Positions 1-64,000 of a stretch of 64,000 nt of DNA are shown in pieces. The translations under genes were made by a program, and so were the position numbers. Below the pieces are notes generated by a model, which was not told the DNA's origin, ran no database searches, and saw only the letters and a program-made list of their open reading frames with translations. This DNA comes from SAR92 clade bacterium H231. GTDB lineage: Bacteria > Pseudomonadota > Gammaproteobacteria > Pseudomonadales > Porticoccaceae. The stretch spans positions 558,001-622,000 of the forward strand of contig JAOALC010000003.1 of NCBI GenBank assembly GCA_025153775.1, given 5' to 3'. Every line of letters begins with the position of its first letter. Positions within the stretch are counted from its first letter, which is position 1.

Positions 1-148
1 GAGTAGAGCGCACAATTTTGTCATGTTGCCATCGCTGACGATAACCATCCTCCCAACTGCGAGACTCCTGATTAACCTGCCCATGTCCATTAGAAAATTC
101 ACTCTGTTTCTTCTTAAAAAATTGTAGCCGGTCTAGAAAGTGGCTCAT
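1..148 (-). CDS. narG: Respiratory nitrate reductase alpha subunit, N-terminus only
   Basis: This is the first 49 codons of the membrane-bound nitrate reductase catalytic subunit, cut by the window edge. The reverse strand reads MSHFLDRLQFFKKKQ from an ATG at 148 and continues to SWEDGYRQRWQHDKIVRST. That matches the very conserved NarG N-terminus, which includes the twin-arginine-like remnant region. NarG holds the molybdopterin cofactor and an iron-sulfur cluster and reduces nitrate to nitrite on the cytoplasmic side. It follows two nitrate transporter genes on the same strand, the usual narK-narGHJI order, so narHJI are expected outside the window. The 196-base gap to narK carries a 108-bp hairpin element. 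Confidence 0.93.
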   Translation of the reverse strand, partial: MSHFLDRLQFFKKKQSEFSNGHGQVNQESRSWEDGYRQRWQHDKIVRST

Positions 149-220
149 AGTTACCAATCCCTTGTAGTTAAAAGTTCCTAAAACGAACATCCGATAAGTT
201 CAGACACCGCTCGATTTGGT

Positions 221-328
221 TTTAAATGCGGGAAGGGGCTTTCAAGACTCTCGACAGCATGGATGCTGTCGCGAAGCCCCCAGGGATGGGTTCATGGCGT
301 GTCTTGAAAGCCCCTTCCCGCATTTAAA
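221..328. repeat. 108-bp hairpin element between narK and narG (28-bp perfect inverted repeats)
   Basis: Positions 221-248 and 301-328 are perfect 28-base inverted repeats around a 52-base centre. The centre holds a second perfect palindrome, with arms 252-260 and 263-271 and a 2-base spacer. The element lies wholly in the narK-narG intergenic gap, 16 bases after the narK stop codon. Its form fits a miniature inverted-repeat or extragenic palindromic element. As RNA it would fold into a very stable stem that could attenuate or protect the narK-narG message. It has no T-tract, so it is not a classic terminator. No coding sequence is credible within it. Confidence 0.85.
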
Positions 329-344
329 GCCCGGCCAGCACTCC

Positions 345-1961
345 CTAAGGATTATGAAACTCCGCCTTAGGCCGCAAATAGAACCACCAGTTAATAACAA
401 TACAGACCCCATAAAAGGCCGCGAATCCATAGAGGGCGACTTCTGGGGTAGTGGCTTTTATCTGCTCACCAAACACTTTTGGAATATAGAAAGCCCCATA
501 GGCAGCTATAGCAGAGGTCCATCCTAATACTGGCCCAGACTGTTCTTTGCTAAAGACATTGGGAATGGTGCGGAAGGTAGAGCCATTGCCAATACCTGTG
601 GCAGCAAACAGCACCAAAAAGAGTAAAAAGAAGGGCAGGAAGAACTCTTCTGGTGTGGCTGAGGCATAGGCAGCCTTCATAAAATAAGCCACGCCCAGAG
701 CACTTATAACCATTACTACTGAGCAGACCTGGGTCACCAGCGCGCCACCCAGCTTATCGGATATCCAGCCCCCCAGAGGGCGGATCAGCGCCCCTATAAA
801 AGGTCCCATCCAGGCATACATCAGTGCGCTGGGGCCATTATTATTGAGGGTGTTATGGGTCAATGTGCCATCTACCATTATGTGCTGGTAGCCAAAGATA
901 ACCTTGATAGCCAGAGGGAATGCGGCGGCGTAACCAATAAATGAGCCAAAGGTCATGGTGTAAATAACGCTCATTACCCAGGTGTGTTTATTGCCAAATA
1001 TTTTGTACTGGTGGTTCAAGTTGGCTTTGGCGGCATCTGGTAATACAAAGCGCATTAGAAAAACGGTCAGGGCTATCACAATCAGTAACACTATTTCTTT
1101 GGGTACACCCAGCCCGGAACCATTGGCACTACTGGGAAGCAGTAACCAGAGGCCGAAGATGGCGGTGGCAAAGCCAACCAGTAGCATACCGCTAATAATT
1201 GAGAATGCGCCCATTGGACTGCCTATATTGGGCGAGACTTCCTGGGTGCGAATATTGTTCATGCCCCACCATCCCAGCACGGCTAAGGGGATTAAAAATA
1301 CCAACCAAATAAAGCCAGCATTTTGAATATAGGTTTCAGAGCCTGCGGGAATCTTGCCAATTAGGGTGCCGCTGGTGCTCTGCAAAATCATGGGCTCGCC
1401 ACCCATTGCGCCAAACAGGCCAAAGGTCATAGCTAAAGGCACAAGAATTTGCATGCTGGTGACGCCAAAGTTACCCAGCCCGGCATTGAGGCCCAGTGCC
1501 AGGCCCTGTACTTTTTTCGGGTAGAAAAAGCTGATATTGGACATAGATGAGGCAAAGTTGCCTCCCCCTAAACCAGATAACAGTGCCAGCGCCTGGAATA
1601 CCCACAGTGGTGTCTGGGGGTTCTGTAGTGCTATGCCGGCGCCCAGTGCTGGGATCATTAGCAGGGCGGTGGTAAAGACTATGGTATTGCGGCCGCCGCA
1701 CAGGCGAATAAAGAAACTACTGGGAATACGCAATGTGGCGCCGGTTAGGCCGGCAATGGACATCAGAGTAAATAGTTCGGACTTGGCAAAGGGAAAACCC
1801 AGATTGAGCATCTGTACTGTGATCACTCCCCAGTACAGCCAGACAGCAAAACCGCAGAGTAGACTGGGAATGGAAATCCATAGATTGCGACGAGCAGTTT
1901 TCAGTCCGGACTGATCCCAGAATTGCTGGTCTTCAATATCCCATTGTTTAATATCTGACAT
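345..1961 (-). CDS. narK: NarK-type nitrate/nitrite antiporter (type II)
   Basis: This is a major facilitator superfamily permease of 538 residues, predicted to exchange nitrate for nitrite across the inner membrane. The N-terminus (WDIEDQQFWDQSG, then RRNLWISIPSLLCGFAVWL) matches the E. coli NarK pattern. The nitrate-signature glycine-rich segment GLGGGNFASSMSNISFFYP lies near residues 130-150. A second one, TGIGNGSTFRTIP, lies near the C-terminus. It is longer than typical NarK (about 460) because of extra loops around residues 190-210 and 355-375. It starts 16 bases after the stop of the type I transporter gene, with a clear AGGGAAG ribosome site, so the two are co-transcribed and lead into narG. 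Confidence 0.93.
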   Translation of the reverse strand: MSDIKQWDIEDQQFWDQSGLKTARRNLWISIPSLLCGFAVWLYWGVITVQMLNLGFPFAKSELFTLMSIAGLTGATLRIPSSFFIRLCGGRNTIVFTTALLMIPALGAGIALQNPQTPLWVFQALALLSGLGGGNFASSMSNISFFYPKKVQGLALGLNAGLGNFGVTSMQILVPLAMTFGLFGAMGGEPMILQSTSGTLIGKIPAGSETYIQNAGFIWLVFLIPLAVLGWWGMNNIRTQEVSPNIGSPMGAFSIISGMLLVGFATAIFGLWLLLPSSANGSGLGVPKEIVLLIVIALTVFLMRFVLPDAAKANLNHQYKIFGNKHTWVMSVIYTMTFGSFIGYAAAFPLAIKVIFGYQHIMVDGTLTHNTLNNNGPSALMYAWMGPFIGALIRPLGGWISDKLGGALVTQVCSVVMVISALGVAYFMKAAYASATPEEFFLPFFLLFLVLFAATGIGNGSTFRTIPNVFSKEQSGPVLGWTSAIAAYGAFYIPKVFGEQIKATTPEVALYGFAAFYGVCIVINWWFYLRPKAEFHNP

Positions 1962-1977
1962 AGAGACTTCCCTGTTA

Positions 1978-3249
1978 TTATGTGACTGGAATCTGATGTT
2001 TACTCAAACGTTTTAGTTTGAGTTTTTCTGCTTTGATGGCGTAGTGCATAAGAATCATGCAGGCAATTAACACGGCGTAGAGCAACATAAAGCAGGAGCT
2101 GCGCACCTGGGTAAAGTCTGCTGCGGCACCAAATAATATAGGCAATGTGAAACCACCCAGGCCGCCTAGCACTCCGACCATACCCCCCACGGAGCCCATC
2201 TGGCTGGGGTAATAATCATGAATCACTTTGTAGACACTGGCTTTGCCGAAACCCATGGCGATGCCGACGATAAAAACCAATACCGTGAAGGGCACCACCT
2301 TCAGCTGAATACCTATGGAGATATCTTTTTCAATGCCATGAATAATCATGGTGGTGGGCGGATAGGAGAGAAAAAACAAGCACACCAGGCAGATCCAAAA
2401 CACCCACCAGTTAATAGTGCGCCCGCCATATTTATCGGAGAACCAGCCCCCCAGTGCGCGGATTAATCCGCTGGGTAGGGTAAATAATAATGTTAGGAAG
2501 GAGGCAGTTTTTAGATCTACCCCAAACTGGCCTATATAGTATTTGGGCAGCCATAGGGCCAGGGCCACAAAGCCGCCAAAGACAAAATAATAATAGAGGC
2601 CAAAGCGCCACACCCGCATCTCTTTTAACGGAGCCAGCTGGGTTTTTAGGCACAGGGTCTTTCGCGCTGCGCTTTTATCCCCATGGGCCGGGTCTTCGAA
2701 GGTAAAGAGCCAGAAGAGAACAATAATAACCAGCATGCAGACAGCGTAGATAAGGGGTACCGAGTCCCAGCCATAAGACAAAATTAATATTGGTGCCGCC
2801 AGGTTGGTAATTGCCGCTCCGGCATTGCCGGCGCCAAAGATACCCATGGCGGTACCCTGTCGCTCCTTTTCAAACCAGGCGCTGGTGTAGGCAATACCCA
2901 CTGCAAAGGAGCCACCGGCCAGCCCAACAAATAGGCCTATCAGCAAATAGTGCCAGTAGGCTGTGGCCAGAGTGATGGAATAAATTGCCGGTACAATGCA
3001 GATCATTAAAAGGGTAAATACTCTGCGTCCACCGAATAAATCTGTGAGTATGCCCAGGGGTAGCCTCGAGATGGAGCCGGTTAATATGGGGGTGGCAATC
3101 AGCACGCCGAACTGGGTTTCAGTTAACCCAAGATCCTGTTTGATTTTGATTCCAAGAATTGAAAATAATGTCCAGACGGCGAAATTAGCAGCGAAGGCAA
3201 CGGTGTTAGCAGACAGTACCGACCATTGTTTTTGCTTCTGTGAATACAT
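1978..3249 (-). CDS. narK: NarK1-type nitrate transporter (proton symporter class)
   Basis: This is a 423-residue, 12-helix MFS permease of the nitrate/nitrite porter family. The signature GLAGGSFAVGIAYTSAWFEKE follows helix 4, with a second glycine-rich signature (GIAMGFGKASVYKVI) in the C-terminal half. By family knowledge the shorter, type I members are proton-coupled nitrate importers. The pairing with a type II NarK directly downstream mirrors the fused NarK1-NarK2 protein of Paracoccus, here as two separate genes. It is the first gene after the FNR box and should be strongly induced without oxygen. The start has an AGGGAG ribosome site about seven bases upstream. Confidence 0.92.
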   Translation of the reverse strand: MYSQKQKQWSVLSANTVAFAANFAVWTLFSILGIKIKQDLGLTETQFGVLIATPILTGSISRLPLGILTDLFGGRRVFTLLMICIVPAIYSITLATAYWHYLLIGLFVGLAGGSFAVGIAYTSAWFEKERQGTAMGIFGAGNAGAAITNLAAPILILSYGWDSVPLIYAVCMLVIIVLFWLFTFEDPAHGDKSAARKTLCLKTQLAPLKEMRVWRFGLYYYFVFGGFVALALWLPKYYIGQFGVDLKTASFLTLLFTLPSGLIRALGGWFSDKYGGRTINWWVFWICLVCLFFLSYPPTTMIIHGIEKDISIGIQLKVVPFTVLVFIVGIAMGFGKASVYKVIHDYYPSQMGSVGGMVGVLGGLGGFTLPILFGAAADFTQVRSSCFMLLYAVLIACMILMHYAIKAEKLKLKRLSKHQIPVT

Positions 3250-3271
3250 TCTGGGCTCCCTGTCCTAACAG

Positions 3272-3320
3272 CTAATCTAAGATAATCAATTTGCTGTGCG
3301 GGTACCTTGATGCATATCAA
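3272..3320 (-). promoter_or_regulatory. FNR/ANR-dependent class II promoter of the narK-narK-narG operon
   Basis: Positions 3307-3320 read TTGATGCATATCAA, a perfect FNR-family box (TTGAT-N4-ATCAA). If its centre (3313.5) sits at -41.5, transcription starts near 3272. The reverse strand then has TATCTT at 3284-3279, exactly at -12 to -7. That is the geometry of a class II FNR promoter. The first codon of narK1 is 23 bases beyond the inferred start. The box identity is read directly; the start site is inferred. The regulator could be FNR, ANR or DNR, which share this site. Confidence 0.85.
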
Positions 3321-3428
3321 GGGAACGGCAGAGAGCGTCTAAATTACAGGCAGCTTAGAATAGAAGGCTTAACTGGGACTCTGCACTCTGTCTTGTGCAG
3401 AGGCAGAGTCCTGGGTGCCACAGGCTTG

Positions 3429-3857
3429 TTAGTCGATACTGATACGATGGCTTTCTGGGGTAAGAGGTTTTGAACAGGGCGCTTTAATGGTCAGAATACC
3501 GTTTTTAAACTTAGCTTTGATATCCTTTTCGCTGGCATTGTTGCCCAGATTAAAGCTGCGCATAAACTTGCCGTAACGCCGCTCTTGGCGGATGACGCGG
3601 CCATCTTCCTCTTCAGTCTCTTCCTGGTGGCTTTCAGCTTCTATACTGAGTACACCATTTTCCAAGCTGACATGAACATCGTCCTTGTCGACGCCTGGTA
3701 GTTCAGCAGTGATTTTGTAGCTGTCTTTTTTCTGTTCAATATCCACTCTGGGAGAGAACGCCACATGGGTATTCTCACTGATTTCTCGGGACGGAGACCA
3801 AAAACCATTGAATAGATTGTCAAAATCAAACAGCGAATTGCGGGGAATAAGATTCAT
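3429..3857 (-). CDS. Small heat-shock protein, Hsp20 family
   Basis: This is a 142-residue holdase chaperone that binds unfolding proteins without ATP. Residues about 37-130 form the alpha-crystallin domain, including the patterns ITAELPGVDKDDVHVSLENG and FNLGNNASEKDIKAKFKNGIL. Near the C-terminus the strand NGILTIKAPC precedes a short tail with no clear IXI motif. The N-terminus (MNLIPRNSLFDFDNLFNGF) is of the bacterial class A type. A strong AGGAGG site precedes the ATG. It lies upstream of the narK operon on the same strand, but the FNR box between them gives narK its own promoter. No clear sigma-32 promoter was found upstream. Confidence 0.93.
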   Translation of the reverse strand: MNLIPRNSLFDFDNLFNGFWSPSREISENTHVAFSPRVDIEQKKDSYKITAELPGVDKDDVHVSLENGVLSIEAESHQEETEEEDGRVIRQERRYGKFMRSFNLGNNASEKDIKAKFKNGILTIKAPCSKPLTPESHRISID

Positions 3858-3978
3858 TTGATGCCTCCTGTGTAGGGTTGATAAACCAAGTGTTGCACAG
3901 GATAGTCTGGCAGGTAGCCGCCGCCGCGCCTTGCGTTAAATCAAGCAATGATTCTATTCAGGGCGCGGGCCGTACAAA

Positions 3979-5571
3979 CTATTTGCCGTCGGCAAGTATT
4001 TCGCGGGCGGCATTGCGCCCAGGTAACCCTGTAACACCGCCACCAGGGTGGCTGCCAGCGCCGCACATATACAGCCCTTTCAGGGGGCCGCGATAGTCAC
4101 CGTGGTTCATCAATGGACGGGCAGCCCACATCTGATCCAGAGTCATAACCCCATGCATAATGTCTCCACCAATCAACCCCAGTTTTTCTTCCAGATCCAG
4201 GGGCGATAAAATCATTTTGCCAACCACAGCGTCTCTGAAGTTAGGAGCATGGGCGGTCACTGTATCAATAATGGTTTCCGCCGCGGCTTCGCGGGCATCA
4301 TGCCAGGATTGGCCGTGGGGCAATTCTGGTGAAAACTGCTGACAGAATAATGAGGCCACATGCTGACCTTTGGGCGCCAGAGAATCATCTAGAGTCGAGG
4401 GGATCAGCATCTCTACTATAGGCTGCTTTGACCAGCCATTGGCTTTGGCATCCACATAGGCGCGATCCATATAATCCAATGTGGGAGCAATAACAATGCC
4501 GCACTGATGATGCTCTGCATTATCTTTACCCGGCAGGGCCGTAAAATCTGGCAGCTCTGATAGGGCTACATTCATGCGGAAGGTGCCTGAGCCATTTTTA
4601 TAGCCGTCCATGCGGCGGGCAAATTCTGCATCCAGATCACCCTCATTAAACATCTGGCCATAGAGCATCTTGGGGTTAACATTGGCAATAACACGTTTGG
4701 CGGCAATCACTTCACCGCTGGTTAAGGTCACACCTGTGGCCGAACCATTGGCTACGACCACCCTGTCTACTGGTGAATCTGTGCTTATTTCAACACCCAC
4801 CGATTCACAGGCCTGGCCCATGGCCTGAGTAATTGCACCCATGCCGCCAATGGCGTGCCCCCAGGCACCTTTTTCACCGTCCACTTCTCCAAACACATGG
4901 TGCAGTAGCACATAGGCGGAGCCCGGGGTGTCCGGGCTGGCGTAGTTACCAACAATGGCATCAAAGCCAAAGGCGGCTTTAATATGTTCATTTTCAAACC
5001 AGCCATCGAGAAAACTGCGCGCACTCTTGGTAAACAGGTCATAGACATCGCGCTGTAGTTGATTGCTGCCTCTGGCGACAGGCCAGAGCTGCACTGCCGC
5101 GGTTAATGCAGCGCGAATCGGGTTCTGTGGGTTGGGTGGAGTTTTGGTGCTGATATCGCGCAGCACATCGGCTACAGCTTCTATGCGCTGGTAGTATTCA
5201 GGCAGGCGCTCGGCATCCCGTGCGGAAAACTTGCGGAACTCTTTCTGGGTTCGCTCCAGTCCACCACCCAGTTTTAAATAGTTGCTATTGTCGATGGGCA
5301 AAAAGTTTGAGATTGGGCGCTTGACCACTTTAAGCCCATAGTCTTTGAGACGCATATCGGCAATAACCACTGGATTGAGCAGGCTCACGGTGTAACTGGC
5401 GACAGAGTTTCTAAAGCCGGGGTGAAACTCTTCAGTGACTGCGGCACCACCAACAACGGATCTGCGCTCGCAAACACGAACATTCAGTCCCGCTTTAGCT
5501 AGGTAGTAGGCACAGACAAGGCCATTGTGGCCACCGCCAATAATAACGGCGTCATAGTTGTTGGATGACAT
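3979..5571 (-). CDS. PYROXD2/phytoene-desaturase-like FAD oxidoreductase
   Basis: This is a 530-residue flavoprotein of the CrtI/PYROXD2 superfamily. The Rossmann motif VIIGGGHNGLVCAYYLAKAG lies at the N-terminus, and the C-terminal FAD motif includes GAGSHPGGGVTGLPGRNAA. I chose the ATG at 5571 (MSSNNYD) because it puts the Rossmann strand at the usual place and has a GAGA site. The open frame itself extends 22 codons further upstream. Two relatives occur at 19.5 and 21.1 kb. No carotenoid genes are nearby, so a carotenoid role is unlikely. The substrate is unknown, and amine or long-chain oxidation is only a guess. Confidence 0.85.
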   Translation of the reverse strand: MSSNNYDAVIIGGGHNGLVCAYYLAKAGLNVRVCERRSVVGGAAVTEEFHPGFRNSVASYTVSLLNPVVIADMRLKDYGLKVVKRPISNFLPIDNSNYLKLGGGLERTQKEFRKFSARDAERLPEYYQRIEAVADVLRDISTKTPPNPQNPIRAALTAAVQLWPVARGSNQLQRDVYDLFTKSARSFLDGWFENEHIKAAFGFDAIVGNYASPDTPGSAYVLLHHVFGEVDGEKGAWGHAIGGMGAITQAMGQACESVGVEISTDSPVDRVVVANGSATGVTLTSGEVIAAKRVIANVNPKMLYGQMFNEGDLDAEFARRMDGYKNGSGTFRMNVALSELPDFTALPGKDNAEHHQCGIVIAPTLDYMDRAYVDAKANGWSKQPIVEMLIPSTLDDSLAPKGQHVASLFCQQFSPELPHGQSWHDAREAAAETIIDTVTAHAPNFRDAVVGKMILSPLDLEEKLGLIGGDIMHGVMTLDQMWAARPLMNHGDYRGPLKGLYMCGAGSHPGGGVTGLPGRNAAREILADGK

Positions 5572-5748
5572 AGAGTTCTCGGTTTTATGATTGTGTTTTG
5601 GGCGCGCAATTGTAAGAGTTTTCAGCCTTTTCACCAATGCCTTTTTAAGCCTGTCTCAAGCGATATTTTTGTTGCCCGCGCCCACATTGACTGGGTTATA
5701 CTCAGGAGTAAATAACAACCAAACTCTGAGCCGAATCGGTTAGTTACT

Positions 5749-6681
5749 ATGAGTATAAAACTTCCAAAACTTGTCGCTACTTCGGTGGTGCGCGGCAGCC
5801 AGCAGGGCGAGAGCCATGGAGGTGTATTTACGCTGGATTTTGAACGTCAGATCGTTGAGCAGCGGGTAGACTGGAATACCAGTGCGATTAATTTCGACGG
5901 TCGCGGTGCCGATAGGGGTTTGCGAGGTATTAGCTTTCACGAGGATCGTATTTTAATCGCAGCCTCGGATGAGTTGTTTAGCTATAACCAGAACTTTGAG
6001 ATTCAGGAATCCTGGCGCAATCCTTACCTCAATCACTGCCATGAAATCTGTCGATGGGATCATTTATTATTTTTAACCTCCACAGGGTATGACAGCTTGC
6101 TGGCTTTTGATTTAAATCAGAAGGCTTTTATCTGGGGTTTTCAGTTGCAGAAGCAGGAGGGGCAGTGGACTGGTTTTAACTTTGATCCGCGCTCTGGGGA
6201 TGGGCCTCGACCCAGTAATCAGCAGCATATCAATATGGTGCATGTGGATGGCAATGGTATTTTTGTCAGTGGCCTGAAGACCGAGGCGCTGTTACATATC
6301 AATACCAACAATCAGGTGACAGAGGTCTGTAACCTGCCCAGGGGAACCCATAATGCGCGGCCCTACAAAGGCGGTATTATCTTTAATGACACCGCTAGTG
6401 ATTGTCTGCGAGTGGTACCCAGGGATGATGCTCAGCAGGTATTTAAAATTCGCACCTATAATCCGGCTGATATTTTATTTGCCGGCATTGATGATTCAAA
6501 AATCGCCCGTCAGGGATTTGGTCGTGGGCTCTGTGTAATAGATGATCGCTTTGTAGCTGGAGGCTCATCCCCCTCTACCATTAGTCTCTATGATCTGCAC
6601 AGCAGTCAGCTGGTGGGGTCGGTCAATATCACCATGGATATCCGCAATGCCATTCACGGTCTCGCCCATTGGCCGTTCTAG
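5749..6681 (+). CDS. Beta-propeller-like protein of unknown function
   Basis: This is a 310-residue soluble protein without signal peptide or membrane helix. It shows repeating strand patterns such as RGISFHEDRILIAASDELFSY, LLFLTSTGYDSLLAFDL and GNGIFVSGLKTEALLHI, as in YncE/NHL-type propellers. A conserved-looking central segment contains QHINMVHV and GTHNARPYKGG, and an NHCHEIC cluster could bind metal. It may belong to the DUF4915-type propeller group, but I cannot confirm that. It stands alone between a flavoprotein (divergent) and a TonB receptor (convergent), with a strong shared terminator after it. Confidence 0.7.
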   Translation: MSIKLPKLVATSVVRGSQQGESHGGVFTLDFERQIVEQRVDWNTSAINFDGRGADRGLRGISFHEDRILIAASDELFSYNQNFEIQESWRNPYLNHCHEICRWDHLLFLTSTGYDSLLAFDLNQKAFIWGFQLQKQEGQWTGFNFDPRSGDGPRPSNQQHINMVHVDGNGIFVSGLKTEALLHINTNNQVTEVCNLPRGTHNARPYKGGIIFNDTASDCLRVVPRDDAQQVFKIRTYNPADILFAGIDDSKIARQGFGRGLCVIDDRFVAGGSSPSTISLYDLHSSQLVGSVNITMDIRNAIHGLAHWPF

Positions 6682-6699
6682 CAAATAGTTTTTATCAAT

Positions 6700-6730
6700 A
6701 AAAAAGGCCGGGGATTACCCGGCCTTTTTT
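6700..6730. terminator. Bidirectional rho-independent terminator
   Basis: A 13-bp perfect stem (6700-6712 with 6718-6730) is made of an A6 run, GGCCGGG, a 5-base loop, CCCGGCC and a T6 run. It works in both directions and separates the convergent propeller gene and TonB-receptor gene. Confidence 0.93.
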
Positions 6731-6764
6731 GTCTGCACAGAGAGGCAGTCTATCTGAGGAGATT

Positions 6765-9290
6765 TTAGTCTCCGAAATGCCTGATAAATCGAACACCAAA
6801 CTCTCTGGGTCGATTGGTGTAAACAGTTTCTACGCGCATACGGCCTTCGTCCACATTCTGCTGCGTATATCCACCCTGAACTGCGTGGGTGTAATTCACC
6901 CGTTCATCGGTAATATTGTTCAGGAATATGGAGGCCTCCCATGAGTCGTTGCGCATACCTATGCTGAGATCTCCCAAACTGTATGAGGGCTCGTTCCACT
7001 GAGGATTTGAGCCACCCTCTACAGGTTCCAGATTACCCAGTCTTGAACCGCTGTAGGACCACTGCAGCCGCACATAGGCATTGGCATTATATTGCGGGAC
7101 ATCCCAGCTATAGGTGGCCCAGGCGCCGCCCGTAAAGTCTGGCGTTGTGGGTAGCTGCGAGCCGCTGGGGATAAAGATGGTCGATAGATCTATATCTGTA
7201 TCCGTCTCGGCCTCTAGCCACTCGCCGTTCATGCCAACCACTAGATTAGATGTCAGCGCCCAGTTTAGCTCCATTGACAGACCGTCAATATGAGCATCAC
7301 CGGCGTTGGATACCAGTACCTGATAGGGCTGACCACAGAGACCTGCAACTGGATCGCCGCCCCCTTCACATGCCTGATAACTGGGGTCGATTAACTCAAA
7401 CTGATAGTCTGACCAGTCCATTTGGTAGGCGGTAACATTCAGGGTGGCCGCGCCATCGGCGAAGGTCCCTTTGTAGCCTGCCTCAAAGTTAGTCATTTTA
7501 TCGGCAAAGAACTCCTTGCCGATGGAGGGGTTGCCCCGTTGCCGATTGGTGCCTCCAGGCCTGTAGCCTTCGGTCCAGAGAGCATAGACCAGATTGTCGC
7601 TATCTAGCCTGTAGCTAAGTGATATCTTTGGTATCACTTCTGAATCTTCACCTGGCAGAACCTCGACACCAGCATCATCTAGCCTGCCGGTCGGGTGTTC
7701 CTCGTAGTAGGTGGTCACATTTTCCCGGTCGAACCAGCGCAGACCTGCGGTAAGATCCATGCGGTCATTCATATGCCAAACCACTTCACCGAACACTGCG
7801 GTCTGCTCAGCATCTGCGCTACTCTTGGCATACCAGTTTTCAGAGGCATCGGGGAAGCTTTCACCGTACTGCCACTCGTTATACGCATAGCTGACAGTAT
7901 TCTGGTAAAGCTTATCTTCCAGCTCTCCACGGCCGTTAACACTGCCTGTTGGATAGCCCCAGTGTTCCTCGTACCAATAGTTGCTCTCCTCGTAGAAGGC
8001 GCCCACCAGCCAGTCAAAGGTATCACCCTGGCTGGACAGTCGCACCTCGGTACTAAATCGGTCGCTGCCAGATTCCTCGTACCATTTAGAGAAAAAGTCG
8101 CCCTCCACTGTGGGAGAGCTACAGTAAAGACCGCTGGCATACATATAGCCATCTTCTACCGCAAAGTAGTAGGGAGCATAGGCCGCAGCATCACCGGCAT
8201 AATGAATGCAATAGTAGGCTGAGTAAGACTTGTGATAATTAGTAATATCCTGATCCCTGACGGTCTCAGAATTGTAGTAGGAGGTGGCAGCAACTAGCTG
8301 GGCGAAGCCCAGGTCACCCTCTACGGTCAGAGAGCTGATGTCCAGGTCGACATCCATGTACTCTTCGTTGTAGCGAATAATTTGCAGATCGCCCACATTG
8401 GGATCAAAGCCATTGAAAGATCCGGCCTCAGACTTTTGCTGGATCGTGGATAATGTAGCGCTCCAGTCTTGGTTGATGTCCCAGCGAACAGCTGCTCGCC
8501 AACCCTCAGCTTCATAGTCATTGATATCATCTTCAACTATGTCAGCATTATCTAGTGTTCCCCAGCCCGAAGGAGAGCGGCCGTACAGATCGTCAGCCTT
8601 CAGGTCATTGGTAATGGTTTTGCCGTAGACATTGTCAATATAGCCGCCGTCTTTGGCTTTGTAGCCAACAACCCTGAGGGCCAATTTATCTTCTACCAGA
8701 GGGAAATTGGCGACTACAGAGCCATCGTAGCTGCCTTCACCTTCGGAGCCATTGCGAATACTGCCGTCGACAGTAAAGCTGGTCTCATTCATCTGCGCCT
8801 TGTTTGATATCAGACGCAATGTACCAGCCTGGGAATCAGAACCATAAAGAGTGCCCTGGGGCCCAGAGAGTGCTTCAACACGCTCTATATCGACCATGCG
8901 TATGGATGGCTGCTGCCCCTGAGTGGTCAGAGATATCTCGTCCATATAGAGGGAGGATGTTGACTGAGTCACGTAACCGGGGTCGCTGGTGGCTCCTCGG
9001 AACACGAAGTTGGCTAAGCCGGATCCATAATCAACAATATTGACCGCCGGGATAAACCGCGCGTAGTCAGACATGCCGCGGGCACCCATATCCTTGAGGT
9101 CTTCCCCAGAGAGGGCCTGAACTGCTGCAGGAATATCCATCACAGATTCCGCGCGTTTGCGCGACGTAACTACGATTTCTTCCAGGGTAACGCTCTTTTC
9201 TTGGGCTACAACCAATGGCGATGTTGCCAGCGCCGTTGCAACGGCCGCCGCAAGCGGTGTGAGCTTGAGGTGCTTGGTTTCTCGACTCAT
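6765..9290 (-). CDS. TonB-dependent outer-membrane receptor
   Basis: This is an 841-residue outer-membrane gated channel. A signal peptide (MSRETKHLKLTPLAAAVATA to about residue 29, ending VVAQ) precedes a TonB-box-like stretch, EEIVVTSRKRAESVMDIPAA. A plug domain (about 40-170) and a 22-strand barrel follow, ending with the aromatic FIRHFGD tail. The start at 9290 is set by GGGGAG eight bases upstream; a longer TTG frame is less likely. The style (VTSRKRAESVMDIPAAVQAL) is that of sphingomonad/marine receptors for organic ligands rather than siderophore receptors. The ligand is unknown. It is encoded next to a TPR-sulfotransferase on the same strand. Confidence 0.93.
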   Translation of the reverse strand: MSRETKHLKLTPLAAAVATALATSPLVVAQEKSVTLEEIVVTSRKRAESVMDIPAAVQALSGEDLKDMGARGMSDYARFIPAVNIVDYGSGLANFVFRGATSDPGYVTQSTSSLYMDEISLTTQGQQPSIRMVDIERVEALSGPQGTLYGSDSQAGTLRLISNKAQMNETSFTVDGSIRNGSEGEGSYDGSVVANFPLVEDKLALRVVGYKAKDGGYIDNVYGKTITNDLKADDLYGRSPSGWGTLDNADIVEDDINDYEAEGWRAAVRWDINQDWSATLSTIQQKSEAGSFNGFDPNVGDLQIIRYNEEYMDVDLDISSLTVEGDLGFAQLVAATSYYNSETVRDQDITNYHKSYSAYYCIHYAGDAAAYAPYYFAVEDGYMYASGLYCSSPTVEGDFFSKWYEESGSDRFSTEVRLSSQGDTFDWLVGAFYEESNYWYEEHWGYPTGSVNGRGELEDKLYQNTVSYAYNEWQYGESFPDASENWYAKSSADAEQTAVFGEVVWHMNDRMDLTAGLRWFDRENVTTYYEEHPTGRLDDAGVEVLPGEDSEVIPKISLSYRLDSDNLVYALWTEGYRPGGTNRQRGNPSIGKEFFADKMTNFEAGYKGTFADGAATLNVTAYQMDWSDYQFELIDPSYQACEGGGDPVAGLCGQPYQVLVSNAGDAHIDGLSMELNWALTSNLVVGMNGEWLEAETDTDIDLSTIFIPSGSQLPTTPDFTGGAWATYSWDVPQYNANAYVRLQWSYSGSRLGNLEPVEGGSNPQWNEPSYSLGDLSIGMRNDSWEASIFLNNITDERVNYTHAVQGGYTQQNVDEGRMRVETVYTNRPREFGVRFIRHFGD

Positions 9291-9437
9291 TTTTAACACT
9301 CCCCGTATCAATTTGTTCTTTTCTAGGCTTTTTTGTTCTTTTTATAGTGGCTTTAACATACCTCTAAATTTTGCAGTAAGTCAAGCTTTGCTGTCTACCC
9401 AATGGGGTGGGCTGCGTGGCCATTTATACTGCGAACT

Positions 9438-11429
9438 TCAACCGCCCCGGGCCTGCAATAATGGCTCCAGAATCTCAATCAACTCTTCCAGGTGAGGCTC
9501 ATAATTTTTCCAAAGATTGACAGAGCTCGCATAGATAGGCTGCCGCACCTGTTCTGAGCTAGCGGTTTTGACGGCTCGGTCTGTTTCATGAAAGCGCAGA
9601 CAGGACTCTTCAAAGGGCAATTCGCAGTAGTCGAGTATGCGACGCACCTGGGTATCCAGATCAGCGACCACCATTTCATAGTCTACATCCAGAACCGTCC
9701 CTGGCATCACCTGATGCCAGTGCTCCATCAATGCCTGGTACTGAAGATAGTACTCACCCAGTTCGGTGAGGTCATAGCTAAAGGGCTGGCCGCTGGCGAA
9801 AAGTTGCTTGTAGCTGCCAAAGCAACTATCCAGTGGGTGGCGGCGGGCATTAATAATTTTAGCCTTGGGTAGCACCAGCTTTAAAAGCCCGGCATAGATA
9901 AAATTATTGGGGTTTTTGTCTATAAATCTGGGACTGCCTGTTCTGTACTTGAGGGTTCGATCAATATATTGCTGGCCAATATCAGCCCAGGCATTTGCGG
10001 GCAATGTGGTTAGGTTCTCTGGAAAATGCGACCCCTTGGGTCCGATTTTCTTAATGTCCTGCACTACCTGGGCGAGATCACTCAGCTCATGGGTTCCCTC
10101 AACCTGAGAATGGCTGGCCAGAATTTGCTCTATCAGGGTAGATCCTGATCTTGGTAGCCCAACAATTAAAATAGGGGACTGATCCTCCAGGCCAAGGCCA
10201 TGATGCTGGTTTAGAAACTCAGGGCTAAAAATCTTTGTGATCATGCCAATCAGTACCTCATGGCCAATCGGATCATATTTTTCGGATTGTCGATGGCGAT
10301 CGTTGCAGCGCTGAAAATAGCTAAATGCCCGATCATAGTCCCTGCGTCCCTCGTACTCTAGGCCCAGGCTGTTGCAGAGCTGAACATAGGACAGGTCTTC
10401 AAGACTGTGGTCTTCCAGCAGAGTCTCCATATCGGAAACTTCACTCTCCTCAAATCTAAAGGTTTTTAAATTGGCGAGATTCCAATAGGGTTCTGAATTG
10501 GTGGGATTGAGGGCAATATTCTGTCGGTGAGTCGCAATGGCTTCCTGCTGCCGACCTATGGTTTTAAGCTGATGAGCCAAACCAGAAAATGCACCTGGAT
10601 GAGCCGGGTTGATCTCGAGGGCCCGTTGGTAACTAGTAATAGACTGCTCTGTCAGATTGGACTGGGCCTGAGTATTTGCCAGGGCGACATGGGACTCGGC
10701 GATATCTGGTGAGAGGCTAACCAGGGTCTCAGCACTTATTATGGCTTCCGGATGCTTGCCCAGTTCAAGCTGAGTCTTGGCCAAGTCTAGCCAGCCACGG
10801 GAAAATTTTGGTGCCACGGAGACGGCTCTTGATAACAGCAGTTCCGCATCTTCATGTTTCCGGTGCACCGTGGCTACAGCTGCCAGCAGGCGCATAGCCT
10901 CTGCATGATTGGGGTTCTTGCGAAGTATGGTGCGATAGATTTCCTCAGCTTTTTCTGGCTCTTCATCTGCTTTGTGCTGCCTGGCCTGGGCGAGCTCTTT
11001 ATTAAATGCCAAGTCATTCAAAGGTTCCTGAGAGTCCGAGTCAAGCGACTGTAATAGCTGTTTTCCACGCTCGATTTTGCTGTTGATGCGGCTGCGGTCT
11101 GGGGCCAGTTTTAAAGCATGTTGGTAGCCGCCAATCGCCTGTTCAAATTTGCCTTCGATCAGCAGCAAGTCGGAATAGACTTCATGGGCAGTGGCAAAAT
11201 CCGGGTGCGTCTTGAGGGCTTTGGACACATTGGCATGGGCGGCCTCCAGATTTTTGGCCGCGATGTGCGCCTGAGCGTTTAGGCAGAGGATATTGGCGTC
11301 GTTGGGATACTGGATCAGACCCTGATCGCACAGATTGTTGGCGAGCTGTGGCTCGCCCTGCCTGAGATGCTGCAATGCCTGATTAAATACTGACTGTGGA
11401 CCCTTGGCTTGGCTGATGGTACACCTCAA
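9438..11429 (-). CDS. TPR-repeat sulfotransferase
   Basis: This 663-residue protein has TPR repeats over about residues 10-340 and a sulfotransferase domain over about 415-660. The PAPS-binding loop is ILIVGLPRSGSTLIEQILAS (near residue 420). Further on, INARRHPLDSCFGSYKQ fits the 3'-phosphate-binding region with its arginine and serine. The family transfers sulfate from PAPS to a carbohydrate, peptide or small molecule, and the acceptor here is unknown. The start is uncertain. The frame opens with TTG at 11429 and no in-frame ATG gives a complete first TPR. Downstream is the TonB receptor on the same strand. Confidence 0.85.
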   Translation of the reverse strand: MRCTISQAKGPQSVFNQALQHLRQGEPQLANNLCDQGLIQYPNDANILCLNAQAHIAAKNLEAAHANVSKALKTHPDFATAHEVYSDLLLIEGKFEQAIGGYQHALKLAPDRSRINSKIERGKQLLQSLDSDSQEPLNDLAFNKELAQARQHKADEEPEKAEEIYRTILRKNPNHAEAMRLLAAVATVHRKHEDAELLLSRAVSVAPKFSRGWLDLAKTQLELGKHPEAIISAETLVSLSPDIAESHVALANTQAQSNLTEQSITSYQRALEINPAHPGAFSGLAHQLKTIGRQQEAIATHRQNIALNPTNSEPYWNLANLKTFRFEESEVSDMETLLEDHSLEDLSYVQLCNSLGLEYEGRRDYDRAFSYFQRCNDRHRQSEKYDPIGHEVLIGMITKIFSPEFLNQHHGLGLEDQSPILIVGLPRSGSTLIEQILASHSQVEGTHELSDLAQVVQDIKKIGPKGSHFPENLTTLPANAWADIGQQYIDRTLKYRTGSPRFIDKNPNNFIYAGLLKLVLPKAKIINARRHPLDSCFGSYKQLFASGQPFSYDLTELGEYYLQYQALMEHWHQVMPGTVLDVDYEMVVADLDTQVRRILDYCELPFEESCLRFHETDRAVKTASSEQVRQPIYASSVNLWKNYEPHLEELIEILEPLLQARGG

Positions 11430-11549
11430 TTATTATGCTATTTTGGAGTCTGAAGTTGCCAAAATAGTACCTCACAGCTGTGGGGTAAATCTACCGCCTC
11501 TATTCACAGCCCCCGCCTTTATAGCTGCTGTGTGAGCAGTTTACCCAGG

Positions 11550-12410
11550 CTAGCCAAAGCGGCGGGCGGCTTCTACGGTATTTTTTAATAGGCAGGCGAT
11601 GGTCATAGGGCCCACACCACCGGGAACCGGAGTAATAGCATCGGCCACGGGCTCAACATCAGCATAATCTACGTCGCCCACCAGACGGCCTTTGCCATCT
11701 TCAGTATCAATGCGGTTAATGCCCACATCAATCACCGTAGCACCTGGTTTAACCCAGTCCGCCTTGACCATTTCGGGGCGCCCAACCGCAGCCACCAGGA
11801 TATCGGCGGTCGCGCAGAGTGCGGGCAGGTCTTTGGTGCGAGAATGGGCAATGGTCACTGTGCAGCTCTCTTGCAGCAGTAATAGAGACACCGGCTTGCC
11901 AACAATATTGGAGCGGCCAATAACCACGGCATGCTTGCCGGATAGGTTGTCGCCCAGATGTTTTTTGGCTAGCAATACACATCCCTGGGGTGTGCAGGGG
12001 ACCAGTGCGGCATCATCGCCATTGCACAGTCGGCCAGAATTCATCGGATGAAAACCATCCACATCTTTCTCAGGCAAAATGGTATCTATAATCAGAGCTT
12101 CATCAATATGCTTTGGCAGGGGCAGTTGCACCAGGATACCGTGCACCGCGGGATCAGTATTCAGTTTGTCCAGCTCATCCAGGAGAGCTTGCTGAGAAGT
12201 CTCTGCGGGCATTCTGATCTCGTTGCTGATCATGCCGACTTCTTTGGTCTGGCGTACCTTGTTGCGGACATAGACCTGACTCGCAGGGTCTTCGCCCACC
12301 AAAATGACCGTTAAGCCCGGGGTAATACCGCGCTCGTCCTGCAACTGTTTTACCTCAACTGCTAAGCTGTCGCGGAGTTCTTGGGCTAGGGCTTTGCCAT
12401 CGATATTCAT
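11550..12410 (-). CDS. folD: Methylenetetrahydrofolate dehydrogenase/cyclohydrolase
   Basis: FolD is a cytosolic bifunctional enzyme that oxidises 5,10-methylene-THF to methenyl-THF with NADP and hydrolyses this to 10-formyl-THF. The 286-residue length is standard. Signatures are visible: [13 protein letters not shown] with the catalytic lysine, the NADP-binding [17 protein letters not shown], and the C-terminal [18 protein letters not shown]. The ATG has an AGAAGGAT ribosome site. It is a housekeeping gene. Its position one gene away from a locus with a GcvT-like folate enzyme may be chance or may serve one-carbon disposal. Confidence 0.97.
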
Positions 12411-12728
12411 ATTTATCCTTCTTCTTTCTGGTTGTGCTAATTTCTAGTGGGCTGGTCTGCTTTTGAGCGGGAATTCTACGTTAATGCAAGCCTAGAGATT
12501 TATCTCTGAGCGGCCTATTGTTGACGCTAAACTTGCTCTCGATTATCCGGTTCATTAAGGAGTTTGTCACGCCAAATTGGCGACCAATCAGCTATAAGTG
12601 GCCTGGGGGTGACATTGCTGCAGCACCTGACTTACAATTTGAGGTGGGCGGCACAGCAACAACCAGAGACGCTTGCCAGACGAACTTGATAATGGTTTTT
12701 CGCTAGAACAACAATATTGGGGTAGGGG
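12411..12728. other. Intergenic region between divergent folD and 2OG oxygenase gene
   Basis: These 318 bases must hold the promoters of both divergent genes. A 62-codon open frame at 12518-12706 has no ribosome site and an unlikely composition, so I do not call it. I see no clear palindrome, hairpin or -35/-10 pair. Confidence 0.5.
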
Positions 12729-13289
12729 ATGGATATAGGTATTCCATTGCGGGATCTGGGTCAGGTCGATAGTTCGGCGCTGCGGGATGTTATTCTTTCT
12801 GTCGACGAGCAGTATTGGCTGGAAAACAGCTACCGCCAGAAAGCCTTTGATGTGCATGCCCAAACCCAGTCACTGATGATGCTGTTTGTTGATACTGAGC
12901 GCTGGCCGGACATTGAGGTGTCGCGGGAGTCCGGTTGGGATTTGCTGGCCGAGACGGCAATGCCATTAATGGAATCCATTCTGCGCGAGTTTTATCCCCC
13001 GGGTGGCACTATTATTCGTGCTATGGCAGCCAAGCTAGTATCCGGTGGTCTTATTACCCCGCATTTTGATAAGCATCCCTCGTTTCATGCCGGGCATCGC
13101 ATCCATATTCCCATTACCACCAACCCCAGAGTGCGCTTTATGATTGATGGCAAACCCTATCGCTTTGAAGTGGGCAAGGCTTACGAGATCAATAATCAGA
13201 AACAGCACAGCGTGATGAATAAAGGTAAGGACGACCGAATTACCTTTATCTTTGACTATGTGCCTGCCGATCATATACAGGCTGCCTAG
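12729..13289 (+). CDS. Aspartyl/asparaginyl beta-hydroxylase-like 2OG-Fe(II) oxygenase
   Basis: This 186-residue protein has the fold of the aspartyl/asparaginyl beta-hydroxylase family. The iron ligands can be read as H112 and D114 in ITPHFDKHPSFH, plus H160 in NQKQHSVMNKG. R170 (GKDDRITFIFDYVP) is suited to bind 2-oxoglutarate. The short length matches stand-alone bacterial members, which hydroxylate peptides or small molecules. The substrate is unknown. It starts at an ATG preceded by GGGGTAGGGG. It ends 21 bases before the convergent potC stop, with no strong terminator between. Confidence 0.85.
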   Translation: MDIGIPLRDLGQVDSSALRDVILSVDEQYWLENSYRQKAFDVHAQTQSLMMLFVDTERWPDIEVSRESGWDLLAETAMPLMESILREFYPPGGTIIRAMAAKLVSGGLITPHFDKHPSFHAGHRIHIPITTNPRVRFMIDGKPYRFEVGKAYEINNQKQHSVMNKGKDDRITFIFDYVPADHIQAA

Positions 13290-13310
13290 AGTTTATCCAC
13301 TGACGGTTCT

Positions 13311-14144
13311 CTAGCCTGACTGTCTCTGTGCTGAGGTTTTTCTCTGGCTGCGCAGTATTATCCAGCTGGCAATCAGGATACCCAGGCTCAGGGTACCAAT
13401 AATAATTGTGGCCAAGGCATTGATGTCTGGGGTGACCCCCAGTTTAATTTTCGAAAATATCACCATGGGCAAGGTGCTGGCCCCAGCGCCAGAGGTAAAG
13501 CTGGCGATTACCAGATCATCCAGAGATAGTGTAAAAGCCAACAGCCAGCCCGAGATCATTGAAGGTGCAATCAGCGGCAGAGTAATATCAAAGGTTACCT
13601 GCATGGGTCGGCCGCCAAGATCCATGGCCGCCTCTTCAAGGGACTCATCCATACTGGCCAGCCGCGCCTGCACAATCACCGCAATGTAGGCCATAGCAAA
13701 GGTAATATGGGCGATGGTAATGGTGGTTGCTCCGCGACTGACAGGCCAGCCAATCAGTTGCTGCAGACTCACAAATAACAGCAGCAGAGACAGGCCGGTA
13801 ATCACCTCTGGCATTACCAGGGGAGCAGCTATCAGGCCGGTAAATAAAAACCGACCCCTAAACCTACGCATTCTGGTCAGTGCCAGCCCTGCCAATGTGC
13901 CGAGAATAGTGGCGAATGTGGCGCTGACGGCAGCGATTTTAAGACTGAGTAGGGCAGCGTTAATAATCTGCTCATTGTTCAGCAGGGCACTGTACCAGCG
14001 AGTAGAAAAGCCACCCCAAACTGTAGCCAGTGCCGAGTCATTAAATGAATAGGCCATCATTACCAGAATAGGCACATATAAAAAGGCAAACCCAAAGCAG
14101 AGTACTGACAGAATAAAGGTTGAGGGGCCTCTATGGCTGCTCAT
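13311..14144 (-). CDS. potC: Spermidine/putrescine ABC transporter permease PotC/PotI
   Basis: This is a 277-residue inner-membrane permease with six predicted helices. The EAA loop (EEAAMDLGGRPMQVTFDITLPL) contacts the ATPase. The segment LSLDDLVIASFTSGAGASTLP is characteristic of the PotC/PotI subunit. It is the last gene of a six-gene minus-strand operon. Its ATG overlaps the potB stop codon by one base (TAATG), implying translational coupling. With PotF, PotA and PotB it completes a polyamine importer. The downstream gene is convergent. Confidence 0.95.
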   Translation of the reverse strand: MSSHRGPSTFILSVLCFGFAFLYVPILVMMAYSFNDSALATVWGGFSTRWYSALLNNEQIINAALLSLKIAAVSATFATILGTLAGLALTRMRRFRGRFLFTGLIAAPLVMPEVITGLSLLLLFVSLQQLIGWPVSRGATTITIAHITFAMAYIAVIVQARLASMDESLEEAAMDLGGRPMQVTFDITLPLIAPSMISGWLLAFTLSLDDLVIASFTSGAGASTLPMVIFSKIKLGVTPDINALATIIIGTLSLGILIASWIILRSQRKTSAQRQSG

Positions 14145-15049
14145 TATGAGCGCTCCTTCTGGCTGCTCTGCAGCAACATAATGGGAACCACAATAATAAA
14201 CAGCAGCACTGTGGCCACTGCCGAGGCCAGCGGCCAGTCGCGGTTAATAAAGAATTCATCGTAGAGAGTGCGTCCTATCATCAATGAGTCTATGCCGCCG
14301 AGCAGCGAGGGGATAACAAATTCTCCCAGGGCGGGAATAAACACCAGCATGCTGCCAGCTATCACCCCGGGCATGGATAGGGGCAGTATAATATTAAAAA
14401 ACACCTGCCAGCGTCGGGCGCCCAAATCAGCGGCGGCATCCTGCAGATTGGTATCCATTTTTTCCAGCACGCTGTAGAGAGGCAAAACCATAAACGGGAT
14501 ATAGGTGTAGACAATGCCCAGATACACAGCGCCATCGGTATAGAGCATTTCAATGGGGGTGGTGATTAAGCCCATTTTCAATAGCAGCGAATTTATCGCA
14601 CCGGTTTTACCCAGCATTACAATCCAGGCATAGACCCGCAGTAGAAAGGAAGTCCAGAAGGGCAGAATAACCAGCATAAGCAGTATATTTCGCGTTCCAG
14701 GTTGGCACTTGGCAATGCCGTAGGCCATGGGGTAACCCAATAACAGACAGAGCACTGTGGAAATAGTGGCGATTTTTAATGACTTAAAATAGCTGATCCA
14801 GTAGAGATTGTCCTCGGTGATAAAGCGATAGTTATCCAGAGTGGCCAGCAGCCAGCTCTCGGCACCTGGGCTAAAGTCAAAAAAATTGGAGAACGGCGGC
14901 TGGGCTACAACCGGGTCGGCAAAACTAATTTTAAATACAATGGCAAAGGGGGCCAGAAAGAAAATAGCTAGCCACCAGTAGGGCAGGGATATCACCAGCC
15001 AGCGCCATAATTTATCTCCCAGTGGGATACTGTGATTGGCCTGGCTCAT
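14144..15049 (-). CDS. potB: Spermidine/putrescine ABC transporter permease PotB/PotH
   Basis: This is a 301-residue permease with six helices and an EAA loop (LQDAAADLGARRWQVFFNIILPL). The segment FIPALGEFVIPSLLGGIDSLM is typical of PotB/PotH. I chose the ATG at 15049 (MSQANHS), which overlaps the potA stop as ATGA. The longer frame would run 57 bases into potA. It forms the transmembrane channel with PotC. Confidence 0.95.
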   Translation of the reverse strand: MSQANHSIPLGDKLWRWLVISLPYWWLAIFFLAPFAIVFKISFADPVVAQPPFSNFFDFSPGAESWLLATLDNYRFITEDNLYWISYFKSLKIATISTVLCLLLGYPMAYGIAKCQPGTRNILLMLVILPFWTSFLLRVYAWIVMLGKTGAINSLLLKMGLITTPIEMLYTDGAVYLGIVYTYIPFMVLPLYSVLEKMDTNLQDAAADLGARRWQVFFNIILPLSMPGVIAGSMLVFIPALGEFVIPSLLGGIDSLMIGRTLYDEFFINRDWPLASAVATVLLFIIVVPIMLLQSSQKERS

Positions 15050-16230
15050 TCCGGTAGCACCACAGAGCAACTGGAATCCCAGGATAGATAGACCTGATCG
15101 TCCCATTCCAGAACCAGCTCTTTGGTGCGCTGAAAATTTTGTGCACTGACCTGAATCATACGACCAGAGTGGCTGCGCACTCTGTAGATAGAACGATTGC
15201 CATAGTAGGCTAAATCCTCAACTATACCGTTGGTAATGGTGAGATTTTTACCCCTGGGTTTTTTCTGGCTGATACTGAGCTTTTCTGGTCTCACACCAAT
15301 GGAAATAATATCCCCCTGGTTAAGCTGATGGCTGCAGTCTGCTTTTACCAGGGTGCCGGTCTTGTCGAGTGCCGCCTCTATAGTATGGGTGCAACTGTCC
15401 ACTTGCACGCTGCTGGTCACTGTGGCATCAAAGAGATTGATGGTGCCAAAGAAATCAGCCACAAAGCGATTGAGCGGAAATTCGTAGACTTCCAGTGGTG
15501 TGCCTATCTGCACAAAGCGTCCCGCATCCATAACTGCCACACGGGAGGACAGTGTCATGGCTTCCTCTTGATCATGGGTAACCACAATAAATGTGGTGCC
15601 CAGTTTGTGCTGGAGATTGATCAGTTCAAACTGAGTCTGCTCGCGGAGCTTCTTATCCAGTGCTGCCAGAGGTTCATCCAGCAGTAAAACCTTGGGTCGC
15701 TTTATCAGCGCCCGGGCCAGCGCGACTCGCTGACACTGGCCACCGGACAGTTGCTTTGGTTTGCGCGCGGCCAGATCTTGCAGTTGCACCAGCTCAAGCA
15801 TCTCCTGGACTCTGCTATTGATTTCAGCGTTGGGCAGGCGATCCTTTTTTAGGCCATAGGCAATGTTTTGCGCCACTGTCATATGGGGGAAAACCGCATA
15901 GGACTGGAACATCATATTGACCGGGCGATCGTAGGCAGGCAGGTCACTGATATCCACGCCATCGATAATAATTTGCCCGGCGCTGGGATTTTCAAAGCCA
16001 GCCAGCATGCGTAGCAATGTTGATTTGCCGCAGCCGGAGCCACCGAGAATAGTGAACAGCTCGCCCTGATAAATATCCAGACTGATACTGTCTACGGCGG
16101 TGAAGTCGTCAAATTCCTTACTCAGAGATTTAATCTGTATAAAGGGGGCAGCCTGAGGGTCCAGCCAGGGGGTCTCTGTAAAATCCGTTTCAGGCAGTTT
16201 TGGCGCTTCTTTATCAGTTGCTGCTGTCAT
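15046..16230 (-). CDS. potA: Polyamine ABC transporter ATP-binding protein PotA/PotG
   Basis: This is a 394-residue ATPase. The Walker A motif GGSGCGKST lies near residue 58. The signature LSGGQCQRVALARAL and Walker B VLLLDEPLAALD follow near residues 160-190. A TOBE regulatory domain occupies about 310-394, with the element GVRPEKLSIS. The length and TOBE domain match the PotA/PotG class that powers polyamine uptake. The gene is 20 bases after potF and overlaps potB by four bases. Confidence 0.96.
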   Translation of the reverse strand: MTAATDKEAPKLPETDFTETPWLDPQAAPFIQIKSLSKEFDDFTAVDSISLDIYQGELFTILGGSGCGKSTLLRMLAGFENPSAGQIIIDGVDISDLPAYDRPVNMMFQSYAVFPHMTVAQNIAYGLKKDRLPNAEINSRVQEMLELVQLQDLAARKPKQLSGGQCQRVALARALIKRPKVLLLDEPLAALDKKLREQTQFELINLQHKLGTTFIVVTHDQEEAMTLSSRVAVMDAGRFVQIGTPLEVYEFPLNRFVADFFGTINLFDATVTSSVQVDSCTHTIEAALDKTGTLVKADCSHQLNQGDIISIGVRPEKLSISQKKPRGKNLTITNGIVEDLAYYGNRSIYRVRSHSGRMIQVSAQNFQRTKELVLEWDDQVYLSWDSSCSVVLPE

Positions 16231-16250
16231 GGGTTGGGTCGCTTGTTTTG

Positions 16251-17405
16251 TTATAGGCCAGTTTTTATTTTCGTCCAGGTTCGCGAGCGTCTGCGCTCCA
16301 TTTTAGGCGTCAGTACTTCAGTGGTCTGCATTCTCTGTAACACTTGCTGATCTGGATAGATTGCAGTGTCCTTCGCTATGGATGGTTCCACAAAATTGAT
16401 GGCATCTTTGTTGGCATTGGCGTAACCAATATAGTTGGTGGACCTGGCAATCACTTCAGGGCGCAGCATATAGTTTAAAAACAGATAGGCATTGTTCCTG
16501 TGGGGTGCATCACTGGGGATATAAATATTATCAAACCAGATAACTGAGCCCTCTTTGGGAATGGTGTAAGCCAGATTGATATCTATGCCTGCCTCTGCGG
16601 CTCTGCCCGCTGCCACTCCGTAGTCTCCAGACCAACTCATGGCCATACACACCTCTTTACTGGGCAGGTCGAGCAGCATCTTGGTGGAGCTAAAGTATTT
16701 GATGTAGGGGCGAATGGATTTCACCAGCTGTTCTACTTCTGCCAACTGGTCGAGATCAACGCTATTGGCTGGGTAGCCCAGGTACATCATGGCCAGAGGG
16801 ATTACCGTTAATGGATCATCCAGCATAGAGACGCCACAGTCTGCAAATTTGGAGACCACTTCAGGGTCGAAGAACATGCGAATGCTATCTAGAGGGGCAT
16901 CCGGCATACGGGCTTTTATTTCGTCGACATTATAGGTAAAGCCAGTGGTGCCCCAGAAAAACGGGCTGCCCATTAGCCCGCTGCTGTATTGACGATCTAG
17001 AGTTTGCAGCAGGGTTGGTTCTAAATGGTGCCAGTTAGATAGGCGACTGGTATCCAGCGGATGAAGGATATTAATACCTTTAAAGCGGGCGGTAAATGAG
17101 GCTGCGTGCACCACAATATCGTAGCCGCTGCGACCGGTCAGCAATTTGGCATCGACCATTTCACTGGAATCATAGATATCGTAATTGACCTCTATGCCAT
17201 ATTCCTGCTCAAAGTCGACTAGCGTCTGGGGGTCTATATAGTCAGCCCAGTTATAGATATTGAGGCGCTTTTCGATATCATTATTTAATTGGATTGCGCT
17301 GTCTTGATCATTAGCCTGCCCATTCCACAGGAAAAATCCCAGTGCCGCTGCGCTGAATATAACAGGCAGAAAAACGCGGGCGGAATGGCGGCGACTATTG
17401 CCCAT
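16251..17405 (-). CDS. potF: Periplasmic polyamine-binding protein, PotF/PotD type
   Basis: This is a 384-residue extracellular solute-binding protein. The mature start RLNIYNWADYIDPQTLVDFE and the later YDIVVHAASF and FWGTTGFTYNVDEI are typical of PotF/PotD. W and D/E residues in these segments line the polyamine pocket. The N-terminus (MGNSRRHSARVFLPVIFSAA) gives an uncleaved or ordinary Sec signal with no lipobox. The ATG at 17405 lies seven bases after the stop of the acyl-CoA dehydrogenase gene; a longer frame would overlap that gene. Putrescine versus spermidine preference cannot be decided. Confidence 0.92.
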   Translation of the reverse strand: MGNSRRHSARVFLPVIFSAAALGFFLWNGQANDQDSAIQLNNDIEKRLNIYNWADYIDPQTLVDFEQEYGIEVNYDIYDSSEMVDAKLLTGRSGYDIVVHAASFTARFKGINILHPLDTSRLSNWHHLEPTLLQTLDRQYSSGLMGSPFFWGTTGFTYNVDEIKARMPDAPLDSIRMFFDPEVVSKFADCGVSMLDDPLTVIPLAMMYLGYPANSVDLDQLAEVEQLVKSIRPYIKYFSSTKMLLDLPSKEVCMAMSWSGDYGVAAGRAAEAGIDINLAYTIPKEGSVIWFDNIYIPSDAPHRNNAYLFLNYMLRPEVIARSTNYIGYANANKDAINFVEPSIAKDTAIYPDQQVLQRMQTTEVLTPKMERRRSRTWTKIKTGL

Positions 17406-17412
17406 AGAGAGG

Positions 17413-18573
17413 TTACATTTCCTTAAGTCCGCGCTTACGCAGTGCGTTGGCAATTACCATTCGCTGAATTTCACTGCTGCCCTCCCAGATTCTGTCTACT
17501 CGCACCTCGCGATAAAAACGCTCCACTGCATTGTCTCGGCGGTAGCCGCGACCACCCCATAGCTGCAGACAGCGATCGGCTACCCGGTTGGCCATCTCGG
17601 TGGCATAGAGTTTTACCATAGAGCACTGAGCGTGCTGAGATTTAAGATCATCGCCGCGATCATGGGCAGCAGCGGCCTCGTATACCATTAACTTAGCAGC
17701 CCAGAGTTCGGTCACACTGTCGGCCAGACTAAATTGGGTCGCCTGCTTGTCGATCAGGTAGTCCCCCTGAATCTTCCGCTGGCTGGCCCATTCTGTGGCT
17801 TCTTCAATCATGCGCGAGGCTGCGCCCAACATGCGAGCCGCTATGGTCAGTCGCTCATGGCGAAACCAACTGCGGCTGTAGTCCATACCTGCACCCTCAT
17901 CCCCTATGCGGTTTTTCTCTGGGACAAATACATTGTCGAATTTATAGGTGGGGTGATGGGAGGGGAAGGTGTGGGAGAATGCAGGATTTTCAATCATGCT
18001 AACCCCCTGGGCATCAATGTCGACAAAGAACAATGCGTCTTCGCCATTGTCGGTTTTGGCCTGCAGGAAAAAGAAATCTGCCAGATTAGCTGTGGTTACA
18101 AACCATTTTTCGCCACTGATACTATAACCACCCTCACAGGCAGAGGCCTTGGTATTGACCACTTCATGGGAGCCAGACTCAGCTTCTGTAATGGCGTAGC
18201 ACTCTCGCAGGCTGCCCTCCATTAGGGGCTGCAGAAATCTGTTAATTTGGTATTCGCTATGGGCGCAGGCCTCAAACATCCAGTGCTGGGCTTCCGGAAA
18301 ACACCAGCACAGGGCATTGGTGACTCGCCCCAGCTCTTCCCAGGCAGCCAACTGATCCACCATGCTCATACCTAGGCCGCCATGTTCAGTTGGGGCATCC
18401 ATTTTTGATAGACCCAGAGCAATCGCATTACGCTGCATTTTTTCGCTGACTTCTTGCGGGATAACGCCGTTGTTCAGTTCAGCCTCCACTTCCCAGGGAA
18501 TCAGATCCTGCTCAACAAACTGTCTAACTTGCTGTTGCCACTTTCTGGTGCTCTGGCTGTGCTGAATATCCAT
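17413..18573 (-). CDS. Acyl-CoA dehydrogenase family protein
   Basis: This 386-residue FAD enzyme of the acyl-CoA dehydrogenase fold oxidises an acyl-CoA at the alpha-beta carbons. Landmarks are YAITEAESGSHEVVNTKAS and GEKWFVTTANLADFFF in the middle domain. The C-terminal LWGGRGYRRDNAVERFYREV and RIWEGSSEIQRMVIAN bracket the flavin and the catalytic base region. It is the second gene of the tetR-led operon, directly before the Pot genes. It may act on the CoA ester made by the NDP-forming ligase encoded across the divergent promoter. That link is an inference. Confidence 0.88.
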   Translation of the reverse strand: MDIQHSQSTRKWQQQVRQFVEQDLIPWEVEAELNNGVIPQEVSEKMQRNAIALGLSKMDAPTEHGGLGMSMVDQLAAWEELGRVTNALCWCFPEAQHWMFEACAHSEYQINRFLQPLMEGSLRECYAITEAESGSHEVVNTKASACEGGYSISGEKWFVTTANLADFFFLQAKTDNGEDALFFVDIDAQGVSMIENPAFSHTFPSHHPTYKFDNVFVPEKNRIGDEGAGMDYSRSWFRHERLTIAARMLGAASRMIEEATEWASQRKIQGDYLIDKQATQFSLADSVTELWAAKLMVYEAAAAHDRGDDLKSQHAQCSMVKLYATEMANRVADRCLQLWGGRGYRRDNAVERFYREVRVDRIWEGSSEIQRMVIANALRKRGLKEM

Positions 18574-18593
18574 GGCTGTTTCCTATTATTATT

Positions 18594-19226
18594 TTAAGCC
18601 TGAAAATGATCCGGGAACTGGGTAGCCAGATAATGCATGGCCACATTGTATGCCTGCTTGGGTTTTAAGCCCTTGGGGGTGACCAGTAAGTCCAGCCACA
18701 GACCATCGGCCAGTGCGGTATAGCAGACGCAAGTGAGTTCCGGGTCTACATTAGCATAGTTGCCCTCGGTCTTTAACTGGGCAAATAGCTGGGTCAGGTT
18801 GCTGGCGATATCGGCGATATAGTCGGCGCAAATTGACAGATAGGTGGGGCGTGATTTGGTTTCACCCCAAAAGGCAAACCACACAGCCAGTTTGTTGCGG
18901 TCAATAATTGTGCGGCTGAAATCATAGCGGATATGGGCCGTTATTTTTTCAGCAGTGGTTTTTTTGGGGTCATGGAATATGTTGTCCAGCCCGCTGCGGT
19001 ATTCGTCGGAAATATAACGCAGAGTCTCGATAAGTAGTTTTTCTTTGCTTTGAAAATGCAGGTTTACAATGCCCTGGCTAAGACCTGCCTCTGTGGTGAT
19101 GTCGGCCATGGTCACCGCGGATAAACCCTTTTGGGCTATGCACTTAATGGTCGCCATAATCAACTGCTTCCGCCGGGCCTGGGCCGATACTGAGCGCTTT
19201 GAAGCTGAGTGTTTTGCTGCTGCCAT
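18594..19226 (-). CDS. TetR-family regulator, BetI-like
   Basis: This 210-residue repressor has an N-terminal helix-turn-helix (AQKGLSAVTMADITTEAGLS then GIVNLHFQSKEKLL). The C-terminal ligand domain is of BetI type (NKLAVWFAFWGETKSRPTYL and LADGLWLDLLV). BetI relatives sense choline or related cations, which suits a gene heading a polyamine-uptake operon. It is divergent from the plus-strand catabolic genes. A perfect 8-bp inverted repeat at 19336-19355 between them is the probable operator. Its DNA-binding part resembles that of the TetR-GNAT fusion at 33 kb, suggesting related regulators in one locus. Confidence 0.88.
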   Translation of the reverse strand: MAAAKHSASKRSVSAQARRKQLIMATIKCIAQKGLSAVTMADITTEAGLSQGIVNLHFQSKEKLLIETLRYISDEYRSGLDNIFHDPKKTTAEKITAHIRYDFSRTIIDRNKLAVWFAFWGETKSRPTYLSICADYIADIASNLTQLFAQLKTEGNYANVDPELTCVCYTALADGLWLDLLVTPKGLKPKQAYNVAMHYLATQFPDHFQA

Positions 19227-19335
19227 TCAGGGGTTTCTCTGTGATTTGAGGCTTGATTGCGCCACTGCTAATCCCAATTAACAGTAACAAAAACTCCTAT
19301 TGATGGCTATAAAGAATCCATGATTTGCGGTCGAA

Positions 19336-19389
19336 AAATGAATAACCATTCATTTACTATTTGACACAAGTTGGGACTTTGGGCATCCT
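19336..19389 (+). promoter_or_regulatory. Divergent promoter with TetR-type operator
   Basis: Positions 19336-19355 form AAATGAAT-AACC-ATTCATTT, a perfect inverted repeat with 8-base arms. Six bases after it lies TTGACA (19361-19366), a consensus -35 box. Seventeen bases on is CATCCT (19384-19389), a weak -10. This would drive the plus-strand flavoprotein genes. The operator placement between the divergent tetR gene and its probable target operon is typical of TetR control. Near the start codon (about 19427-19449) there is an imperfect CTGGC/GCCAG hairpin that might influence translation. Confidence 0.6.
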
Positions 19390-19468
19390 GAAAATTGACA
19401 ACAATTAGAAATCACAGTCGACCTGACTGGCGCAGCCCAGCGCTGCCAGATTATGCGGAGCGAGCAAA

Positions 19469-21088
19469 GTGACCAACAAATACGACGCTATTATTATCGG
19501 CGCGGGACATAATGGCCTGACCAACGGGGCCTATCTGGCTAAGGCGGGCCTCAATGTACTGGTGCTGGAGAAAAACTCCTATATAGGTGGAGCCACGGTC
19601 AGCCGTGAGCTTTACACGGATTGGAAGTACTCCAACTGCTCCTATGTCTGCAGCCTGTTGCGACCAGAAATTATCCGCGATCTGGAATTACCTCGCCATG
19701 GATTGCAGGTGGTGCCCTACGGTGGCGGTGTGACCTTTAAGGAAAACGGCGATTATTTTGGCAACCATGCAGATCATGAGCGCCTGCTGAGAGAAGTGGC
19801 CCGTCACTCCAAGCGCGATGCCAGTGCCTATGAGCGCTACGAAGCCGATGTGATGAAGCAAACTAGATTGATTCGTCCGTTTTTAATGCGTACCCCTCCA
19901 GATCCCACCTCCCTAAAGCCCAGAGATTTAAAGGAGCTGGCGGTGCTGGCCAAGTCTTTTGGCAGCATGGGAGAAGAGGGATTGGCCGATACCATACGCT
20001 TCTGGACCATGAGTATTGGTGACTTTCTTGACGAATACTTTGAGTCCGATGTTATCAAGTCTCATTTGGCCGGCAGTGGCATTATTGGCACGGCTCTGGG
20101 TGTTTACTCGCCGGGCACCGCCTATGTTCTATTGCACCATTATATGGGTGATGTGGACGGTTCTGTGGGTGCCTGGGGATTTGCCCGCGGCGGCATGGGC
20201 TCTGTGGCAGCGGCACTGTCTGCGTCATTTCAGTCCTTTGGCGGCACTATCCAGTGCGATGCTGAGGTAGATCAGATTATTATTAAGAACGGCAAAGCCA
20301 AAGGCGTTGCTCTGGCCAATGGCAATGAGCTTTACGCTGATATTGTAGTCTCAAACCTGGATCCCAAACGCACCTTCCTAAAGATTATGGACGAGGGAGA
20401 CCTGCCCAGTGATGTAGTGACCAAGGCCAAGAATTTTAAAATTCGCGGTTCCTCCGGCAAGCTCAATATTGCCCTGGACGGCCTGCCAACCTTTACCGGC
20501 CTGCCCAAAGATAGCCCGCTCTGCCTGGGTGAGAAACACTTTATTGATTCCCTGCCTCGAATGGAGCGCGCCTACGATGACTGGAAGGCGGGTACCTGGT
20601 CCAAGGACCCCTATGTGGACATGTTAATTCCCACCCAGATCGACCCCACCATGGCGCCTCCGGGCAAGCATATGATGTCGGTATTTGTGCAGTACGCGCC
20701 GCCTAAGGTCAATGGTGAAGACTGGACTGCGGAAGACAAGGCGGGCTTTGAAAAGACCGTTATCGATCAAATCAGTAACTACAGTCCCGACTTTAAAGAT
20801 TTAATTCTGCACTGTGAAACCAGAACACCCAAGGATATTGAGGATGAAGTAGGCCTTACCGAGGGTAATATCTTTATGGGCGAGCTGACCTTTGACCAGC
20901 TGCTGTTTAACCGCCCATTCCCTGGATATGCTCAGTATCGTGGCCCGGTAAAAGGCATGTATATGTGTAGCTCGGGCAGCCACCCGGGCGGTGGTGTTAT
21001 GGCTGCACCAGGTGCCAACGCAGCGCGAGAAATACTGATGGACTTAAAGCTCAATAACACTGTACCTGGAGGTTATGACGATGATTAA
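19469..21088 (+). CDS. PYROXD2-like FAD oxidoreductase, first of a tandem pair
   Basis: This is a 539-residue flavoprotein starting at GTG (19469) after GGAGCGAG. It has an N-terminal Rossmann motif (IIIGAGHNGLTNGAYLAKAG) and a C-terminal FAD motif (SSGSHPGGGVMAAPGANAA). It is related to the flavoproteins at 3979-5571 and 21081-22658. It overlaps the next gene, so the two are likely translated together and may form a heteromer. The family also includes carotenoid desaturases and amine-oxidase-like enzymes. In this context an oxidation of an amine or N-methyl substrate is plausible but unproven. Confidence 0.85.
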   Translation: MTNKYDAIIIGAGHNGLTNGAYLAKAGLNVLVLEKNSYIGGATVSRELYTDWKYSNCSYVCSLLRPEIIRDLELPRHGLQVVPYGGGVTFKENGDYFGNHADHERLLREVARHSKRDASAYERYEADVMKQTRLIRPFLMRTPPDPTSLKPRDLKELAVLAKSFGSMGEEGLADTIRFWTMSIGDFLDEYFESDVIKSHLAGSGIIGTALGVYSPGTAYVLLHHYMGDVDGSVGAWGFARGGMGSVAAALSASFQSFGGTIQCDAEVDQIIIKNGKAKGVALANGNELYADIVVSNLDPKRTFLKIMDEGDLPSDVVTKAKNFKIRGSSGKLNIALDGLPTFTGLPKDSPLCLGEKHFIDSLPRMERAYDDWKAGTWSKDPYVDMLIPTQIDPTMAPPGKHMMSVFVQYAPPKVNGEDWTAEDKAGFEKTVIDQISNYSPDFKDLILHCETRTPKDIEDEVGLTEGNIFMGELTFDQLLFNRPFPGYAQYRGPVKGMYMCSSGSHPGGGVMAAPGANAAREILMDLKLNNTVPGGYDDD

Positions 21089-22658
21089 TGTTGATAAGAA
21101 GTATGATGTTATTGTCGTTGGCGGCGGACACAATGGTTTGGTTTGCGCGACCTATCTGGCAAAAGATGGCCGCAGTGTTCTGGTAGTGGAGGCTAATGAC
21201 TGCCTGGGTGGTGCATCTGCGACCAGCGAGTTTGCCGATCAATTCTCAGTCTCCTCCTGTGCCCATTGGCTATTTCAGTTAAATCCGGATATTGCCTCTG
21301 CTATGGGGTTAAATAATCAGGGTATGCAGCTTGCTGCCCGGGACCTAAGTACTATTGCTCTGGCCGAAGATGGCAACCATCTAACGATTAATGGCAATAA
21401 TCTTGAGGGTGGAGATATCTCAGAAGAAGATCGCCAAGCCTTTGTTGCCTTTAATAAGAAGATACTAAAATTTTGCCAACTTTTGGCCGGTGCTTTTAAT
21501 CGCCGGGCTCCCAAGTTGGTGGAAGGCAATCTGACCGACAGGCTTACGCTAGCCAAGCTGGGTCTGGGCATGAAAATGCTCGGCAAAGAGGATATGAGTG
21601 ATCTGATGCGTCTGGCACTGATCAATATCTATGATGTGATGGAAGAGAATTTTGATAATGAGCTGCTCAAGGGCGCCATTAGTCTGGATTCATTGCTCGG
21701 CTCCCATATGGGCCCGCGCTCACCCAACACGGTGTACGGCTACCTTTACCGTCGCATGGGCGATATCTTTGGCTTCAAAGGCCCAGCGGTAGTGAAGGGC
21801 GGCATGGGCGCTGTGGGCCAAGCCATGGCCGATGCTGCTCGTGCCAAAGGTGTAGATATCGAAGTAGGTGCAGCGGTCAGCAAAATTAATATTGATGTGG
21901 ATCGCGCCACCGGCGTCACTCTGGCCGATGGTCGGGTAGTCAATGCCGGGTTGGTGGTTTCCAATGCCGATCCCAAAACCACCTTTAATAAGCTGGTGGG
22001 ATTGAGCAATATCGAGACCGGTGTTGCCCGTCGGGTAAAAACCCTGCGCATGAAAGGAGATGCGGCCAAGCTGCATATAGCATTGGATAGCCTGCCAGCC
22101 TTCAAGGGTTTGACTGAGCAGCAGATGGGCCAGCGCCTGGTGATTGCTCCCAGCATGAATTATATAGAGGCTGCTTTTAATGCTTCCAAGTACGGTGAGT
22201 ATTCGCAGGCGCCAGCTATGGATATCAGTATTCCAACCATTCATGACCCCAGCCTTGCTCCCGATGGCAAACATGTGATGTCAGTGATTGTGCAGTACGC
22301 GCCCTATGAACTGAAAGAGGGCTGGAGTGATAAGAGCAAAGAAGCATTTAAAAACCTAGTGCTTGATCGAATTGCCGATTTCGCACCGGGCCTGAGAGAT
22401 AGCATTATTGCCAGTGAATTATTGACCCCTGTTGATCTGGAAGAGCGATTCCATATTCATGGTGGTCACTGGCATCACGGCGAGATCAGCCTCGATCAGA
22501 TACTGATGATGCGCCCATTCCCCGGAGCCTCTCAATATGGCACCTCAGTGGATGGTCTGTATCTCTGCGGGGCGGGCAACCACCCGGGTGGAGGTGTGAT
22601 GGGCCTGGCAGGTCACAACGCTGCGAAAGAAATTATTAAGCGAGGTCAATCAGCATGA
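21081..22658 (+). CDS. PYROXD2-like FAD oxidoreductase, second of a tandem pair
   Basis: This is a 525-residue flavoprotein with Rossmann motif VIVVGGGHNGLVCATYLAKD and C-terminal GAGNHPGGGVMGLAGHNAA. Two in-frame ATGs are possible. GGAGG at 21068-21072 is two bases from the ATG at 21075 but eight from that at 21081, so I prefer 21081. Either start overlaps the previous gene. Its stop overlaps the GcvT-like start as ATGA. The pair shares the same gene order and fold but differs clearly in sequence, suggesting an old duplication with different roles. Confidence 0.85.
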   Translation: MINVDKKYDVIVVGGGHNGLVCATYLAKDGRSVLVVEANDCLGGASATSEFADQFSVSSCAHWLFQLNPDIASAMGLNNQGMQLAARDLSTIALAEDGNHLTINGNNLEGGDISEEDRQAFVAFNKKILKFCQLLAGAFNRRAPKLVEGNLTDRLTLAKLGLGMKMLGKEDMSDLMRLALINIYDVMEENFDNELLKGAISLDSLLGSHMGPRSPNTVYGYLYRRMGDIFGFKGPAVVKGGMGAVGQAMADAARAKGVDIEVGAAVSKINIDVDRATGVTLADGRVVNAGLVVSNADPKTTFNKLVGLSNIETGVARRVKTLRMKGDAAKLHIALDSLPAFKGLTEQQMGQRLVIAPSMNYIEAAFNASKYGEYSQAPAMDISIPTIHDPSLAPDGKHVMSVIVQYAPYELKEGWSDKSKEAFKNLVLDRIADFAPGLRDSIIASELLTPVDLEERFHIHGGHWHHGEISLDQILMMRPFPGASQYGTSVDGLYLCGAGNHPGGGVMGLAGHNAAKEIIKRGQSA

Positions 22659-23836
22659 TTCCCCATGATGAAACAATGATTCTGGAAACGCCGTTTTATT
22701 CCCGGTGCCTGGCTGCCTGTGAAATCAATCTCTGGGAAGACTGGAAGGGCTACAGAAGCGCTGCAGCCTATACCAGTGTTGAGCAGGAGTATTTTGCTGT
22801 GCGCAGTAATACAGGCGTATTTGATATATCGCCTATGATCAAGTATCGCTTTACTGGGCCCGATGCCGAGGCCTATCTCAATCGTCTGGTGACCAGAGAT
22901 ATCAGTAAACTAGGTATTGATCGCGTGGCCTATACAGTCTGGTGTGATGACAATGGCCAGGTGATGGACGATGGTACTATTTTCCATCTGGGTGAAAATG
23001 ACTATCGACTCTGCGCCTATGCTCGCTGTCTCGACTGGCTGATGTGGTCGGCTGAAGGCTTTGATGTAACCATTGTCGACGAGACCGCCGAGATTGCCGC
23101 ACTGGCAGTGCAGGGGCCTACCTCCTGCTCCGTATTTAAGAATATGGGTTTTACTGGTATAGAAAACCTTAAGCCCTTTGGTATCAACCGCTATCCCTTT
23201 GAGGGTTCAGAGGTAATGATCAGTCGTACCGGGTTTACTGGCGATCTGGGCTATGAGATCTGGGTTGACCCTGCGCTGGCAGAAACCTTCTGGGACAGGC
23301 TGTTTGAGGCCGGTAAGCTCTGGGGTATTCGCGCCATCGGCAGCGCAGCACTGGATATGTTGCGCACCGAGACCGGCTTTTTGCAGGCTGGTGTAGACTT
23401 TATTCCCGCCGAAGAAGCCATTCGCACTGGCCGTTCTCGCTCTCCCTTTGAACTGGGGCTGGGCTGGTTAGTGTCTTTCGACAAGCCTGTATTTAACGGG
23501 CGTAAAGCGCTGCTTAAAGAAAAGAAAGAGGGTTCTCGCTACGCCTTTGTCTATCTGGATGTTGAGGGTAATAAGCCTGCGGAGCACGCCTTTATATATG
23601 CCGGCAGCAAAGAGGTAGGTACTGTGACCACTGCGGCCTGGTGCCCTACGGCCAAAACCAATGTGGCCTTTGCCCAGGTGGACGCTCAATACGGCAAGGT
23701 GGGGCAGGAGCTAGTGGCTGAAATCTACTATGAGCGCGAACTGAAGTGGACGCGAGTAATGGCCAAGTGCACCGTAATTGAAGGTGCTGTATTTAACCCA
23801 CCGCGCAAAAGACAGACTCCAGCTCCGGACTTCTAA
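22655..23836 (+). CDS. GcvT-like folate-dependent aminomethyltransferase/demethylase
   Basis: This 393-residue protein has the GcvT/DmdA fold, whose members move a one-carbon group from a substrate onto tetrahydrofolate. Features include FDISPMIKYRFTGPDAEAYL, the folate-site region VMISRTGFTGDLGYEIWV, and LDMLRTETGFLQAGVDF. A C-terminal barrel domain starts near residue 290. It is not part of a gcvTHP operon, so a role in glycine cleavage is unlikely. It sits between two flavoproteins and an acyl-CoA ligase with overlapping stops and starts. It probably demethylates an N- or S-methyl compound. A DmdA-like (DMSP) activity cannot be excluded from sequence alone. Confidence 0.85.
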   Translation: MIPHDETMILETPFYSRCLAACEINLWEDWKGYRSAAAYTSVEQEYFAVRSNTGVFDISPMIKYRFTGPDAEAYLNRLVTRDISKLGIDRVAYTVWCDDNGQVMDDGTIFHLGENDYRLCAYARCLDWLMWSAEGFDVTIVDETAEIAALAVQGPTSCSVFKNMGFTGIENLKPFGINRYPFEGSEVMISRTGFTGDLGYEIWVDPALAETFWDRLFEAGKLWGIRAIGSAALDMLRTETGFLQAGVDFIPAEEAIRTGRSRSPFELGLGWLVSFDKPVFNGRKALLKEKKEGSRYAFVYLDVEGNKPAEHAFIYAGSKEVGTVTTAAWCPTAKTNVAFAQVDAQYGKVGQELVAEIYYERELKWTRVMAKCTVIEGAVFNPPRKRQTPAPDF

Positions 23837-25926
23837 TGACCGAGCACAGGTTGCGGCCACTGCTTAAGCCAGCTTCTATTGCTGTGCTGGGAGCCTCCAA
23901 TCGGGCAGGCTCAGTGGGTAATGAAGTGTTTGTCAATCTGCGCAAAGGAGGGTTCACTGGTACCCTGCTGGCCGTGAACCCCAACTACTCAGAGGTTGCA
24001 GGAGTGCCCTGCTATGCCTCCCTCTCCGATCTGCCTGAGTTGCCCGAGCATGTAATTTTTGCCATTGGCGATCAGCGCATTGAGGCCGCCCTGGATGAAT
24101 TGATTGCCCTGGGTATTAAAGCCTGCACTATTTTTTCTTCCCTTATTCTTAAAGAGGACACTGCTCCGCTGCTAAAACAGCGTATCCAGACAAAGGCTGA
24201 AAAGGCGGGCCTGCTGGTGGCTGGCGCCAATGCTATGGGTTTTTACAATGTGCGCGATCAGGTGCTGGCTGGGGGTTTTGATACCAGAGAACACCGCTAT
24301 CCCGGCAATGTTGCGCTGATTAGTCAGTCCGGTGCCGGTATGTCAGGCATTGTGGATTGTGAGCAGCGTATTGATTTTAATTTTGCTCTGTCCAGTGGCT
24401 ATGAGCTAACGGTAGCCATGGAGGACTACCTGGACTATGTCCTGGATCTTCCTGAGACTAGGGTTGTAGGCTTATTCCTTGAGACCAGTCGTTATCCCCA
24501 GAAGCTAATTGCAGCCTTTAAAAAAGCCATTGCCCGCAATATTCCCATTGTGGTGTTAAAAGTTGGGCGCACTGCGCTGGCAGCGGAAATGGCCCTGTCT
24601 CATTCCGGTGCCTTGGCGGGCACGGATAAAAGCTATTCAGCAGTATTTGATCGCTATGGCGTTCAGCGAGTCGAGGATATGGATCAGCTGGCCACTGCAT
24701 TAATTATGTTTGCTCAGCCTCAGGCCCCAGCGGCTGGTGGCATTGCCTGTCTGCATGACTCTGGGGGTGAGCGTCAACTGTTGATCGATCTTGCGGACCA
24801 GTATTCAGTGCCATTGGCTCGGCTGGATGCTCCAATCTTGGATCGTCTGAAAGGGTTGCTCGACCCAGGCCTGCCTGCGGTAAATCCGCTGGATGGCTGG
24901 GGCGCCGGGGGTGGCGACGCACCTGCCAATATGGCCGCCTGTTTTACTGCATTGCTGGAGAGTACTGATACAGCTCTGGGTGCTGTGGTTCATGACCGGG
25001 GCCCGAACAGTGAGGTTTACCCTTCCTATATGGAGTATTTGCATCAGGCTCAGGGGGCGACAGGCAAGCCGGTTTTTCTAGTGGCCAATAGGCAGGGGAG
25101 TGGCAGCGACAGTTTGGCCATAACGTCGACTCAGGGGGGATTTCCGGTCATTGATGGGGTGAGTCAGTTTTTGGTGGGTGCCCGCTGTCTGTTAGATTAC
25201 AGAGACTTTCAGCAGCAGCCGGCCCAGCGCTTACCAGTTTTGGACGCCGAGAAGCTCGCCCATTGGCGCCAGCATCTGCAGTCGCAGCAGCAGGTATCCG
25301 AAGCGCTGGCCAGCCAATTTTTGGCGGACTTTGATATCCCCATGGTAGTGGGCACTGAGGTTGCAACTGAGAGCCAGTTAGTTAAAGCTGCAGGCCTGCT
25401 AAGTTATCCCCTGGTGCTAAAAACTGCGGCGTCCGGTATTGCCCATAAGTCCGATCAGGGCGGGGTAATATTAAATATTATTTCTCAGGCAGAATTGCTA
25501 GAGGCCTATCAGGATTTAAGCCATCGACTGGGCAGTGCTGCCATGGTGGCGCCTATGGTTGAGATTCAGGGTGTTGAAATGATTTTGGGTATCAGCACAG
25601 ATAAGCAGTTTGGTCCTGTTGTGGTACTTGGCTTTGGCGGACTCTATGCTGAGATGCTCAAAGATACCACAGTGCTATTGCCGCCCTTTGATAGCGCCTC
25701 TGCAGTTGAGGCGATTGGCAGGCTGAAAATGAGCCCTATGCTGGCAGGTGTAAGAGGCTCGTCCTCAGTGGATGTGCAGGCCTATGCTGAAGCCGCAGCG
25801 CGGCTGTCGGTACTGGCGGTGGAGTTTGCCGATTTAATTGCCGAGATTGATATTAATCCTGTCAAAGTTTTGGCCAATGGCTGCCTTGGTTTGGATGCTC
25901 TGCTGGTGAAGCACCAGCCGGGCTGA
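23836..25926 (+). CDS. NDP-forming acyl-CoA synthetase (fused alpha-beta)
   Basis: This 696-residue enzyme makes an acyl-CoA from acid, CoA and ATP, or the reverse, through a phosphohistidine. It has a CoA-binding Rossmann domain at the N-terminus (SIAVLGASNRAGSVGNEVF) and a succinyl-CoA-ligase-like domain with NVALISQSGAGMSGIVDCE. A phosphohistidine-type segment, EMALSHSGALAGTDKSYSAV, follows. The ATP-grasp domain occupies about 490-690 (YPLVLKTAASGIAHKSDQGG). The start overlaps the previous stop by one base (TAATG). In this operon it may activate a carboxylate product of amine breakdown for the acyl-CoA dehydrogenase. That is an inference. Confidence 0.9.
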   Translation: MTEHRLRPLLKPASIAVLGASNRAGSVGNEVFVNLRKGGFTGTLLAVNPNYSEVAGVPCYASLSDLPELPEHVIFAIGDQRIEAALDELIALGIKACTIFSSLILKEDTAPLLKQRIQTKAEKAGLLVAGANAMGFYNVRDQVLAGGFDTREHRYPGNVALISQSGAGMSGIVDCEQRIDFNFALSSGYELTVAMEDYLDYVLDLPETRVVGLFLETSRYPQKLIAAFKKAIARNIPIVVLKVGRTALAAEMALSHSGALAGTDKSYSAVFDRYGVQRVEDMDQLATALIMFAQPQAPAAGGIACLHDSGGERQLLIDLADQYSVPLARLDAPILDRLKGLLDPGLPAVNPLDGWGAGGGDAPANMAACFTALLESTDTALGAVVHDRGPNSEVYPSYMEYLHQAQGATGKPVFLVANRQGSGSDSLAITSTQGGFPVIDGVSQFLVGARCLLDYRDFQQQPAQRLPVLDAEKLAHWRQHLQSQQQVSEALASQFLADFDIPMVVGTEVATESQLVKAAGLLSYPLVLKTAASGIAHKSDQGGVILNIISQAELLEAYQDLSHRLGSAAMVAPMVEIQGVEMILGISTDKQFGPVVVLGFGGLYAEMLKDTTVLLPPFDSASAVEAIGRLKMSPMLAGVRGSSSVDVQAYAEAAARLSVLAVEFADLIAEIDINPVKVLANGCLGLDALLVKHQPG

Positions 25927-25973
25927 CACTAGAGTCAGATTAAAAAACAAATAATAAGAAACTGAGGGGAACC

Positions 25974-27353
25974 ATGAGTATTGCCAGCCATAAGGAACTG
26001 CAAGCATTCTTAAAACAGTATCCTGAGATCACCATGCTTGAACTGCTGATGCCCGATTTAAATGGTATTTTGCGCTGCAAGCGTATTCCGGCAAGCGAGT
26101 TTGATAGCTTTTTAAATCATGGAGTTAAGGGGCCGGAATCCACAGTTCTGCTCAATGTATTGGGGGAGTTCTGCCAAGAGCTGGATTTTGTGATGGCCGA
26201 GGGTGACCCGGACAAGCTAATCTTGCCCGTGGCCAACAGTCTGGCGCCTATTACCTGGCTAAAGTCTGATACAGCCCAGATACTGGCTACTTTCGCCCAA
26301 TTGGATGGTGATCCGTCAGAGTATGACTGTCGCAATGCGCTGATTAATGCTCTTAAGCCGCTCTACTCTATGGGCTTAAAGCCAGTGGTCGCTACTGAGC
26401 TTGAGTTTTATCTGGTGGAGGCAGGCCCTGATGGGCTGCCCAAGCCAAAGTTAGGCAAGGTACCTGGTACCAGCACGGATCAGGTGGGTACTCAGTACGC
26501 TATGCCCGAAGATCTCTGGGATCAGGACGACTTTCTTGAAGATGTGCGGCGGGCCTGCGAGGCTCAGAACGTACCTATGACCACAGTGCACTCGGAATTT
26601 TCTCCGGGGCAGTATGAGATCAATCTGCACCATGTGGATGATCCGGTTGCCGCCTGTGATCACGGCATTCTGTTAAAGCGGATTGTCAAAGGCGTTGCTC
26701 GCCAGCATGGTTTGGCGGCCACCTTTATGGCCAAGCCCTTTACCGAACTTACTGGCAGTGGCCTGCATATCCATTGCAGCCTTTACAATGCCCAGGGAGA
26801 AAATATCTTCGCTGATCTAGATTCTGATCAGACGCCGGCTATCTCGGATAATCTGCGCTATGCGATTGGTGGCCTGGCCGAGACCATGGCTGAATCCATG
26901 GCTATTTTTGCTCCTAATGCCAATTCCTACAGGCGGCTTATTCCCGGCAATTTTGCGCCGCTGGCTCCCAACTGGGGCTACAACCATAGAGATGTCTCTC
27001 TGCGTATACCGGTTTCCGAGCACAGGGACCGCCGGGTTGAGCATCGGGTTGCCGGCGCTGACGCCAATCCCTACCTGGTAATGGCCGCCTTGGCCGCAGG
27101 TATTCACCATGGATTGACCCATCAGTGCGACCCAGACGAGATGATTGAAGAGGGTGAGGAGATGATCGAGGAGATTATTCTGCCGCGACTTTGGCCTCAG
27201 GCTCTGGATAAGTTTGATATGGCTGCAGTGTTGCCTAACTATTTAGGGGCCAAGTACTGCCGTATGTACGGCACGGTTAAGCGCGGGGAATGCGAGCAGT
27301 TTTCTGCCCAGGTTTCTAATATAGACTACAACTGGTATCTGCGATCAATGTAG
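25974..27353 (+). CDS. puuA: Gamma-glutamylpolyamine synthetase, glutamine-synthetase family
   Basis: This is a 459-residue glutamine-synthetase-fold enzyme. ATP- and metal-site segments are readable: VATELEFYLVEAG, HSEFSPGQYEINLHH, LTGSGLHIHCSL and the arginine-rich NYRHD-like RDVSLRIP. The open N-terminus (ELLMPDLNGILRCKRIP) and length fit PuuA/GlnA-like proteins rather than housekeeping GlnA. It should ligate glutamate to putrescine or another amine, the first Puu step. PuuB and PuuD homologues in the same locus support this. The gene starts 48 bases after the ligase stop with GAGGGGA before the ATG. Confidence 0.88.
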   Translation: MSIASHKELQAFLKQYPEITMLELLMPDLNGILRCKRIPASEFDSFLNHGVKGPESTVLLNVLGEFCQELDFVMAEGDPDKLILPVANSLAPITWLKSDTAQILATFAQLDGDPSEYDCRNALINALKPLYSMGLKPVVATELEFYLVEAGPDGLPKPKLGKVPGTSTDQVGTQYAMPEDLWDQDDFLEDVRRACEAQNVPMTTVHSEFSPGQYEINLHHVDDPVAACDHGILLKRIVKGVARQHGLAATFMAKPFTELTGSGLHIHCSLYNAQGENIFADLDSDQTPAISDNLRYAIGGLAETMAESMAIFAPNANSYRRLIPGNFAPLAPNWGYNHRDVSLRIPVSEHRDRRVEHRVAGADANPYLVMAALAAGIHHGLTHQCDPDEMIEEGEEMIEEIILPRLWPQALDKFDMAAVLPNYLGAKYCRMYGTVKRGECEQFSAQVSNIDYNWYLRSM

Positions 27354-27480
27354 TTAGCCTCAGTTTAGCACTCAACTATATGGCTATTTAGTTGGCTATA
27401 TAATGATTTAAGCAACTGGGGTATAGTGCTGAGAAATCATAATAAAGCTTATAAAAGTGGCTGGTTAATAAGGTTTCCCC

Positions 27481-28734
27481 ATGAAAATTATTGCTACCGA
27501 TATCCTTGATAATAGAGAGAAAATGACGGCAATGGCCAGTGCCCAGCTAGAAAAGCCGGGCTTTGCCATAAACCCCTATTTTTACCGCTCCCATGTCACC
27601 TATGAAGCGGAGCTAGAGCATATTGTTTTTAAGAGCTGGCTGTATGCCGGGCATATCAGTCAGGTCGCTAAAAATGGTGACTACTTCTTGTTCGATGTAG
27701 GCGAGGACTCGATCATTATCAGCCGCGACAATAAGGGCCAGATCGGTGCTATGCACAATATCTGTCGCCACCGCGGAGCCAGGGTTTGCGAAGAGCCCAG
27801 CGGTAATCGCAAAGCCTTTATCTGCCCCTATCACGGCTGGGCCTATGGCAATGATGGCCATCTAAAATCTGCCCGGGAAATGGACCAACTGGAGGGCTTT
27901 AAGTGCGAGGACTATGCCCTTAAGAAAGTGCGCTTTGTAGTCTTTCAGGGCATGATTTTTATTAACTGCGACCCGAATGCTCCGGACTTTATAGCGCCGC
28001 TGGAGAATATCAGCAGACAGCTGGGCGCCTACGATCTCGAGAATGCCAAGGTGGCTGAGCGCAAGACCTACAGAATTAATGCCAACTGGAAGCTGGTGCT
28101 GGAGAACTATCTGGAGTGCTATCACTGCTCCAGTTCCCATCGCCAGTACGCCAAGCTGCATACTCTGGAAGCGCCCTCCGAAAAAGTAAAACCGATCAAT
28201 CAAGCCATGTGGGCCAGAGCTGAGGAGCTTACCGGTGTGGCGGGTATTGCTGAGGAATACTATGGCTACTACAACGATGCCACCGCCTTTGGTGCCTGTT
28301 CCTATACCAGTCGCTACGCACTCTACGAAGGCTTTAAAACAGGTAGTCGCGATGGCCAGCCCGTCGCGCCATTAATGGGCAATATGCAAGGCTATGATGG
28401 GGGCGCCGGTGATTTTCAGATGGGTCCTCTAACCTTTATGCTCAACTACCCAGATCACTGTGTGCTCTATCGCTTTATTCCTCGAAATCTGACTGAAACC
28501 GATATGGAAGTAGTCTGGTATGTCAATGGAGATGCAGTTGAGGGCGTGGATTATGAGGTGGAAAAAGTCACCTGGCTCTGGCACCACACCAGCCTTGAGG
28601 ATGAATATATTATTCTGCGTAACAATGAGGGGGTGAACTCCAGGTTCTTTGAGCCAGGGCCCTATCATCCGGAATACGAAGCTACATTGATGGAATTTAT
28701 CAGCTGGTACCTGAAAGCGCTGTCATCAGCTTAA
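27481..28734 (+). CDS. Rieske-type non-haem iron oxygenase, alpha subunit
   Basis: This 417-residue oxygenase has a Rieske 2Fe-2S site C95-X-H97-X17-C115-X2-H118 (ICRHRGARV, CPYHGW). The mononuclear iron site has H215 and H220 in ENYLECYHCSSSH, with E212 near the bridging-acid position. The class includes glycine-betaine, choline, carnitine and stachydrine oxygenases, which remove N-methyl or N-alkyl groups, as well as aromatic dioxygenases. The setting among amine genes favours an N-dealkylating role. No ferredoxin reductase partner is encoded in the window. A 127-base gap with its own possible leader precedes it. Confidence 0.88.
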   Translation: MKIIATDILDNREKMTAMASAQLEKPGFAINPYFYRSHVTYEAELEHIVFKSWLYAGHISQVAKNGDYFLFDVGEDSIIISRDNKGQIGAMHNICRHRGARVCEEPSGNRKAFICPYHGWAYGNDGHLKSAREMDQLEGFKCEDYALKKVRFVVFQGMIFINCDPNAPDFIAPLENISRQLGAYDLENAKVAERKTYRINANWKLVLENYLECYHCSSSHRQYAKLHTLEAPSEKVKPINQAMWARAEELTGVAGIAEEYYGYYNDATAFGACSYTSRYALYEGFKTGSRDGQPVAPLMGNMQGYDGGAGDFQMGPLTFMLNYPDHCVLYRFIPRNLTETDMEVVWYVNGDAVEGVDYEVEKVTWLWHHTSLEDEYIILRNNEGVNSRFFEPGPYHPEYEATLMEFISWYLKALSSA

Positions 28735-28767
28735 CCTGTCAGTCTAAACCACAGGTAGAGAGAAACT

Positions 28768-30051
28768 ATGTTTTTAAAAGCCACAGCAGATACCAGAGAG
28801 CACGCAAAGTCCTATTACGCTGCATCCGCCAATTGGCAGACTGACTATCCTGAGCTGGAAGGGGATATAGAGGTTGATGTGGTAATTGTGGGTGGCGGCT
28901 TTAGTGGTGTTGCCACCGCCCTAGAGTTGGGGGAGCTAGGCTACAAGGTGGCCCTGTTAGAGGCCAATCGCATTGGCTGGGGCGCCTCTGGCCGCAATGG
29001 TGGGCAGATTATTGGAGGCTATGGCCAAAACCCCAGTGCATTTAAAGCCAATATCGGCAGCGAAGGTGTTGAGGTCGTGGAAAATATGGGAGTGGAGTGC
29101 GTTGAAATTATCAAGCAGCGCATCGAGAAATATAAGATCGACTGCGACCTAAAATGGGGTTACTGCGAAGTGGGACTAAGAAAGCGCCACTTAAAGGACT
29201 ATAGGGAATGGGCAGACAAAGACCCGAAGATTCAACTGCTCGATCGCGATGAGCTTAAACAGTATATAAATTCAGATGTTTATCTGGGCGGCTATTACCG
29301 GGAAGATTGGGGCCATATTCAGCCGCTTAATCTCTGTATTGGCGAAGCCAAGGTGGCAGAGTCTCTGGGTGCGTTGATTTTTGAACAGACCAGGGTCACC
29401 GGTATTACCTATGGCGAAAATCCCGCCGTACAGACCGAAAAAGGCTCAGTGCGTGCCAATCATGTGATCCTCTGCGGCAATGCCTATATGGGCAATCTGG
29501 TGCCCTATCTGGATGCTCGAGTACTGCCTGCCACCAGCTGTGTTATAGGCACAGAACCATTAACTGAAGAGCAGCTACAGCAAACTATGGTGCGCGATGT
29601 AGCTGTTTGTGACTCGCGAACGGCGTTGGATTACTATCGGCTTTCAGCGGATAAAAGACTGCTATTTGGGGGGCTCTCCAATTATTCTGGCCTCGACCCC
29701 ACCAATGCCACAGAGATTATGCGCGCAAAAATGCTCAAGGTATTCCCCAGCCTCAAAGAGGTAAAGATCGACTACAGCTGGTCTGGCCGAATGGGTATTA
29801 GCCTGCGTCGTATGCCCCAAATTGGCCGTATCAAAGATAGCAATGTGCTGTATATCAGTGGCTATTCTGGTCATGGGGTGGCGCCCACCCATATGACGGG
29901 ACGTATTCTTGCCGAGGCGGTGGATGGAAATACCCAGCGCTTGGATATTATGAATAAAATGTTCCATCTGCCCTGGCCCGGAGGCAAATTACTGCGCAGG
30001 CCCGCTATGGCCATTGGCATGATGTACTATAAAACCCTCGACCGGTTTTAG
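28768..30051 (+). CDS. puuB: Gamma-glutamylputrescine oxidase-like FAD enzyme
   Basis: This 427-residue protein belongs to the DAO/PuuB family of FAD oxidases. The N-terminus SYYAASANWQTDYP closely resembles that of E. coli PuuB. It is followed by a Rossmann motif (VVIVGGGFSGVATALELGEL) and by LEANRIGWGASGRNGGQI, the flavin-contact region. The C-terminal segment ISGYSGHGVAPTHMTGRILA closes the FAD site. It should oxidise the gamma-glutamyl amine made by PuuA, releasing an aldehyde and hydrogen peroxide. The partner aldehyde dehydrogenase PuuC is not present in this window. Confidence 0.9.
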   Translation: MFLKATADTREHAKSYYAASANWQTDYPELEGDIEVDVVIVGGGFSGVATALELGELGYKVALLEANRIGWGASGRNGGQIIGGYGQNPSAFKANIGSEGVEVVENMGVECVEIIKQRIEKYKIDCDLKWGYCEVGLRKRHLKDYREWADKDPKIQLLDRDELKQYINSDVYLGGYYREDWGHIQPLNLCIGEAKVAESLGALIFEQTRVTGITYGENPAVQTEKGSVRANHVILCGNAYMGNLVPYLDARVLPATSCVIGTEPLTEEQLQQTMVRDVAVCDSRTALDYYRLSADKRLLFGGLSNYSGLDPTNATEIMRAKMLKVFPSLKEVKIDYSWSGRMGISLRRMPQIGRIKDSNVLYISGYSGHGVAPTHMTGRILAEAVDGNTQRLDIMNKMFHLPWPGGKLLRRPAMAIGMMYYKTLDRF

Positions 30052-30136
30052 TTTGAGCCAGCGCCCAGTATGCAGCCCTGGAATAGACCGCTTTTTCTAT
30101 AGAGAGATCTCCTTTTAAGCTATAAAGGCAAATAAA

Positions 30137-31522
30137 GTGAAAAGTGATAGCTACAGAGATAAGTACAATCAGCACCTCCTGCACCCCTGGGGTGATCTGT
30201 CGGCACTGGGCGAAGATGACTCCAGCTCGGTAATTGTAAGGGGCGAGGGCGCCTATATCTTCGATGCCGAGGGTAATCGACTATTGGACGGTCCAGCAGG
30301 CATGTGGTGCATGCAGGCAGGCTATGGTCGTCGTGAGATTGCCGATGCAGTGGCCGAGCAGATGATGACCCTAAGCTATGCCACTACCTTCTCATTGATT
30401 AATAATCGCGAGGTGGAGCTGGCTCAGCGCATTGCTGCCCAGACCCCAGGTGACCTCAATCGTATTTACTTTACCACTGGTGGCTCCACTGCTGTAGACG
30501 CGGCCCTGCGCCTCTGCCAGTTGGCTAGCAATATCCAGGGTGCGCCTCAGCGCAAACAGATTCTTACCCGAGAAAAAGCCTACCATGGCAGTACCTATCT
30601 CTCCGCCTCAGTCACCGGCAAAGAGCGGGATAAAACCGCTATGGATACGATTCGCGAAGGTGTGCATTTTTTATCAGCTCCCTGCCATTACTACTATCCT
30701 CAGTTTGAGACCGAAGCAGCATTCTGTGATTTTCTGATTGCTGAGCTTGAGGAGAAAATTCTTGAGATAGGCGCGGAAAATATTATGTGCTTTATCGCCG
30801 AGCCAATTCTGGCCAGTGGCGGGGTGATTGTGCCCCCGGCAGACTATCATCAGCGCTGCTGGCAGATGGTCAAAGGCTATGGCATTACCTATATAGCCGA
30901 TGAGGTGGTCACCGGGTTTGGTCGTCTGGGCCACTGGTTTGCTTCGGAAAAGGTATTTGGCATAGTGCCGGATATTATTATCTTCGCCAAAGGCGTGACC
31001 TCAGGTTATATCCCCATGGGTGGCTATGCGGTGTCAGATCAGTTTATGGCAGAGATCAGTGGCGACAATGCCGATGGCTGTCTGTACTCCAATGGCTATA
31101 CCTGGTCTGGTAATCCGGTGGCCTGCGCTGCCGCTCTGGCCAGCTGGGATATTCTGGAAAAGGAAAATCTGCTGCAGAATGTGCTGGAAGTGGGGCCCTA
31201 TTTTCAAGAGCAATTGCGAACCCTGGCAGAAAACCCACTGGTGGGCAATGTGCGCGGCACAGGGTTAATGGCTGCAGTGGAGATGACTATACAGGGCCTA
31301 GATGAAGAGGACCTGCTGGAAAAAGACTACGCGATCGGCGAGATGGTAGATAGCCACTGTCAGCGACTGGGGCTGCTGGTGCGGCCCTTTATCAATATCT
31401 GTATTATTTCACCGCCGCTAATTATTACCAGAGCCCAGGTGGATGAGTTGGTGACGGCTCTGCGCGAGGGTTTGCGGCTGACTCTGGAGGATCTGCGCGA
31501 GCAGGGTATCTGGGTCGACTAA
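30137..31522 (+). CDS. Class III aminotransferase, putrescine/omega-amino acid type
   Basis: This 461-residue PLP enzyme has the class III signature YIADEVVTGFGRLGHWFASE, with the aspartate that holds the pyridine nitrogen. The Schiff-base lysine lies in IIFAKGVTSGYIPMGG. It resembles SpuC-type putrescine:pyruvate aminotransferases and related omega-transaminases. It would convert a diamine or omega-amino acid to an aldehyde. The start is GTG at 30137. It gives the locus a second amine-removal route besides glutamylation. Confidence 0.88.
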   Translation: MKSDSYRDKYNQHLLHPWGDLSALGEDDSSSVIVRGEGAYIFDAEGNRLLDGPAGMWCMQAGYGRREIADAVAEQMMTLSYATTFSLINNREVELAQRIAAQTPGDLNRIYFTTGGSTAVDAALRLCQLASNIQGAPQRKQILTREKAYHGSTYLSASVTGKERDKTAMDTIREGVHFLSAPCHYYYPQFETEAAFCDFLIAELEEKILEIGAENIMCFIAEPILASGGVIVPPADYHQRCWQMVKGYGITYIADEVVTGFGRLGHWFASEKVFGIVPDIIIFAKGVTSGYIPMGGYAVSDQFMAEISGDNADGCLYSNGYTWSGNPVACAAALASWDILEKENLLQNVLEVGPYFQEQLRTLAENPLVGNVRGTGLMAAVEMTIQGLDEEDLLEKDYAIGEMVDSHCQRLGLLVRPFINICIISPPLIITRAQVDELVTALREGLRLTLEDLREQGIWVD

Positions 31523-31564
31523 AAAATAAACTGGGCGTCAGCCCAGGTGATAGAGAGATGAGAT

Positions 31565-32485
31565 ATGTCCGATAACAAGCCGATTGATAGCTACTCCATG
31601 TTTGCCAATGTCCAGAGTTACCTGGGCCTGCCTCTATCCCGCGATATAGATAGGGCAGATTTAGTGGTGCTGGGTATTCCCTATGATTTGGCGACTACCG
31701 GCCGGGCTGGAACCCGCCACGGCCCCCAGGGTGTGCGACTGGCATCGGGCAATCTGCGCTGGGAAGAGAAGCGCTGGCCCTGGACCTTTAACGCTATGGA
31801 TCGGTTAAATGTGGTTGACTATGGGGACCTGGAATTTGCGCCAGGTGAGTCTCAGTCGATGATCGATACTGTGGTCAACACTGTAGGCGGCATTCATGCC
31901 AAGGGTAAAAAAACCCTGAGTATTGGTGGTGATCATTTTGTCACTCTGCCTCTGCTCAGGGCGATACATCAGCAACGTGGCCCTCTAGCTCTGGTGCATT
32001 TTGATGCCCATACAGATACTTACAAAGAGAGCTCGGAGTTTGATCATGGGGGCATGTTTTATTTTGCGCCCCAGGAGGGTTTGATTGATCCAGCCCATTC
32101 TATACAACTGGGGATTCGTACCGAATATAACCCAGAGGATCATCAGTTTGAGGTGATTGACGCAGCGGCGGTCAATGATATGGCTGCTGCGGATATTGTC
32201 GCTGCCATTAAGCGGCGAGTTGGTGATATGCCGGTGTATCTGACCTTTGATATTGACTGTCTGGACCCGGCCTATGCGCCCGGTACTGGAACCCCGGTGG
32301 CCGGTGGTATTACCAGTGACAAAGCATTAAAAATTATTCGCGGCCTGGTGGGCTTAAATCTGGTAGGCGCAGATGTGGTGGAGGTGGCGCCCTCCTATGA
32401 TCATGCCGAAATTACGTCTCTGGCCGCCGCGACCCTGGGTCTGGAGCTGATTTATCTGATGGCCTCCCTCGCTGGGCAGGAGTAG
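31565..32485 (+). CDS. speB: Agmatinase, ureohydrolase family
   Basis: This 306-residue enzyme has all manganese ligands of the arginase fold: H124 (GGDHF), D147, H149 and D151 (DAHTD), and D229 and D231 (FDIDCLDP). The segment FDHGGMFYFAPQEGLID is closest to agmatinase, which makes putrescine and urea. Guanidinobutyrase and other ureohydrolases share most of this pattern, so the exact guanidino substrate is uncertain. It follows the aminotransferase gene in the catabolic series, feeding putrescine into it. Confidence 0.9.
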   Translation: MSDNKPIDSYSMFANVQSYLGLPLSRDIDRADLVVLGIPYDLATTGRAGTRHGPQGVRLASGNLRWEEKRWPWTFNAMDRLNVVDYGDLEFAPGESQSMIDTVVNTVGGIHAKGKKTLSIGGDHFVTLPLLRAIHQQRGPLALVHFDAHTDTYKESSEFDHGGMFYFAPQEGLIDPAHSIQLGIRTEYNPEDHQFEVIDAAAVNDMAAADIVAAIKRRVGDMPVYLTFDIDCLDPAYAPGTGTPVAGGITSDKALKIIRGLVGLNLVGADVVEVAPSYDHAEITSLAAATLGLELIYLMASLAGQE

Positions 32486-32489
32486 AGAT

Positions 32490-33599
32490 CTATAGCGCTA
32501 GAGAGTACTTGTAGAATTCACTATCTCGCCTGTAGCCAAGAGCCTCATAGAGCCCCTGAGCATTGATATTATCTATGGCGGTCTCCAGATCAATACGCGA
32601 TGCACCGCTTTCCAGGGCCATGGTTTTGGCCCGATTCATCAGAGCCTTGCCCACGCCTTGATCGCGCTTGCTGCTGTCTACAAAGAGATCATAGAGCACC
32701 CAGATCGCCGAGGCCTCGACACTGCAAAATGTTGAGTACAGCTGGGTAAAGCCAATGGCCTTTTTATCTGCACTTTCATTATCCCAGGCGATAAAAATAG
32801 TCGAGCTCTGGGTCTGTATGCGTTGTTTAATATACTGGTGGGCCAGGCTCAGATCAGCTTCTTCTTCATAAAACTGACGGTAGAGATCGAATAGCACTGC
32901 CAGCTGCTCCAGATCATTCAGGCTGGCTTGAGTTATATGCACTGGACTGGTTTCAGGGTCGGTGCTGGCACTATTTTGCTCAGGCATCTGATAGCACCAG
33001 GGAAATATGCTGGCGAGAAAGCTCTGGCATACCTGGCGCGCATCGTCGCGGTCATAGTCTTCACCGGCAAAGAGGATTTCTTTCCACACTTCATCGGTAA
33101 TTCCTGAGATGGCATTGGCAATGGCCCGCGCATTGATCTGCGCCTGCTTATTGGCTTGATTAATAATCTGCTCACAGAGATTGAGAATCAACTTAAAGTT
33201 TTGTTTATCCAGGTTGCCCCTGATGCGCTGATAGTCCTCGCGGCCGCGACTCTCTGAGTCAAAGGCGTGCCATACAGCCATTTTGCGGTGCTCGGTAATC
33301 TCTGGGTCGAGAGAGGCGTCAATAATGGCCGCTAGGCGTTTGGCTGGGTCTGGCCCCGCCTGCTGAAGCGCCTGAGCCACGCCGCGATCAAACTCTTCAG
33401 AGACAAAATTAAGAGTTTCCAACAGCAATGTCTCTTTGCTATCAAAGTAAAAATTTACCGTGCCCGCGGTTAATCCGGCAATAGAGCTGATTTTAGCCAG
33501 AGTTAATTTAGACAGGCCAAACTCGGCAATCGCGGTAATAGTGGCATCAATTAAAAGTCGCCGTCGCTCTTGATGTATAGCTGGATTGGTAGTCGACAT
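32490..33599 (-). CDS. TetR-GNAT fusion regulator
   Basis: This 369-residue protein joins two domains. Residues about 1-195 form a BetI-like TetR regulator, with an HTH at about 30-55 (SKLTLAKISSIAGLTAGTVN then FYFDSKETLLLETL) and a ligand domain. A Ser/Thr/Pro linker spans about 195-215. Residues about 215-369 form a GNAT acetyltransferase, with acetyl-CoA loop RDQGVGKALMNRAK and end motif NINAQGLYEALGYRRDSEFY. It may sense and acetylate a polyamine. It is divergent from puuD and convergent with speB, five bases away. GTTTAAA repeats just upstream of its ATG are candidate operators. Confidence 0.85.
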   Translation of the reverse strand: MSTTNPAIHQERRRLLIDATITAIAEFGLSKLTLAKISSIAGLTAGTVNFYFDSKETLLLETLNFVSEEFDRGVAQALQQAGPDPAKRLAAIIDASLDPEITEHRKMAVWHAFDSESRGREDYQRIRGNLDKQNFKLILNLCEQIINQANKQAQINARAIANAISGITDEVWKEILFAGEDYDRDDARQVCQSFLASIFPWCYQMPEQNSASTDPETSPVHITQASLNDLEQLAVLFDLYRQFYEEEADLSLAHQYIKQRIQTQSSTIFIAWDNESADKKAIGFTQLYSTFCSVEASAIWVLYDLFVDSSKRDQGVGKALMNRAKTMALESGASRIDLETAIDNINAQGLYEALGYRRDSEFYKYSLAL

Positions 33600-33620
33600 G
33601 GGGGCAGTTATGCTCCTGTT

Positions 33621-33665
33621 TTTAAACTGGTTTAAATGCCTGTTTAATTACTTGTACGTTTAAAT
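33621..33665. promoter_or_regulatory. GTTTAAA half-site cluster, candidate operator
   Basis: Positions 33621-33636 form the perfect palindrome TTTAAAC-TG-GTTTAAA. Two more half-sites, GTTTAAT (33642-33648) and GTTTAAA (33658-33664), follow with 12- and 16-base steps. They lie 22-65 bases upstream of the TetR-GNAT start codon. They are the best candidates for autoregulatory binding in the 296-base region shared with puuD. No strong -35/-10 pair was found. Confidence 0.5.
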
Positions 33666-33895
33666 AATGGTGCTTACCATAGACCCTGACAAGTTTTATC
33701 ACAATAGGGTTTGATTAATCGGAGGCTCCCTCGGCCTGAAAATTATCTGATCTATTCGGTAGAGAAAAACCGCAGGCAGCTAAGGGCCTATTTCGCCATG
33801 GCCTGCGCTATACCCAGGCTATAAGAGCACAGCGATGATGTGCTTGTATTTTAGTAACAGATAGGTCTAATAAGGACCATTAGGAGAGATTAACT

Positions 33896-34660
33896 GTGAG
33901 CCACTCAGCAGCTATGCCATTGGTAGCGGTAACCGCAGATCGCGCCTTAAATGGTGCTCATCAGTACCATTCTGCCGGAGAAAAATATTTAACCGCGGTG
34001 ATCGAGGGTGCTGGCTGTATGCCTGTGATACTTCCGGCGCTCGGTGATCAGGGGAGTATCGACAGTATTCTAAACCCTATCCATGGTGTGCTACTAACCG
34101 GCGGCTATAGCAATATTGAGCCCCACCATTATGGCCAGCGGCCGGCTCCCGGCGACGATAGCCGGGATGCCCAGCGCGATAAAACCAATCTGGCATTAAT
34201 ACCCCAGATTATTGCTGCCGGAATACCTGTATTAGGTATTTGCCGCGGTCTGCAAGAACTCAATGTGGCCATGGGTGGCACATTGCATCAGCGGGTCTAT
34301 GAAATTGACGGCATGCTAGATCATCGTGAGGATAAAACTGCTGCGGTGGAGGTTCAGTATGGGCTGGCCCATGCCGTTAATGTGCAAGCTAATGGGCTGT
34401 TAGCCTCTATAACGAGTGATACTAAGCCAATGGTTAACTCGGTGCATGGGCAGGGTATTGATCAGTTGGCTGAGGGTCTGACTATTGAAGCAGTGGCAGA
34501 GGATGGTCTGGTTGAAGCCGTGTCGGTCACAGCGGCCAAGCAATTTGCCCTGGCGGTGCAATGGCATCCGGAATGGCAGGTGCGCAATAATGATTTCTAT
34601 AGAGCAATTTTTGCAGCCTTTGGCGATGCCTGTCGGGACTATTGTGCAGAGAAGAGTTAA
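33896..34660 (+). CDS. puuD: Gamma-glutamyl-GABA hydrolase, class I glutamine amidotransferase fold
   Basis: This 254-residue hydrolase has the catalytic C116 in VLGICRGLQELNVAMGG and H224/E226 in AVQWHPEW. The oxyanion region is VLLTGGYSNIEPHHY. Its length equals that of E. coli PuuD. It frees GABA and glutamate from gamma-glutamyl-GABA, the last step of the pathway begun by PuuA. It starts with GTG after AGGAGA. It is divergent from the TetR-GNAT gene and may be controlled by it. Confidence 0.92.
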   Translation: MSHSAAMPLVAVTADRALNGAHQYHSAGEKYLTAVIEGAGCMPVILPALGDQGSIDSILNPIHGVLLTGGYSNIEPHHYGQRPAPGDDSRDAQRDKTNLALIPQIIAAGIPVLGICRGLQELNVAMGGTLHQRVYEIDGMLDHREDKTAAVEVQYGLAHAVNVQANGLLASITSDTKPMVNSVHGQGIDQLAEGLTIEAVAEDGLVEAVSVTAAKQFALAVQWHPEWQVRNNDFYRAIFAAFGDACRDYCAEKS

Positions 34661-34713
34661 AGCGCGCAGCAGCGAAAATTAAGTGGCCTAAAATAATAAT
34701 AAGCGAGGCGTCG

Positions 34714-36207
34714 ATGACAACAATACTACCCAGACCCCTGGGACTGCTGATTTTAACTGTTCTATCTATGAGCTTGGCAGCCTGCAGTCAGGACTCTGAA
34801 TATGATCTGGTGATTGCCAATGGGCGGGTTATCGACCCCGAGACTCAACTGGATGCTATTCGCCATCTGGGTATTAGAGATGGCTCTATTAGCCAAATTT
34901 CACAGCAGCCTTTGCGGGGCAATAAAACCATAGATGCCTCCGGATTAGTGGTTGCGCCGGGCTTTATTGATATTCACAGTCATACGCCAACTCTGCTGGG
35001 CCAGCAGGTGAATCTACTCGATGGTATTACTACTCAATTGGAACTGGAGGCAGGCTCTTTCCCGGTCAGCTTTTATGGCGAGCACTTTCGCGATGGTGCG
35101 CAGATTAATTATGGTTCCTCCGTGGGCCACTGGGCAGTGCGCACCAAGGTTATTGAGGGCGTAGATATGCCCTATATTTTTGCCGGCGATAAGATTTTAA
35201 CCATGGCTGGGCCCGCCTGGATGCAAGCCGCCACAGCGGCGCAAATTGAGCAGATGCGCCTGCTGCTTAACCAGGGTTTGGATAGCGGTGGTCTGGGTAT
35301 TGGTGTGCTTCTGGACTATATGACCGAGGCGGTTTCTGAGGCGGAGTTAAGCATGCTATTTGAAGTGGCGTCCGAGCGGGATGTGCCACTATTTGTCCAT
35401 GTGCGCCGGGGCTATACAGGCGACCCTGCAGGTCTGGTTGAGGTAATTGATTTGGCCTTGGAAACCGGTGCGCCGCTGTTTGTCTGTCATATTACTCACA
35501 ATGCTATGGGCGGCATTGGCGACTGGCTAGCTATGATTGATGAGGCCAATCAGGCTGGGGCCAATATCACCACCGAGACCCTGTCCTACGCTGCTGGTGG
35601 CACCAGTATCTCTGCTGATGTTTTCCGCCGCCGCGACTGGCAGGCTATTTTTGATATCAGTTACCAAGATGTGCAGTGGGTGGCTACGGGTGAGTGGTTA
35701 ACCAAAGAGACCTGGGATAAATACGCCAAAGAACAGCCCACTGGTATGGTGAATCACCATTATGTGAAGGAGGACTGGGTTGAAACTGCTCTGCAATGGC
35801 CAGGCATGATGGTTTCTACAGATGCACTGCCGGCTATAGATACCAGTATTCCCACCAACCCCAATATAGCTGGCACATTCTCTCGGCTACTGGGCCATTA
35901 TGTGCGTGAGCGCGAGGTGCTGAGCCTATCCGACGCGCTGGCCAGATCTAGCCTCTATCAGGCCCAGTGGATGGAGCAGGCATCGCCTGTATTTAAAAAC
36001 AAGGGGCGCATTCAGCGCGGTGCCGACGCAGATTTAGTGATCTTTGATGCCCAGACCATTGCGGCTAATGCAGTCTATGGTGACCCCTATCTAAAACCCA
36101 CAGGCATGCTGCATGTATTGGTAGCAGGTGAGTTGGTGGTGCAAAACGGCCTGCCCGTAGAGGGCCCTGCGCCCGGTCAAAAGTTACTGGGCTCTGTTAG
36201 CCAGTAG
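34714..36207 (+). CDS. Amidohydrolase lipoprotein, D-aminoacylase/dihydroorotase-like
   Basis: This 497-residue metal-dependent hydrolase resembles N-acyl-D-amino-acid deacylases. A lipobox LSMSLAAC (Cys near residue 24) follows a signal sequence, so it is probably anchored in the outer or inner membrane facing the periplasm. Metal ligands are seen in PGFIDIHSHTPTL and later in VHVRRGYTGDP and VCHITHNAMGG. The start at 34714 is chosen for its GAGGCG site and the signal peptide; a longer frame overlaps puuD. The substrate is unknown. Confidence 0.85.
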   Translation: MTTILPRPLGLLILTVLSMSLAACSQDSEYDLVIANGRVIDPETQLDAIRHLGIRDGSISQISQQPLRGNKTIDASGLVVAPGFIDIHSHTPTLLGQQVNLLDGITTQLELEAGSFPVSFYGEHFRDGAQINYGSSVGHWAVRTKVIEGVDMPYIFAGDKILTMAGPAWMQAATAAQIEQMRLLLNQGLDSGGLGIGVLLDYMTEAVSEAELSMLFEVASERDVPLFVHVRRGYTGDPAGLVEVIDLALETGAPLFVCHITHNAMGGIGDWLAMIDEANQAGANITTETLSYAAGGTSISADVFRRRDWQAIFDISYQDVQWVATGEWLTKETWDKYAKEQPTGMVNHHYVKEDWVETALQWPGMMVSTDALPAIDTSIPTNPNIAGTFSRLLGHYVREREVLSLSDALARSSLYQAQWMEQASPVFKNKGRIQRGADADLVIFDAQTIAANAVYGDPYLKPTGMLHVLVAGELVVQNGLPVEGPAPGQKLLGSVSQ

Positions 36208-36753
36208 CTATTTCTCAGTATGAGTTGTCTCTTGCGCCGGCATTATAATAAGGCGCTCGCCAGAGGAGCTCTCAATTATCAAATCGCTGTTGCTCGGTTT
36301 GCTCAATGGCTCACCCACCTGAACTGCAATCGCAAACACTCGGTTCTTTATCTGGCCCTGGGGGTCCAGCACCTCTGCAAAAACGGTGAGGTAATATTTA
36401 CCCGCGTCTTCAGCGCTGAGAGTTTGCTGGATGCTGTAGTTCTGATCGGCAGCCAGAGAGAATTCATAGTCTCTGGTGGCGGGCTCTGCAATAAGGCCCC
36501 TGTCTGCGCGCAATTTTATTGCCAGCTGACCAGAAACATGGGGCAGCCTAAAACTCAGATCAACAGTTTGTTTCTCACCTATATCTAGGGGCCCTTTAAA
36601 ATTATGCTGGAAATCGATGGCGGCGCCAGGCTTTAAATATTTGGCTATGCTGCTCTTTTCACTGTTGCTGTCGGCAGTAGCAGTGGTGCCGCTATCGCAG
36701 GCGCCAAGCAGCAGGCTAATTAATAAAATGCTTATATGGGTAATCTGTTTCAT
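36208..36753 (-). CDS. Small lipoprotein of unknown function
   Basis: This is a 181-residue protein starting MKQITHISILLISLLLGACDS, with a clear lipobox (LLGAC). The mature part is mostly beta strand (DIGEKQTVDLSFRLPHVSGQ, EDAGKYYLTVFAEVLDPQGQ) and has no known catalytic motif. It overlaps no gene. It is convergent with the amidohydrolase and directly downstream of the metalloprotease-like lipoprotein gene, which ends four bases before the longer frame. The two are probably one operon, and this one may be an accessory or inhibitor of the larger protein. That is only a guess. Confidence 0.75.
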   Translation of the reverse strand: MKQITHISILLISLLLGACDSGTTATADSNSEKSSIAKYLKPGAAIDFQHNFKGPLDIGEKQTVDLSFRLPHVSGQLAIKLRADRGLIAEPATRDYEFSLAADQNYSIQQTLSAEDAGKYYLTVFAEVLDPQGQIKNRVFAIAVQVGEPLSKPSNSDLIIESSSGERLIIMPAQETTHTEK

Positions 36754-36771
36754 AGTTATCTCTGCCAATCT

Positions 36772-38958
36772 CTAGTTACTGATCTGGAAGTCGAAGCAGT
36801 AATCTCCGGCGTCGTCGGTTTCATCTATATTGTTCCAATCATTAAACACCAGTACATGGGTACCGGTGGTCTCAAAATTCAGACTGGCATTTTCTGAGCC
36901 TATCACACCGGACTCAGCCACATGAAGCTGGATGCCTGACTGATATATATAGAAATCTGGATCAGAGGCAGTGGCTCCACCCACCTCAGTGGCGCTAAAG
37001 TTATAGGTACCAGCTGCTGGTATCTGAAACTCAACAAAAGACTGGGTGCCCAGTTTATTGTAGTAGCCCGCATCATCCACAGAACAGAGTTGAATGGCAC
37101 TGCCACCCACATTGGCAACCTTGTAGACAGGCAGTGCCGATGCTATATCGCCATCATTGGTCTCGTTTAGGCCATTGGGGCCAGTCCCAGAAATGGTTTG
37201 ACCTGATAGCAATGAAACCAACTGGTCTGCGGCACTGGGTTCAAGGGTCTTTAAATGATCGGTAAAAGAGAAGATGCTGGTAAAGTAGGTGCCGGCGCTG
37301 TAGACGCTGTCGGTCAATGTATTGTAAATGGGTCCCAAGCCCAGGGACAGCGAGTCTGCGCCGTCATCGCCGCTGTCATAGATATCGTATAGCACCGACT
37401 GCACCGATCCCTCGTTAAACCAACCGGTCCCCGTATAGGTATTTCGCTCAACACTGAATTCGAAGCCATTGCCCTGATCTAGCCCGGAGCTATCGCGGTA
37501 AAAGGGGTCGTCCGTGATCATGGCTGATAGCGCATTACCCCATCCCTCGCCAAAGGCGACGCGCATATCCAATTGCTCAGAGAGGCTGTGGCCGCCGCCA
37601 ATAGAATCCGCTCGCGATAGCTGGTCTTCAAAATAATGACCCCATTCATGAATCACCACATGACGATCGTATTCATCGCTATCGGTATCTGCCGCACCCA
37701 GAATATAGATCTTGCCGCCGAAGTAAAAAGAGGTGCCTATATCTCCGTCGGTTAGATTGCCATCGGCGGGGTTATTTTTCTCGCTCCAGCGAACCTCTAG
37801 CGCTGGGAAATCAAGATTGGAGTCTACGGCCGCGAATTTTTGCAATGTGTCATACAGTGCATCCAAAATGGCAAAAGGCGCTGCAGTGCGGCTGGATGAG
37901 TAGCTGCTGCCATCCCAGCCGGAGGGCATATTGAAGTTGATGTTGCTGTCTGTAGAGCCGGCGTTAAAAAGGTCGCCCTGCACAGCGTAAAGCGCATTGG
38001 ATAGGGTATTGTCAGTGACCTTGACATCCCAGGTAACACCTGTGGTTTGCAATAGCTTGGCCAATACTCTCACTCGCATAGAAGTGTTGGAGTCAACCCT
38101 GAGGTCATAACGACCCTGGCTATCTGTGAGAGTAGACAGCAGTACATTGCTCGACTCATCTACGGCCTCCACCACAAGGCCTCTCGCTGGGGCCTGTTGG
38201 ATATTAGAGTAATCCAGACCAATCCGCGAAGCTGCAAAGGGCACCAGATCGAAGGTAATAATGCCACTCACAGACACTTTCTCATCGCTGACATTGATGG
38301 TCACAGAATCCGTGGCTGTGGCGCCCTGGTTATCGGCCACGGTTAAACTAAATTCCAGCAAACCGCCAATATCCGGCGTAGTAAAAGTTGCTGTCGCAGT
38401 ATCAGCGTCGGTCAAGCTAACGGTTTCACCAGAGGTTTGTGCCCAGCTATAGCTTGCAATAGAGCCGTCGCTGTCAGTTGCGGTGCCGTTGAGAATGACT
38501 TGACTGGAAATAGCCACAGTCTGATTGACTCCAGCATCTGCTGTTGGCGAATTATTGGCGGGCAGACTAACGCTTACAGAGACTGAGTCGGTGGCTTCTG
38601 CACCATCGTTGTCAGTCACTCTCAGCTCAAATTCTAGCCTGGTCTCCACAGCTGGGGCAGTGAAGGAGGTACTGGCAGTGTCATCCGAGCCTAAGGTCAC
38701 CGTCTCTCCACTGGTCTGAGTCCAGAGATAGGAAGCTATAGAGCCATCAGAGTCACTACCAGAGCCACTGAGATTGACCTCTTCTGATGCCAACACCTGC
38801 TGATCCGCCCCCGCATTGGCTGAGGGAGCAGAGTTGGCCGGTGGTGCGGTTGGCACCGGATTAAAGGTATTGCCGCCACCGCCACCACCTCCGCCACAGG
38901 CGGTTAAAACCAAGCTGAAGATAAGGGGTAGCAGTCGATAGTCTGAGAAATTTTTCAT
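36772..38958 (-). CDS. Surface lipoprotein with PKD-like repeats and HEWGH metalloprotease domain
   Basis: This 728-residue protein begins with a signal peptide and lipobox LTAC (Cys21), followed by a run of glycines typical of exported marine lipoproteins. Two PKD/REJ-like domains lie at about 44-131 and 136-225. Both contain the paired SGSDSDGSIASYLWTQTSGE-type pattern. A regulatory beta domain follows (228-320). The core region has HEWGH (437-441) with a possible third ligand E471 in GEGWG, as in gluzincin-like peptidases. A beta-rich C-terminal domain ends the protein. It probably degrades protein at the cell surface. Its exact family is not recognised. Confidence 0.8.
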   Translation of the reverse strand: MKNFSDYRLLPLIFSLVLTACGGGGGGGGNTFNPVPTAPPANSAPSANAGADQQVLASEEVNLSGSGSDSDGSIASYLWTQTSGETVTLGSDDTASTSFTAPAVETRLEFELRVTDNDGAEATDSVSVSVSLPANNSPTADAGVNQTVAISSQVILNGTATDSDGSIASYSWAQTSGETVSLTDADTATATFTTPDIGGLLEFSLTVADNQGATATDSVTINVSDEKVSVSGIITFDLVPFAASRIGLDYSNIQQAPARGLVVEAVDESSNVLLSTLTDSQGRYDLRVDSNTSMRVRVLAKLLQTTGVTWDVKVTDNTLSNALYAVQGDLFNAGSTDSNINFNMPSGWDGSSYSSSRTAAPFAILDALYDTLQKFAAVDSNLDFPALEVRWSEKNNPADGNLTDGDIGTSFYFGGKIYILGAADTDSDEYDRHVVIHEWGHYFEDQLSRADSIGGGHSLSEQLDMRVAFGEGWGNALSAMITDDPFYRDSSGLDQGNGFEFSVERNTYTGTGWFNEGSVQSVLYDIYDSGDDGADSLSLGLGPIYNTLTDSVYSAGTYFTSIFSFTDHLKTLEPSAADQLVSLLSGQTISGTGPNGLNETNDGDIASALPVYKVANVGGSAIQLCSVDDAGYYNKLGTQSFVEFQIPAAGTYNFSATEVGGATASDPDFYIYQSGIQLHVAESGVIGSENASLNFETTGTHVLVFNDWNNIDETDDAGDYCFDFQISN

Positions 38959-39151
38959 AATATTTTTATAATTAAAATTTGAGCCCTGCTAAGGGTACGA
39001 GAATCTCTAGTTTCTAGACTATACAGGCGCGGATTGATTTGTGCACTAGGGTGGTTTTGGGATGGTTTGTGAACCTCTTTTCGGTTCAAGTCCCGGTTGG
39101 AATTCAAAGGGATAGATGGCCTGTGCAGCCGACTTTGTTTCGAAGTATAAA
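38959..39151. other. Intergenic region with no recognised gene
   Basis: These bases lie upstream of the metalloprotease-like gene and downstream of tRNA-Leu. They hold a T-loop-like GGTTCAAGTCC stretch near 39083-39093, but it does not form a proper T arm. I see no open reading frame worth calling. Confidence 0.5.
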
Positions 39152-39238
39152 TGGTGCCCAGGAGAGGACTTGAACCTCCACCCCCTTGCGAGGACCAGCA
39201 CCTGAAGCTGGCGTGTCTACCAATTTCACCACCTGGGC
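39152..39238 (-). tRNA. tRNA-Leu (anticodon CAG)
   Basis: The reverse strand gives an 87-base class II tRNA with an encoded CCA end (39154-39152). It has a 7-bp acceptor stem GCCCAGG/CCTGGGC and a D arm with GGTAGAC. The anticodon loop is TTCAGGT, with anticodon CAG at 39204-39202. A long variable arm (TCCTCGCAAGGGGGT) and the T loop TTCAAGT complete it. It reads CUG leucine codons. No integrase or att duplication is nearby. Confidence 0.97.
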
Positions 39239-39505
39239 ATTTCTTGGATTTACTGAGTTGCGAGTTGCTCTGCGAAACAGGGAGCGCACTATAGGTACAG
39301 CTGGGTTTATTGTCAATTACATGGCATCAAAATAACGTTTTTGTGACCTGATCTAGCCCTTGAGAGAAAATTTTTGCCAGTATTATCTGGTCATAGGTGT
39401 GTTTGTCGAAGTAACTCAGTGGGAGCAATCAGCAGTTGAGTAACCAGTAGTGGCATTGGGATGTTATGACAACCTGTAACTAAACTACGGATAAGGATAT
39501 TACTT

Positions 39506-39826
39506 ATGGGAATTCTACTGAAACGAATAGTTTTAATTTTTACTACAGCTGTCGCTTTTTCAACCATTGTCCTGGCGGTGGCCGAACCTGCGGATGAAAC
39601 GCGTTCGCTGGCGATTACGGCGGATTACCAGCCGGTGAATGTCAACAAAGCCTCTGCGGCTCGAATTGCTGCTGCAATGAAGGGGGTGGGATTAAAAACC
39701 GCCAAAGCTATTGTGGCCTATCGCAAGGCTAATGGACCATTTAAGACCATCAATGAATTGACTGAGGTGAAGGGCATTGGCGTCGCCACTCTGCGTAAAA
39801 ATGAGCGTGTAATTGCGCTCGAATAA
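39506..39826 (+). CDS. ComEA-like helix-hairpin-helix protein
   Basis: This is a 106-residue secreted or membrane-tethered protein. A signal sequence (MGILLKRIVLIFTTAVAFST) is followed by two HhH motifs at about 46-104: VNVNKASAARIAAAMKGVGL and INELTEVKGIGVATLRKN. ComEA-type proteins bind incoming DNA in the periplasm during natural transformation. Short versions like this are common outside complete competence systems. The ATG has an AAGGAT site. A rho-independent terminator follows. Confidence 0.88.
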   Translation: MGILLKRIVLIFTTAVAFSTIVLAVAEPADETRSLAITADYQPVNVNKASAARIAAAMKGVGLKTAKAIVAYRKANGPFKTINELTEVKGIGVATLRKNERVIALE

Positions 39827-39851
39827 TATAAACTTAGTGCTTACAGCGCTG

Positions 39852-39883
39852 AAAAACCGGTTGCCTGTGCATCCGGTTTTTTT
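39852..39883 (+). terminator. Rho-independent terminator after comEA-like gene
   Basis: The stem AAAAACCGG (39852-39860) pairs with CCGGTTTTT from 39873, with a 12-base loop and a T7 run. It ends the ComEA-like transcript before the SLC13 gene. Confidence 0.85.
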
Positions 39884-39927
39884 ATGGACCAGCAATTATC
39901 CAAATAACAGCAAGCAGTGATATCTCT

Positions 39928-41697
39928 ATGAGCTTAGATGCAATTATCACCCTAGGTATTTTGATGGCTTTTTTAGCCACCGCGCTCAGTGGTCGGCTGG
40001 CGGTCGATTTTGCGCTTGCAGCGGCGATGACGGCGCTTATGTTGTTTGGAGTGCTGTTGCCCGAGGAGGCTTTGCAGGGGTTTTCCAACCCGGCTATCTA
40101 CATTATTGCCTGTTTTTATATAGTGTCTGCAGCACTCAAAGAGAGTGGTGCGCTGCACTGGTTGATTATGAAATGGCTGGGCCGCAGTGCAAAGCCTGGC
40201 AGGGCGCTGCCCAGGGTTATGTTACCCGTGGCATTTATCAGTTCGATTATTAGCAATACGCCTGTGGTGGCTATTTTTATACCGCTGCTGCAAGACTGGG
40301 CTAAGCGCCATGATGTGTCGGTCTCCAAGTTTCTAATTCCTTTGAGTTATGCCTCTATTCTGGGGGGCACCTGCACCTTAATTGGCACTAGCACCAATAT
40401 TCTGGTGGTGGGCATGCTGCAGGGCACGGCTGAGGCTGAGAGCCTGCATCTGTTTAGTCCCGCGCTGATAGGTGTACCGCTTATTTTTATTGGGCTGGCC
40501 TATTTTGTATTTATAGGCCATCGCCTATTACCCTCGCGAATGGGTGTGGCGGAATCTGGAGCTGAGGCCAGAGAATACGCAGTTGGTATGCGTGTTGTGC
40601 CAGGTGGGGCTCTGTCTGGTGTCAGTATCGCCGATGCGGGGCTGCGCCATTTACAGCATAGTTTTCTATCCGAAATTCAGTCTGAGGGGCATATTATCCC
40701 AGCGGTAGGGCCCGAGGAGATTCTCAGTGATAACGACGTACTGATATTTGTGGGTCAACCAGAGGCAGTTACTGAGTTGCGACAGTTTCCTGGCCTTGCT
40801 GCTGCGGAGGGCGAAGTTTTTAAGCTGGATGCACCCTACAGTTCAAGAGCACTGTTTGAGGCGGTGGTGGCACCTGTATCCAATATGGTAGGTAGATCGA
40901 TCAAAGCCTCGGGATTTCGCACTCAGTTTGGGGCAGCTATTTTGTCGGTGTCGCGCAATGGCCAGAGAATTAATCAAAAGGTGGGTAGCATTGTGCTGCG
41001 CGCCGGTGACACCCTATTGCTGGAGGCGGCGCGGGGCTTTGTTAGCCGCCACCGCTACAGCCGCGATTTCCTGCTCCTGAGTCGCCTGGATGATGTGACT
41101 ATTCCCAATTTCGATAAGGCACCCACTGCTCTGATGTTGCTGGGGCTGTTTATCCTGGCTGTGGTAACCGGGCTTGTGCCTCTGGTTGTGGCCTCTCTGC
41201 TGCTTGTAGCTGCACTGGCTTTTAGTCGCTGTATCTCATTGGAGTTTGCCCAGCGCAGTATTGATATGCGGGTGTTGCTGGCTATTGGCGCATCACTATC
41301 CCTGGGACTAGCTATTCAGAAGACTGGGCTGGCGGATATTGCCGCTTTGGGCATTATATCCATGGCGGGCGAGAATCCGTTTATCAGTCTAGTCTTACTC
41401 TATTTGGCCACTGTATTGGCGACGGAGCTTATTACCAACAACGCTGCGGCTGTTCTGATGTTCCCCCTGGCTCAGGTATTGAGCACGCAACTGGATGTCA
41501 GCCTGTTACCCTTTGTAATGACTATCATGTTTGGTGCCTCGGCCAGTTTTCTGACGCCCGTTGGCTATCAGACTAACCTGATGGTGCAGGGCCCGGGGGG
41601 TTATCGTTTCAGTGACTTTTTTAAGGTCGGGATACTGCTGAGTATTTTGGTGGGAGTCACTGTTGTCAGTACTGTGCCGCTGGTCTGGCAATTTTAG
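39928..41697 (+). CDS. SLC13/DASS-type transporter with RCK_C domains
   Basis: This 589-residue inner-membrane permease has an N-terminal membrane block (about 1-190), two cytosolic TrkA-C/RCK_C-type domains (about 205-390) and a C-terminal membrane block. Signature hairpins are ISSIISNTPVVAIFIPLL and, in the second half, ATELITNNAAAVLMFPLAQV. TSTNILVVGMLQG lies in the substrate region. Such proteins carry sulfate, dicarboxylates or other anions with sodium. A sulfate or anion role is plausible, but the substrate cannot be read. It stands alone. Confidence 0.88.
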   Translation: MSLDAIITLGILMAFLATALSGRLAVDFALAAAMTALMLFGVLLPEEALQGFSNPAIYIIACFYIVSAALKESGALHWLIMKWLGRSAKPGRALPRVMLPVAFISSIISNTPVVAIFIPLLQDWAKRHDVSVSKFLIPLSYASILGGTCTLIGTSTNILVVGMLQGTAEAESLHLFSPALIGVPLIFIGLAYFVFIGHRLLPSRMGVAESGAEAREYAVGMRVVPGGALSGVSIADAGLRHLQHSFLSEIQSEGHIIPAVGPEEILSDNDVLIFVGQPEAVTELRQFPGLAAAEGEVFKLDAPYSSRALFEAVVAPVSNMVGRSIKASGFRTQFGAAILSVSRNGQRINQKVGSIVLRAGDTLLLEAARGFVSRHRYSRDFLLLSRLDDVTIPNFDKAPTALMLLGLFILAVVTGLVPLVVASLLLVAALAFSRCISLEFAQRSIDMRVLLAIGASLSLGLAIQKTGLADIAALGIISMAGENPFISLVLLYLATVLATELITNNAAAVLMFPLAQVLSTQLDVSLLPFVMTIMFGASASFLTPVGYQTNLMVQGPGGYRFSDFFKVGILLSILVGVTVVSTVPLVWQF

Positions 41698-41816
41698 CTA
41701 GATATGCGCGACAGAATTCAATTCTAGGCTCATGTTGCTGTTATTTACCCTCGCCAAGTATGAGATAATATGCGATTACATATAATTTTAATTACCCACC
41801 AGGAGCTGTTGCACCA

Positions 41817-43190
41817 ATGACCAAACTCACCTGTTTTAAGGCCTATGATATCCGCGGACAACTGGGGACTGAGTTAGATGAAGATATTGCCTATCGTATT
41901 GGCCGAGCCTATGGGGAGTTTTTACAGCCTAAAAATGTGGTCTTAGGTGGCGATATCCGCCTGAGCAGTGAGGCGCTAAAGATGGCGCTGAGCAAGGGTA
42001 TCAGGGATGCTGGCGCCAATGTTATTGACATAGGTATGGTGGGTACTGAGGAGGTTTACTTTGCTACCTCCCATCTCAATGCTGATGGAGGCATTGAAGT
42101 AACCGCCAGCCATAATCCCATTGACTATAACGGCATGAAACCTATACGCGAGGGCTCTAGACCCATTAGCTCGGACACCGGGCTTTTGGATATCCAAAAA
42201 CTTGCCGAGGCTAATAATTTTGCGGCTGTGGATCAACAGAATCGCGGTGGCTATGCCAAGCAGTCGATTCTTGATGACTATCTGGATCATCTGTTTGGTT
42301 ATGTAGACCTGGCCAATATTTCACCGATTAAATTGGTAATGAATGCGGGTAATGGTGCCGCTGGGCACGTGGTAGATGCGCTGGTAGAGAGATTTCAGCA
42401 TTTAAATGTGCCCATAGAGATCGTTGCCATTAACAATGAGCCCGATGGCACCTTCCCCAACGGTATCCCCAATCCTATTCTCCATGAAAATCGCGCGCCC
42501 ACCATTGAGGCGGTTCTGGAGCATGGGGCTGATATGGGCATAGCCTGGGATGGCGATTTTGATCGCTGTTTTCTGGTGGATGAGTTGGGTAACTTTATCG
42601 AAGGCTACTACATTGTCGGCCTGTTGGCAGAGGCCTTTTTACTCAAGAACCCCGGCGCTAAAATAGTCCATGACCCGCGTCTAACCTGGAATACAGTGGA
42701 TGTGGTCGAACAGGGCGGCGGTGAGGCTATTCTGTCTAAAACCGGTCATGCTTTTATTAAGGAGCGCATGCGTTTAGAAGATGCTGTGTATGGGGGTGAA
42801 ATGAGTGCTCACCATTACTTTAGAGACTTTTTCTACTGCGATAGCGGCATGATTCCCTGGCTGCTGGTGATGGAGTTGGTAAGCAGCAGTGGCAAGCCGC
42901 TCTCACAGCTGGTTGAGGCTATGGTTGAAGCCTATCCCTCCCCAGGAGAAATCAACCGCAAAATCGCTGACCCGGGTGCCGCCATTGAAAGAGTGCGCCA
43001 ACATTATGAGTCAGAGTCTATACTGATAGATACTACTGACGGTATCTCTATGGAGTTTGCCGACTGGCGTTTTAACCTTCGTATGAGCAATACAGAGCCA
43101 GTAGTGAGATTAAATTTGGAAACCAGGGGCGACAAAAAGCTGTTGGCTGAGCGTCAGTCAGAGCTGCTTTCATTGATGGAATCTGTATAA
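41817..43190 (+). CDS. manB: Phosphomannomutase/phosphoglucomutase
   Basis: This 457-residue enzyme interconverts mannose-6-phosphate and mannose-1-phosphate. Catalytic Ser98 lies in [17 protein letters not shown]. The metal-binding loop is [10 protein letters not shown], the sugar-binding loop [10 protein letters not shown], and the phosphate-binding loop [12 protein letters not shown]. It resembles E. coli CpsG in length and N-terminus ([20 protein letters not shown]). With manC at the far end of the window it makes GDP-mannose for the polysaccharide. AGGAG precedes the start. Confidence 0.95.
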
Positions 43191-43236
43191 TTTCGCTCTG
43201 CGACAGACGCCTCCTAATTTTACAGGATACTAACTT

Positions 43237-43752
43237 ATGGATAGATGGTTTTTACTTCAGACCAAATCGCGACAGGAAAGTCGCGCTGTTGAAAATTTAG
43301 AAAGGCAGGGGATTGATTCGTTTTGTCCGCGCATCAATATAGAGAAAATATTGCGGGGGCGGCGTGTCGTGGTAGATGAGGCCCTATTTCCCGGTTATCT
43401 GTTTGTCAGCTTTAATCAACAATCTGTCTCAGCTACCTCGGTGCGCTCCACCAGAGGGGTAAGCAATTTTGTTTCCTGTGCCGGGGCCCCGGTATTGGTG
43501 CCCCTTGAGCTGATAGAGAGTTTGAAGCAGCGAGAGGCAGAGCAAAGTAAAATGGCTGAAATTGCCGGTGCGCTCAAGGCCGGTGACAGCTTGGAGATAC
43601 TCGAGGGCCCATTCAGGGGTCTCAATGCGGTTTTTTCTCAGCCTGATGGCGATAGTCGAGCCATTGTGTTGATTAACCTACTCAATCAAAAGGTCAAGGC
43701 GGTGTTGTCATTTACCAGCCTCCAGAAGTTAGACTCTGTGCCCGCAGCATAG
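43237..43752 (+). CDS. rfaH: RfaH-type NusG paralogue, transcription antiterminator
   Basis: This is a 171-residue protein with an N-terminal NGN domain (MDRWFLLQTKSRQESRAVEN, ALFPGYLFVSF) and a C-terminal KOW-type domain (about 118-165, GDSLEILEGPFRGLNAVF). RfaH loads onto RNA polymerase at ops sites and lets it read through long surface-polysaccharide operons. It lies just upstream of the exopolysaccharide export genes. An ops-like site is found at 61236-61247. It could be a dedicated, operon-specific NusG relative rather than a strict RfaH orthologue. Confidence 0.88.
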   Translation: MDRWFLLQTKSRQESRAVENLERQGIDSFCPRINIEKILRGRRVVVDEALFPGYLFVSFNQQSVSATSVRSTRGVSNFVSCAGAPVLVPLELIESLKQREAEQSKMAEIAGALKAGDSLEILEGPFRGLNAVFSQPDGDSRAIVLINLLNQKVKAVLSFTSLQKLDSVPAA

Positions 43753-43795
43753 CGACCCAGACAAAAGCAAAAATACTCTCAGTTTAAGCCACAGA

Positions 43796-43852
43796 TAAAA
43801 CCACGTAGCTGGTTTTAGGTGCTAAAGTATATCTAAAGTTTAGCTAAACTTT
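43796..43852. promoter_or_regulatory. Paired palindromes upstream of the export/rml operon
   Basis: TAAAACCA (43796-43803) and TGGTTTTA (43810-43817) form an 8-bp inverted repeat, perhaps a weak terminator for rfaH. AAAGTTTAGCTAAACTTT (43835-43852) is an 18-base perfect palindrome that overlaps a possible -10 region (TATATC, 43828-43833). It is a good operator candidate. A GCCCC/GGGGC hairpin at 43872-43894 lies in the leader just before the AAGGAG site of the first SLBB gene. Confidence 0.5.
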
Positions 43853-43913
43853 GGCGAAAGTATTGAAGCGCGCCCCGTCTATGGACGATGGGGCTAATGA
43901 CAAGGAGCCGTAA

Positions 43914-46493
43914 ATGTCAGGGCAGTTCTGCACAACTCTATATCACCGGTCACTTCCCCAGCGTTCTTGGTTTTTCACGGCCCTTATTCTGAGCCTCTGG
44001 ACTGCTTTGGCATCGGCGCAGCAGGATGCAACTGCAAGCTTCAATGAGGCCAGAGCCATGTGCGATGGCTTGACCGAAGAAAATAAATCAATGGCCGCAG
44101 CGGCCGGTTACGATATCGGCAAACTGTGCCGCAGTGTCGACCTTATGGGGTCAAGCTCAAATAAAGACGCTGATCAAACTGAATTACTTGTGCTGCCCAG
44201 GGGGGCAGAGATCAAAAACCAGCCAACATCTAATTTTGACGACGATCCGAAAGACAGTACTGAGTTGGAAAATAAGCGGGCTCTAGAGGAGCAGCGTGCA
44301 GCTGGAGAGAGGCTGCAAAAAATTGAGGTTGATGGCCTTAAGCCCTTTGGCTATGAGCTGTTTGCCGGAGAGCCCACAACCTTTGAACCTGCGTCTCGTA
44401 TTCCGGTTTCGCCGGACTATTTGTTGGGCCCTGGGGATGTATTAGAGGTTATATTATTTGGCAGCGACAATAAATCCTATTCCCTGGCCATAGGGCGCAA
44501 TGGCACTATAGATTTTCCGGCGCTGGGACCTATTGCAGTTGCAGGAATTACCTTTGCCGATGCCAAGCAACTGTTGCATCAGCGTATTGCCGAGCAGATA
44601 TTGGGTGTGGATGTGAGCATTAGCCTGGGTGAGCTGCGCTCCATACAGGTTTTTATTCTGGGCGAGGCCTACAAGCCTGGCTCCTATACGGTTTCATCTC
44701 TCTCAACCATCACCAATGCGCTATTTGTGAGCGGAGGCCTCAATGATATAGCGTCACTGCGCAATATTCGCCTTAAAAGGGCGGGGCAGCTAATCGCTGA
44801 ACTGGACCTCTATGATTTGCTGCTGCACGGCGACACATTAAACGATAAGCGCCTCCAGTCTGGAGATGTAATCCATATACCCAGTGTAAAAAACACCGCC
44901 TCGGTAAATGGCGAGGTACGAAGACCAGCTATCTATGAGTTAAAAGGTGAAACCAGGGTAGAACAGCTGCTTGAGTTAGCGGGAGGGCTGTTGCCCGGCG
45001 CCTATGCCAGTGGCGCAATGATCGATCGCTTTGCTGAGTCCGGATTCAGAACAGTGCTAGATATTGACCTTAAGTCGGCCAAGGATCTGGCCACAGCTAT
45101 TGAAAATGGCGATCTGTTAACCGTCACTCCAGTCGCAGAACACAAAGAGTTAGTGGTGACCTTGCAGGGCCATGTCCATCACCCAGGTGAGTTTCTGTGG
45201 CGTCCCGGGCTGCGCGTCTCCGATATTGTCAAACATATTCAGCAATTAAAGCCTGGCGCAGACTTGGATTTTGCACTTATTCGCCGCGAACAGCCCCCTG
45301 TGGGGCGGTTAACAACAGTATTTTTAGATTTGGGCGCAGCCCTGGCACACAGCGGCAGCGATGCGGATTTGGTTCTTTTCCCCCGGGACCAGCTGCAGAT
45401 TTTTTCCTATCAGTCAGGTCGAGAGCTGTTAGTTAGGCCGCTAGTCGAAGAGCTCAAAGCACAGTCCAAATCTGGTGCTATGGCCAGGGTTGTGTCTATT
45501 AGTGGCAGGGTTAAGTCGCCGGGAGAATATCCTCTGACTGAAAATATGACATTAACCCAGCTGGTGGCCGCAGCGGGAGGATTGGCTGAGGACGCCTATA
45601 TGCAGCGGGTGGAGTTATCCCGGTATGATTTTGCTGATGCTCAGCAGGCATCTTCAAGCCATAGATCGGTTAATCTCGTCGAAGTCTATGATAATCCAGA
45701 GGCAGATCTCAGGTTGCGTCCCTACGATAATATCTCTGTACACAGCATTCCCGAATTTCGAGAAACTCTAGAAATCACGCTTGAAGGGGAAGTGCAGTTC
45801 CCTGGGGTTTACACATTTACTCGCGGAGAGACCCTGACCAGTGTTATTCAGCGAGCCGGTGGTTTGACTCAGCTGGCCCACAGCAAAGCGGCAGTATTTA
45901 TGCGCGAGAGCCTGCGGACCCAGGAGCAGGAGCGGCTTGAGGAGCTGAGGGGCAGGCTGCAGGCAGATATTGCAGCAGCATCCGTAGAGCGGCTTAACGA
46001 AGGTAAAACCAATGAGCTTGCCGAGACAAAAACACTGCTAGATGAGCTGACCGCAAGCGAGGCGATAGGCCGATTGGTTGTTAACCTAACAGCCATACTG
46101 GACGGCAGCCATGATGATGTAAAGCTTAAGGATGGGGATGTGCTAGTGGTGCCAGAGTACAGGCAGGAAGTGGCTGTGCTGGGCGAGGTGCAACAGCCCA
46201 CTGCTCATCTTTTTAGGGCCGGATTTGATATTCATGACTATATCAACCTGAGCGGAGGCACCAATTCCCGAGCCGATATAAAGCGCATTTATCTGGTTAA
46301 GGCAGATGGCTCAGTGGTTGTTCCCAGGCGCACAGGCTGGCTTAGCCGCAAACATATGACCGTTGAGCCCGGCGATACGCTGGTGGTGCCCCTGGATATA
46401 GACCGCAAAGACAATATGGTGGTCTGGGCTGAAGCCAGCCAGATTATCTACCAATTAGCTCTGGGGGCGGCCGCCGTCAGCAATCTGAAGTAA
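43914..46493 (+). CDS. Large SLBB polysaccharide export protein, first paralogue
   Basis: This 859-residue exported protein has a cleavable signal peptide (about 1-36, ending ASA) but no lipobox, unlike Wza. A conserved-looking stretch NKSMAAAAGYDIGKLC lies near residue 60. A polysaccharide-export domain begins about 163 (DYLLGPGDVLEVILFGS). Six SLBB-type repeats follow, marked by GEAYKPGSY, GEVRRPAIY, GHVHHPGEF, GRVKSPGEY, GEVQFPGVY and GEVQQPTAH. The length is more than twice Wza (about 380). It probably forms or extends an outer-membrane polysaccharide channel. AAGGAG supports the start. It is followed by wzi and the rml genes. Confidence 0.87.
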   Translation: MSGQFCTTLYHRSLPQRSWFFTALILSLWTALASAQQDATASFNEARAMCDGLTEENKSMAAAAGYDIGKLCRSVDLMGSSSNKDADQTELLVLPRGAEIKNQPTSNFDDDPKDSTELENKRALEEQRAAGERLQKIEVDGLKPFGYELFAGEPTTFEPASRIPVSPDYLLGPGDVLEVILFGSDNKSYSLAIGRNGTIDFPALGPIAVAGITFADAKQLLHQRIAEQILGVDVSISLGELRSIQVFILGEAYKPGSYTVSSLSTITNALFVSGGLNDIASLRNIRLKRAGQLIAELDLYDLLLHGDTLNDKRLQSGDVIHIPSVKNTASVNGEVRRPAIYELKGETRVEQLLELAGGLLPGAYASGAMIDRFAESGFRTVLDIDLKSAKDLATAIENGDLLTVTPVAEHKELVVTLQGHVHHPGEFLWRPGLRVSDIVKHIQQLKPGADLDFALIRREQPPVGRLTTVFLDLGAALAHSGSDADLVLFPRDQLQIFSYQSGRELLVRPLVEELKAQSKSGAMARVVSISGRVKSPGEYPLTENMTLTQLVAAAGGLAEDAYMQRVELSRYDFADAQQASSSHRSVNLVEVYDNPEADLRLRPYDNISVHSIPEFRETLEITLEGEVQFPGVYTFTRGETLTSVIQRAGGLTQLAHSKAAVFMRESLRTQEQERLEELRGRLQADIAAASVERLNEGKTNELAETKTLLDELTASEAIGRLVVNLTAILDGSHDDVKLKDGDVLVVPEYRQEVAVLGEVQQPTAHLFRAGFDIHDYINLSGGTNSRADIKRIYLVKADGSVVVPRRTGWLSRKHMTVEPGDTLVVPLDIDRKDNMVVWAEASQIIYQLALGAAAVSNLK

Positions 46494-46528
46494 CAGTCAA
46501 AATCATTATGCTTACCAGGAAGGTAGTT

Positions 46529-48004
46529 GTGTTTAAAAGGATTCAAATCACCCACATATTATGGATAGCACTTATATTCTGCCCCCAGGTCTGCTTATCT
46601 GAGCCCTGGATAGATACCCGTGACGCGGGTTTACGGGCCGATATTGAGCGATTATCTGCAGCCGGTGCCCTGACTACACCGATTAACACATGGCCATTAA
46701 TGTGGTCGGGCATTCTCAACGATCTGGAAATGTTTGACGATCAGAAACACCCGAGGCTACAGGACAGTTATGGGCGGGTGATGGCAATGGGTAACAAGGC
46801 CCTTAGGTCCTCCGCGTTGGGGGCTTCAGCAAAGCTATCCCTGGCCTCTGATACGGGGTTATGGCGTCATTTTGGCGCTGATAGCAGAGATGAAGGCTCG
46901 CTTAGTATGCGACGCAGCGGGCTAAGCAAGCACTTTGCTTACAATTTAGAGTTAACCCAGATTCATAACTCTTGGGATGGAGACCCAACCCATTACGATA
47001 ATAGTTACTTTGGATTTGTTTGGGGTAACTGGATTGGGCTGGTGGGTAAGGTGGAGAAATGGTGGGGCCCAGGTTGGAACAGCAGCCTTATACTCAGTAA
47101 CAATGCCCGTCCAGCGCCAGGATTTATGTTACAGCGCAACTATTCTGATCAATCAATGCTGCCAGTGGTGAAATGGCTGGGGCCCTGGACTGCCAGCTTA
47201 TTTGTCTCCAAGCTCGATGACGAGCGACATATTGACGGCGCTAAGTTAGTGGGTATGACACTGGGGTTCAGGCCCCTGCAGTCATGGGAGATAAATCTAA
47301 GGCGCACTGCCCAGTGGGGTGGCGAAGGCAGGCCAGAGGGGCTAAAGAGCTTTTTTGAGCTAGTAACTGGTATTGCAGATAACTGCGAAACCGCTGAATG
47401 CAGGGTTAATGAGCCGGGTAATCAGCTGGGTGCTATTGATATTAACTGGAATCCCAGCTGGCTGGGCGGTTCTGTTTATGTTCAATCTGTGGGTGAGGAT
47501 GAGTCCGGTGCTCTGCCCTCAAGAAGTTCAAGGCAGTACGGCTTTAAAAAGACCATTGATAACCGGTTTTTTAATGGGCAGGTTTTTATTGAGCATGACA
47601 ATACCTCTACCGTAAGTTTTTCCAATCATTACAATATTCTCTACAACCACAGTATTTATCAAACGGGCTACCGTTATCAGGGTCGAGTGATAGGCGCTAC
47701 CTGGGACAATGACAGCAAGGTCACTAGTGTTGGGGCTGTGGGTTATCTGAATAATGGTGATGCGGTAGAGGCTCGTTTCAGTCGCGGCGAGATTAATGCA
47801 GATAGCATTTCGGGCCCAGCCACATTGCACAGCATAGCGACGCAGGGTGGGGAATTTAGCTCTTTAGCTGCAAAATGGAGCCGTTCATTTGTTTGGGGTG
47901 AGGCTGAGATGCAGGGGCGCTATACAGATAGCCTGTTGGATGAATTCGGCCGGCAGGATAATCACTTTAGGATAGGTGTTTCGTTTACTTACCTGTTTGA
48001 GTAG
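46529..48004 (+). CDS. wzi: Wzi-like capsule assembly outer-membrane protein
   Basis: This 491-residue outer-membrane beta-barrel of the capsule-assembly Wzi family binds the exported polysaccharide at the surface. A signal peptide ends near PQVCLSEPW. A helical segment (RADIERLSAAGALTTPINTW) precedes the barrel, which ends in the aromatic YLFE. I chose GTG at 46529 because AGGAAGG lies five bases upstream. An ATG seven codons earlier has no ribosome site. The gene follows the SLBB exporter by 35 bases. Confidence 0.85.
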   Translation: MFKRIQITHILWIALIFCPQVCLSEPWIDTRDAGLRADIERLSAAGALTTPINTWPLMWSGILNDLEMFDDQKHPRLQDSYGRVMAMGNKALRSSALGASAKLSLASDTGLWRHFGADSRDEGSLSMRRSGLSKHFAYNLELTQIHNSWDGDPTHYDNSYFGFVWGNWIGLVGKVEKWWGPGWNSSLILSNNARPAPGFMLQRNYSDQSMLPVVKWLGPWTASLFVSKLDDERHIDGAKLVGMTLGFRPLQSWEINLRRTAQWGGEGRPEGLKSFFELVTGIADNCETAECRVNEPGNQLGAIDINWNPSWLGGSVYVQSVGEDESGALPSRSSRQYGFKKTIDNRFFNGQVFIEHDNTSTVSFSNHYNILYNHSIYQTGYRYQGRVIGATWDNDSKVTSVGAVGYLNNGDAVEARFSRGEINADSISGPATLHSIATQGGEFSSLAAKWSRSFVWGEAEMQGRYTDSLLDEFGRQDNHFRIGVSFTYLFE

Positions 48005-48052
48005 GGCTTATATTAATAATTGGTCTATGCTTTATCTATAACTTGATTGTTG

Positions 48053-48103
48053 GCTCAGGGCTGTTATTAAGCTCAGGGCTGTTATTTGGGCTCAGGGCTG
48101 TTA
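48053..48103 (+). repeat. Three direct 14-bp repeats upstream of rmlA
   Basis: GCTCAGGGCTGTTA occurs at 48053-48066, 48071-48084 and 48090-48103, with steps of 18 and 19 bases. It lies between the wzi stop and the rmlA start, which are 136 bases apart. It may be a small tandem-repeat expansion or a multi-site binding array. Confidence 0.75.
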
Positions 48104-48140
48104 CCAAAAATATTAGGGATGTTGCACAAGGAAGTGTTAG

Positions 48141-49031
48141 TTGTCGCAAAATAGACCTTACAAGGGAATTATTCTTGCTGGAGGCTCAGGTACTCGCCTT
48201 CATCCAATCACGCTGGCAGCCTCTAAACAGCTGCTACCTGTCTATGATAAACCTATGATTTATTACCCGCTATCCGTCCTTATGTTGGCAGGTATCAGGC
48301 AGGTATTAGTGATTTCCACGCCCACAGATTTGCCTGGATTTCAGCGTATGCTGGGTGATGGAAGGCAGTTTGGTATTGAGATCAGCTATAGGGAACAGCC
48401 TTCTCCTGACGGCTTGGCTCAAGCCTTTACTATTGGTGAAGCCTTTATTGGTGCGGACAATGTCTGTTTAATTCTGGGCGACAATATTTTTTATGGCCAG
48501 CACTTTACCGACAAGCTTTTAGCTGCGACCCAGCGCAATAAAGGCGGCACATTATTTGGCTACCATGTGCAAAATCCACAGGATTTTGGGGTGGTGGAGT
48601 TTAATGCGGCAGGGGGCGTCAAAGGGATCGCAGAAAAGCCCAGTATCCCCAAATCTAACTATGCAATCACCGGGCTGTATTTTTACGATAATCGGGTGGT
48701 TGAGATCGCCAAAACCATTGTTCCCTCCCCCAGAGGTGAGCTGGAAATTACTGATATTAATAATACCTACCTTAGGCTCAATAACCTGGATGTCATTATG
48801 CTTGGGCGCGGTTTTGCCTGGTTGGACACCGGAACCCATGACTCTTTGCTAGAGGCGGGTCAATTTGTGCAAACCATAGAGCAGCGCCAGGGGCTTAAGG
48901 TGGCCTGCTTGGAGGAGATAGCCTTTCACCGTGGCTGGATAACCTACGATGCCCTGCAACAGCAGGCCACAGTGCTGTGTAAAACCGGCTATGGCCAGTA
49001 CCTTCAGAAAGTAGTGGACGGCTACCAGTGA
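48141..49031 (+). CDS. rmlA: Glucose-1-phosphate thymidylyltransferase
   Basis: This 296-residue enzyme forms dTDP-glucose from dTTP and glucose-1-phosphate. Signature [20 protein letters not shown] binds the nucleotide. [17 protein letters not shown] and the later [18 protein letters not shown] are equally typical. The start is TTG at 48141 with AGGAAG upstream; no ATG could give a full nucleotide site. The TGA stop is followed directly, in the same frame, by the remaining C-terminal part of rmlC. Confidence 0.95.
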
Positions 49032-49241
49032 AAGTTCTGGATACCACCCGGGCTAGCCCACGGCTTTGCTGTGGTCTCGGAGGTCGCTGATCTGGAGTAC
49101 AAGTGCACGGACTATTACGACCCTAAAGATGAAGCCTGTTTGGCATGGAATGATCCCGCGCTCAATATCGACTGGCCTATCAGTGATCCGATTCTCTCTG
49201 AAAAAGATAAGAGAGGCGTTAGTTTGGGCGAGTTGCTGTGA
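49032..49241 (+). pseudogene. rmlC: C-terminal remnant of dTDP-4-dehydrorhamnose 3,5-epimerase
   Basis: After the rmlA TGA the same frame stays open for 69 codons. It reads KFWIPPGLAHGFAVVSEVAD, then YKCTDYYDPKDEACLAWNDP, then NIDWP and LSEKDK. This is the last third of RmlC, which is about 180 residues long. The first 110 or so residues, including the catalytic histidine region, are missing. There is no start codon for the piece, and its stop overlaps the rmlD GTG. It is therefore a deletion remnant, unless TGA readthrough makes an RmlA-RmlC' tail. Confidence 0.88.
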
Positions 49242-50125
49242 TAAAGCTGCTTATAACTGGTACTGAGGGGCAGTTGGGTCAGTCATTTCAGGCTGCCCTG
49301 GATGGCCGCAAAGATTTTATTGCTTGTGCTTATAACAAGGCCGAATTGGATATTACTGATGCCGGGGCTGTTGAGGCTGCAATTATAAAAGATCGCCCAG
49401 ATTTCTTGTTAAATGCCGCAGCCTATACTCTGGTGGACCAGGCCGAAGTAGAAAGAGATCTGTCTATGCAAATAAACCAGACTGGAACCGCTAATTTAGC
49501 CCAAGCCTGCGCTGCCAACAATATTCCTATTGTTCATTTTTCCACTGATTATGTGTTTGATGGCTCTGGAAATAGCCTATGGTCAGAGACTGACGGCCCA
49601 TCGCCTCTGAATCTCTACGGCGCTAGCAAGTTGGCTGGTGAGCGTGAGATTCAGAACATCTGCGATCAATATCTGATTTTTCGGACAAGCTGGCTGTTTT
49701 CTCCCTTTGGCAGCAATTTTGTAAAGTCCATGCTGCGCCTTGGGGCTCAGCGCACCGATTTGTCTGTAGTCAATGACCAGATTGGCAAGCCGACCTGCAC
49801 CTTTGAAATTGTGCGTTTGGTACTTAAAATATTGCCTAGGGTCAATGGACGCTGGGGCCTGTATCACCTAGCGCAGCCTGAGGCCATTAGCTGGCACGGC
49901 TTTGCCAGAGAGATTTTTGCCGAAGCTAATAGACAGGGGTTTGAATTGGCACTGGAAGAGTTATTTGCCATAGGCTCAGCCGATTATCCGGTATCGGCGG
50001 TTCGCCCTAAAAACTCTCAACTAGACTGCACAAAGCTTGAGGCGGCTTTTAATGTGCAGATAAATCCTTGGCAGCAGTCACTGAGCGAAACATTAAGAGT
50101 ATTGCAATCTGATGGCCGAATATAA
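49238..50125 (+). CDS. rmlD: dTDP-4-dehydrorhamnose reductase
   Basis: This 295-residue short-chain reductase makes dTDP-L-rhamnose with NAD(P)H. The Rossmann motif is LLITGTEGQLGQSF. The catalytic YGASKLAGE (YxxxK) is preceded by HFSTDYVFDG, and FRTSWLFSPFGSNFVKSM follows. It starts at GTG overlapping the rmlC remnant stop. RmlD normally needs the RmlC product, so an intact epimerase must exist elsewhere if it is active. Confidence 0.94.
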   Translation: MIKLLITGTEGQLGQSFQAALDGRKDFIACAYNKAELDITDAGAVEAAIIKDRPDFLLNAAAYTLVDQAEVERDLSMQINQTGTANLAQACAANNIPIVHFSTDYVFDGSGNSLWSETDGPSPLNLYGASKLAGEREIQNICDQYLIFRTSWLFSPFGSNFVKSMLRLGAQRTDLSVVNDQIGKPTCTFEIVRLVLKILPRVNGRWGLYHLAQPEAISWHGFAREIFAEANRQGFELALEELFAIGSADYPVSAVRPKNSQLDCTKLEAAFNVQINPWQQSLSETLRVLQSDGRI

Positions 50126-51125
50126 CCCAAAAAATATGCTGGTAACCGGTGGTGCTGGTTTTATTGGCAGCAACTTTATTCGCTATATGCTAAAAAAGTA
50201 CAGCGATATCAGGATGATCAATCTGGATAAGTTAACTTACGCAGGTTCTAAGGCCAATCTTGTTGGTCTGCCGATCACAGCAGATTATGTTTTTATCCAG
50301 GGGGATATCTGTAACAGCAGTCTGGTAGCTTCGATTTTAGAGCAGTATTCAATAGATACCATTGTGCACTTTGCCGCAGAAAGTCATGTGGATAGATCCA
50401 TAGAGGGCCCCGGCGAGTTTGTTCAAACTAATATTACAGGTACCTTTACTCTGCTTGAGGCCGCTAGAGAATATTGGGGTCAGAGCAGAAACCTAGTTAG
50501 TAATAAATGCAGGTTTCATCATATATCTACAGATGAAGTGTTTGGATCACTAGAAAACCATGGCCCTGCTTTTTCCGAGACCACGGCCTATGCGCCCAAC
50601 TCTCCCTATTCCGCAACCAAGGCTGGGTCTGATTATCTGGTAAGAGCCTGGCATCGCACCTATGGCTTGCCTGTGACTATCAGTCACTGCTCCAATAATT
50701 ACGGACCCTATCAGCACAGTGAAAAATTTATACCCACTGTGGTGCGCGCCTGCTTAAATCAGACGGACATTCCTGTGTATGGAGATGGCACTAATATTCG
50801 CGACTGGCTGTATGTAGAGGACCACTGCTCTGCCGTTGATACTCTGGTGCGCAGAGGTATTGTTGGCCAGGCCTACAATATTGGGGGCCTTAATGAGTGG
50901 TCAAATATTCATATCTGCCAGTTGATTTGCGATCTGATGGATCAACAGCTGCCCAGCAATGCGCCCCACCGCAGACTAATCCAGTTTGTAGCAGATCGCC
51001 CTGGCCATGATTGGCGTTACGCCATAGACGCCAGCAAACTTGTCGAGCAACTGGGCTGGTCCCCTCAGCAAACCTTTCAGACAGGTATAACTGCAACCTT
51101 AGATTGGATGATGCAAGCCCGTTAA
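50112..51125 (+). CDS. rmlB: dTDP-glucose 4,6-dehydratase
   Basis: This 337-residue enzyme converts dTDP-glucose to dTDP-4-keto-6-deoxyglucose. The NAD motif is MLVTGGAGFIGSNFIRY. The catalytic triad region is HISTDEVFGSL and PYSATKAGSDYLVRAW. It ends with the usual RPGHDWRYAIDASK segment. The ATG overlaps rmlD by 14 bases. It is the last gene of the rmlA-rmlD-rmlB unit and is convergent with the oxygenase gene 12 bases away. Confidence 0.95.
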   Translation: MAEYNPKNMLVTGGAGFIGSNFIRYMLKKYSDIRMINLDKLTYAGSKANLVGLPITADYVFIQGDICNSSLVASILEQYSIDTIVHFAAESHVDRSIEGPGEFVQTNITGTFTLLEAAREYWGQSRNLVSNKCRFHHISTDEVFGSLENHGPAFSETTAYAPNSPYSATKAGSDYLVRAWHRTYGLPVTISHCSNNYGPYQHSEKFIPTVVRACLNQTDIPVYGDGTNIRDWLYVEDHCSAVDTLVRRGIVGQAYNIGGLNEWSNIHICQLICDLMDQQLPSNAPHRRLIQFVADRPGHDWRYAIDASKLVEQLGWSPQQTFQTGITATLDWMMQAR

Positions 51126-51137
51126 AAAGTTTGTTCG

Positions 51138-52580
51138 TTAATCGGTTAGTTGTCTGGGGATATAGTCGGCTGGCTTAAAATGACAGAATATATTGGCAAA
51201 GGACTCGCCCTCCAGCGGATAGGGGCGCCCATGGGTCAGCCTACCTCCCTCATAAAAAATTACTTCTCCAGGCTTAAGTATGACCTGGTGGCGGCGGTAA
51301 TAATTATCATCGATTACTAGGGGCCAGTCCTGATCTACCTGCTGGTCAATATTGATAATTGCGCTGATAATATGGGTCTCCAGACGGTCCTGGTGGCATT
51401 TAAGCACCGCGCCGCGGTGATAAACACGAATACCATAAACATAGGTAGGCAATAGCTCTTTGCCACACCATTGCTCCATCAGCAGTTTAAGAGCCCCATG
51501 AATTTCTTCTCTCAGGTCGGTACTTAAATCAACCAGTGAGCTGGATTTTGTTTTTTTATGGCCTGAATTGGAAATAAAGTCTCCAGGCACTATCTCTATT
51601 TCTTGTGACTCCTGGTGGTTTGAATAGAATTCCTGAATTTTTGCCAACATGCCGTCGGGGAGCTGGGCCTTGGCAAAACCTGTTGCGGTGTAGTTGGGAA
51701 TAAAGTCATTGGCCCCTCTAACAAACATAGGGGGCTGCTCTGGCAGGCGACTATTGCTGCGAAACCATTTGGTAATAATTGCCTTATACCCTTTCAGCAC
51801 AGGCTGAGCATGATGCATGGTGTTGGGGTTGGGTGACCCATCTGTATTCAGGCTCGACCAGACCACCGCCAGGCCCTGTTTGGGCTGAAAATCCTGACCA
51901 ATCTTGGTAAAGCTGGTTATACCCCCCTCTTCAACAGTGTTCAGGTAAATCATTACCGTAAAGGTGCGCTGCCCCATCTCGGCGCCATGCTCCTCTATCT
52001 CATGTTGTTCAAAATAGTCGGTATGGGGCTTAAACTCCTGGCCGACAGAGTAATGTTGCCCCTGTATGGTTTCAGAATAAGATTCATCTATGCCGAGGAG
52101 TTTACAAATCCGCTGATCTACATCCTGTATCAGCGAATCCTCTATGGTCCCTAAATCGCAGGTTTTACTGGTGCGAAATGCGTTATCTGGCTCAAAACTA
52201 CTGAGCTCGGAGGGTCTGAGTTGGGACTCTATAGCGGCGATAATATGCCCGCATTCATCACTATTTAAAAAATCTGCGACAGTATAAAGTTGAAGTGATT
52301 CCGAATTTATAGGCTTGCCATTGGGGATAAAAAGGCTATCTGTGGCGATTGGCTGACCGTAATTATCAGAGCCCGTTTGTTTTTGCTCGGTTTGTGCTGT
52401 TGCAAAAGGGTTGATCAGCTGGTCGACTGGTACACTGGGCTCAAACTGCATTTCACGCACAATTGCCTGATAGCTATAACCTTCATCGAAAAGGATTTTA
52501 AAGATACCATTTTTATCCTGGCCGCTGTCTACATTGGTCTTAATCCAGTTTTGCCAATCTGTATTAAATTCAGTCTTCAT
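51138..52580 (-). CDS. Double-domain 2OG-Fe(II) oxygenase, prolyl-4-hydroxylase type
   Basis: This 480-residue protein carries two oxygenase-like domains. The first (about 95-275) has HYSVGQEFKPHTDYF with H186 and D188, and MHHAQPVLKGYKAIITKWF with H257 and K266. That is the prolyl-4-hydroxylase pattern. The second (about 375-475) has H396 and D398 in LKCHQDRLETH and H450 in RLTHGRPYPLEG. An N-terminal 60-residue segment is of unknown role. Both domains seem able to bind iron. Targets could be proline-rich proteins; the Pro-Thr protein encoded divergently next to it is an attractive candidate. Confidence 0.85.
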   Translation of the reverse strand: MKTEFNTDWQNWIKTNVDSGQDKNGIFKILFDEGYSYQAIVREMQFEPSVPVDQLINPFATAQTEQKQTGSDNYGQPIATDSLFIPNGKPINSESLQLYTVADFLNSDECGHIIAAIESQLRPSELSSFEPDNAFRTSKTCDLGTIEDSLIQDVDQRICKLLGIDESYSETIQGQHYSVGQEFKPHTDYFEQHEIEEHGAEMGQRTFTVMIYLNTVEEGGITSFTKIGQDFQPKQGLAVVWSSLNTDGSPNPNTMHHAQPVLKGYKAIITKWFRSNSRLPEQPPMFVRGANDFIPNYTATGFAKAQLPDGMLAKIQEFYSNHQESQEIEIVPGDFISNSGHKKTKSSSLVDLSTDLREEIHGALKLLMEQWCGKELLPTYVYGIRVYHRGAVLKCHQDRLETHIISAIINIDQQVDQDWPLVIDDNYYRRHQVILKPGEVIFYEGGRLTHGRPYPLEGESFANIFCHFKPADYIPRQLTD

Positions 52581-52906
52581 CTAGAGCTCATAGTTAATCA
52601 ATCTGTAATAATTATTGATGGTACTTATAAAGTGTTATCGCCTGATACTGGGTTAACGGTCGCTTAATATCAATGTTAGGTTACGAAGCACATATTAACT
52701 TGACCTATTACAGTTTGGCCACAGACTAGCTAATAAGAGTCTAAGTCTTTTTTTGCTTTAGTAGCCAAGAGCAGGAAAAAGCGGTTACTAATGGGTTTAG
52801 CAGTTGCAATTAGCAGTTGCACCATCAGAATTAGAGAAGTATCATTGCGACTTATTATTCATTTATGATTAAAACGCTGTTTCAGTACCTTGGAGAGAAG
52901 AAGTTT
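52581..52906. other. Divergent intergenic region, AT-rich
   Basis: These 326 bases separate the oxygenase gene from the Pro-Thr repeat gene and must carry both promoters. TTAGCAGTTGCA is directly repeated at 52797-52808 and 52810-52821. I see no convincing -35/-10 pair and no ops site. Confidence 0.55.
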
Positions 52907-53527
52907 ATGTTTAAGAAAAAAGATATCGCTATTGCGGTCGCATTAGCTATGGCAGTGTCGCAGCCGGTCCTAGGTCAAGCTGAGGCAGCGCCTGAATCAG
53001 GTTCAGCTAGTGGTTCCAGTGCTCCCGCGTCGTCTGGCTCTACAGCTTCTGGCTCTACAGCTTCTGGCTCTGCAGCTTCTGGCTCTGCCGCAGCTGGATC
53101 CGCAGGTGCAGCAGGTACAGGCGCAGCTGCTGCAGGTGCCGCAGCAGCTGGAACAATTGCTGGTGTTTCGATTGCAACCGCCATTGCTGTAGGTGTTGTG
53201 GGAGCGGCTGTAATAGCCGACGCCGTCGATAATAATGATTCGCCAACGCCAACGCCAACGCCAACGCCAACGCCAACGCCAACGCCAACGCCAACGCCTA
53301 CGCCAACGCCAACGCCAACGCCAACGCCAACGCCAACGCCTACGCCAACGCCAACGCCTACCACAGGGACTACAGGGACTACAGGGACTACAGGTACTAC
53401 AGGTACTACAGGTACTACAGGTACTACAGGTACTACAGGTACTACAGGTACTACAGGTACTACAGGTACTACAGGTACTACAGGTACTACAGGTACTACA
53501 GCAACATCTGGAACTACATCCACCTAA
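52907..53527 (+). CDS. Secreted Thr-rich repeat protein (YjbE/GfcA position)
   Basis: This 206-residue protein starts at ATG 52907 after GGAGAGAAG; an ATG 14 codons earlier lacks a ribosome site. A signal peptide (MFKKKDIAIAVALAMAVSQP) is followed by four SGSTA-type pentads (43-62). An Ala/Gly-rich segment with a hydrophobic stretch (IAGVSIATAIAVGVVGAAVI) comes next, then 20 Pro-Thr dipeptides (113-152) and 15 Gly-Thr-Thr triplets (154-198). It resembles in position and composition the small Thr-rich GfcA/YjbE proteins of group 4 capsule/yjb operons. The Gly-X-Y register is collagen-like. Heavy O-glycosylation is possible. A terminator follows. Confidence 0.85.
   Translation: MFKKKDIAIAVALAMAVSQPVLGQAEAAPESGSASGSSAPASSGSTASGSTASGSAASGSAAAGSAGAAGTGAAAAGAAAAGTIAGVSIATAIAVGVVGAAVIADAVDNNDSPTPTPTPTPTPTPTPTPTPTPTPTPTPTPTPTPTPTPTPTTGTTGTTGTTGTTGTTGTTGTTGTTGTTGTTGTTGTTGTTGTTGTTATSGTTST
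53033..53092 (+). repeat. Four 15-bp tandem repeats in the Thr-rich gene
   Basis: Four copies of a 15-base unit (first TCTGGCTCTACAGCT) encode SGSTA/SGSAA pentads. Copies 1 and 2 are identical; 3 and 4 differ by one and four bases. Length change keeps the frame. Confidence 0.85.
53243..53362 (+). repeat. Hexanucleotide tandem array, 20 units (Pro-Thr)
   Basis: CCAACG or CCTACG/CCTACC is repeated 20 times and encodes Pro-Thr. The array is nearly perfect, so copy number may vary by slippage without shifting the frame. Confidence 0.95.
53366..53500 (+). repeat. Nonanucleotide tandem array, 15 units (Gly-Thr-Thr)
   Basis: Fifteen units of GGNACTACA follow the hexamer array: three with GGG, then twelve with GGT. 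They encode Gly-Thr-Thr. The near identity of the last twelve units points to recent expansion. Confidence 0.95.
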
Positions 53528-53557
53528 GCATCACGCTTGAGTGGAATGTTGTTTTAC

Positions 53558-53585
53558 AAGGGGTGACTGCGGTCGCCCCTTTTAT
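53558..53585 (+). terminator. Rho-independent terminator/attenuator between Thr-rich gene and yjbH
   Basis: A 10-bp stem (AAGGGGTGAC at 53558-53567 with GTCGCCCCTT at 53572-53581, one G-T pair) with a 4-base loop is followed by a T-rich tail. It probably makes the Thr-rich gene more abundant than the downstream genes. Confidence 0.85.
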
Positions 53586-53612
53586 TTTGGGGATATCGAG
53601 TAACCTGGGTTG

Positions 53613-55670
53613 ATGAGAAGTAGATTAACAGCGCCGATTCTATGGTTTAGTCTATTGCTTTGCTCAAGCTTGCAAGCTTCGGACTACGGCACCACCGGTT
53701 TAATTGATATTCCAACTGCCAGGATGGCTTCGGACGGCGTTCTAACCGCTACTGCAGCTATCCAGTCCAGCACCAATGCTTATTCAGTGACTTACCAAGT
53801 TTTGCCCAGGCTGGAGGGAACCTTCCGTTATACTGGGTTCAATGATTTTTTCCACTACGATCGAAACTATGAGGCAAAGCTTTTGCTTTTGAGGGAGCAG
53901 GACCTGGCCCCTCAGATTGCGATTGGAATTCGAGATATGGTGGGCACGGGAATATTTGGCTCAGAATATTTGGTCGCCTCCAAGCAAATTGGAAGCTTTG
54001 ATATAACCTTGGGAATGGGTTGGGGGCGTTTGGCGGGAGATGGTCTGTTTTCTAATCCGCTTACCTCAATTTCTGACTCTTTTGAGGTCAGAGACACTGA
54101 TTTCGGAAAGGGAGGAGAGTTATCTTCCGGAGCATTTTTTAGTGGTAGTGAGGTAGGCTTATTTGGCGGTGTTAACTACCAGCTCGAGCACTTACCTCTG
54201 GCGGTGCAGCTGGAATATAACCCTGACCAGTACAGCTGGGAAAAGAGCAACGCCAGTGCATTTCGAATCAAGAGTCCTTGGAGTGCCGCAGTCAGCTGGG
54301 AGGCGATGCCAGGTATTAAGCTATCTCTCTCTCATCAGCATGGTCAGGAGTGGGGATTTAGTATTGCAGCTGCGCTAGATTCAAAGGCTGCCCCGGCCCG
54401 TAGGCCAATTAGGCCAATCAAATCTAGTGCAGACTTCGCGCCCGAAGATTTGCCGCCTATGCTTAACAAGGCCAGCTGGTACGATATGCTGCTCTATGAT
54501 GTTGAGCGCTCGGGCTTGGTTCTTGTAGAGGCTACCATTGATCCAAATGGCCAAATGGCGACCCTGGTTATGGGGAATAAGGAATATCCCATCTGGGCTG
54601 ATGCCATTGCTCGCATGACAACCCTCGCAGACCTGCACCTGCCCCCAGAAGTTAGATCCATGCGCTTTGTGCTGGAGGAAGAGGGACATCAGGTGTTTAC
54701 TGCGCCGGCCTACAGGCCGTCCCGTCAGACAATAAGCCGATCTCAGTATCAGCAGAGGGATTTTGATCTTTTAAGGGCTAACCCACCGCATCCACCCCAG
54801 TATCGCACCGGCTTTGATCAGAAAAAGCTGTTTATCGATGTAGGGTTATCCAACCGCCTGCAGCTATTTGACCCGGATGATCCAGCCCGTTATCAGCTCT
54901 ATGGCAAGCTCGGAATCAGTGCTGCGCTGCCAAAAAACTGGTCGCTCCGCGGTGAGTATGCCATTGATATAGTTAGCACCTTTGAGGAAAGTACTAGAGC
55001 ATCAGATTCCATTCTGCCCCATGTGCGCTCTGATATTGTCCAATATTTGCAGCAAGGTGCCACTGGTCTTGAGTCGCTCTATCTGGACAAGCGAGGAACA
55101 CTGGTCCCGCAACTACATTATCGGGTGTTTGGTGGCATTTTGGAGCAAATGTACAGTGGAGCCGGTGGTGAAATGCTGTATCAGCCCCATAAATCGCGAC
55201 TGGCGTTTGGGTTGAGTGGCAGTTGGGTACAGCAGCGGGGTTATGAGCGTAATCTAGATCTTTTGGATTACAAAACCACCACTGCCTTTGCCAGTGCCTA
55301 CTGGGCGTCACCATTCTATAATTTGGACTTTGCCGTTCATGCCGGTCGTTACCTCGCTAAAGATGTTGGTGCCACATTGGAGGCCAGGCGAACCTTTGCC
55401 AATGGTTGGATGGTAGGCCTGTGGGCGACCATCACTGATGTGCCGTTTGATGATTTTGGCGAGGGCAGCTTTGATAAAGGAATGTTTTTTAAAATTCCAC
55501 TGGATGGCGTTCTTGGCGGCAGTGGTAGAGCTAATTACAGTATGAGAGTAAGGCCTATTCAAAGAGATGGTGGCGCCAGGCTTGAGGACCTTAGTGGTAA
55601 TATTTGGTGGGATTTGCGGGGTGTTGGCTATGACGCCTTGCAGGAACATAAAGATAGAGCGGTGCCATGA
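53613..55670 (+). CDS. yjbH: YjbH-like outer-membrane polysaccharide protein
   Basis: This 685-residue protein of the YjbH/GfcD family starts after a signal peptide (about 1-23, ending LQAS). The opening DYGTTGLIDIPTARMASDG is the family signature, followed by many amphipathic strands of one or two outer-membrane barrels. I chose ATG at 53613; a TTG one codon earlier is less likely. In E. coli YjbH acts with YjbF, YjbG and YjbE in exopolysaccharide secretion. Here it overlaps the yjbF-like gene by four bases. Confidence 0.9.
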   Translation: MRSRLTAPILWFSLLLCSSLQASDYGTTGLIDIPTARMASDGVLTATAAIQSSTNAYSVTYQVLPRLEGTFRYTGFNDFFHYDRNYEAKLLLLREQDLAPQIAIGIRDMVGTGIFGSEYLVASKQIGSFDITLGMGWGRLAGDGLFSNPLTSISDSFEVRDTDFGKGGELSSGAFFSGSEVGLFGGVNYQLEHLPLAVQLEYNPDQYSWEKSNASAFRIKSPWSAAVSWEAMPGIKLSLSHQHGQEWGFSIAAALDSKAAPARRPIRPIKSSADFAPEDLPPMLNKASWYDMLLYDVERSGLVLVEATIDPNGQMATLVMGNKEYPIWADAIARMTTLADLHLPPEVRSMRFVLEEEGHQVFTAPAYRPSRQTISRSQYQQRDFDLLRANPPHPPQYRTGFDQKKLFIDVGLSNRLQLFDPDDPARYQLYGKLGISAALPKNWSLRGEYAIDIVSTFEESTRASDSILPHVRSDIVQYLQQGATGLESLYLDKRGTLVPQLHYRVFGGILEQMYSGAGGEMLYQPHKSRLAFGLSGSWVQQRGYERNLDLLDYKTTTAFASAYWASPFYNLDFAVHAGRYLAKDVGATLEARRTFANGWMVGLWATITDVPFDDFGEGSFDKGMFFKIPLDGVLGGSGRANYSMRVRPIQRDGGARLEDLSGNIWWDLRGVGYDALQEHKDRAVP

Positions 55671-56188
55671 TAATGTCTAAACGCTTCTGGTGGGTTTTGT
55701 TGGTTTCGACTATTTTAGCTGGCTGCTCAATCCAGTCTAGCCAATTAAATGCTGTTATGGGGCTTTTTAATAAATCTGAGGTCCCGTTTGACAGCAACAG
55801 CTGGGTTGTTGAGTACGGTGATTATAGTGCTACTGTCTATCCTGTAGCAGTTGATAGGGGCACGGTTTTTTCTAATCAGCTCGGAGACGTTATTTTCTTT
55901 GATGGGTGGACTGTGCGTGAGGTAACTGGTTTAGGCCACCGCTTAAAGCTGGGAATTACTAATGATGGCGCGTCTCGCCGCTATCTGTATGGCAGCAGAT
56001 TTGTTGCCCAGCACCAATGTGATAAATGGCAGTCCGAGCAACAATCTGGCATGATCCGCTTCAGCGAATTTTGTTGGGGTCAAAGTCAATATACCAATAC
56101 AATTCAGGTGGATGCTGAAGGCCGCATCAGCCTGATTATGCAAAATATTGATGGCAGTGGCCTGTACCTAAGTTTACGTAAAAAATAA
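55667..56188 (+). CDS. yjbF: YjbF/GfcB-like lipoprotein
   Basis: This 173-residue lipoprotein has lipobox TILAGC (Cys near 20). The beta-rich body contains GDVIFFDGWTVREVTGLGHR, matching the YjbF/GfcB family. It is translationally coupled to yjbH by ATGA; a second ATG at 55673 is also possible. GfcB-type proteins take part in group 4 capsule secretion at the outer membrane. The order YjbH then YjbF is reversed compared with E. coli, and no separate YjbG/GfcC gene is present. Confidence 0.87.
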   Translation: MIMSKRFWWVLLVSTILAGCSIQSSQLNAVMGLFNKSEVPFDSNSWVVEYGDYSATVYPVAVDRGTVFSNQLGDVIFFDGWTVREVTGLGHRLKLGITNDGASRRYLYGSRFVAQHQCDKWQSEQQSGMIRFSEFCWGQSQYTNTIQVDAEGRISLIMQNIDGSGLYLSLRKK

Positions 56189-56210
56189 AACAACAATCTG
56201 AGATTTATTT

Positions 56211-58763
56211 ATGCATTTAAGAATAACCCGTCTACTCTGGCCAGCTGCTTTGCTGGTTTCTTCTATCTCTCTGTCAGGTATGCTATCTGCTCAAGATCTT
56301 TCCGAAGCCAAGGCTATTTGTAAGGATTTAAGTGCGGATAATCGAGCTATGGCTAAGGCTGCTGGATATGATCTTGACGGGTTATGCCGTAGTCTCAATA
56401 AAAGGTCATCCATAGGCGATAAGGACTCAGAGGAGATGGCTCCAGCTAAGTCGCGCCGGACAGTCTCTTCCCGTGATGCAAAATTTCCTCGCGACATGGA
56501 CGAAGATCGTCTTGACGACTTTGAATCTCGCGACTCGCTCGATTTAGAGATGGAAGAGTTGCGAGAGATGGAAGAAATGGAAGAAATGGAAGAGCTCAAA
56601 CCTTTCGGGTATGACTTATTTGCCAATGTTCCCAATACTTTTGCATCCACAGCTAATATTCCGGTTTCCTCTGACTATCTATTGGGGCCAGGTGATGGGC
56701 TAGAGATTTTCTTTTACGGTAAGTTAAATCAATCTTTTAGCGTAGAGATAAATCGCGATGGGCAGGTAGATTTTCCAGAGCTTGGCCCAGTTGTGCTCGC
56801 GGGTTTGACCTTTGGTGAGGCCAAAGAACTGCTGCGTTCACTGGTATCTTCAAAGATTATTGGTACCCAGATCAATATCAGCATGGGCGCACTCCGTTCT
56901 ATTCAGGTATTTGTGCTGGGCGAAGCCTATAAGCCCGGTGCCTATATGGTGTCGTCTCTTGCAACCATTACTCACGCACTAATGAGCAGCGGTGGAGTCA
57001 GCGATATCGCATCGCTGCGCAATATTCAGCTCAAGCGGGCAGGCAAAACCATTGCAACTTTAGACCTTTATGAATTACTGCTCTCTGGCGATACAGGGGG
57101 CGATGTTCGGTTGCAGTCCTCTGATGTTATCTTTATTCCGCCCGTTGGGGATCTTGTGTCGATTGAGGGTGAGGTATTAAGGCCGGCAATCTATGAGCTT
57201 AAAGGAAAAGCTACGGCTGGGGATTTGTTGCAACTTGCCGGCGGGCTGAGTTCAAAGGCCTTTCGTCAATCAGCCAAAATTGTTCGTATTAATAGTAATG
57301 GCTTTATGACCGTGGTTGATTTAGATCTATCCAAGGCCTCCGACAGGGCAGTAGGCCTGATGGCCGGGGACTCAGTGGAAATCTTTGCTGTCACCGACCA
57401 GAAAAAGGATATTGTTTCTTTAGAGGGCTTTGTTAATCATCCTGGTGATTTTGCCTGGCGCCCAGGAATGCGAGTGTCCGATATTGTTGGCTCCGTTGAT
57501 CAATTTCCAACCGATGTCGATCTTGAGTTTGCTCTTATTGTGCGAGAGGTGGCTGATGGTTTGGGGCTAGAGGTCTATAAGTTAGATATTAGAGCTGTAC
57601 TTAGTGATCCCGATAGCCCAGCCAACAAAGAGTTATTGTCCAGAGATAAACTTTTGGTGTTCTCAGCCTTTGAAGACAGGGAGGCAATACTAGCGCCCGT
57701 GCTGTCGAAGCTAAAGCGGCAGGCCAGACTGGGTGGCTCCGCTAAAGTGGTGGTAGCTAGAGGAGAGGTTCGATTTCCCGGAGATTATCCTCTAGTTGAT
57801 GGTATGACAATGGCAGATCTAATTTCTGCGGCTGGAGGGCTTACTGAGGGGGCTTATATATATTCTTCAGAGATCTCCAGAACCGATTTTACGGATCCGG
57901 AAAGAGCGTCAACACTCACCATATCTGCCGCCTTAGGCTCTGAATCCGGGGCGGATTTTGAGCTTAAGCCTCTAGACAGTGCATTGTTCAAAACAGTTCC
58001 TGAATATAGAGATCAGTCAATAGTGAGCCTTACCGGTGAGGTAAAGTTCCCCGGTGAATACCCCTTTGCTCGAGGTGAGACCTTGACCTCAGTGATTGCT
58101 CGCGCCGGTGGCTTTACTGACTTAGCTTTTAGCGCTGGAGCTATTTTTACCAGAGAGGCATTAAAAACCAGAGAGCAGCAGGAACTGGAGCGTCTTGAAG
58201 AAAAGCTAACGGAAGAAATGGAAGCTGAACAGCTGCGCACAGCTAATGGGGATTTAAAGCTAGATCCTGAGGCAGATAGGCTTCGCCAGGAGGCTCTAGA
58301 TAAGCTGAGTACTGCCGAGGCGATCGGGCGACTCGTAATTCCATTGCAAAATATAGTAGACGGCATTGCCGATGATTTGGTACTTGAAGATGGTGATGCT
58401 TTAATAATACCGGGCTACCGCCAGGAAGTCTCGATTGTTGGTGAGGTCCAGCAGCCTACCTCCTATTTGTATGGCCGCGGATTATCTGTACAGGACTACA
58501 TTGATCGCAGTGGCGGCGTGCGCAAGACTGCTGATGAAAAAGGTATTTACCTAGTTAAGGCCAGCGGTCAGGTTATTATGCCGAAGAGAGCGCTATTCCG
58601 CTTTGGTAGCAAGAATGCGGTTGTTGAACCCGGGGATACCATTGTTGTTCCTCTGGATACAGATGATAAAAAGCTAAGTGGCATCTCTTTGTTAACTGAG
58701 GTCAGCCAAATTATCTATCAGCTGTCTCTTGGCGCTGCAGCTATTAACTCCCTTAATCCGTAA
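56211..58763 (+). CDS. Large SLBB polysaccharide export protein, second paralogue
   Basis: This 850-residue paralogue of the 43914-46493 product has a signal peptide ending SAQD and no lipobox. The shared N-terminal NRAMAKAAGYDLDGLCRSL is followed by a highly charged Met-Glu-rich stretch near residue 115. The export domain begins with DYLLGPGDGLEIFFYGK. Six SLBB-type repeats follow (GEAYKPGAY, GEVLRPAIY, GFVNHPGDF, GEVRFPGDY, GEVKFPGEY, GEVQQPTSY). It sits between yjbF and wzz. Sequence drift from the first copy suggests an old duplication, with division of labour likely. Confidence 0.87.
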   Translation: MHLRITRLLWPAALLVSSISLSGMLSAQDLSEAKAICKDLSADNRAMAKAAGYDLDGLCRSLNKRSSIGDKDSEEMAPAKSRRTVSSRDAKFPRDMDEDRLDDFESRDSLDLEMEELREMEEMEEMEELKPFGYDLFANVPNTFASTANIPVSSDYLLGPGDGLEIFFYGKLNQSFSVEINRDGQVDFPELGPVVLAGLTFGEAKELLRSLVSSKIIGTQINISMGALRSIQVFVLGEAYKPGAYMVSSLATITHALMSSGGVSDIASLRNIQLKRAGKTIATLDLYELLLSGDTGGDVRLQSSDVIFIPPVGDLVSIEGEVLRPAIYELKGKATAGDLLQLAGGLSSKAFRQSAKIVRINSNGFMTVVDLDLSKASDRAVGLMAGDSVEIFAVTDQKKDIVSLEGFVNHPGDFAWRPGMRVSDIVGSVDQFPTDVDLEFALIVREVADGLGLEVYKLDIRAVLSDPDSPANKELLSRDKLLVFSAFEDREAILAPVLSKLKRQARLGGSAKVVVARGEVRFPGDYPLVDGMTMADLISAAGGLTEGAYIYSSEISRTDFTDPERASTLTISAALGSESGADFELKPLDSALFKTVPEYRDQSIVSLTGEVKFPGEYPFARGETLTSVIARAGGFTDLAFSAGAIFTREALKTREQQELERLEEKLTEEMEAEQLRTANGDLKLDPEADRLRQEALDKLSTAEAIGRLVIPLQNIVDGIADDLVLEDGDALIIPGYRQEVSIVGEVQQPTSYLYGRGLSVQDYIDRSGGVRKTADEKGIYLVKASGQVIMPKRALFRFGSKNAVVEPGDTIVVPLDTDDKKLSGISLLTEVSQIIYQLSLGAAAINSLNP

Positions 58764-58826
58764 TGGGTGTTAGGGTCATGGGTTACTCAAGGATATAAGA
58801 GAAGAAATTAACAGAAGGAAATAATT

Positions 58827-59768
58827 GTGCAAAACGAATTAAATTCAACTGATCAATATGATGATGAGATTGACCTTAGAGAGCTTTTTTCGGTGCTCTG
58901 GGATGGCAAAAAACTTATTGTTGGTATTACTGCAGTTTTTGCGTTGGTGGCTGTTTTCTACGCGCTTTCCATACCTAACCAGTATCGCGCCACCGCGCTG
59001 GTATCGCCTGCTGAGGGTAGTGGCGGAGGTCTGTCCGGTGCTCTGGGGCAGCTGGGTGGTTTGGCCTCTCTGGCTGGCGTAAGCATAGGGGGTGGAGAGA
59101 GCAGTGAAGCCCAAGTTGCTCAAGAAATTATGCGCTCTAGGGGGTTTATTGAAGAGTTTATTAGTGAAAACAATATAGATGTTGAAGTTTTTGCTGCTCA
59201 AGGCTGGGATAGGGGTAGCAATCAGCTTGATATTGACAGCGACCTCTATGATGCTGGCTCGTCCCAGTGGGTGCGAGATGCGCCTGCAGGCAAAACAGTT
59301 GAGCCCACCGGTTGGGAGCTTTATAAAGGCTTTTCAGAAATGTTTTCAGTATCTGAAGATAAAAAGACGGGGATGATTTCCATTTCGGTGGAGTACTTTT
59401 CACCCGAAATTGCAAAACAATGGGTTGATCAGCTGATTATTGGAATCAATCAGCATATGCAAAGCCGCAAGCTAGATAAGGTCAATATCAATATTCAGTA
59501 TCTTGAAGCCCAGATTCAGAAAACCTCAATCGCTGAAATGAGAGAAGTGTTCTACACCATTATCGAAGAGCAGATAAAAAGCAAAATGCTAGCAGAGGCC
59601 AGCCCAGAATATGCCTTTGTGACCGTAAGCCCCGCTATGGTGCCTGAGGAGAAGTCTCAGCCCAAAAGAGCGCTGATTTGTATCCTAGGGACCCTGTTAG
59701 GTGGCATGTTAGCCGTATTATTGGTCTTGGTTCGGCACTATGCTTTTAATGGTAATGATAGCAAATAA
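58827..59768 (+). CDS. wzz: Wzz-type chain-length determinant
   Basis: This 313-residue inner-membrane co-polymerase has two helices, at about 30-50 (LIVGITAVFALVAVFYALSI) and 285-303 (PKRALICILGTLLGGMLAVL). The periplasmic domain lies between and includes a Gly/Ser-rich stretch. There is no cytoplasmic tyrosine-kinase domain, so it is Wzz-like rather than Wzc-like. It sets polymer length with a Wzy polymerase not seen here. It starts at GTG with AAGGAAAT upstream. Confidence 0.9.
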   Translation: MQNELNSTDQYDDEIDLRELFSVLWDGKKLIVGITAVFALVAVFYALSIPNQYRATALVSPAEGSGGGLSGALGQLGGLASLAGVSIGGGESSEAQVAQEIMRSRGFIEEFISENNIDVEVFAAQGWDRGSNQLDIDSDLYDAGSSQWVRDAPAGKTVEPTGWELYKGFSEMFSVSEDKKTGMISISVEYFSPEIAKQWVDQLIIGINQHMQSRKLDKVNINIQYLEAQIQKTSIAEMREVFYTIIEEQIKSKMLAEASPEYAFVTVSPAMVPEEKSQPKRALICILGTLLGGMLAVLLVLVRHYAFNGNDSK

Positions 59769-59822
59769 TATGATTTAAGCGCCTAACCTAGGCAGCTAGG
59801 CTTAATATTTTTGAGGTAAATT

Positions 59823-60941
59823 TTGGCAAATTTGGTTTTAAGGGAAAGGGAGTTGCGACGGCTATTGCTGCTTATATTGAGCACTGGCTATCTGTTTGGC
59901 CTAGCGGGATTAGCTGTCTTGATATGCATGGAGTGGATTACTCGCGGCCGCTATGCTCAGGATTCTGCCAGCAAGCATGGCATTGGGCACGAGAACTCGT
60001 CCCGTTTGGGCGGCGCTGTGATAATGGTTGCGGCTCTTATTGGTATAACCACCTCTCAGCTGTTTCAGTTTAGCGCATTGGGGCTGGATACCTATCTGTG
60101 GAGCTGGGTAGCCATTATTCTCTGCGGTCTATTGGGTTTGGTTGAAGACTTTAAAAATAATTTACTCAGCCCCAGGTTTCGGCTAGTTTGCCTCACGGCT
60201 ATTTTCGTTGTTCTGTTTACCGCCTGGCCCTGGCTAATCCCCGTTGAGCTTGGGGTGCCTATTCTATCCAGCCTGATGGCTCTGCCTGTAATAGGTTTGC
60301 TTTTAGCTGTGTTAGTGTGCGTCGGATTTATAAACGCTGTCAATATGGCGGATGGGGCCAATGGGCTTATGTCGGGGATAGCCTTTGTGGCTTTTACTCT
60401 TTTTGCCGGCATTGCCGGCGCCGACGCTTGGGTCTGGGGCATTGTTAGCTATATTGTCGGTGTCTTTTTGATTTTCAATGTGGTTTCTGGGCGGCTTTTT
60501 TTGGGCGACTGTGGCGCCTATGCATTGGGTTCCTTGATGGTGATAGGCTCCTTTAGTTTGGTCAATAAGGGCCTGGTATCTCCCGCATTTTTGGCCGTGT
60601 TGTTCGCCTATCCCTGTTTGGAGTTGTTGATTAGCCTTATTCGACGCACTGTCGGTGGTCAGTCCGCCCTCTTGCCGGACAATGACCACTTTCACAATCG
60701 CTTGCACTATTTCGTTACCCTCCGTGTAACTTCTCCGGTTATAGCCAATTCGGGCACAGGTTTGCTTATTGTGCTAATGACCTCAGGCGTTGCCTTTGCT
60801 GGACATTACTTTGAGCTTCTTTTGGCGACTGATGGTCAATGGGGCTATGTTTTCTTGGTGATTGCATGCTTGCAGCTGATTCTATACTGGGCCCTAGGGT
60901 TAGTGGATAAGCGAGTGAGTCAGTATGTTGTGGGGGCTTAG
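59823..60941 (+). CDS. Undecaprenyl-phosphate sugar-1-phosphate transferase, WecA/MraY family
   Basis: This 372-residue integral membrane enzyme has about 11 helices. The family metal and lipid motifs appear as GLVEDFKNNLL (usually DD, here ED), NAVNMADGANGLMSGI and RLFLGDCGAYALG. A cytosolic loop follows with DNDHFHNRLHYF (the HxH nucleotide-sugar site). It should start repeat-unit synthesis by moving GlcNAc- or similar sugar-phosphate to the lipid. It starts at TTG with GAGGT upstream. The E in place of the first D of the DD pair is unusual. Confidence 0.88.
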   Translation: MANLVLRERELRRLLLLILSTGYLFGLAGLAVLICMEWITRGRYAQDSASKHGIGHENSSRLGGAVIMVAALIGITTSQLFQFSALGLDTYLWSWVAIILCGLLGLVEDFKNNLLSPRFRLVCLTAIFVVLFTAWPWLIPVELGVPILSSLMALPVIGLLLAVLVCVGFINAVNMADGANGLMSGIAFVAFTLFAGIAGADAWVWGIVSYIVGVFLIFNVVSGRLFLGDCGAYALGSLMVIGSFSLVNKGLVSPAFLAVLFAYPCLELLISLIRRTVGGQSALLPDNDHFHNRLHYFVTLRVTSPVIANSGTGLLIVLMTSGVAFAGHYFELLLATDGQWGYVFLVIACLQLILYWALGLVDKRVSQYVVGA

Positions 60942-61012
60942 CCCTGCCGTTTGAGCTTTGATTCTACAGCACCATTCTAGGTGTGCCGCAGCCGAGTTTG
61001 CTCTGGTCTTTT

Positions 61013-61050
61013 TAGGGTCAAGGGCCACTATTTTAGTGATTACGACCCTA
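61013..61050. other. Nested hairpin after the transferase gene
   Basis: TAGGGTC (61013-61019) pairs with GACCCTA (61044-61050), and inside them CACTA (61026-61030) pairs with TAGTG (61034-61038). There is no T-tract, so termination is uncertain. The structure lies 75-110 bases after the transferase stop and before the ops-leader promoter. Confidence 0.5.
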
Positions 61051-61159
61051 GGGCGGAAATAGTGATTGCTGGTCTGAGACTGCATTAACTTTTTGTACCA
61101 TTTTTGTCATTTTAAATCCCTAAACTGTTACTCTCTTACGAATTTTATGGCAAAATGCA

Positions 61160-61165
61160 TATAAT
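61160..61165 (+). promoter_or_regulatory. -10 element of the ops-leader promoter
   Basis: TATAAT at 61160-61165 is a perfect -10. The -35 (TTACGA, 61136-61141, 18 bases away) is poor. Transcription from about 61172 would give a leader of about 95 bases containing the ops-like site. Confidence 0.6.
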
Positions 61166-61235
61166 GTTCAGAGCATGAACTAAGCGCTCTGGACGGAGGT
61201 TTAAACGGATTATGGATTCTTCCTTGTAAGGGTCC

Positions 61236-61247
61236 TGCGGTAGCCTG
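61236..61247 (+). promoter_or_regulatory. ops-like RfaH recruitment site
   Basis: TGCGGTAGCCTG matches the E. coli ops core GGCGGTAGCGTG at ten of twelve places, with the GCGGTAGC core intact. It lies in the leader of the MarR-PfkB-ManC unit, about 65 bases after the inferred start. An RfaH homologue is encoded at 43237. Upstream AGCGCTCTGG (near 61180-61190) recalls the 5' half of JUMPStart elements. Confidence 0.72.
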
Positions 61248-61265
61248 CCCGAGAACTAACTATCT

Positions 61266-61610
61266 ATGTCTGACGACGAAAATACCCTAAAGGTTCTTAA
61301 AATACTTGAGAAGCATCCGGAGCTTACCCAGAGAGAGCTGGCTGCGGAGCTTGGTGTGAGCCTAGGTAAAACTCATTACCTGCTGAAGTCCTTGGTTGAT
61401 ATTGGCTTGGTGAAGCTGGATAACTTCCAGCGATCAAATAATAAGTGGGGCTATGCTTATCTGCTGACGCCCAAGGGTCTGGCGGAAAAGGCAGCTATCA
61501 CGGTTCGCTTCCTGGCTCGAAAGCAGGTCGAGTATAAGCGGCTTGAGCAAGAGATTGAGTCGCTGAAGTCTGAGGTGGATGGGGTTGCCTCTAGGGCCGA
61601 TGGCCGATAA
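61266..61610 (+). CDS. MarR-type EPS-associated regulator
   Basis: This 114-residue winged-helix protein has an HTH with TQRELAAELGVSLGKTHYLL and a wing with NNKWGYAYLLTPKGL. A C-terminal coiled coil (KQVEYKRLEQEIESLKSE) follows. It matches the pattern of the EPS-associated MarR family found at the head of exopolysaccharide operons. It is the first gene of the unit with the ops-like leader. The ribosome site is weak. The target may be the operon itself. Confidence 0.88.
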   Translation: MSDDENTLKVLKILEKHPELTQRELAAELGVSLGKTHYLLKSLVDIGLVKLDNFQRSNNKWGYAYLLTPKGLAEKAAITVRFLARKQVEYKRLEQEIESLKSEVDGVASRADGR

Positions 61611-61661
61611 TAGCTTGTGCAGAAGGTTTAAATCAATTCAACAAACGGAAGCATTAACATT

Positions 61662-62657
61662 TTGAAAAAGTATCAGATTTATGGCATAGGCGCAGCACTT
61701 GTGGATACTGAGGTGGTGGTGTCTGACGAATTTTTGGCTGAAGCAAGCATAGATAAAGGTGTTATGACGCTTGTCGACCAGGCGCGGCAGGCTGATATCT
61801 TGGTATCCCTGAGTACCCATGATGTTCATATGATGCGCAAGTGTGGCGGCTCTGCCTGCAACTCAGTGGTTGCGGCGAGCAGTTTTGGTGCAAGTGCGTT
61901 TTTTAGTGGCAAGGTCGCGGATGATGCTGATGGCGAGCTGTTTGTGCATGACCTCAGTGAGGCCGGCGTAGATGTTCCCTCGATTGGTCCGGAGCCTGGT
62001 GTGACCGGGAAGTGCTTGGTTATGGTTACCAGCGACGCCGAGAGAACCATGAATACCTACCTGGGTGCCAGCGAGGCTCTGTCTGGGCGAGAGATCGATA
62101 AGGCTGCGCTGATCAATTCAGAATGGTTCTATGTGGAAGGCTACCTTGTGACGGATGATGCACGATCGTCGGTTATTCAGGAGGCGGTGGCCCTAGCAAA
62201 GACCAAGGGCGTCAAGGTGGCCCTCAGCCTGTCTGACCCTTTTGTGGCGCAGGTGTTTGGTGAAAACTTGCGGGCAGTGATCGGCGAGGGCGTCGACCAT
62301 ATTTTCTGCAATAAGGATGAGGCGGTCGCCTTTACTGAGACCGACAGCATTGAAGAGGCTTTTGAGGCCCTGAAACGATATACAAAAACCTTTGCCGTGA
62401 CTGATGGCGGCAATGGCGCATTTGTCTTTGATGGTGAGACAATGATCAAGTCGCCCGGTGTTGCCGCCGACGCAGTTGATACCAATGGTGCTGGTGATAT
62501 GTTTGCGGGCGCCTTTTTGTATGCGGTGACTGCGGGCCGTGATTTCAAATGGGCGGCAGAATTAGCCAATGAGTCCGCGGCGAGGGTGGTCGGGCAGTTT
62601 GGTCCTAGGCTTGATGCGATAGAGTTTGATTCTATCAAGGCGAAGTTTGGAATCTAG
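61662..62657 (+). CDS. PfkB-family sugar/nucleoside kinase, adenosine-kinase type
   Basis: This 331-residue kinase has the PfkB signature 1 region GGSACNSVVAASSFGASAFF and signature 2 VDTNGAGDMFAGAFLYA, with the catalytic aspartate in GAGD. Sequence style is that of bacterial adenosine/ribokinase-like enzymes. The substrate (adenosine, a sugar or a sugar precursor) cannot be decided. It starts at TTG 61662 with no strong ribosome site. Its place between the EPS regulator and manC suggests a supply role, or it may simply be carried along. Confidence 0.87.
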   Translation: MKKYQIYGIGAALVDTEVVVSDEFLAEASIDKGVMTLVDQARQADILVSLSTHDVHMMRKCGGSACNSVVAASSFGASAFFSGKVADDADGELFVHDLSEAGVDVPSIGPEPGVTGKCLVMVTSDAERTMNTYLGASEALSGREIDKAALINSEWFYVEGYLVTDDARSSVIQEAVALAKTKGVKVALSLSDPFVAQVFGENLRAVIGEGVDHIFCNKDEAVAFTETDSIEEAFEALKRYTKTFAVTDGGNGAFVFDGETMIKSPGVAADAVDTNGAGDMFAGAFLYAVTAGRDFKWAAELANESAARVVGQFGPRLDAIEFDSIKAKFGI

Positions 62658-62783
62658 CCTTTGATAAAGGCTATTATCGGAATCTAGAGAGCTTGATTTT
62701 TGAAGTTTCTGACGATTATAAAAGAACAGTGAAGCTTAAAACGCATTCCGTTTGAGTTGATTAACTTACAAAAGGGGTTTCAT

Positions 62784-64000
62784 ATGGGCATTTGTCCGGT
62801 CATCATGGCAGGAGGATCTGGTACGCGACTGTGGCCGCTCTCGCGCGCGGCGCACCCTAAACAGTTTCTTAAGTTGCATGGTGAAGACACTATGCTTCAG
62901 GCGACGGTCAAGCGACTTTCGGGGCTAAATACTCAAGGCTCAATAACTATTTGTAATGAGGAACACAGATTCTTAGTTGCAGAGCAGCTTCGTGAGCTTG
63001 ATAAGCAAGGGTCCATTATTCTTGAGCCAGTTGGCCGTAATACCGCACCTGCTATTGCGCTGGCTGCGTTAACTGCTAACGATGATCCATTGCTGCTGGT
63101 CCTTGCTGCTGACCATGTTATACAAGACGAAGCAGCTTTCCATGCGGCTGTGATGCGAGCGACCCCTCTTGCAGAAGCTGGGAAACTCGTAACTTTTGGG
63201 ATTGTGCCCGCCCAACCGCACACAGGCTATGGCTACATTAGGCGGGGCAAAGATCTAGGTGAAGGTTTTGAGGTAGACGCGTTTGTGGAAAAGCCAAGTT
63301 CAGATGTCGCCCAGGATTACTTTTCATCAGGGGACTACTACTGGAATAGTGGTATGTTCTTATTCAGGGCAAGCAACTATCTTGAAGAGCTAAAAAAGTT
63401 CCGTCCCGACATTCTGGAGCAATGTAAGGCATCAGTGATGGAGATTAAGGCTGATTTTGATTTTTTGCGAATTAATAGAGAAATGTTTGAGTCATGCGCT
63501 GCTGAATCTGTCGATTATGCTGTGATGGAGAAAACCTCACGCGCAGTTGTTGTGCCGATGGATGCTGGTTGGAGTGACATAGGCTCTTGGTCATCACTTT
63601 GGGATATTAGTGAAAAGGATGGGGAAGGTAATTCCATTCATGGTGATGTAGTCCTTCATAATACGCATAACTCCTATGTAAGAACGGATGATAAGTTGGT
63701 GACGGCTATCGGCGTGGACGAATTAGTTATAATTGCGACTAAAGATACTCTTATGGTTGCTCATAAAAATTGTGCTCAAGATGTAAAAATCATCACTGAA
63801 ATGTTGAAGGCGAATTCACGGAGCGAGTGGGAGTTAAGTCGTGAAGTTTATCGGCCATGGGGAAAGTATGATTCTATTGATAGCGGCGAAGGCTATCAGG
63901 TCAAACGAATTACTGTTAAGCCGGGTGCTAAATTAAGCGTACAAATGCATCACCATAGAGCGGAACATTGGGTCGTGGTAGGTGGATCTGCAATGGTAAC
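62784..64000 (+). CDS. manC: Mannose-1-phosphate guanylyltransferase/mannose-6-phosphate isomerase, 3' end cut
   Basis: The 405 codons present form the start of a bifunctional ManC/AlgA-type enzyme. The nucleotidyltransferase signature [20 protein letters not shown] is at the N-terminus, followed by [23 protein letters not shown] and FVEKPS. The beginning of the C-terminal isomerase cupin ([19 protein letters not shown]) is the last part read. It makes GDP-mannose from mannose-1-phosphate. AAAGGGG precedes the ATG. The gene runs off the window, so about 70 residues are missing. Confidence 0.95.

Follow-up and report, generated by a model that had tools for sequence, protein, structure and literature searches.

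The locus in the 64-kb window (the whole stretch of DNA that was analysed) from SAR92 clade bacterium H231 is organized around a near-invariant part, in which genes for two flavoproteins, flavA and flavB, are followed by a gene for a GcvT-like folate enzyme; the other genes are modular and differ between species. The best explanation, which builds on gene families, gene order, coupling, motifs and the predicted flavA fold and to which we attach moderate confidence, is that this core is a THF-linked oxidative N-demethylase that serves the breakdown of an amine which is N-methylated and probably dicationic. On the best reading, the demethylase would use CrtI/PYROXD2-type in place of DAO-type flavoproteins. 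The open reading frames named in the sequence-only reading of this DNA are present at their positions, and their families were borne out by Pfam and NCBIfam. The genes of the locus and its edges are:

12729..13289, plus strand: aspartyl/asparaginyl hydroxylase-like (PF05118; 2OG-oxygenase-like) gene, adjoining the transporter and found in 16 of 94 locus entries
13311..14144, minus strand: Pot-type ABC permease, PotI/PotC-like (NCBIfam, Pfam)
14144..15106, minus strand: Pot-type ABC permease, PotH/PotB-like (NCBIfam, Pfam)
15046..16230, minus strand: PotA-subfamily ABC ATPase (TIGR01187, 398.6 bits, cut-off 355.6)
16251..17453, minus strand: PotF/SpuD-like solute-binding protein, SBP (NCBIfam; ligand-site alignment with PotF), probably starting downstream of the TTG given in the ORF list
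17413..18573, minus strand: acyl-CoA dehydrogenase, ACAD (family match; co-occurrence with the CoA ligase across loci)
18594..19226, minus strand: BetI-like TetR regulator, divergent from the core (family match)
19469..21088, plus strand: flavA, CrtI/PYROXD2-type flavoprotein (family match, conservation, modelled fold)
21075..22658, plus strand: flavB, second CrtI/PYROXD2-type flavoprotein, 35% identical to flavA (family match)
22655..23836, plus strand: GcvT-like folate enzyme (among solved structures, closest to TMAO demethylase in its C-terminal part)
23836..25926, plus strand: NDP-forming acyl-CoA ligase (nearest solved relative, DddX)
25974..27353, plus strand: glutamine-synthetase-like gamma-glutamyl-amine ligase, PuuA-like (below the PuuA cut-off)
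27481..28734, plus strand: Rieske oxygenase, GbcA-like (Group V motif ECYHC...H)
28768..30051, plus strand: DAO-family flavoprotein, PuuB-like (NCBIfam, Pfam)
30137..31522, plus strand: class III aminotransferase PRK07036 (635.1 bits, cut-off 618)
31565..32485, plus strand: agmatinase/ureohydrolase (TIGR01230, 276.9 bits, cut-off 174.3)
32490..33599, minus strand: BetI-like TetR domain fused to a GNAT acetyltransferase domain (NCBIfam, Pfam)
33896..34660, plus strand: PuuD-like peptidase C26 (below the PuuD cut-off)
34642..36207, plus strand: amidohydrolase, overlapping the PuuD-like gene (NCBIfam, Pfam)

The linked genes extend just beyond positions 13311..34660, with the 2OG-oxygenase-like gene at 12729 on one side and the amidohydrolase gene, up to 36207, on the other.

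Conservation of the flavA-flavB-GcvT core

In the locus comparison, flavB follows flavA in 71 of the 72 loci with room for it and the GcvT-like gene is present in 63 of 64, in counts that are not independent because loci are akin (9 of 40 are from Mesorhizobium, and L114 and L120 have the same layout). As had been noted, the first four plus-strand genes of the window overlap, by 14 bp (21088/21075), 4 bp (22658/22655) and 1 bp (23836/23836). The coupling that the sequence-only reading drew from these overlaps is kept elsewhere: flavA and flavB overlap or lie at most 20 bp apart in 79 of 80 counted loci, with a median gap of -14 bp (5 of 85 loci were dropped, namely L064, L093, L094 and L119, without a separate flavB match, and L121, at -62 bp). 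The median gap between flavB and the GcvT-like gene is -4 bp (at most 20 bp in 56 of 74 loci, L078 dropped), and the GcvT-like and CoA ligase genes lie at most 20 bp apart in 18 of 22 loci (L039 and L155 dropped, where the genes are not adjacent). Exceptions to the core order are L094, with flavA but no flavB, and L035, with the order GcvT-flavA. A TetR gene, BetI-like, usually faces the core (51 of 75 loci with room). The modular parts are the Pot-type transporter, one of two aminotransferase types, the CoA ligase with the ACAD, and Rieske oxygenases. Lack of co-conservation in relatives had been set out as grounds for abandoning the sequence-only reading; the genes proved to be co-conserved.

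The core occurs in Gamma- and Alphaproteobacteria from marine and soil habitats, among them the marine gammaproteobacterial Porticoccaceae, Halieaceae, Woeseiaceae and OM182, as well as rhizobia. Mesorhizobium loti DSM 2626, Kiloniella laminariae DSM 19542 and HTCC2148 are named strains that carry it, which makes the demethylase reading directly testable. In four plasmid records the core genes bear no annotation beyond 'NAD(P)/FAD-dependent oxidoreductase' and 'aminomethyltransferase family protein', and no description of the three-gene unit was found in searches of open-access PMC articles. The abstract of PMC13390433 counts methylated amines among the important components of the dissolved organic nitrogen in the sea. 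If the demethylase reading is true, the core represents an unrecognised N-demethylase class, widespread in marine Gammaproteobacteria and rhizobia, and its genes could therefore mark methylated-amine use.

Core proteins and predicted chemistry

Sequence comparison identified flavA as the most conserved core subunit. Both flavoproteins are CrtI/CrtO-like and retain the FAD dinucleotide motif in alignments, and the DAO profile (PF01266) covers only ∼40 N-terminal residues. The cut-offs of the CrtO model (279.2 bits, cut-off 1000) and the CrtI-family model (104.3 bits, cut-off 238.1) were both missed by flavA. Its modelled structure is most similar to CrtI-type desaturases, then to renalase and to putrescine, protoporphyrinogen, nicotine and monoamine oxidases, a search that cannot separate an amine oxidase from a desaturase; that DAO-type demethylases were not among the structure matches listed carries no evidential weight. 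CrtI-type flavoproteins are known for many reactions other than amine oxidation. The GcvT-like protein matches PF01571 (197.2 bits), GcvT domains are among its PDB matches, and its closest solved relative is TMAO demethylase (170.9 bits); the TMAO demethylase model NF053776 covers its C-terminal part only and gives 256.8 bits, below the cut-off of 1100. Residues D105, D106, G107, T108, E201 and R237 are each present in at least 95% of 77 sequences, and the DD, GYE and R columns, which we take to be folate-binding, align with solved T-proteins (L117 relative) and with TMAO demethylase.

For the pathway as a whole we infer a complex, its chemistry, the step order, the regulation and the substrate class. 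A Pot-type ABC importer would take up the N-methylated amine, a Group V Rieske oxygenase would remove the first methyl of a quaternary nitrogen, and flavAB-GcvT, as a three-subunit complex, would remove further methyls. Within this complex, flavA and flavB would oxidize the amine N-methyl, yielding either an iminium or formaldehyde that the complex retains. The GcvT-like subunit would pass the carbon to THF as methylene-THF. The primary amine end would be removed by the aminotransferase, and in the H231 locus also through a gamma-glutamylation route via the PuuA/PuuB/PuuD-like enzymes; the resulting acid would be loaded on CoA and then dehydrogenated, with the BetI-like TetR protein regulating the pathway. 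Methyl oxidation with transfer to folate, which had been suggested earlier, is retained as the best, predicted reading of the core. Alternatively, the core could oxidize or desaturate a carbon skeleton, at C–C or C–N bonds, with the GcvT-like protein transferring a methylene or methyl group separately and no complex being formed. However, the near-universal coupling of the three genes, with overlaps, argues for one machine, and the Group V-type Rieske partners point to N-methyl chemistry; we regard skeleton oxidation as possible but considerably less probable than demethylation.

A dedicated folate partner was sought in FolD at 11550 and rejected, since it is the sole gene over the cut-off in the genome and has no match in other loci. 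No conserved folate-pathway gene was found across the loci compared, which counts against the demethylase reading; in its favour, L102 has a gene of the MTHFR family close to the core.

Genes around the core and the substrate

The Rieske motif E-C-x-H-C-x3-H (ECYHC in the window protein) is present in 36 of 36 proteins of the window's type. Passages in PMC10952381 place the Cys pair, a C-x-x-C at the mononuclear iron, in some Group V members and the bridging Glu in CntA. Judged by sequence, Rieske proteins of this type carry the quaternary-ammonium Group V motif; their genes occur in only 22 of 40 loci, which weighs against the best reading. Each of the four plasmid relatives has 1–4 Rieske genes; among eight other Rieske proteins on them, two have the Cys-pair motif and six do not, a further point against that reading. 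Two of these relatives (Parasedimentitalea and Shinella) carry a FadH/OYE-type flavoenzyme. Together with the Group V motif, the plasmid-borne Rieske and flavoenzyme genes are new support for a methylated substrate, as proposed at the outset. Neither a Rieske reductase (Pfam, NCBIfam) nor an aldehyde dehydrogenase, PuuC included, was found among the genes scanned in 13311..36207, as had been reported. Across the genome, PF00970 matched a single gene, which reads as NqrF, and no other reductase. PF00111 matched five places, one of them within a long frame; the ORF listed there, of 562 aa, has an end that we take to be reductase-like, and its neighbour is presumably a 4-hydroxybenzoate-hydroxylase-like gene. 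On these two profiles, a dedicated Rieske reductase was rejected.

Several matches would fit a betaine or another zwitterion (carnitine-, trimethyllysine-, stachydrine- or homarine-like) that is fully demethylated, then deaminated and activated with CoA. GbcA is the best NCBIfam model for the Rieske protein (NF058607, 272.7 bits, cut-off 670 missed), its best PDB matches, 4qup/3vca, are presumably the stachydrine demethylase Stc2, the regulators are BetI-like, and the ACAD has a below-cut-off match to crotonobetainyl-CoA dehydrogenase (151 versus 540 bits). On the homarine operon, a citing paper mentions no more than the participation of Mgd. The SBP, however, speaks against a zwitterion, which we regard as possible but considerably less probable than the best reading. 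In the SBP, the W-x-D-Y, W-x-G-D, W-x-D and Y positions, which align with PotF and which we take to be amine-binding, ligand-site residues, are kept in 15 of 15 sequences, and the acidic ones suit a dication better than a carboxylate. Glu occurs at either column of PotF's Glu-Glu in none of the 15, and something other than a simple diamine may therefore be bound. SBP identity to the window's protein is ∼23% in three plasmid relatives and 45% in Fuscovulum.

The CoA ligase and ACAD travel together (both in 15 of 40 loci, one alone in 2, neither in 23), which is consistent with the earlier proposal that the carbon chain leaves as a CoA ester. DddX is the best PDB match of the ligase; its phosphohistidine His292 corresponds to H256, and this residue and the Trp391 equivalent are kept in 26 of 26 sequences. 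In DddX, an ATP-dependent DMSP lyase, Glu432 is the proposed lyase base (eLife 64045; PMC8163506). HMMER pairs Glu432 with a Ser, and the Glu of the window protein lies one column off and is, by eye, kept in 5 of 26 relatives. Across the family Glu432 is thus not conserved; a DddX-like lyase reading was rejected as stated for this reason, and there is no support for C-heteroatom elimination.

As a long shot, the locus might take apart, one unit after another, the silica polyamines that diatoms and other algae make from N-methylated oligo-propylamine chains. The aminotransferase and an aldehyde dehydrogenase would convert the aminopropyl end to an acid; the CoA ligase and ACAD would cut off a C3 unit as acryloyl-CoA or 3-oxopropionyl-CoA; and once flavAB-GcvT and the Rieske oxygenase had demethylated the nitrogen exposed in this way, the cycle would restart. 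The locus of one relative, L038, carries an acrylyl-CoA reductase that passes its cut-off, which fits this scheme, as do aldehyde dehydrogenases of the type needed, in 5 of 40 loci (L076 is the L038 locus); the PuuC-like one at L038 scores 545.9 against a cut-off of 850. The missing lyase Glu of the CoA ligase and the occurrence of the core in rhizobia stand against it. If true, this scheme would give algal silica polyamines a new way into central carbon.

The sequence-only reading had described a Puu locus with additions. The reverse is seen: a PuuA-like gene is attached to the conserved core in 15 of 40 full loci. Its gene list holds at the level of families, and the agmatinase, the PotA subfamily and PRK07036 are over their cut-offs, but other labels express resemblance: the NCBIfam equivalog cut-offs are missed for PuuA (NF045547, 220.4 bits, cut-off 650), PuuD (NF008471, 202.5 bits, cut-off 266) and PotF, PotG, PotH and PotI (325.8/636, 458.3/613, 369.6/489 and 337.4/476); for the DAO-family protein at the PuuB-like place, no PuuB model is among the best 25 of 36 NCBIfam matches. 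The two aminotransferase types occur in 22 and 10 of 40 loci, never both. Agmatinase was found in 3 of 40 loci, the flanks mostly stopping short of where it lies in the window, and further downstream in some others, and the guanidino-type substrate that had been suggested is doubtful. An ordinary putrescine/agmatine locus with the flavoprotein, GcvT and Rieske genes as unrelated neighbours would account for the presence of PuuA/B/D-like enzymes, aminotransferase, agmatinase and Pot transporter, and the agmatinase and PuuD-like genes seem to hold their place in close relatives, whose contig identity was inferred. We nevertheless find it improbable: the run NDP ligase-PuuA-Rieske-PuuB-aminotransferase is kept in L043, L045, L046, L047 and L049, aminotransferase and Pot genes accompany the core even where PuuA-like genes are absent, and PuuA and PuuD fall short of their cut-offs.

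Comparison with known systems

The E. coli Puu pathway draws on the same enzyme superfamilies as the locus; however, the locus proteins are below the curated cut-offs, PuuC is absent, and the Puu-like genes are optional around another core. Similarly, the transporter is of the same type as E. coli PotFGHI but below its curated cut-offs. With DddX, the CoA ligase has the phosphohistidine and Trp391 equivalents in common, but not the proposed lyase base Glu432. The Rieske protein shares its motif with Stc2, GbcA and CntA (Group V), but scores below the GbcA cut-off and has no dedicated reductase alongside. TMAO demethylase (Tdm) is resembled by the GcvT-like subunit only in its C-terminal part, and Tdm is not known to have a flavoprotein partner. 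Similar in architecture are dimethylglycine dehydrogenase (DMGDH), heterotetrameric sarcosine oxidase and 4-methylaminobutyrate oxidase (MABO), which like the core combine a flavoprotein with a GcvT-type THF domain. These enzymes carry out oxidative N-demethylation with a DAO-type flavoprotein, often fused. The core differs from them in that its GcvT protein stands alone and its flavoproteins are two separate ones of CrtI/PYROXD2 type instead of a DAO-type partner.

Gene content and conservation of the core

The genes named in the sequence-only reading, which had described a Puu-type polyamine locus at 13311..34660 with added oxygenase, GcvT-like and flavoprotein genes, are all present in the window, and the families it assigned were borne out by Pfam and NCBIfam. 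The names PuuA, PuuD and PotFGHI express resemblance, with scores below the curated equivalog cut-offs; agmatinase, the PotA subfamily and aminotransferase PRK07036 score above theirs (NCBIfam). The transporter's solute-binding protein resembles PotF/SpuD. As that reading had noted, the first four genes on the plus strand overlap one another; the overlaps measure 14, 4 and 1 bp. The host genome comprises 2.93 Mb in 7 contigs.

18594..19226, minus strand: TetR, BetI-like regulator
19469..21088, plus strand: flavA, CrtI/PYROXD2-type flavoprotein
21075..22658, plus strand: flavB, CrtI/PYROXD2-type flavoprotein
22655..23836, plus strand: GcvT-like folate enzyme
23836..25926, plus strand: CoA ligase

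A contig search with flavA returned at least 589 relatives, the best 80 of which were taken, giving 79 loci; because these were chosen as the best flavA matches, the sample is skewed to close relatives. It includes Porticoccaceae, Halieaceae, OM182, Pseudohongiella, Woeseiaceae, Kiloniella, Parvularculaceae, Mesorhizobium, Phyllobacterium and others. At a 38% identity threshold, flavB was present in 71/72 loci with at least 1.5 kb on the right, the GcvT-like gene in 63/64 with at least 3.5 kb on the right, and TetR in 51/75 with at least 1.3 kb on the left. The proposed gene-order search thus found flavA-flavB-GcvT kept in other genomes, but the other genes of the locus in only part of the 40 loci with long flanks. 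The flavA-flavB spacing has a median of -14 bp and is at most 20 bp in 79 of the 80 counted loci (5/85 left out); for flavB-GcvT the median is -4 bp, with at most 20 bp in 56/74 (outlier L078 left out). In the homologous loci L108 and L061/L106, the core or the flavA-flavB pair occurs twice within one locus.

Among the matches listed, the named relatives with the most similar flavA (94-96% identity) comprise three Porticoccaceae and a single Cellvibrionales MAG. GcvT-like orthologues (E <= 1e-70) were found in 6/369 sampled genomes of the class, our own included. In four of the other five, those with enough DNA (L036-L039), flavA and flavB adjoin the GcvT-like gene; the short contig of L035 carries a divergent GcvT-like gene, then a partial flavA. 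In the phylum sample, 11 of 398 genomes, our own included, have flavA orthologues of at least 800 bits, and the next matches reach at most 528.5 bits. These lower matches look like paralogues, and one lies in the window (3979-5637, minus strand), where the flavA profile scored it at 468.1 bits. This third CrtI/PYROXD2-type flavoprotein is CrtO-like and lies ~14 kb from the core, and its scanned neighbors include no GcvT gene.

Modules and neighboring genes

Modules were counted in 40 loci with 6.5 kb of flank on the left and 9.5 kb on the right: TetR (32), potA (26), Rieske oxygenase and aminotransferase (22 each), solute-binding protein, acyl-CoA dehydrogenase and CoA ligase (16 each), PuuA-like (15), PuuB-like (12) and a second-type aminotransferase (10). 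The acyl-CoA dehydrogenase and CoA ligase genes, which in the window flank the core on different sides and lie on different strands, occur together in 15 loci and apart in 2, and 23 loci have neither. No locus has both aminotransferase types, which are each class III-like and share about 24-29% identity (22 and 10 loci, both in 0, neither in 8; family-specific thresholds). Since 9/40 loci are Mesorhizobium and 2 more share the same layout, the co-occurrence statistics, whose P values ignore kinship and multiple testing, are descriptive only. Past the flanks, close relatives have agmatinase and PuuD-like genes at distances that match those in the window, with contigs assigned to loci by inference.

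Several further genes lie in or beside these loci. In the window, 32490-33599 (minus strand) encodes a protein that combines a BetI-like TetR domain with a GNAT acetyltransferase domain; 9/79 loci have matches to it, not necessarily as a fusion in each. FolD (11550-12410, minus strand), beside the locus, is the sole PF02882 gene over the cut-off in the genome. A TonB receptor, a TPR-sulfotransferase and a PF05118 hydroxylase-like gene (6765-13289) form a possible outer-membrane uptake or modification module; near-core matches to them were found in 8/94, 15/94 and 16/94 locus entries, respectively, some of which overlap. Beside the cluster, L038 (13230-18139) encodes an acrylyl-CoA reductase that exceeds its cut-off (487.8 vs 440) as well as an aldehyde dehydrogenase of PuuC-like type. 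In L102, a gene of the methylenetetrahydrofolate reductase family (135-1064) lies close to the core, with two DAO flavoproteins.

Plasmid records contain flavA at 60-65% identity in 7 cases and paralogues below 42% in 14 more. The four plasmid regions examined (Parasedimentitalea, Fuscovulum, Rhizobium SL42 and Shinella) all carry TetR, flavA, flavB and GcvT, and each also encodes an aminotransferase and a Pot-type ABC transporter and has 1-4 Rieske genes; the core is annotated there just as 'NAD(P)/FAD-dependent oxidoreductase' and 'aminomethyltransferase family protein'. An extra FadH/OYE-type flavoenzyme is present in Parasedimentitalea and Shinella (679 and 678 aa). In Fuscovulum the aminotransferase gene lies between TetR and flavA, and a gene annotated 'dimethylsulfonioproprionate lyase family protein' (L160, 24647-25498) directly follows the cluster's Pot-type transporter.

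Conserved residues and proposed function

Across 77 sequences of the GcvT subunit, the DDGT, GYE and R237 columns are each at least 95% conserved. The Group V motif E-C-x-H-C-x3-H is present in 36/36 Rieske proteins related to that of the window, and in 2/8 further plasmid Rieske proteins, of which 3/8 match a simple Rieske-cluster pattern. The acyl-CoA dehydrogenase has IWEGS close to its C-terminus, where the family's catalytic Glu lies; a stricter preset pattern matched 0/28 sequences. In the CoA ligase family, the phosphohistidine and the equivalent of DddX Trp391 are kept in 26/26 sequences and the equivalent of DddX Glu432 is not conserved; the peer reviews that accompany the DddX publication (PMC8163506) hold that conservation of His and Trp is not strong evidence of function.

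The Group V Rieske partners and BetI-like regulators point to a quaternary or methylated nitrogen, and the Pot-type importers and aminotransferases to an amine whose second amino group is primary. Based on these partners and a demethylase-like architecture, we propose that the core is a putative THF-linked oxidative N-demethylase within methylated-amine catabolism, in which the CoA genes would provide an optional route for using the carbon chain. Dimethylglycine dehydrogenase and sarcosine oxidase combine a flavoprotein with a GcvT-type THF domain, and their GcvT domains occur among the structural-relative matches of the GcvT subunit. The core resembles these enzymes in that combination, but its flavoproteins come from another family.
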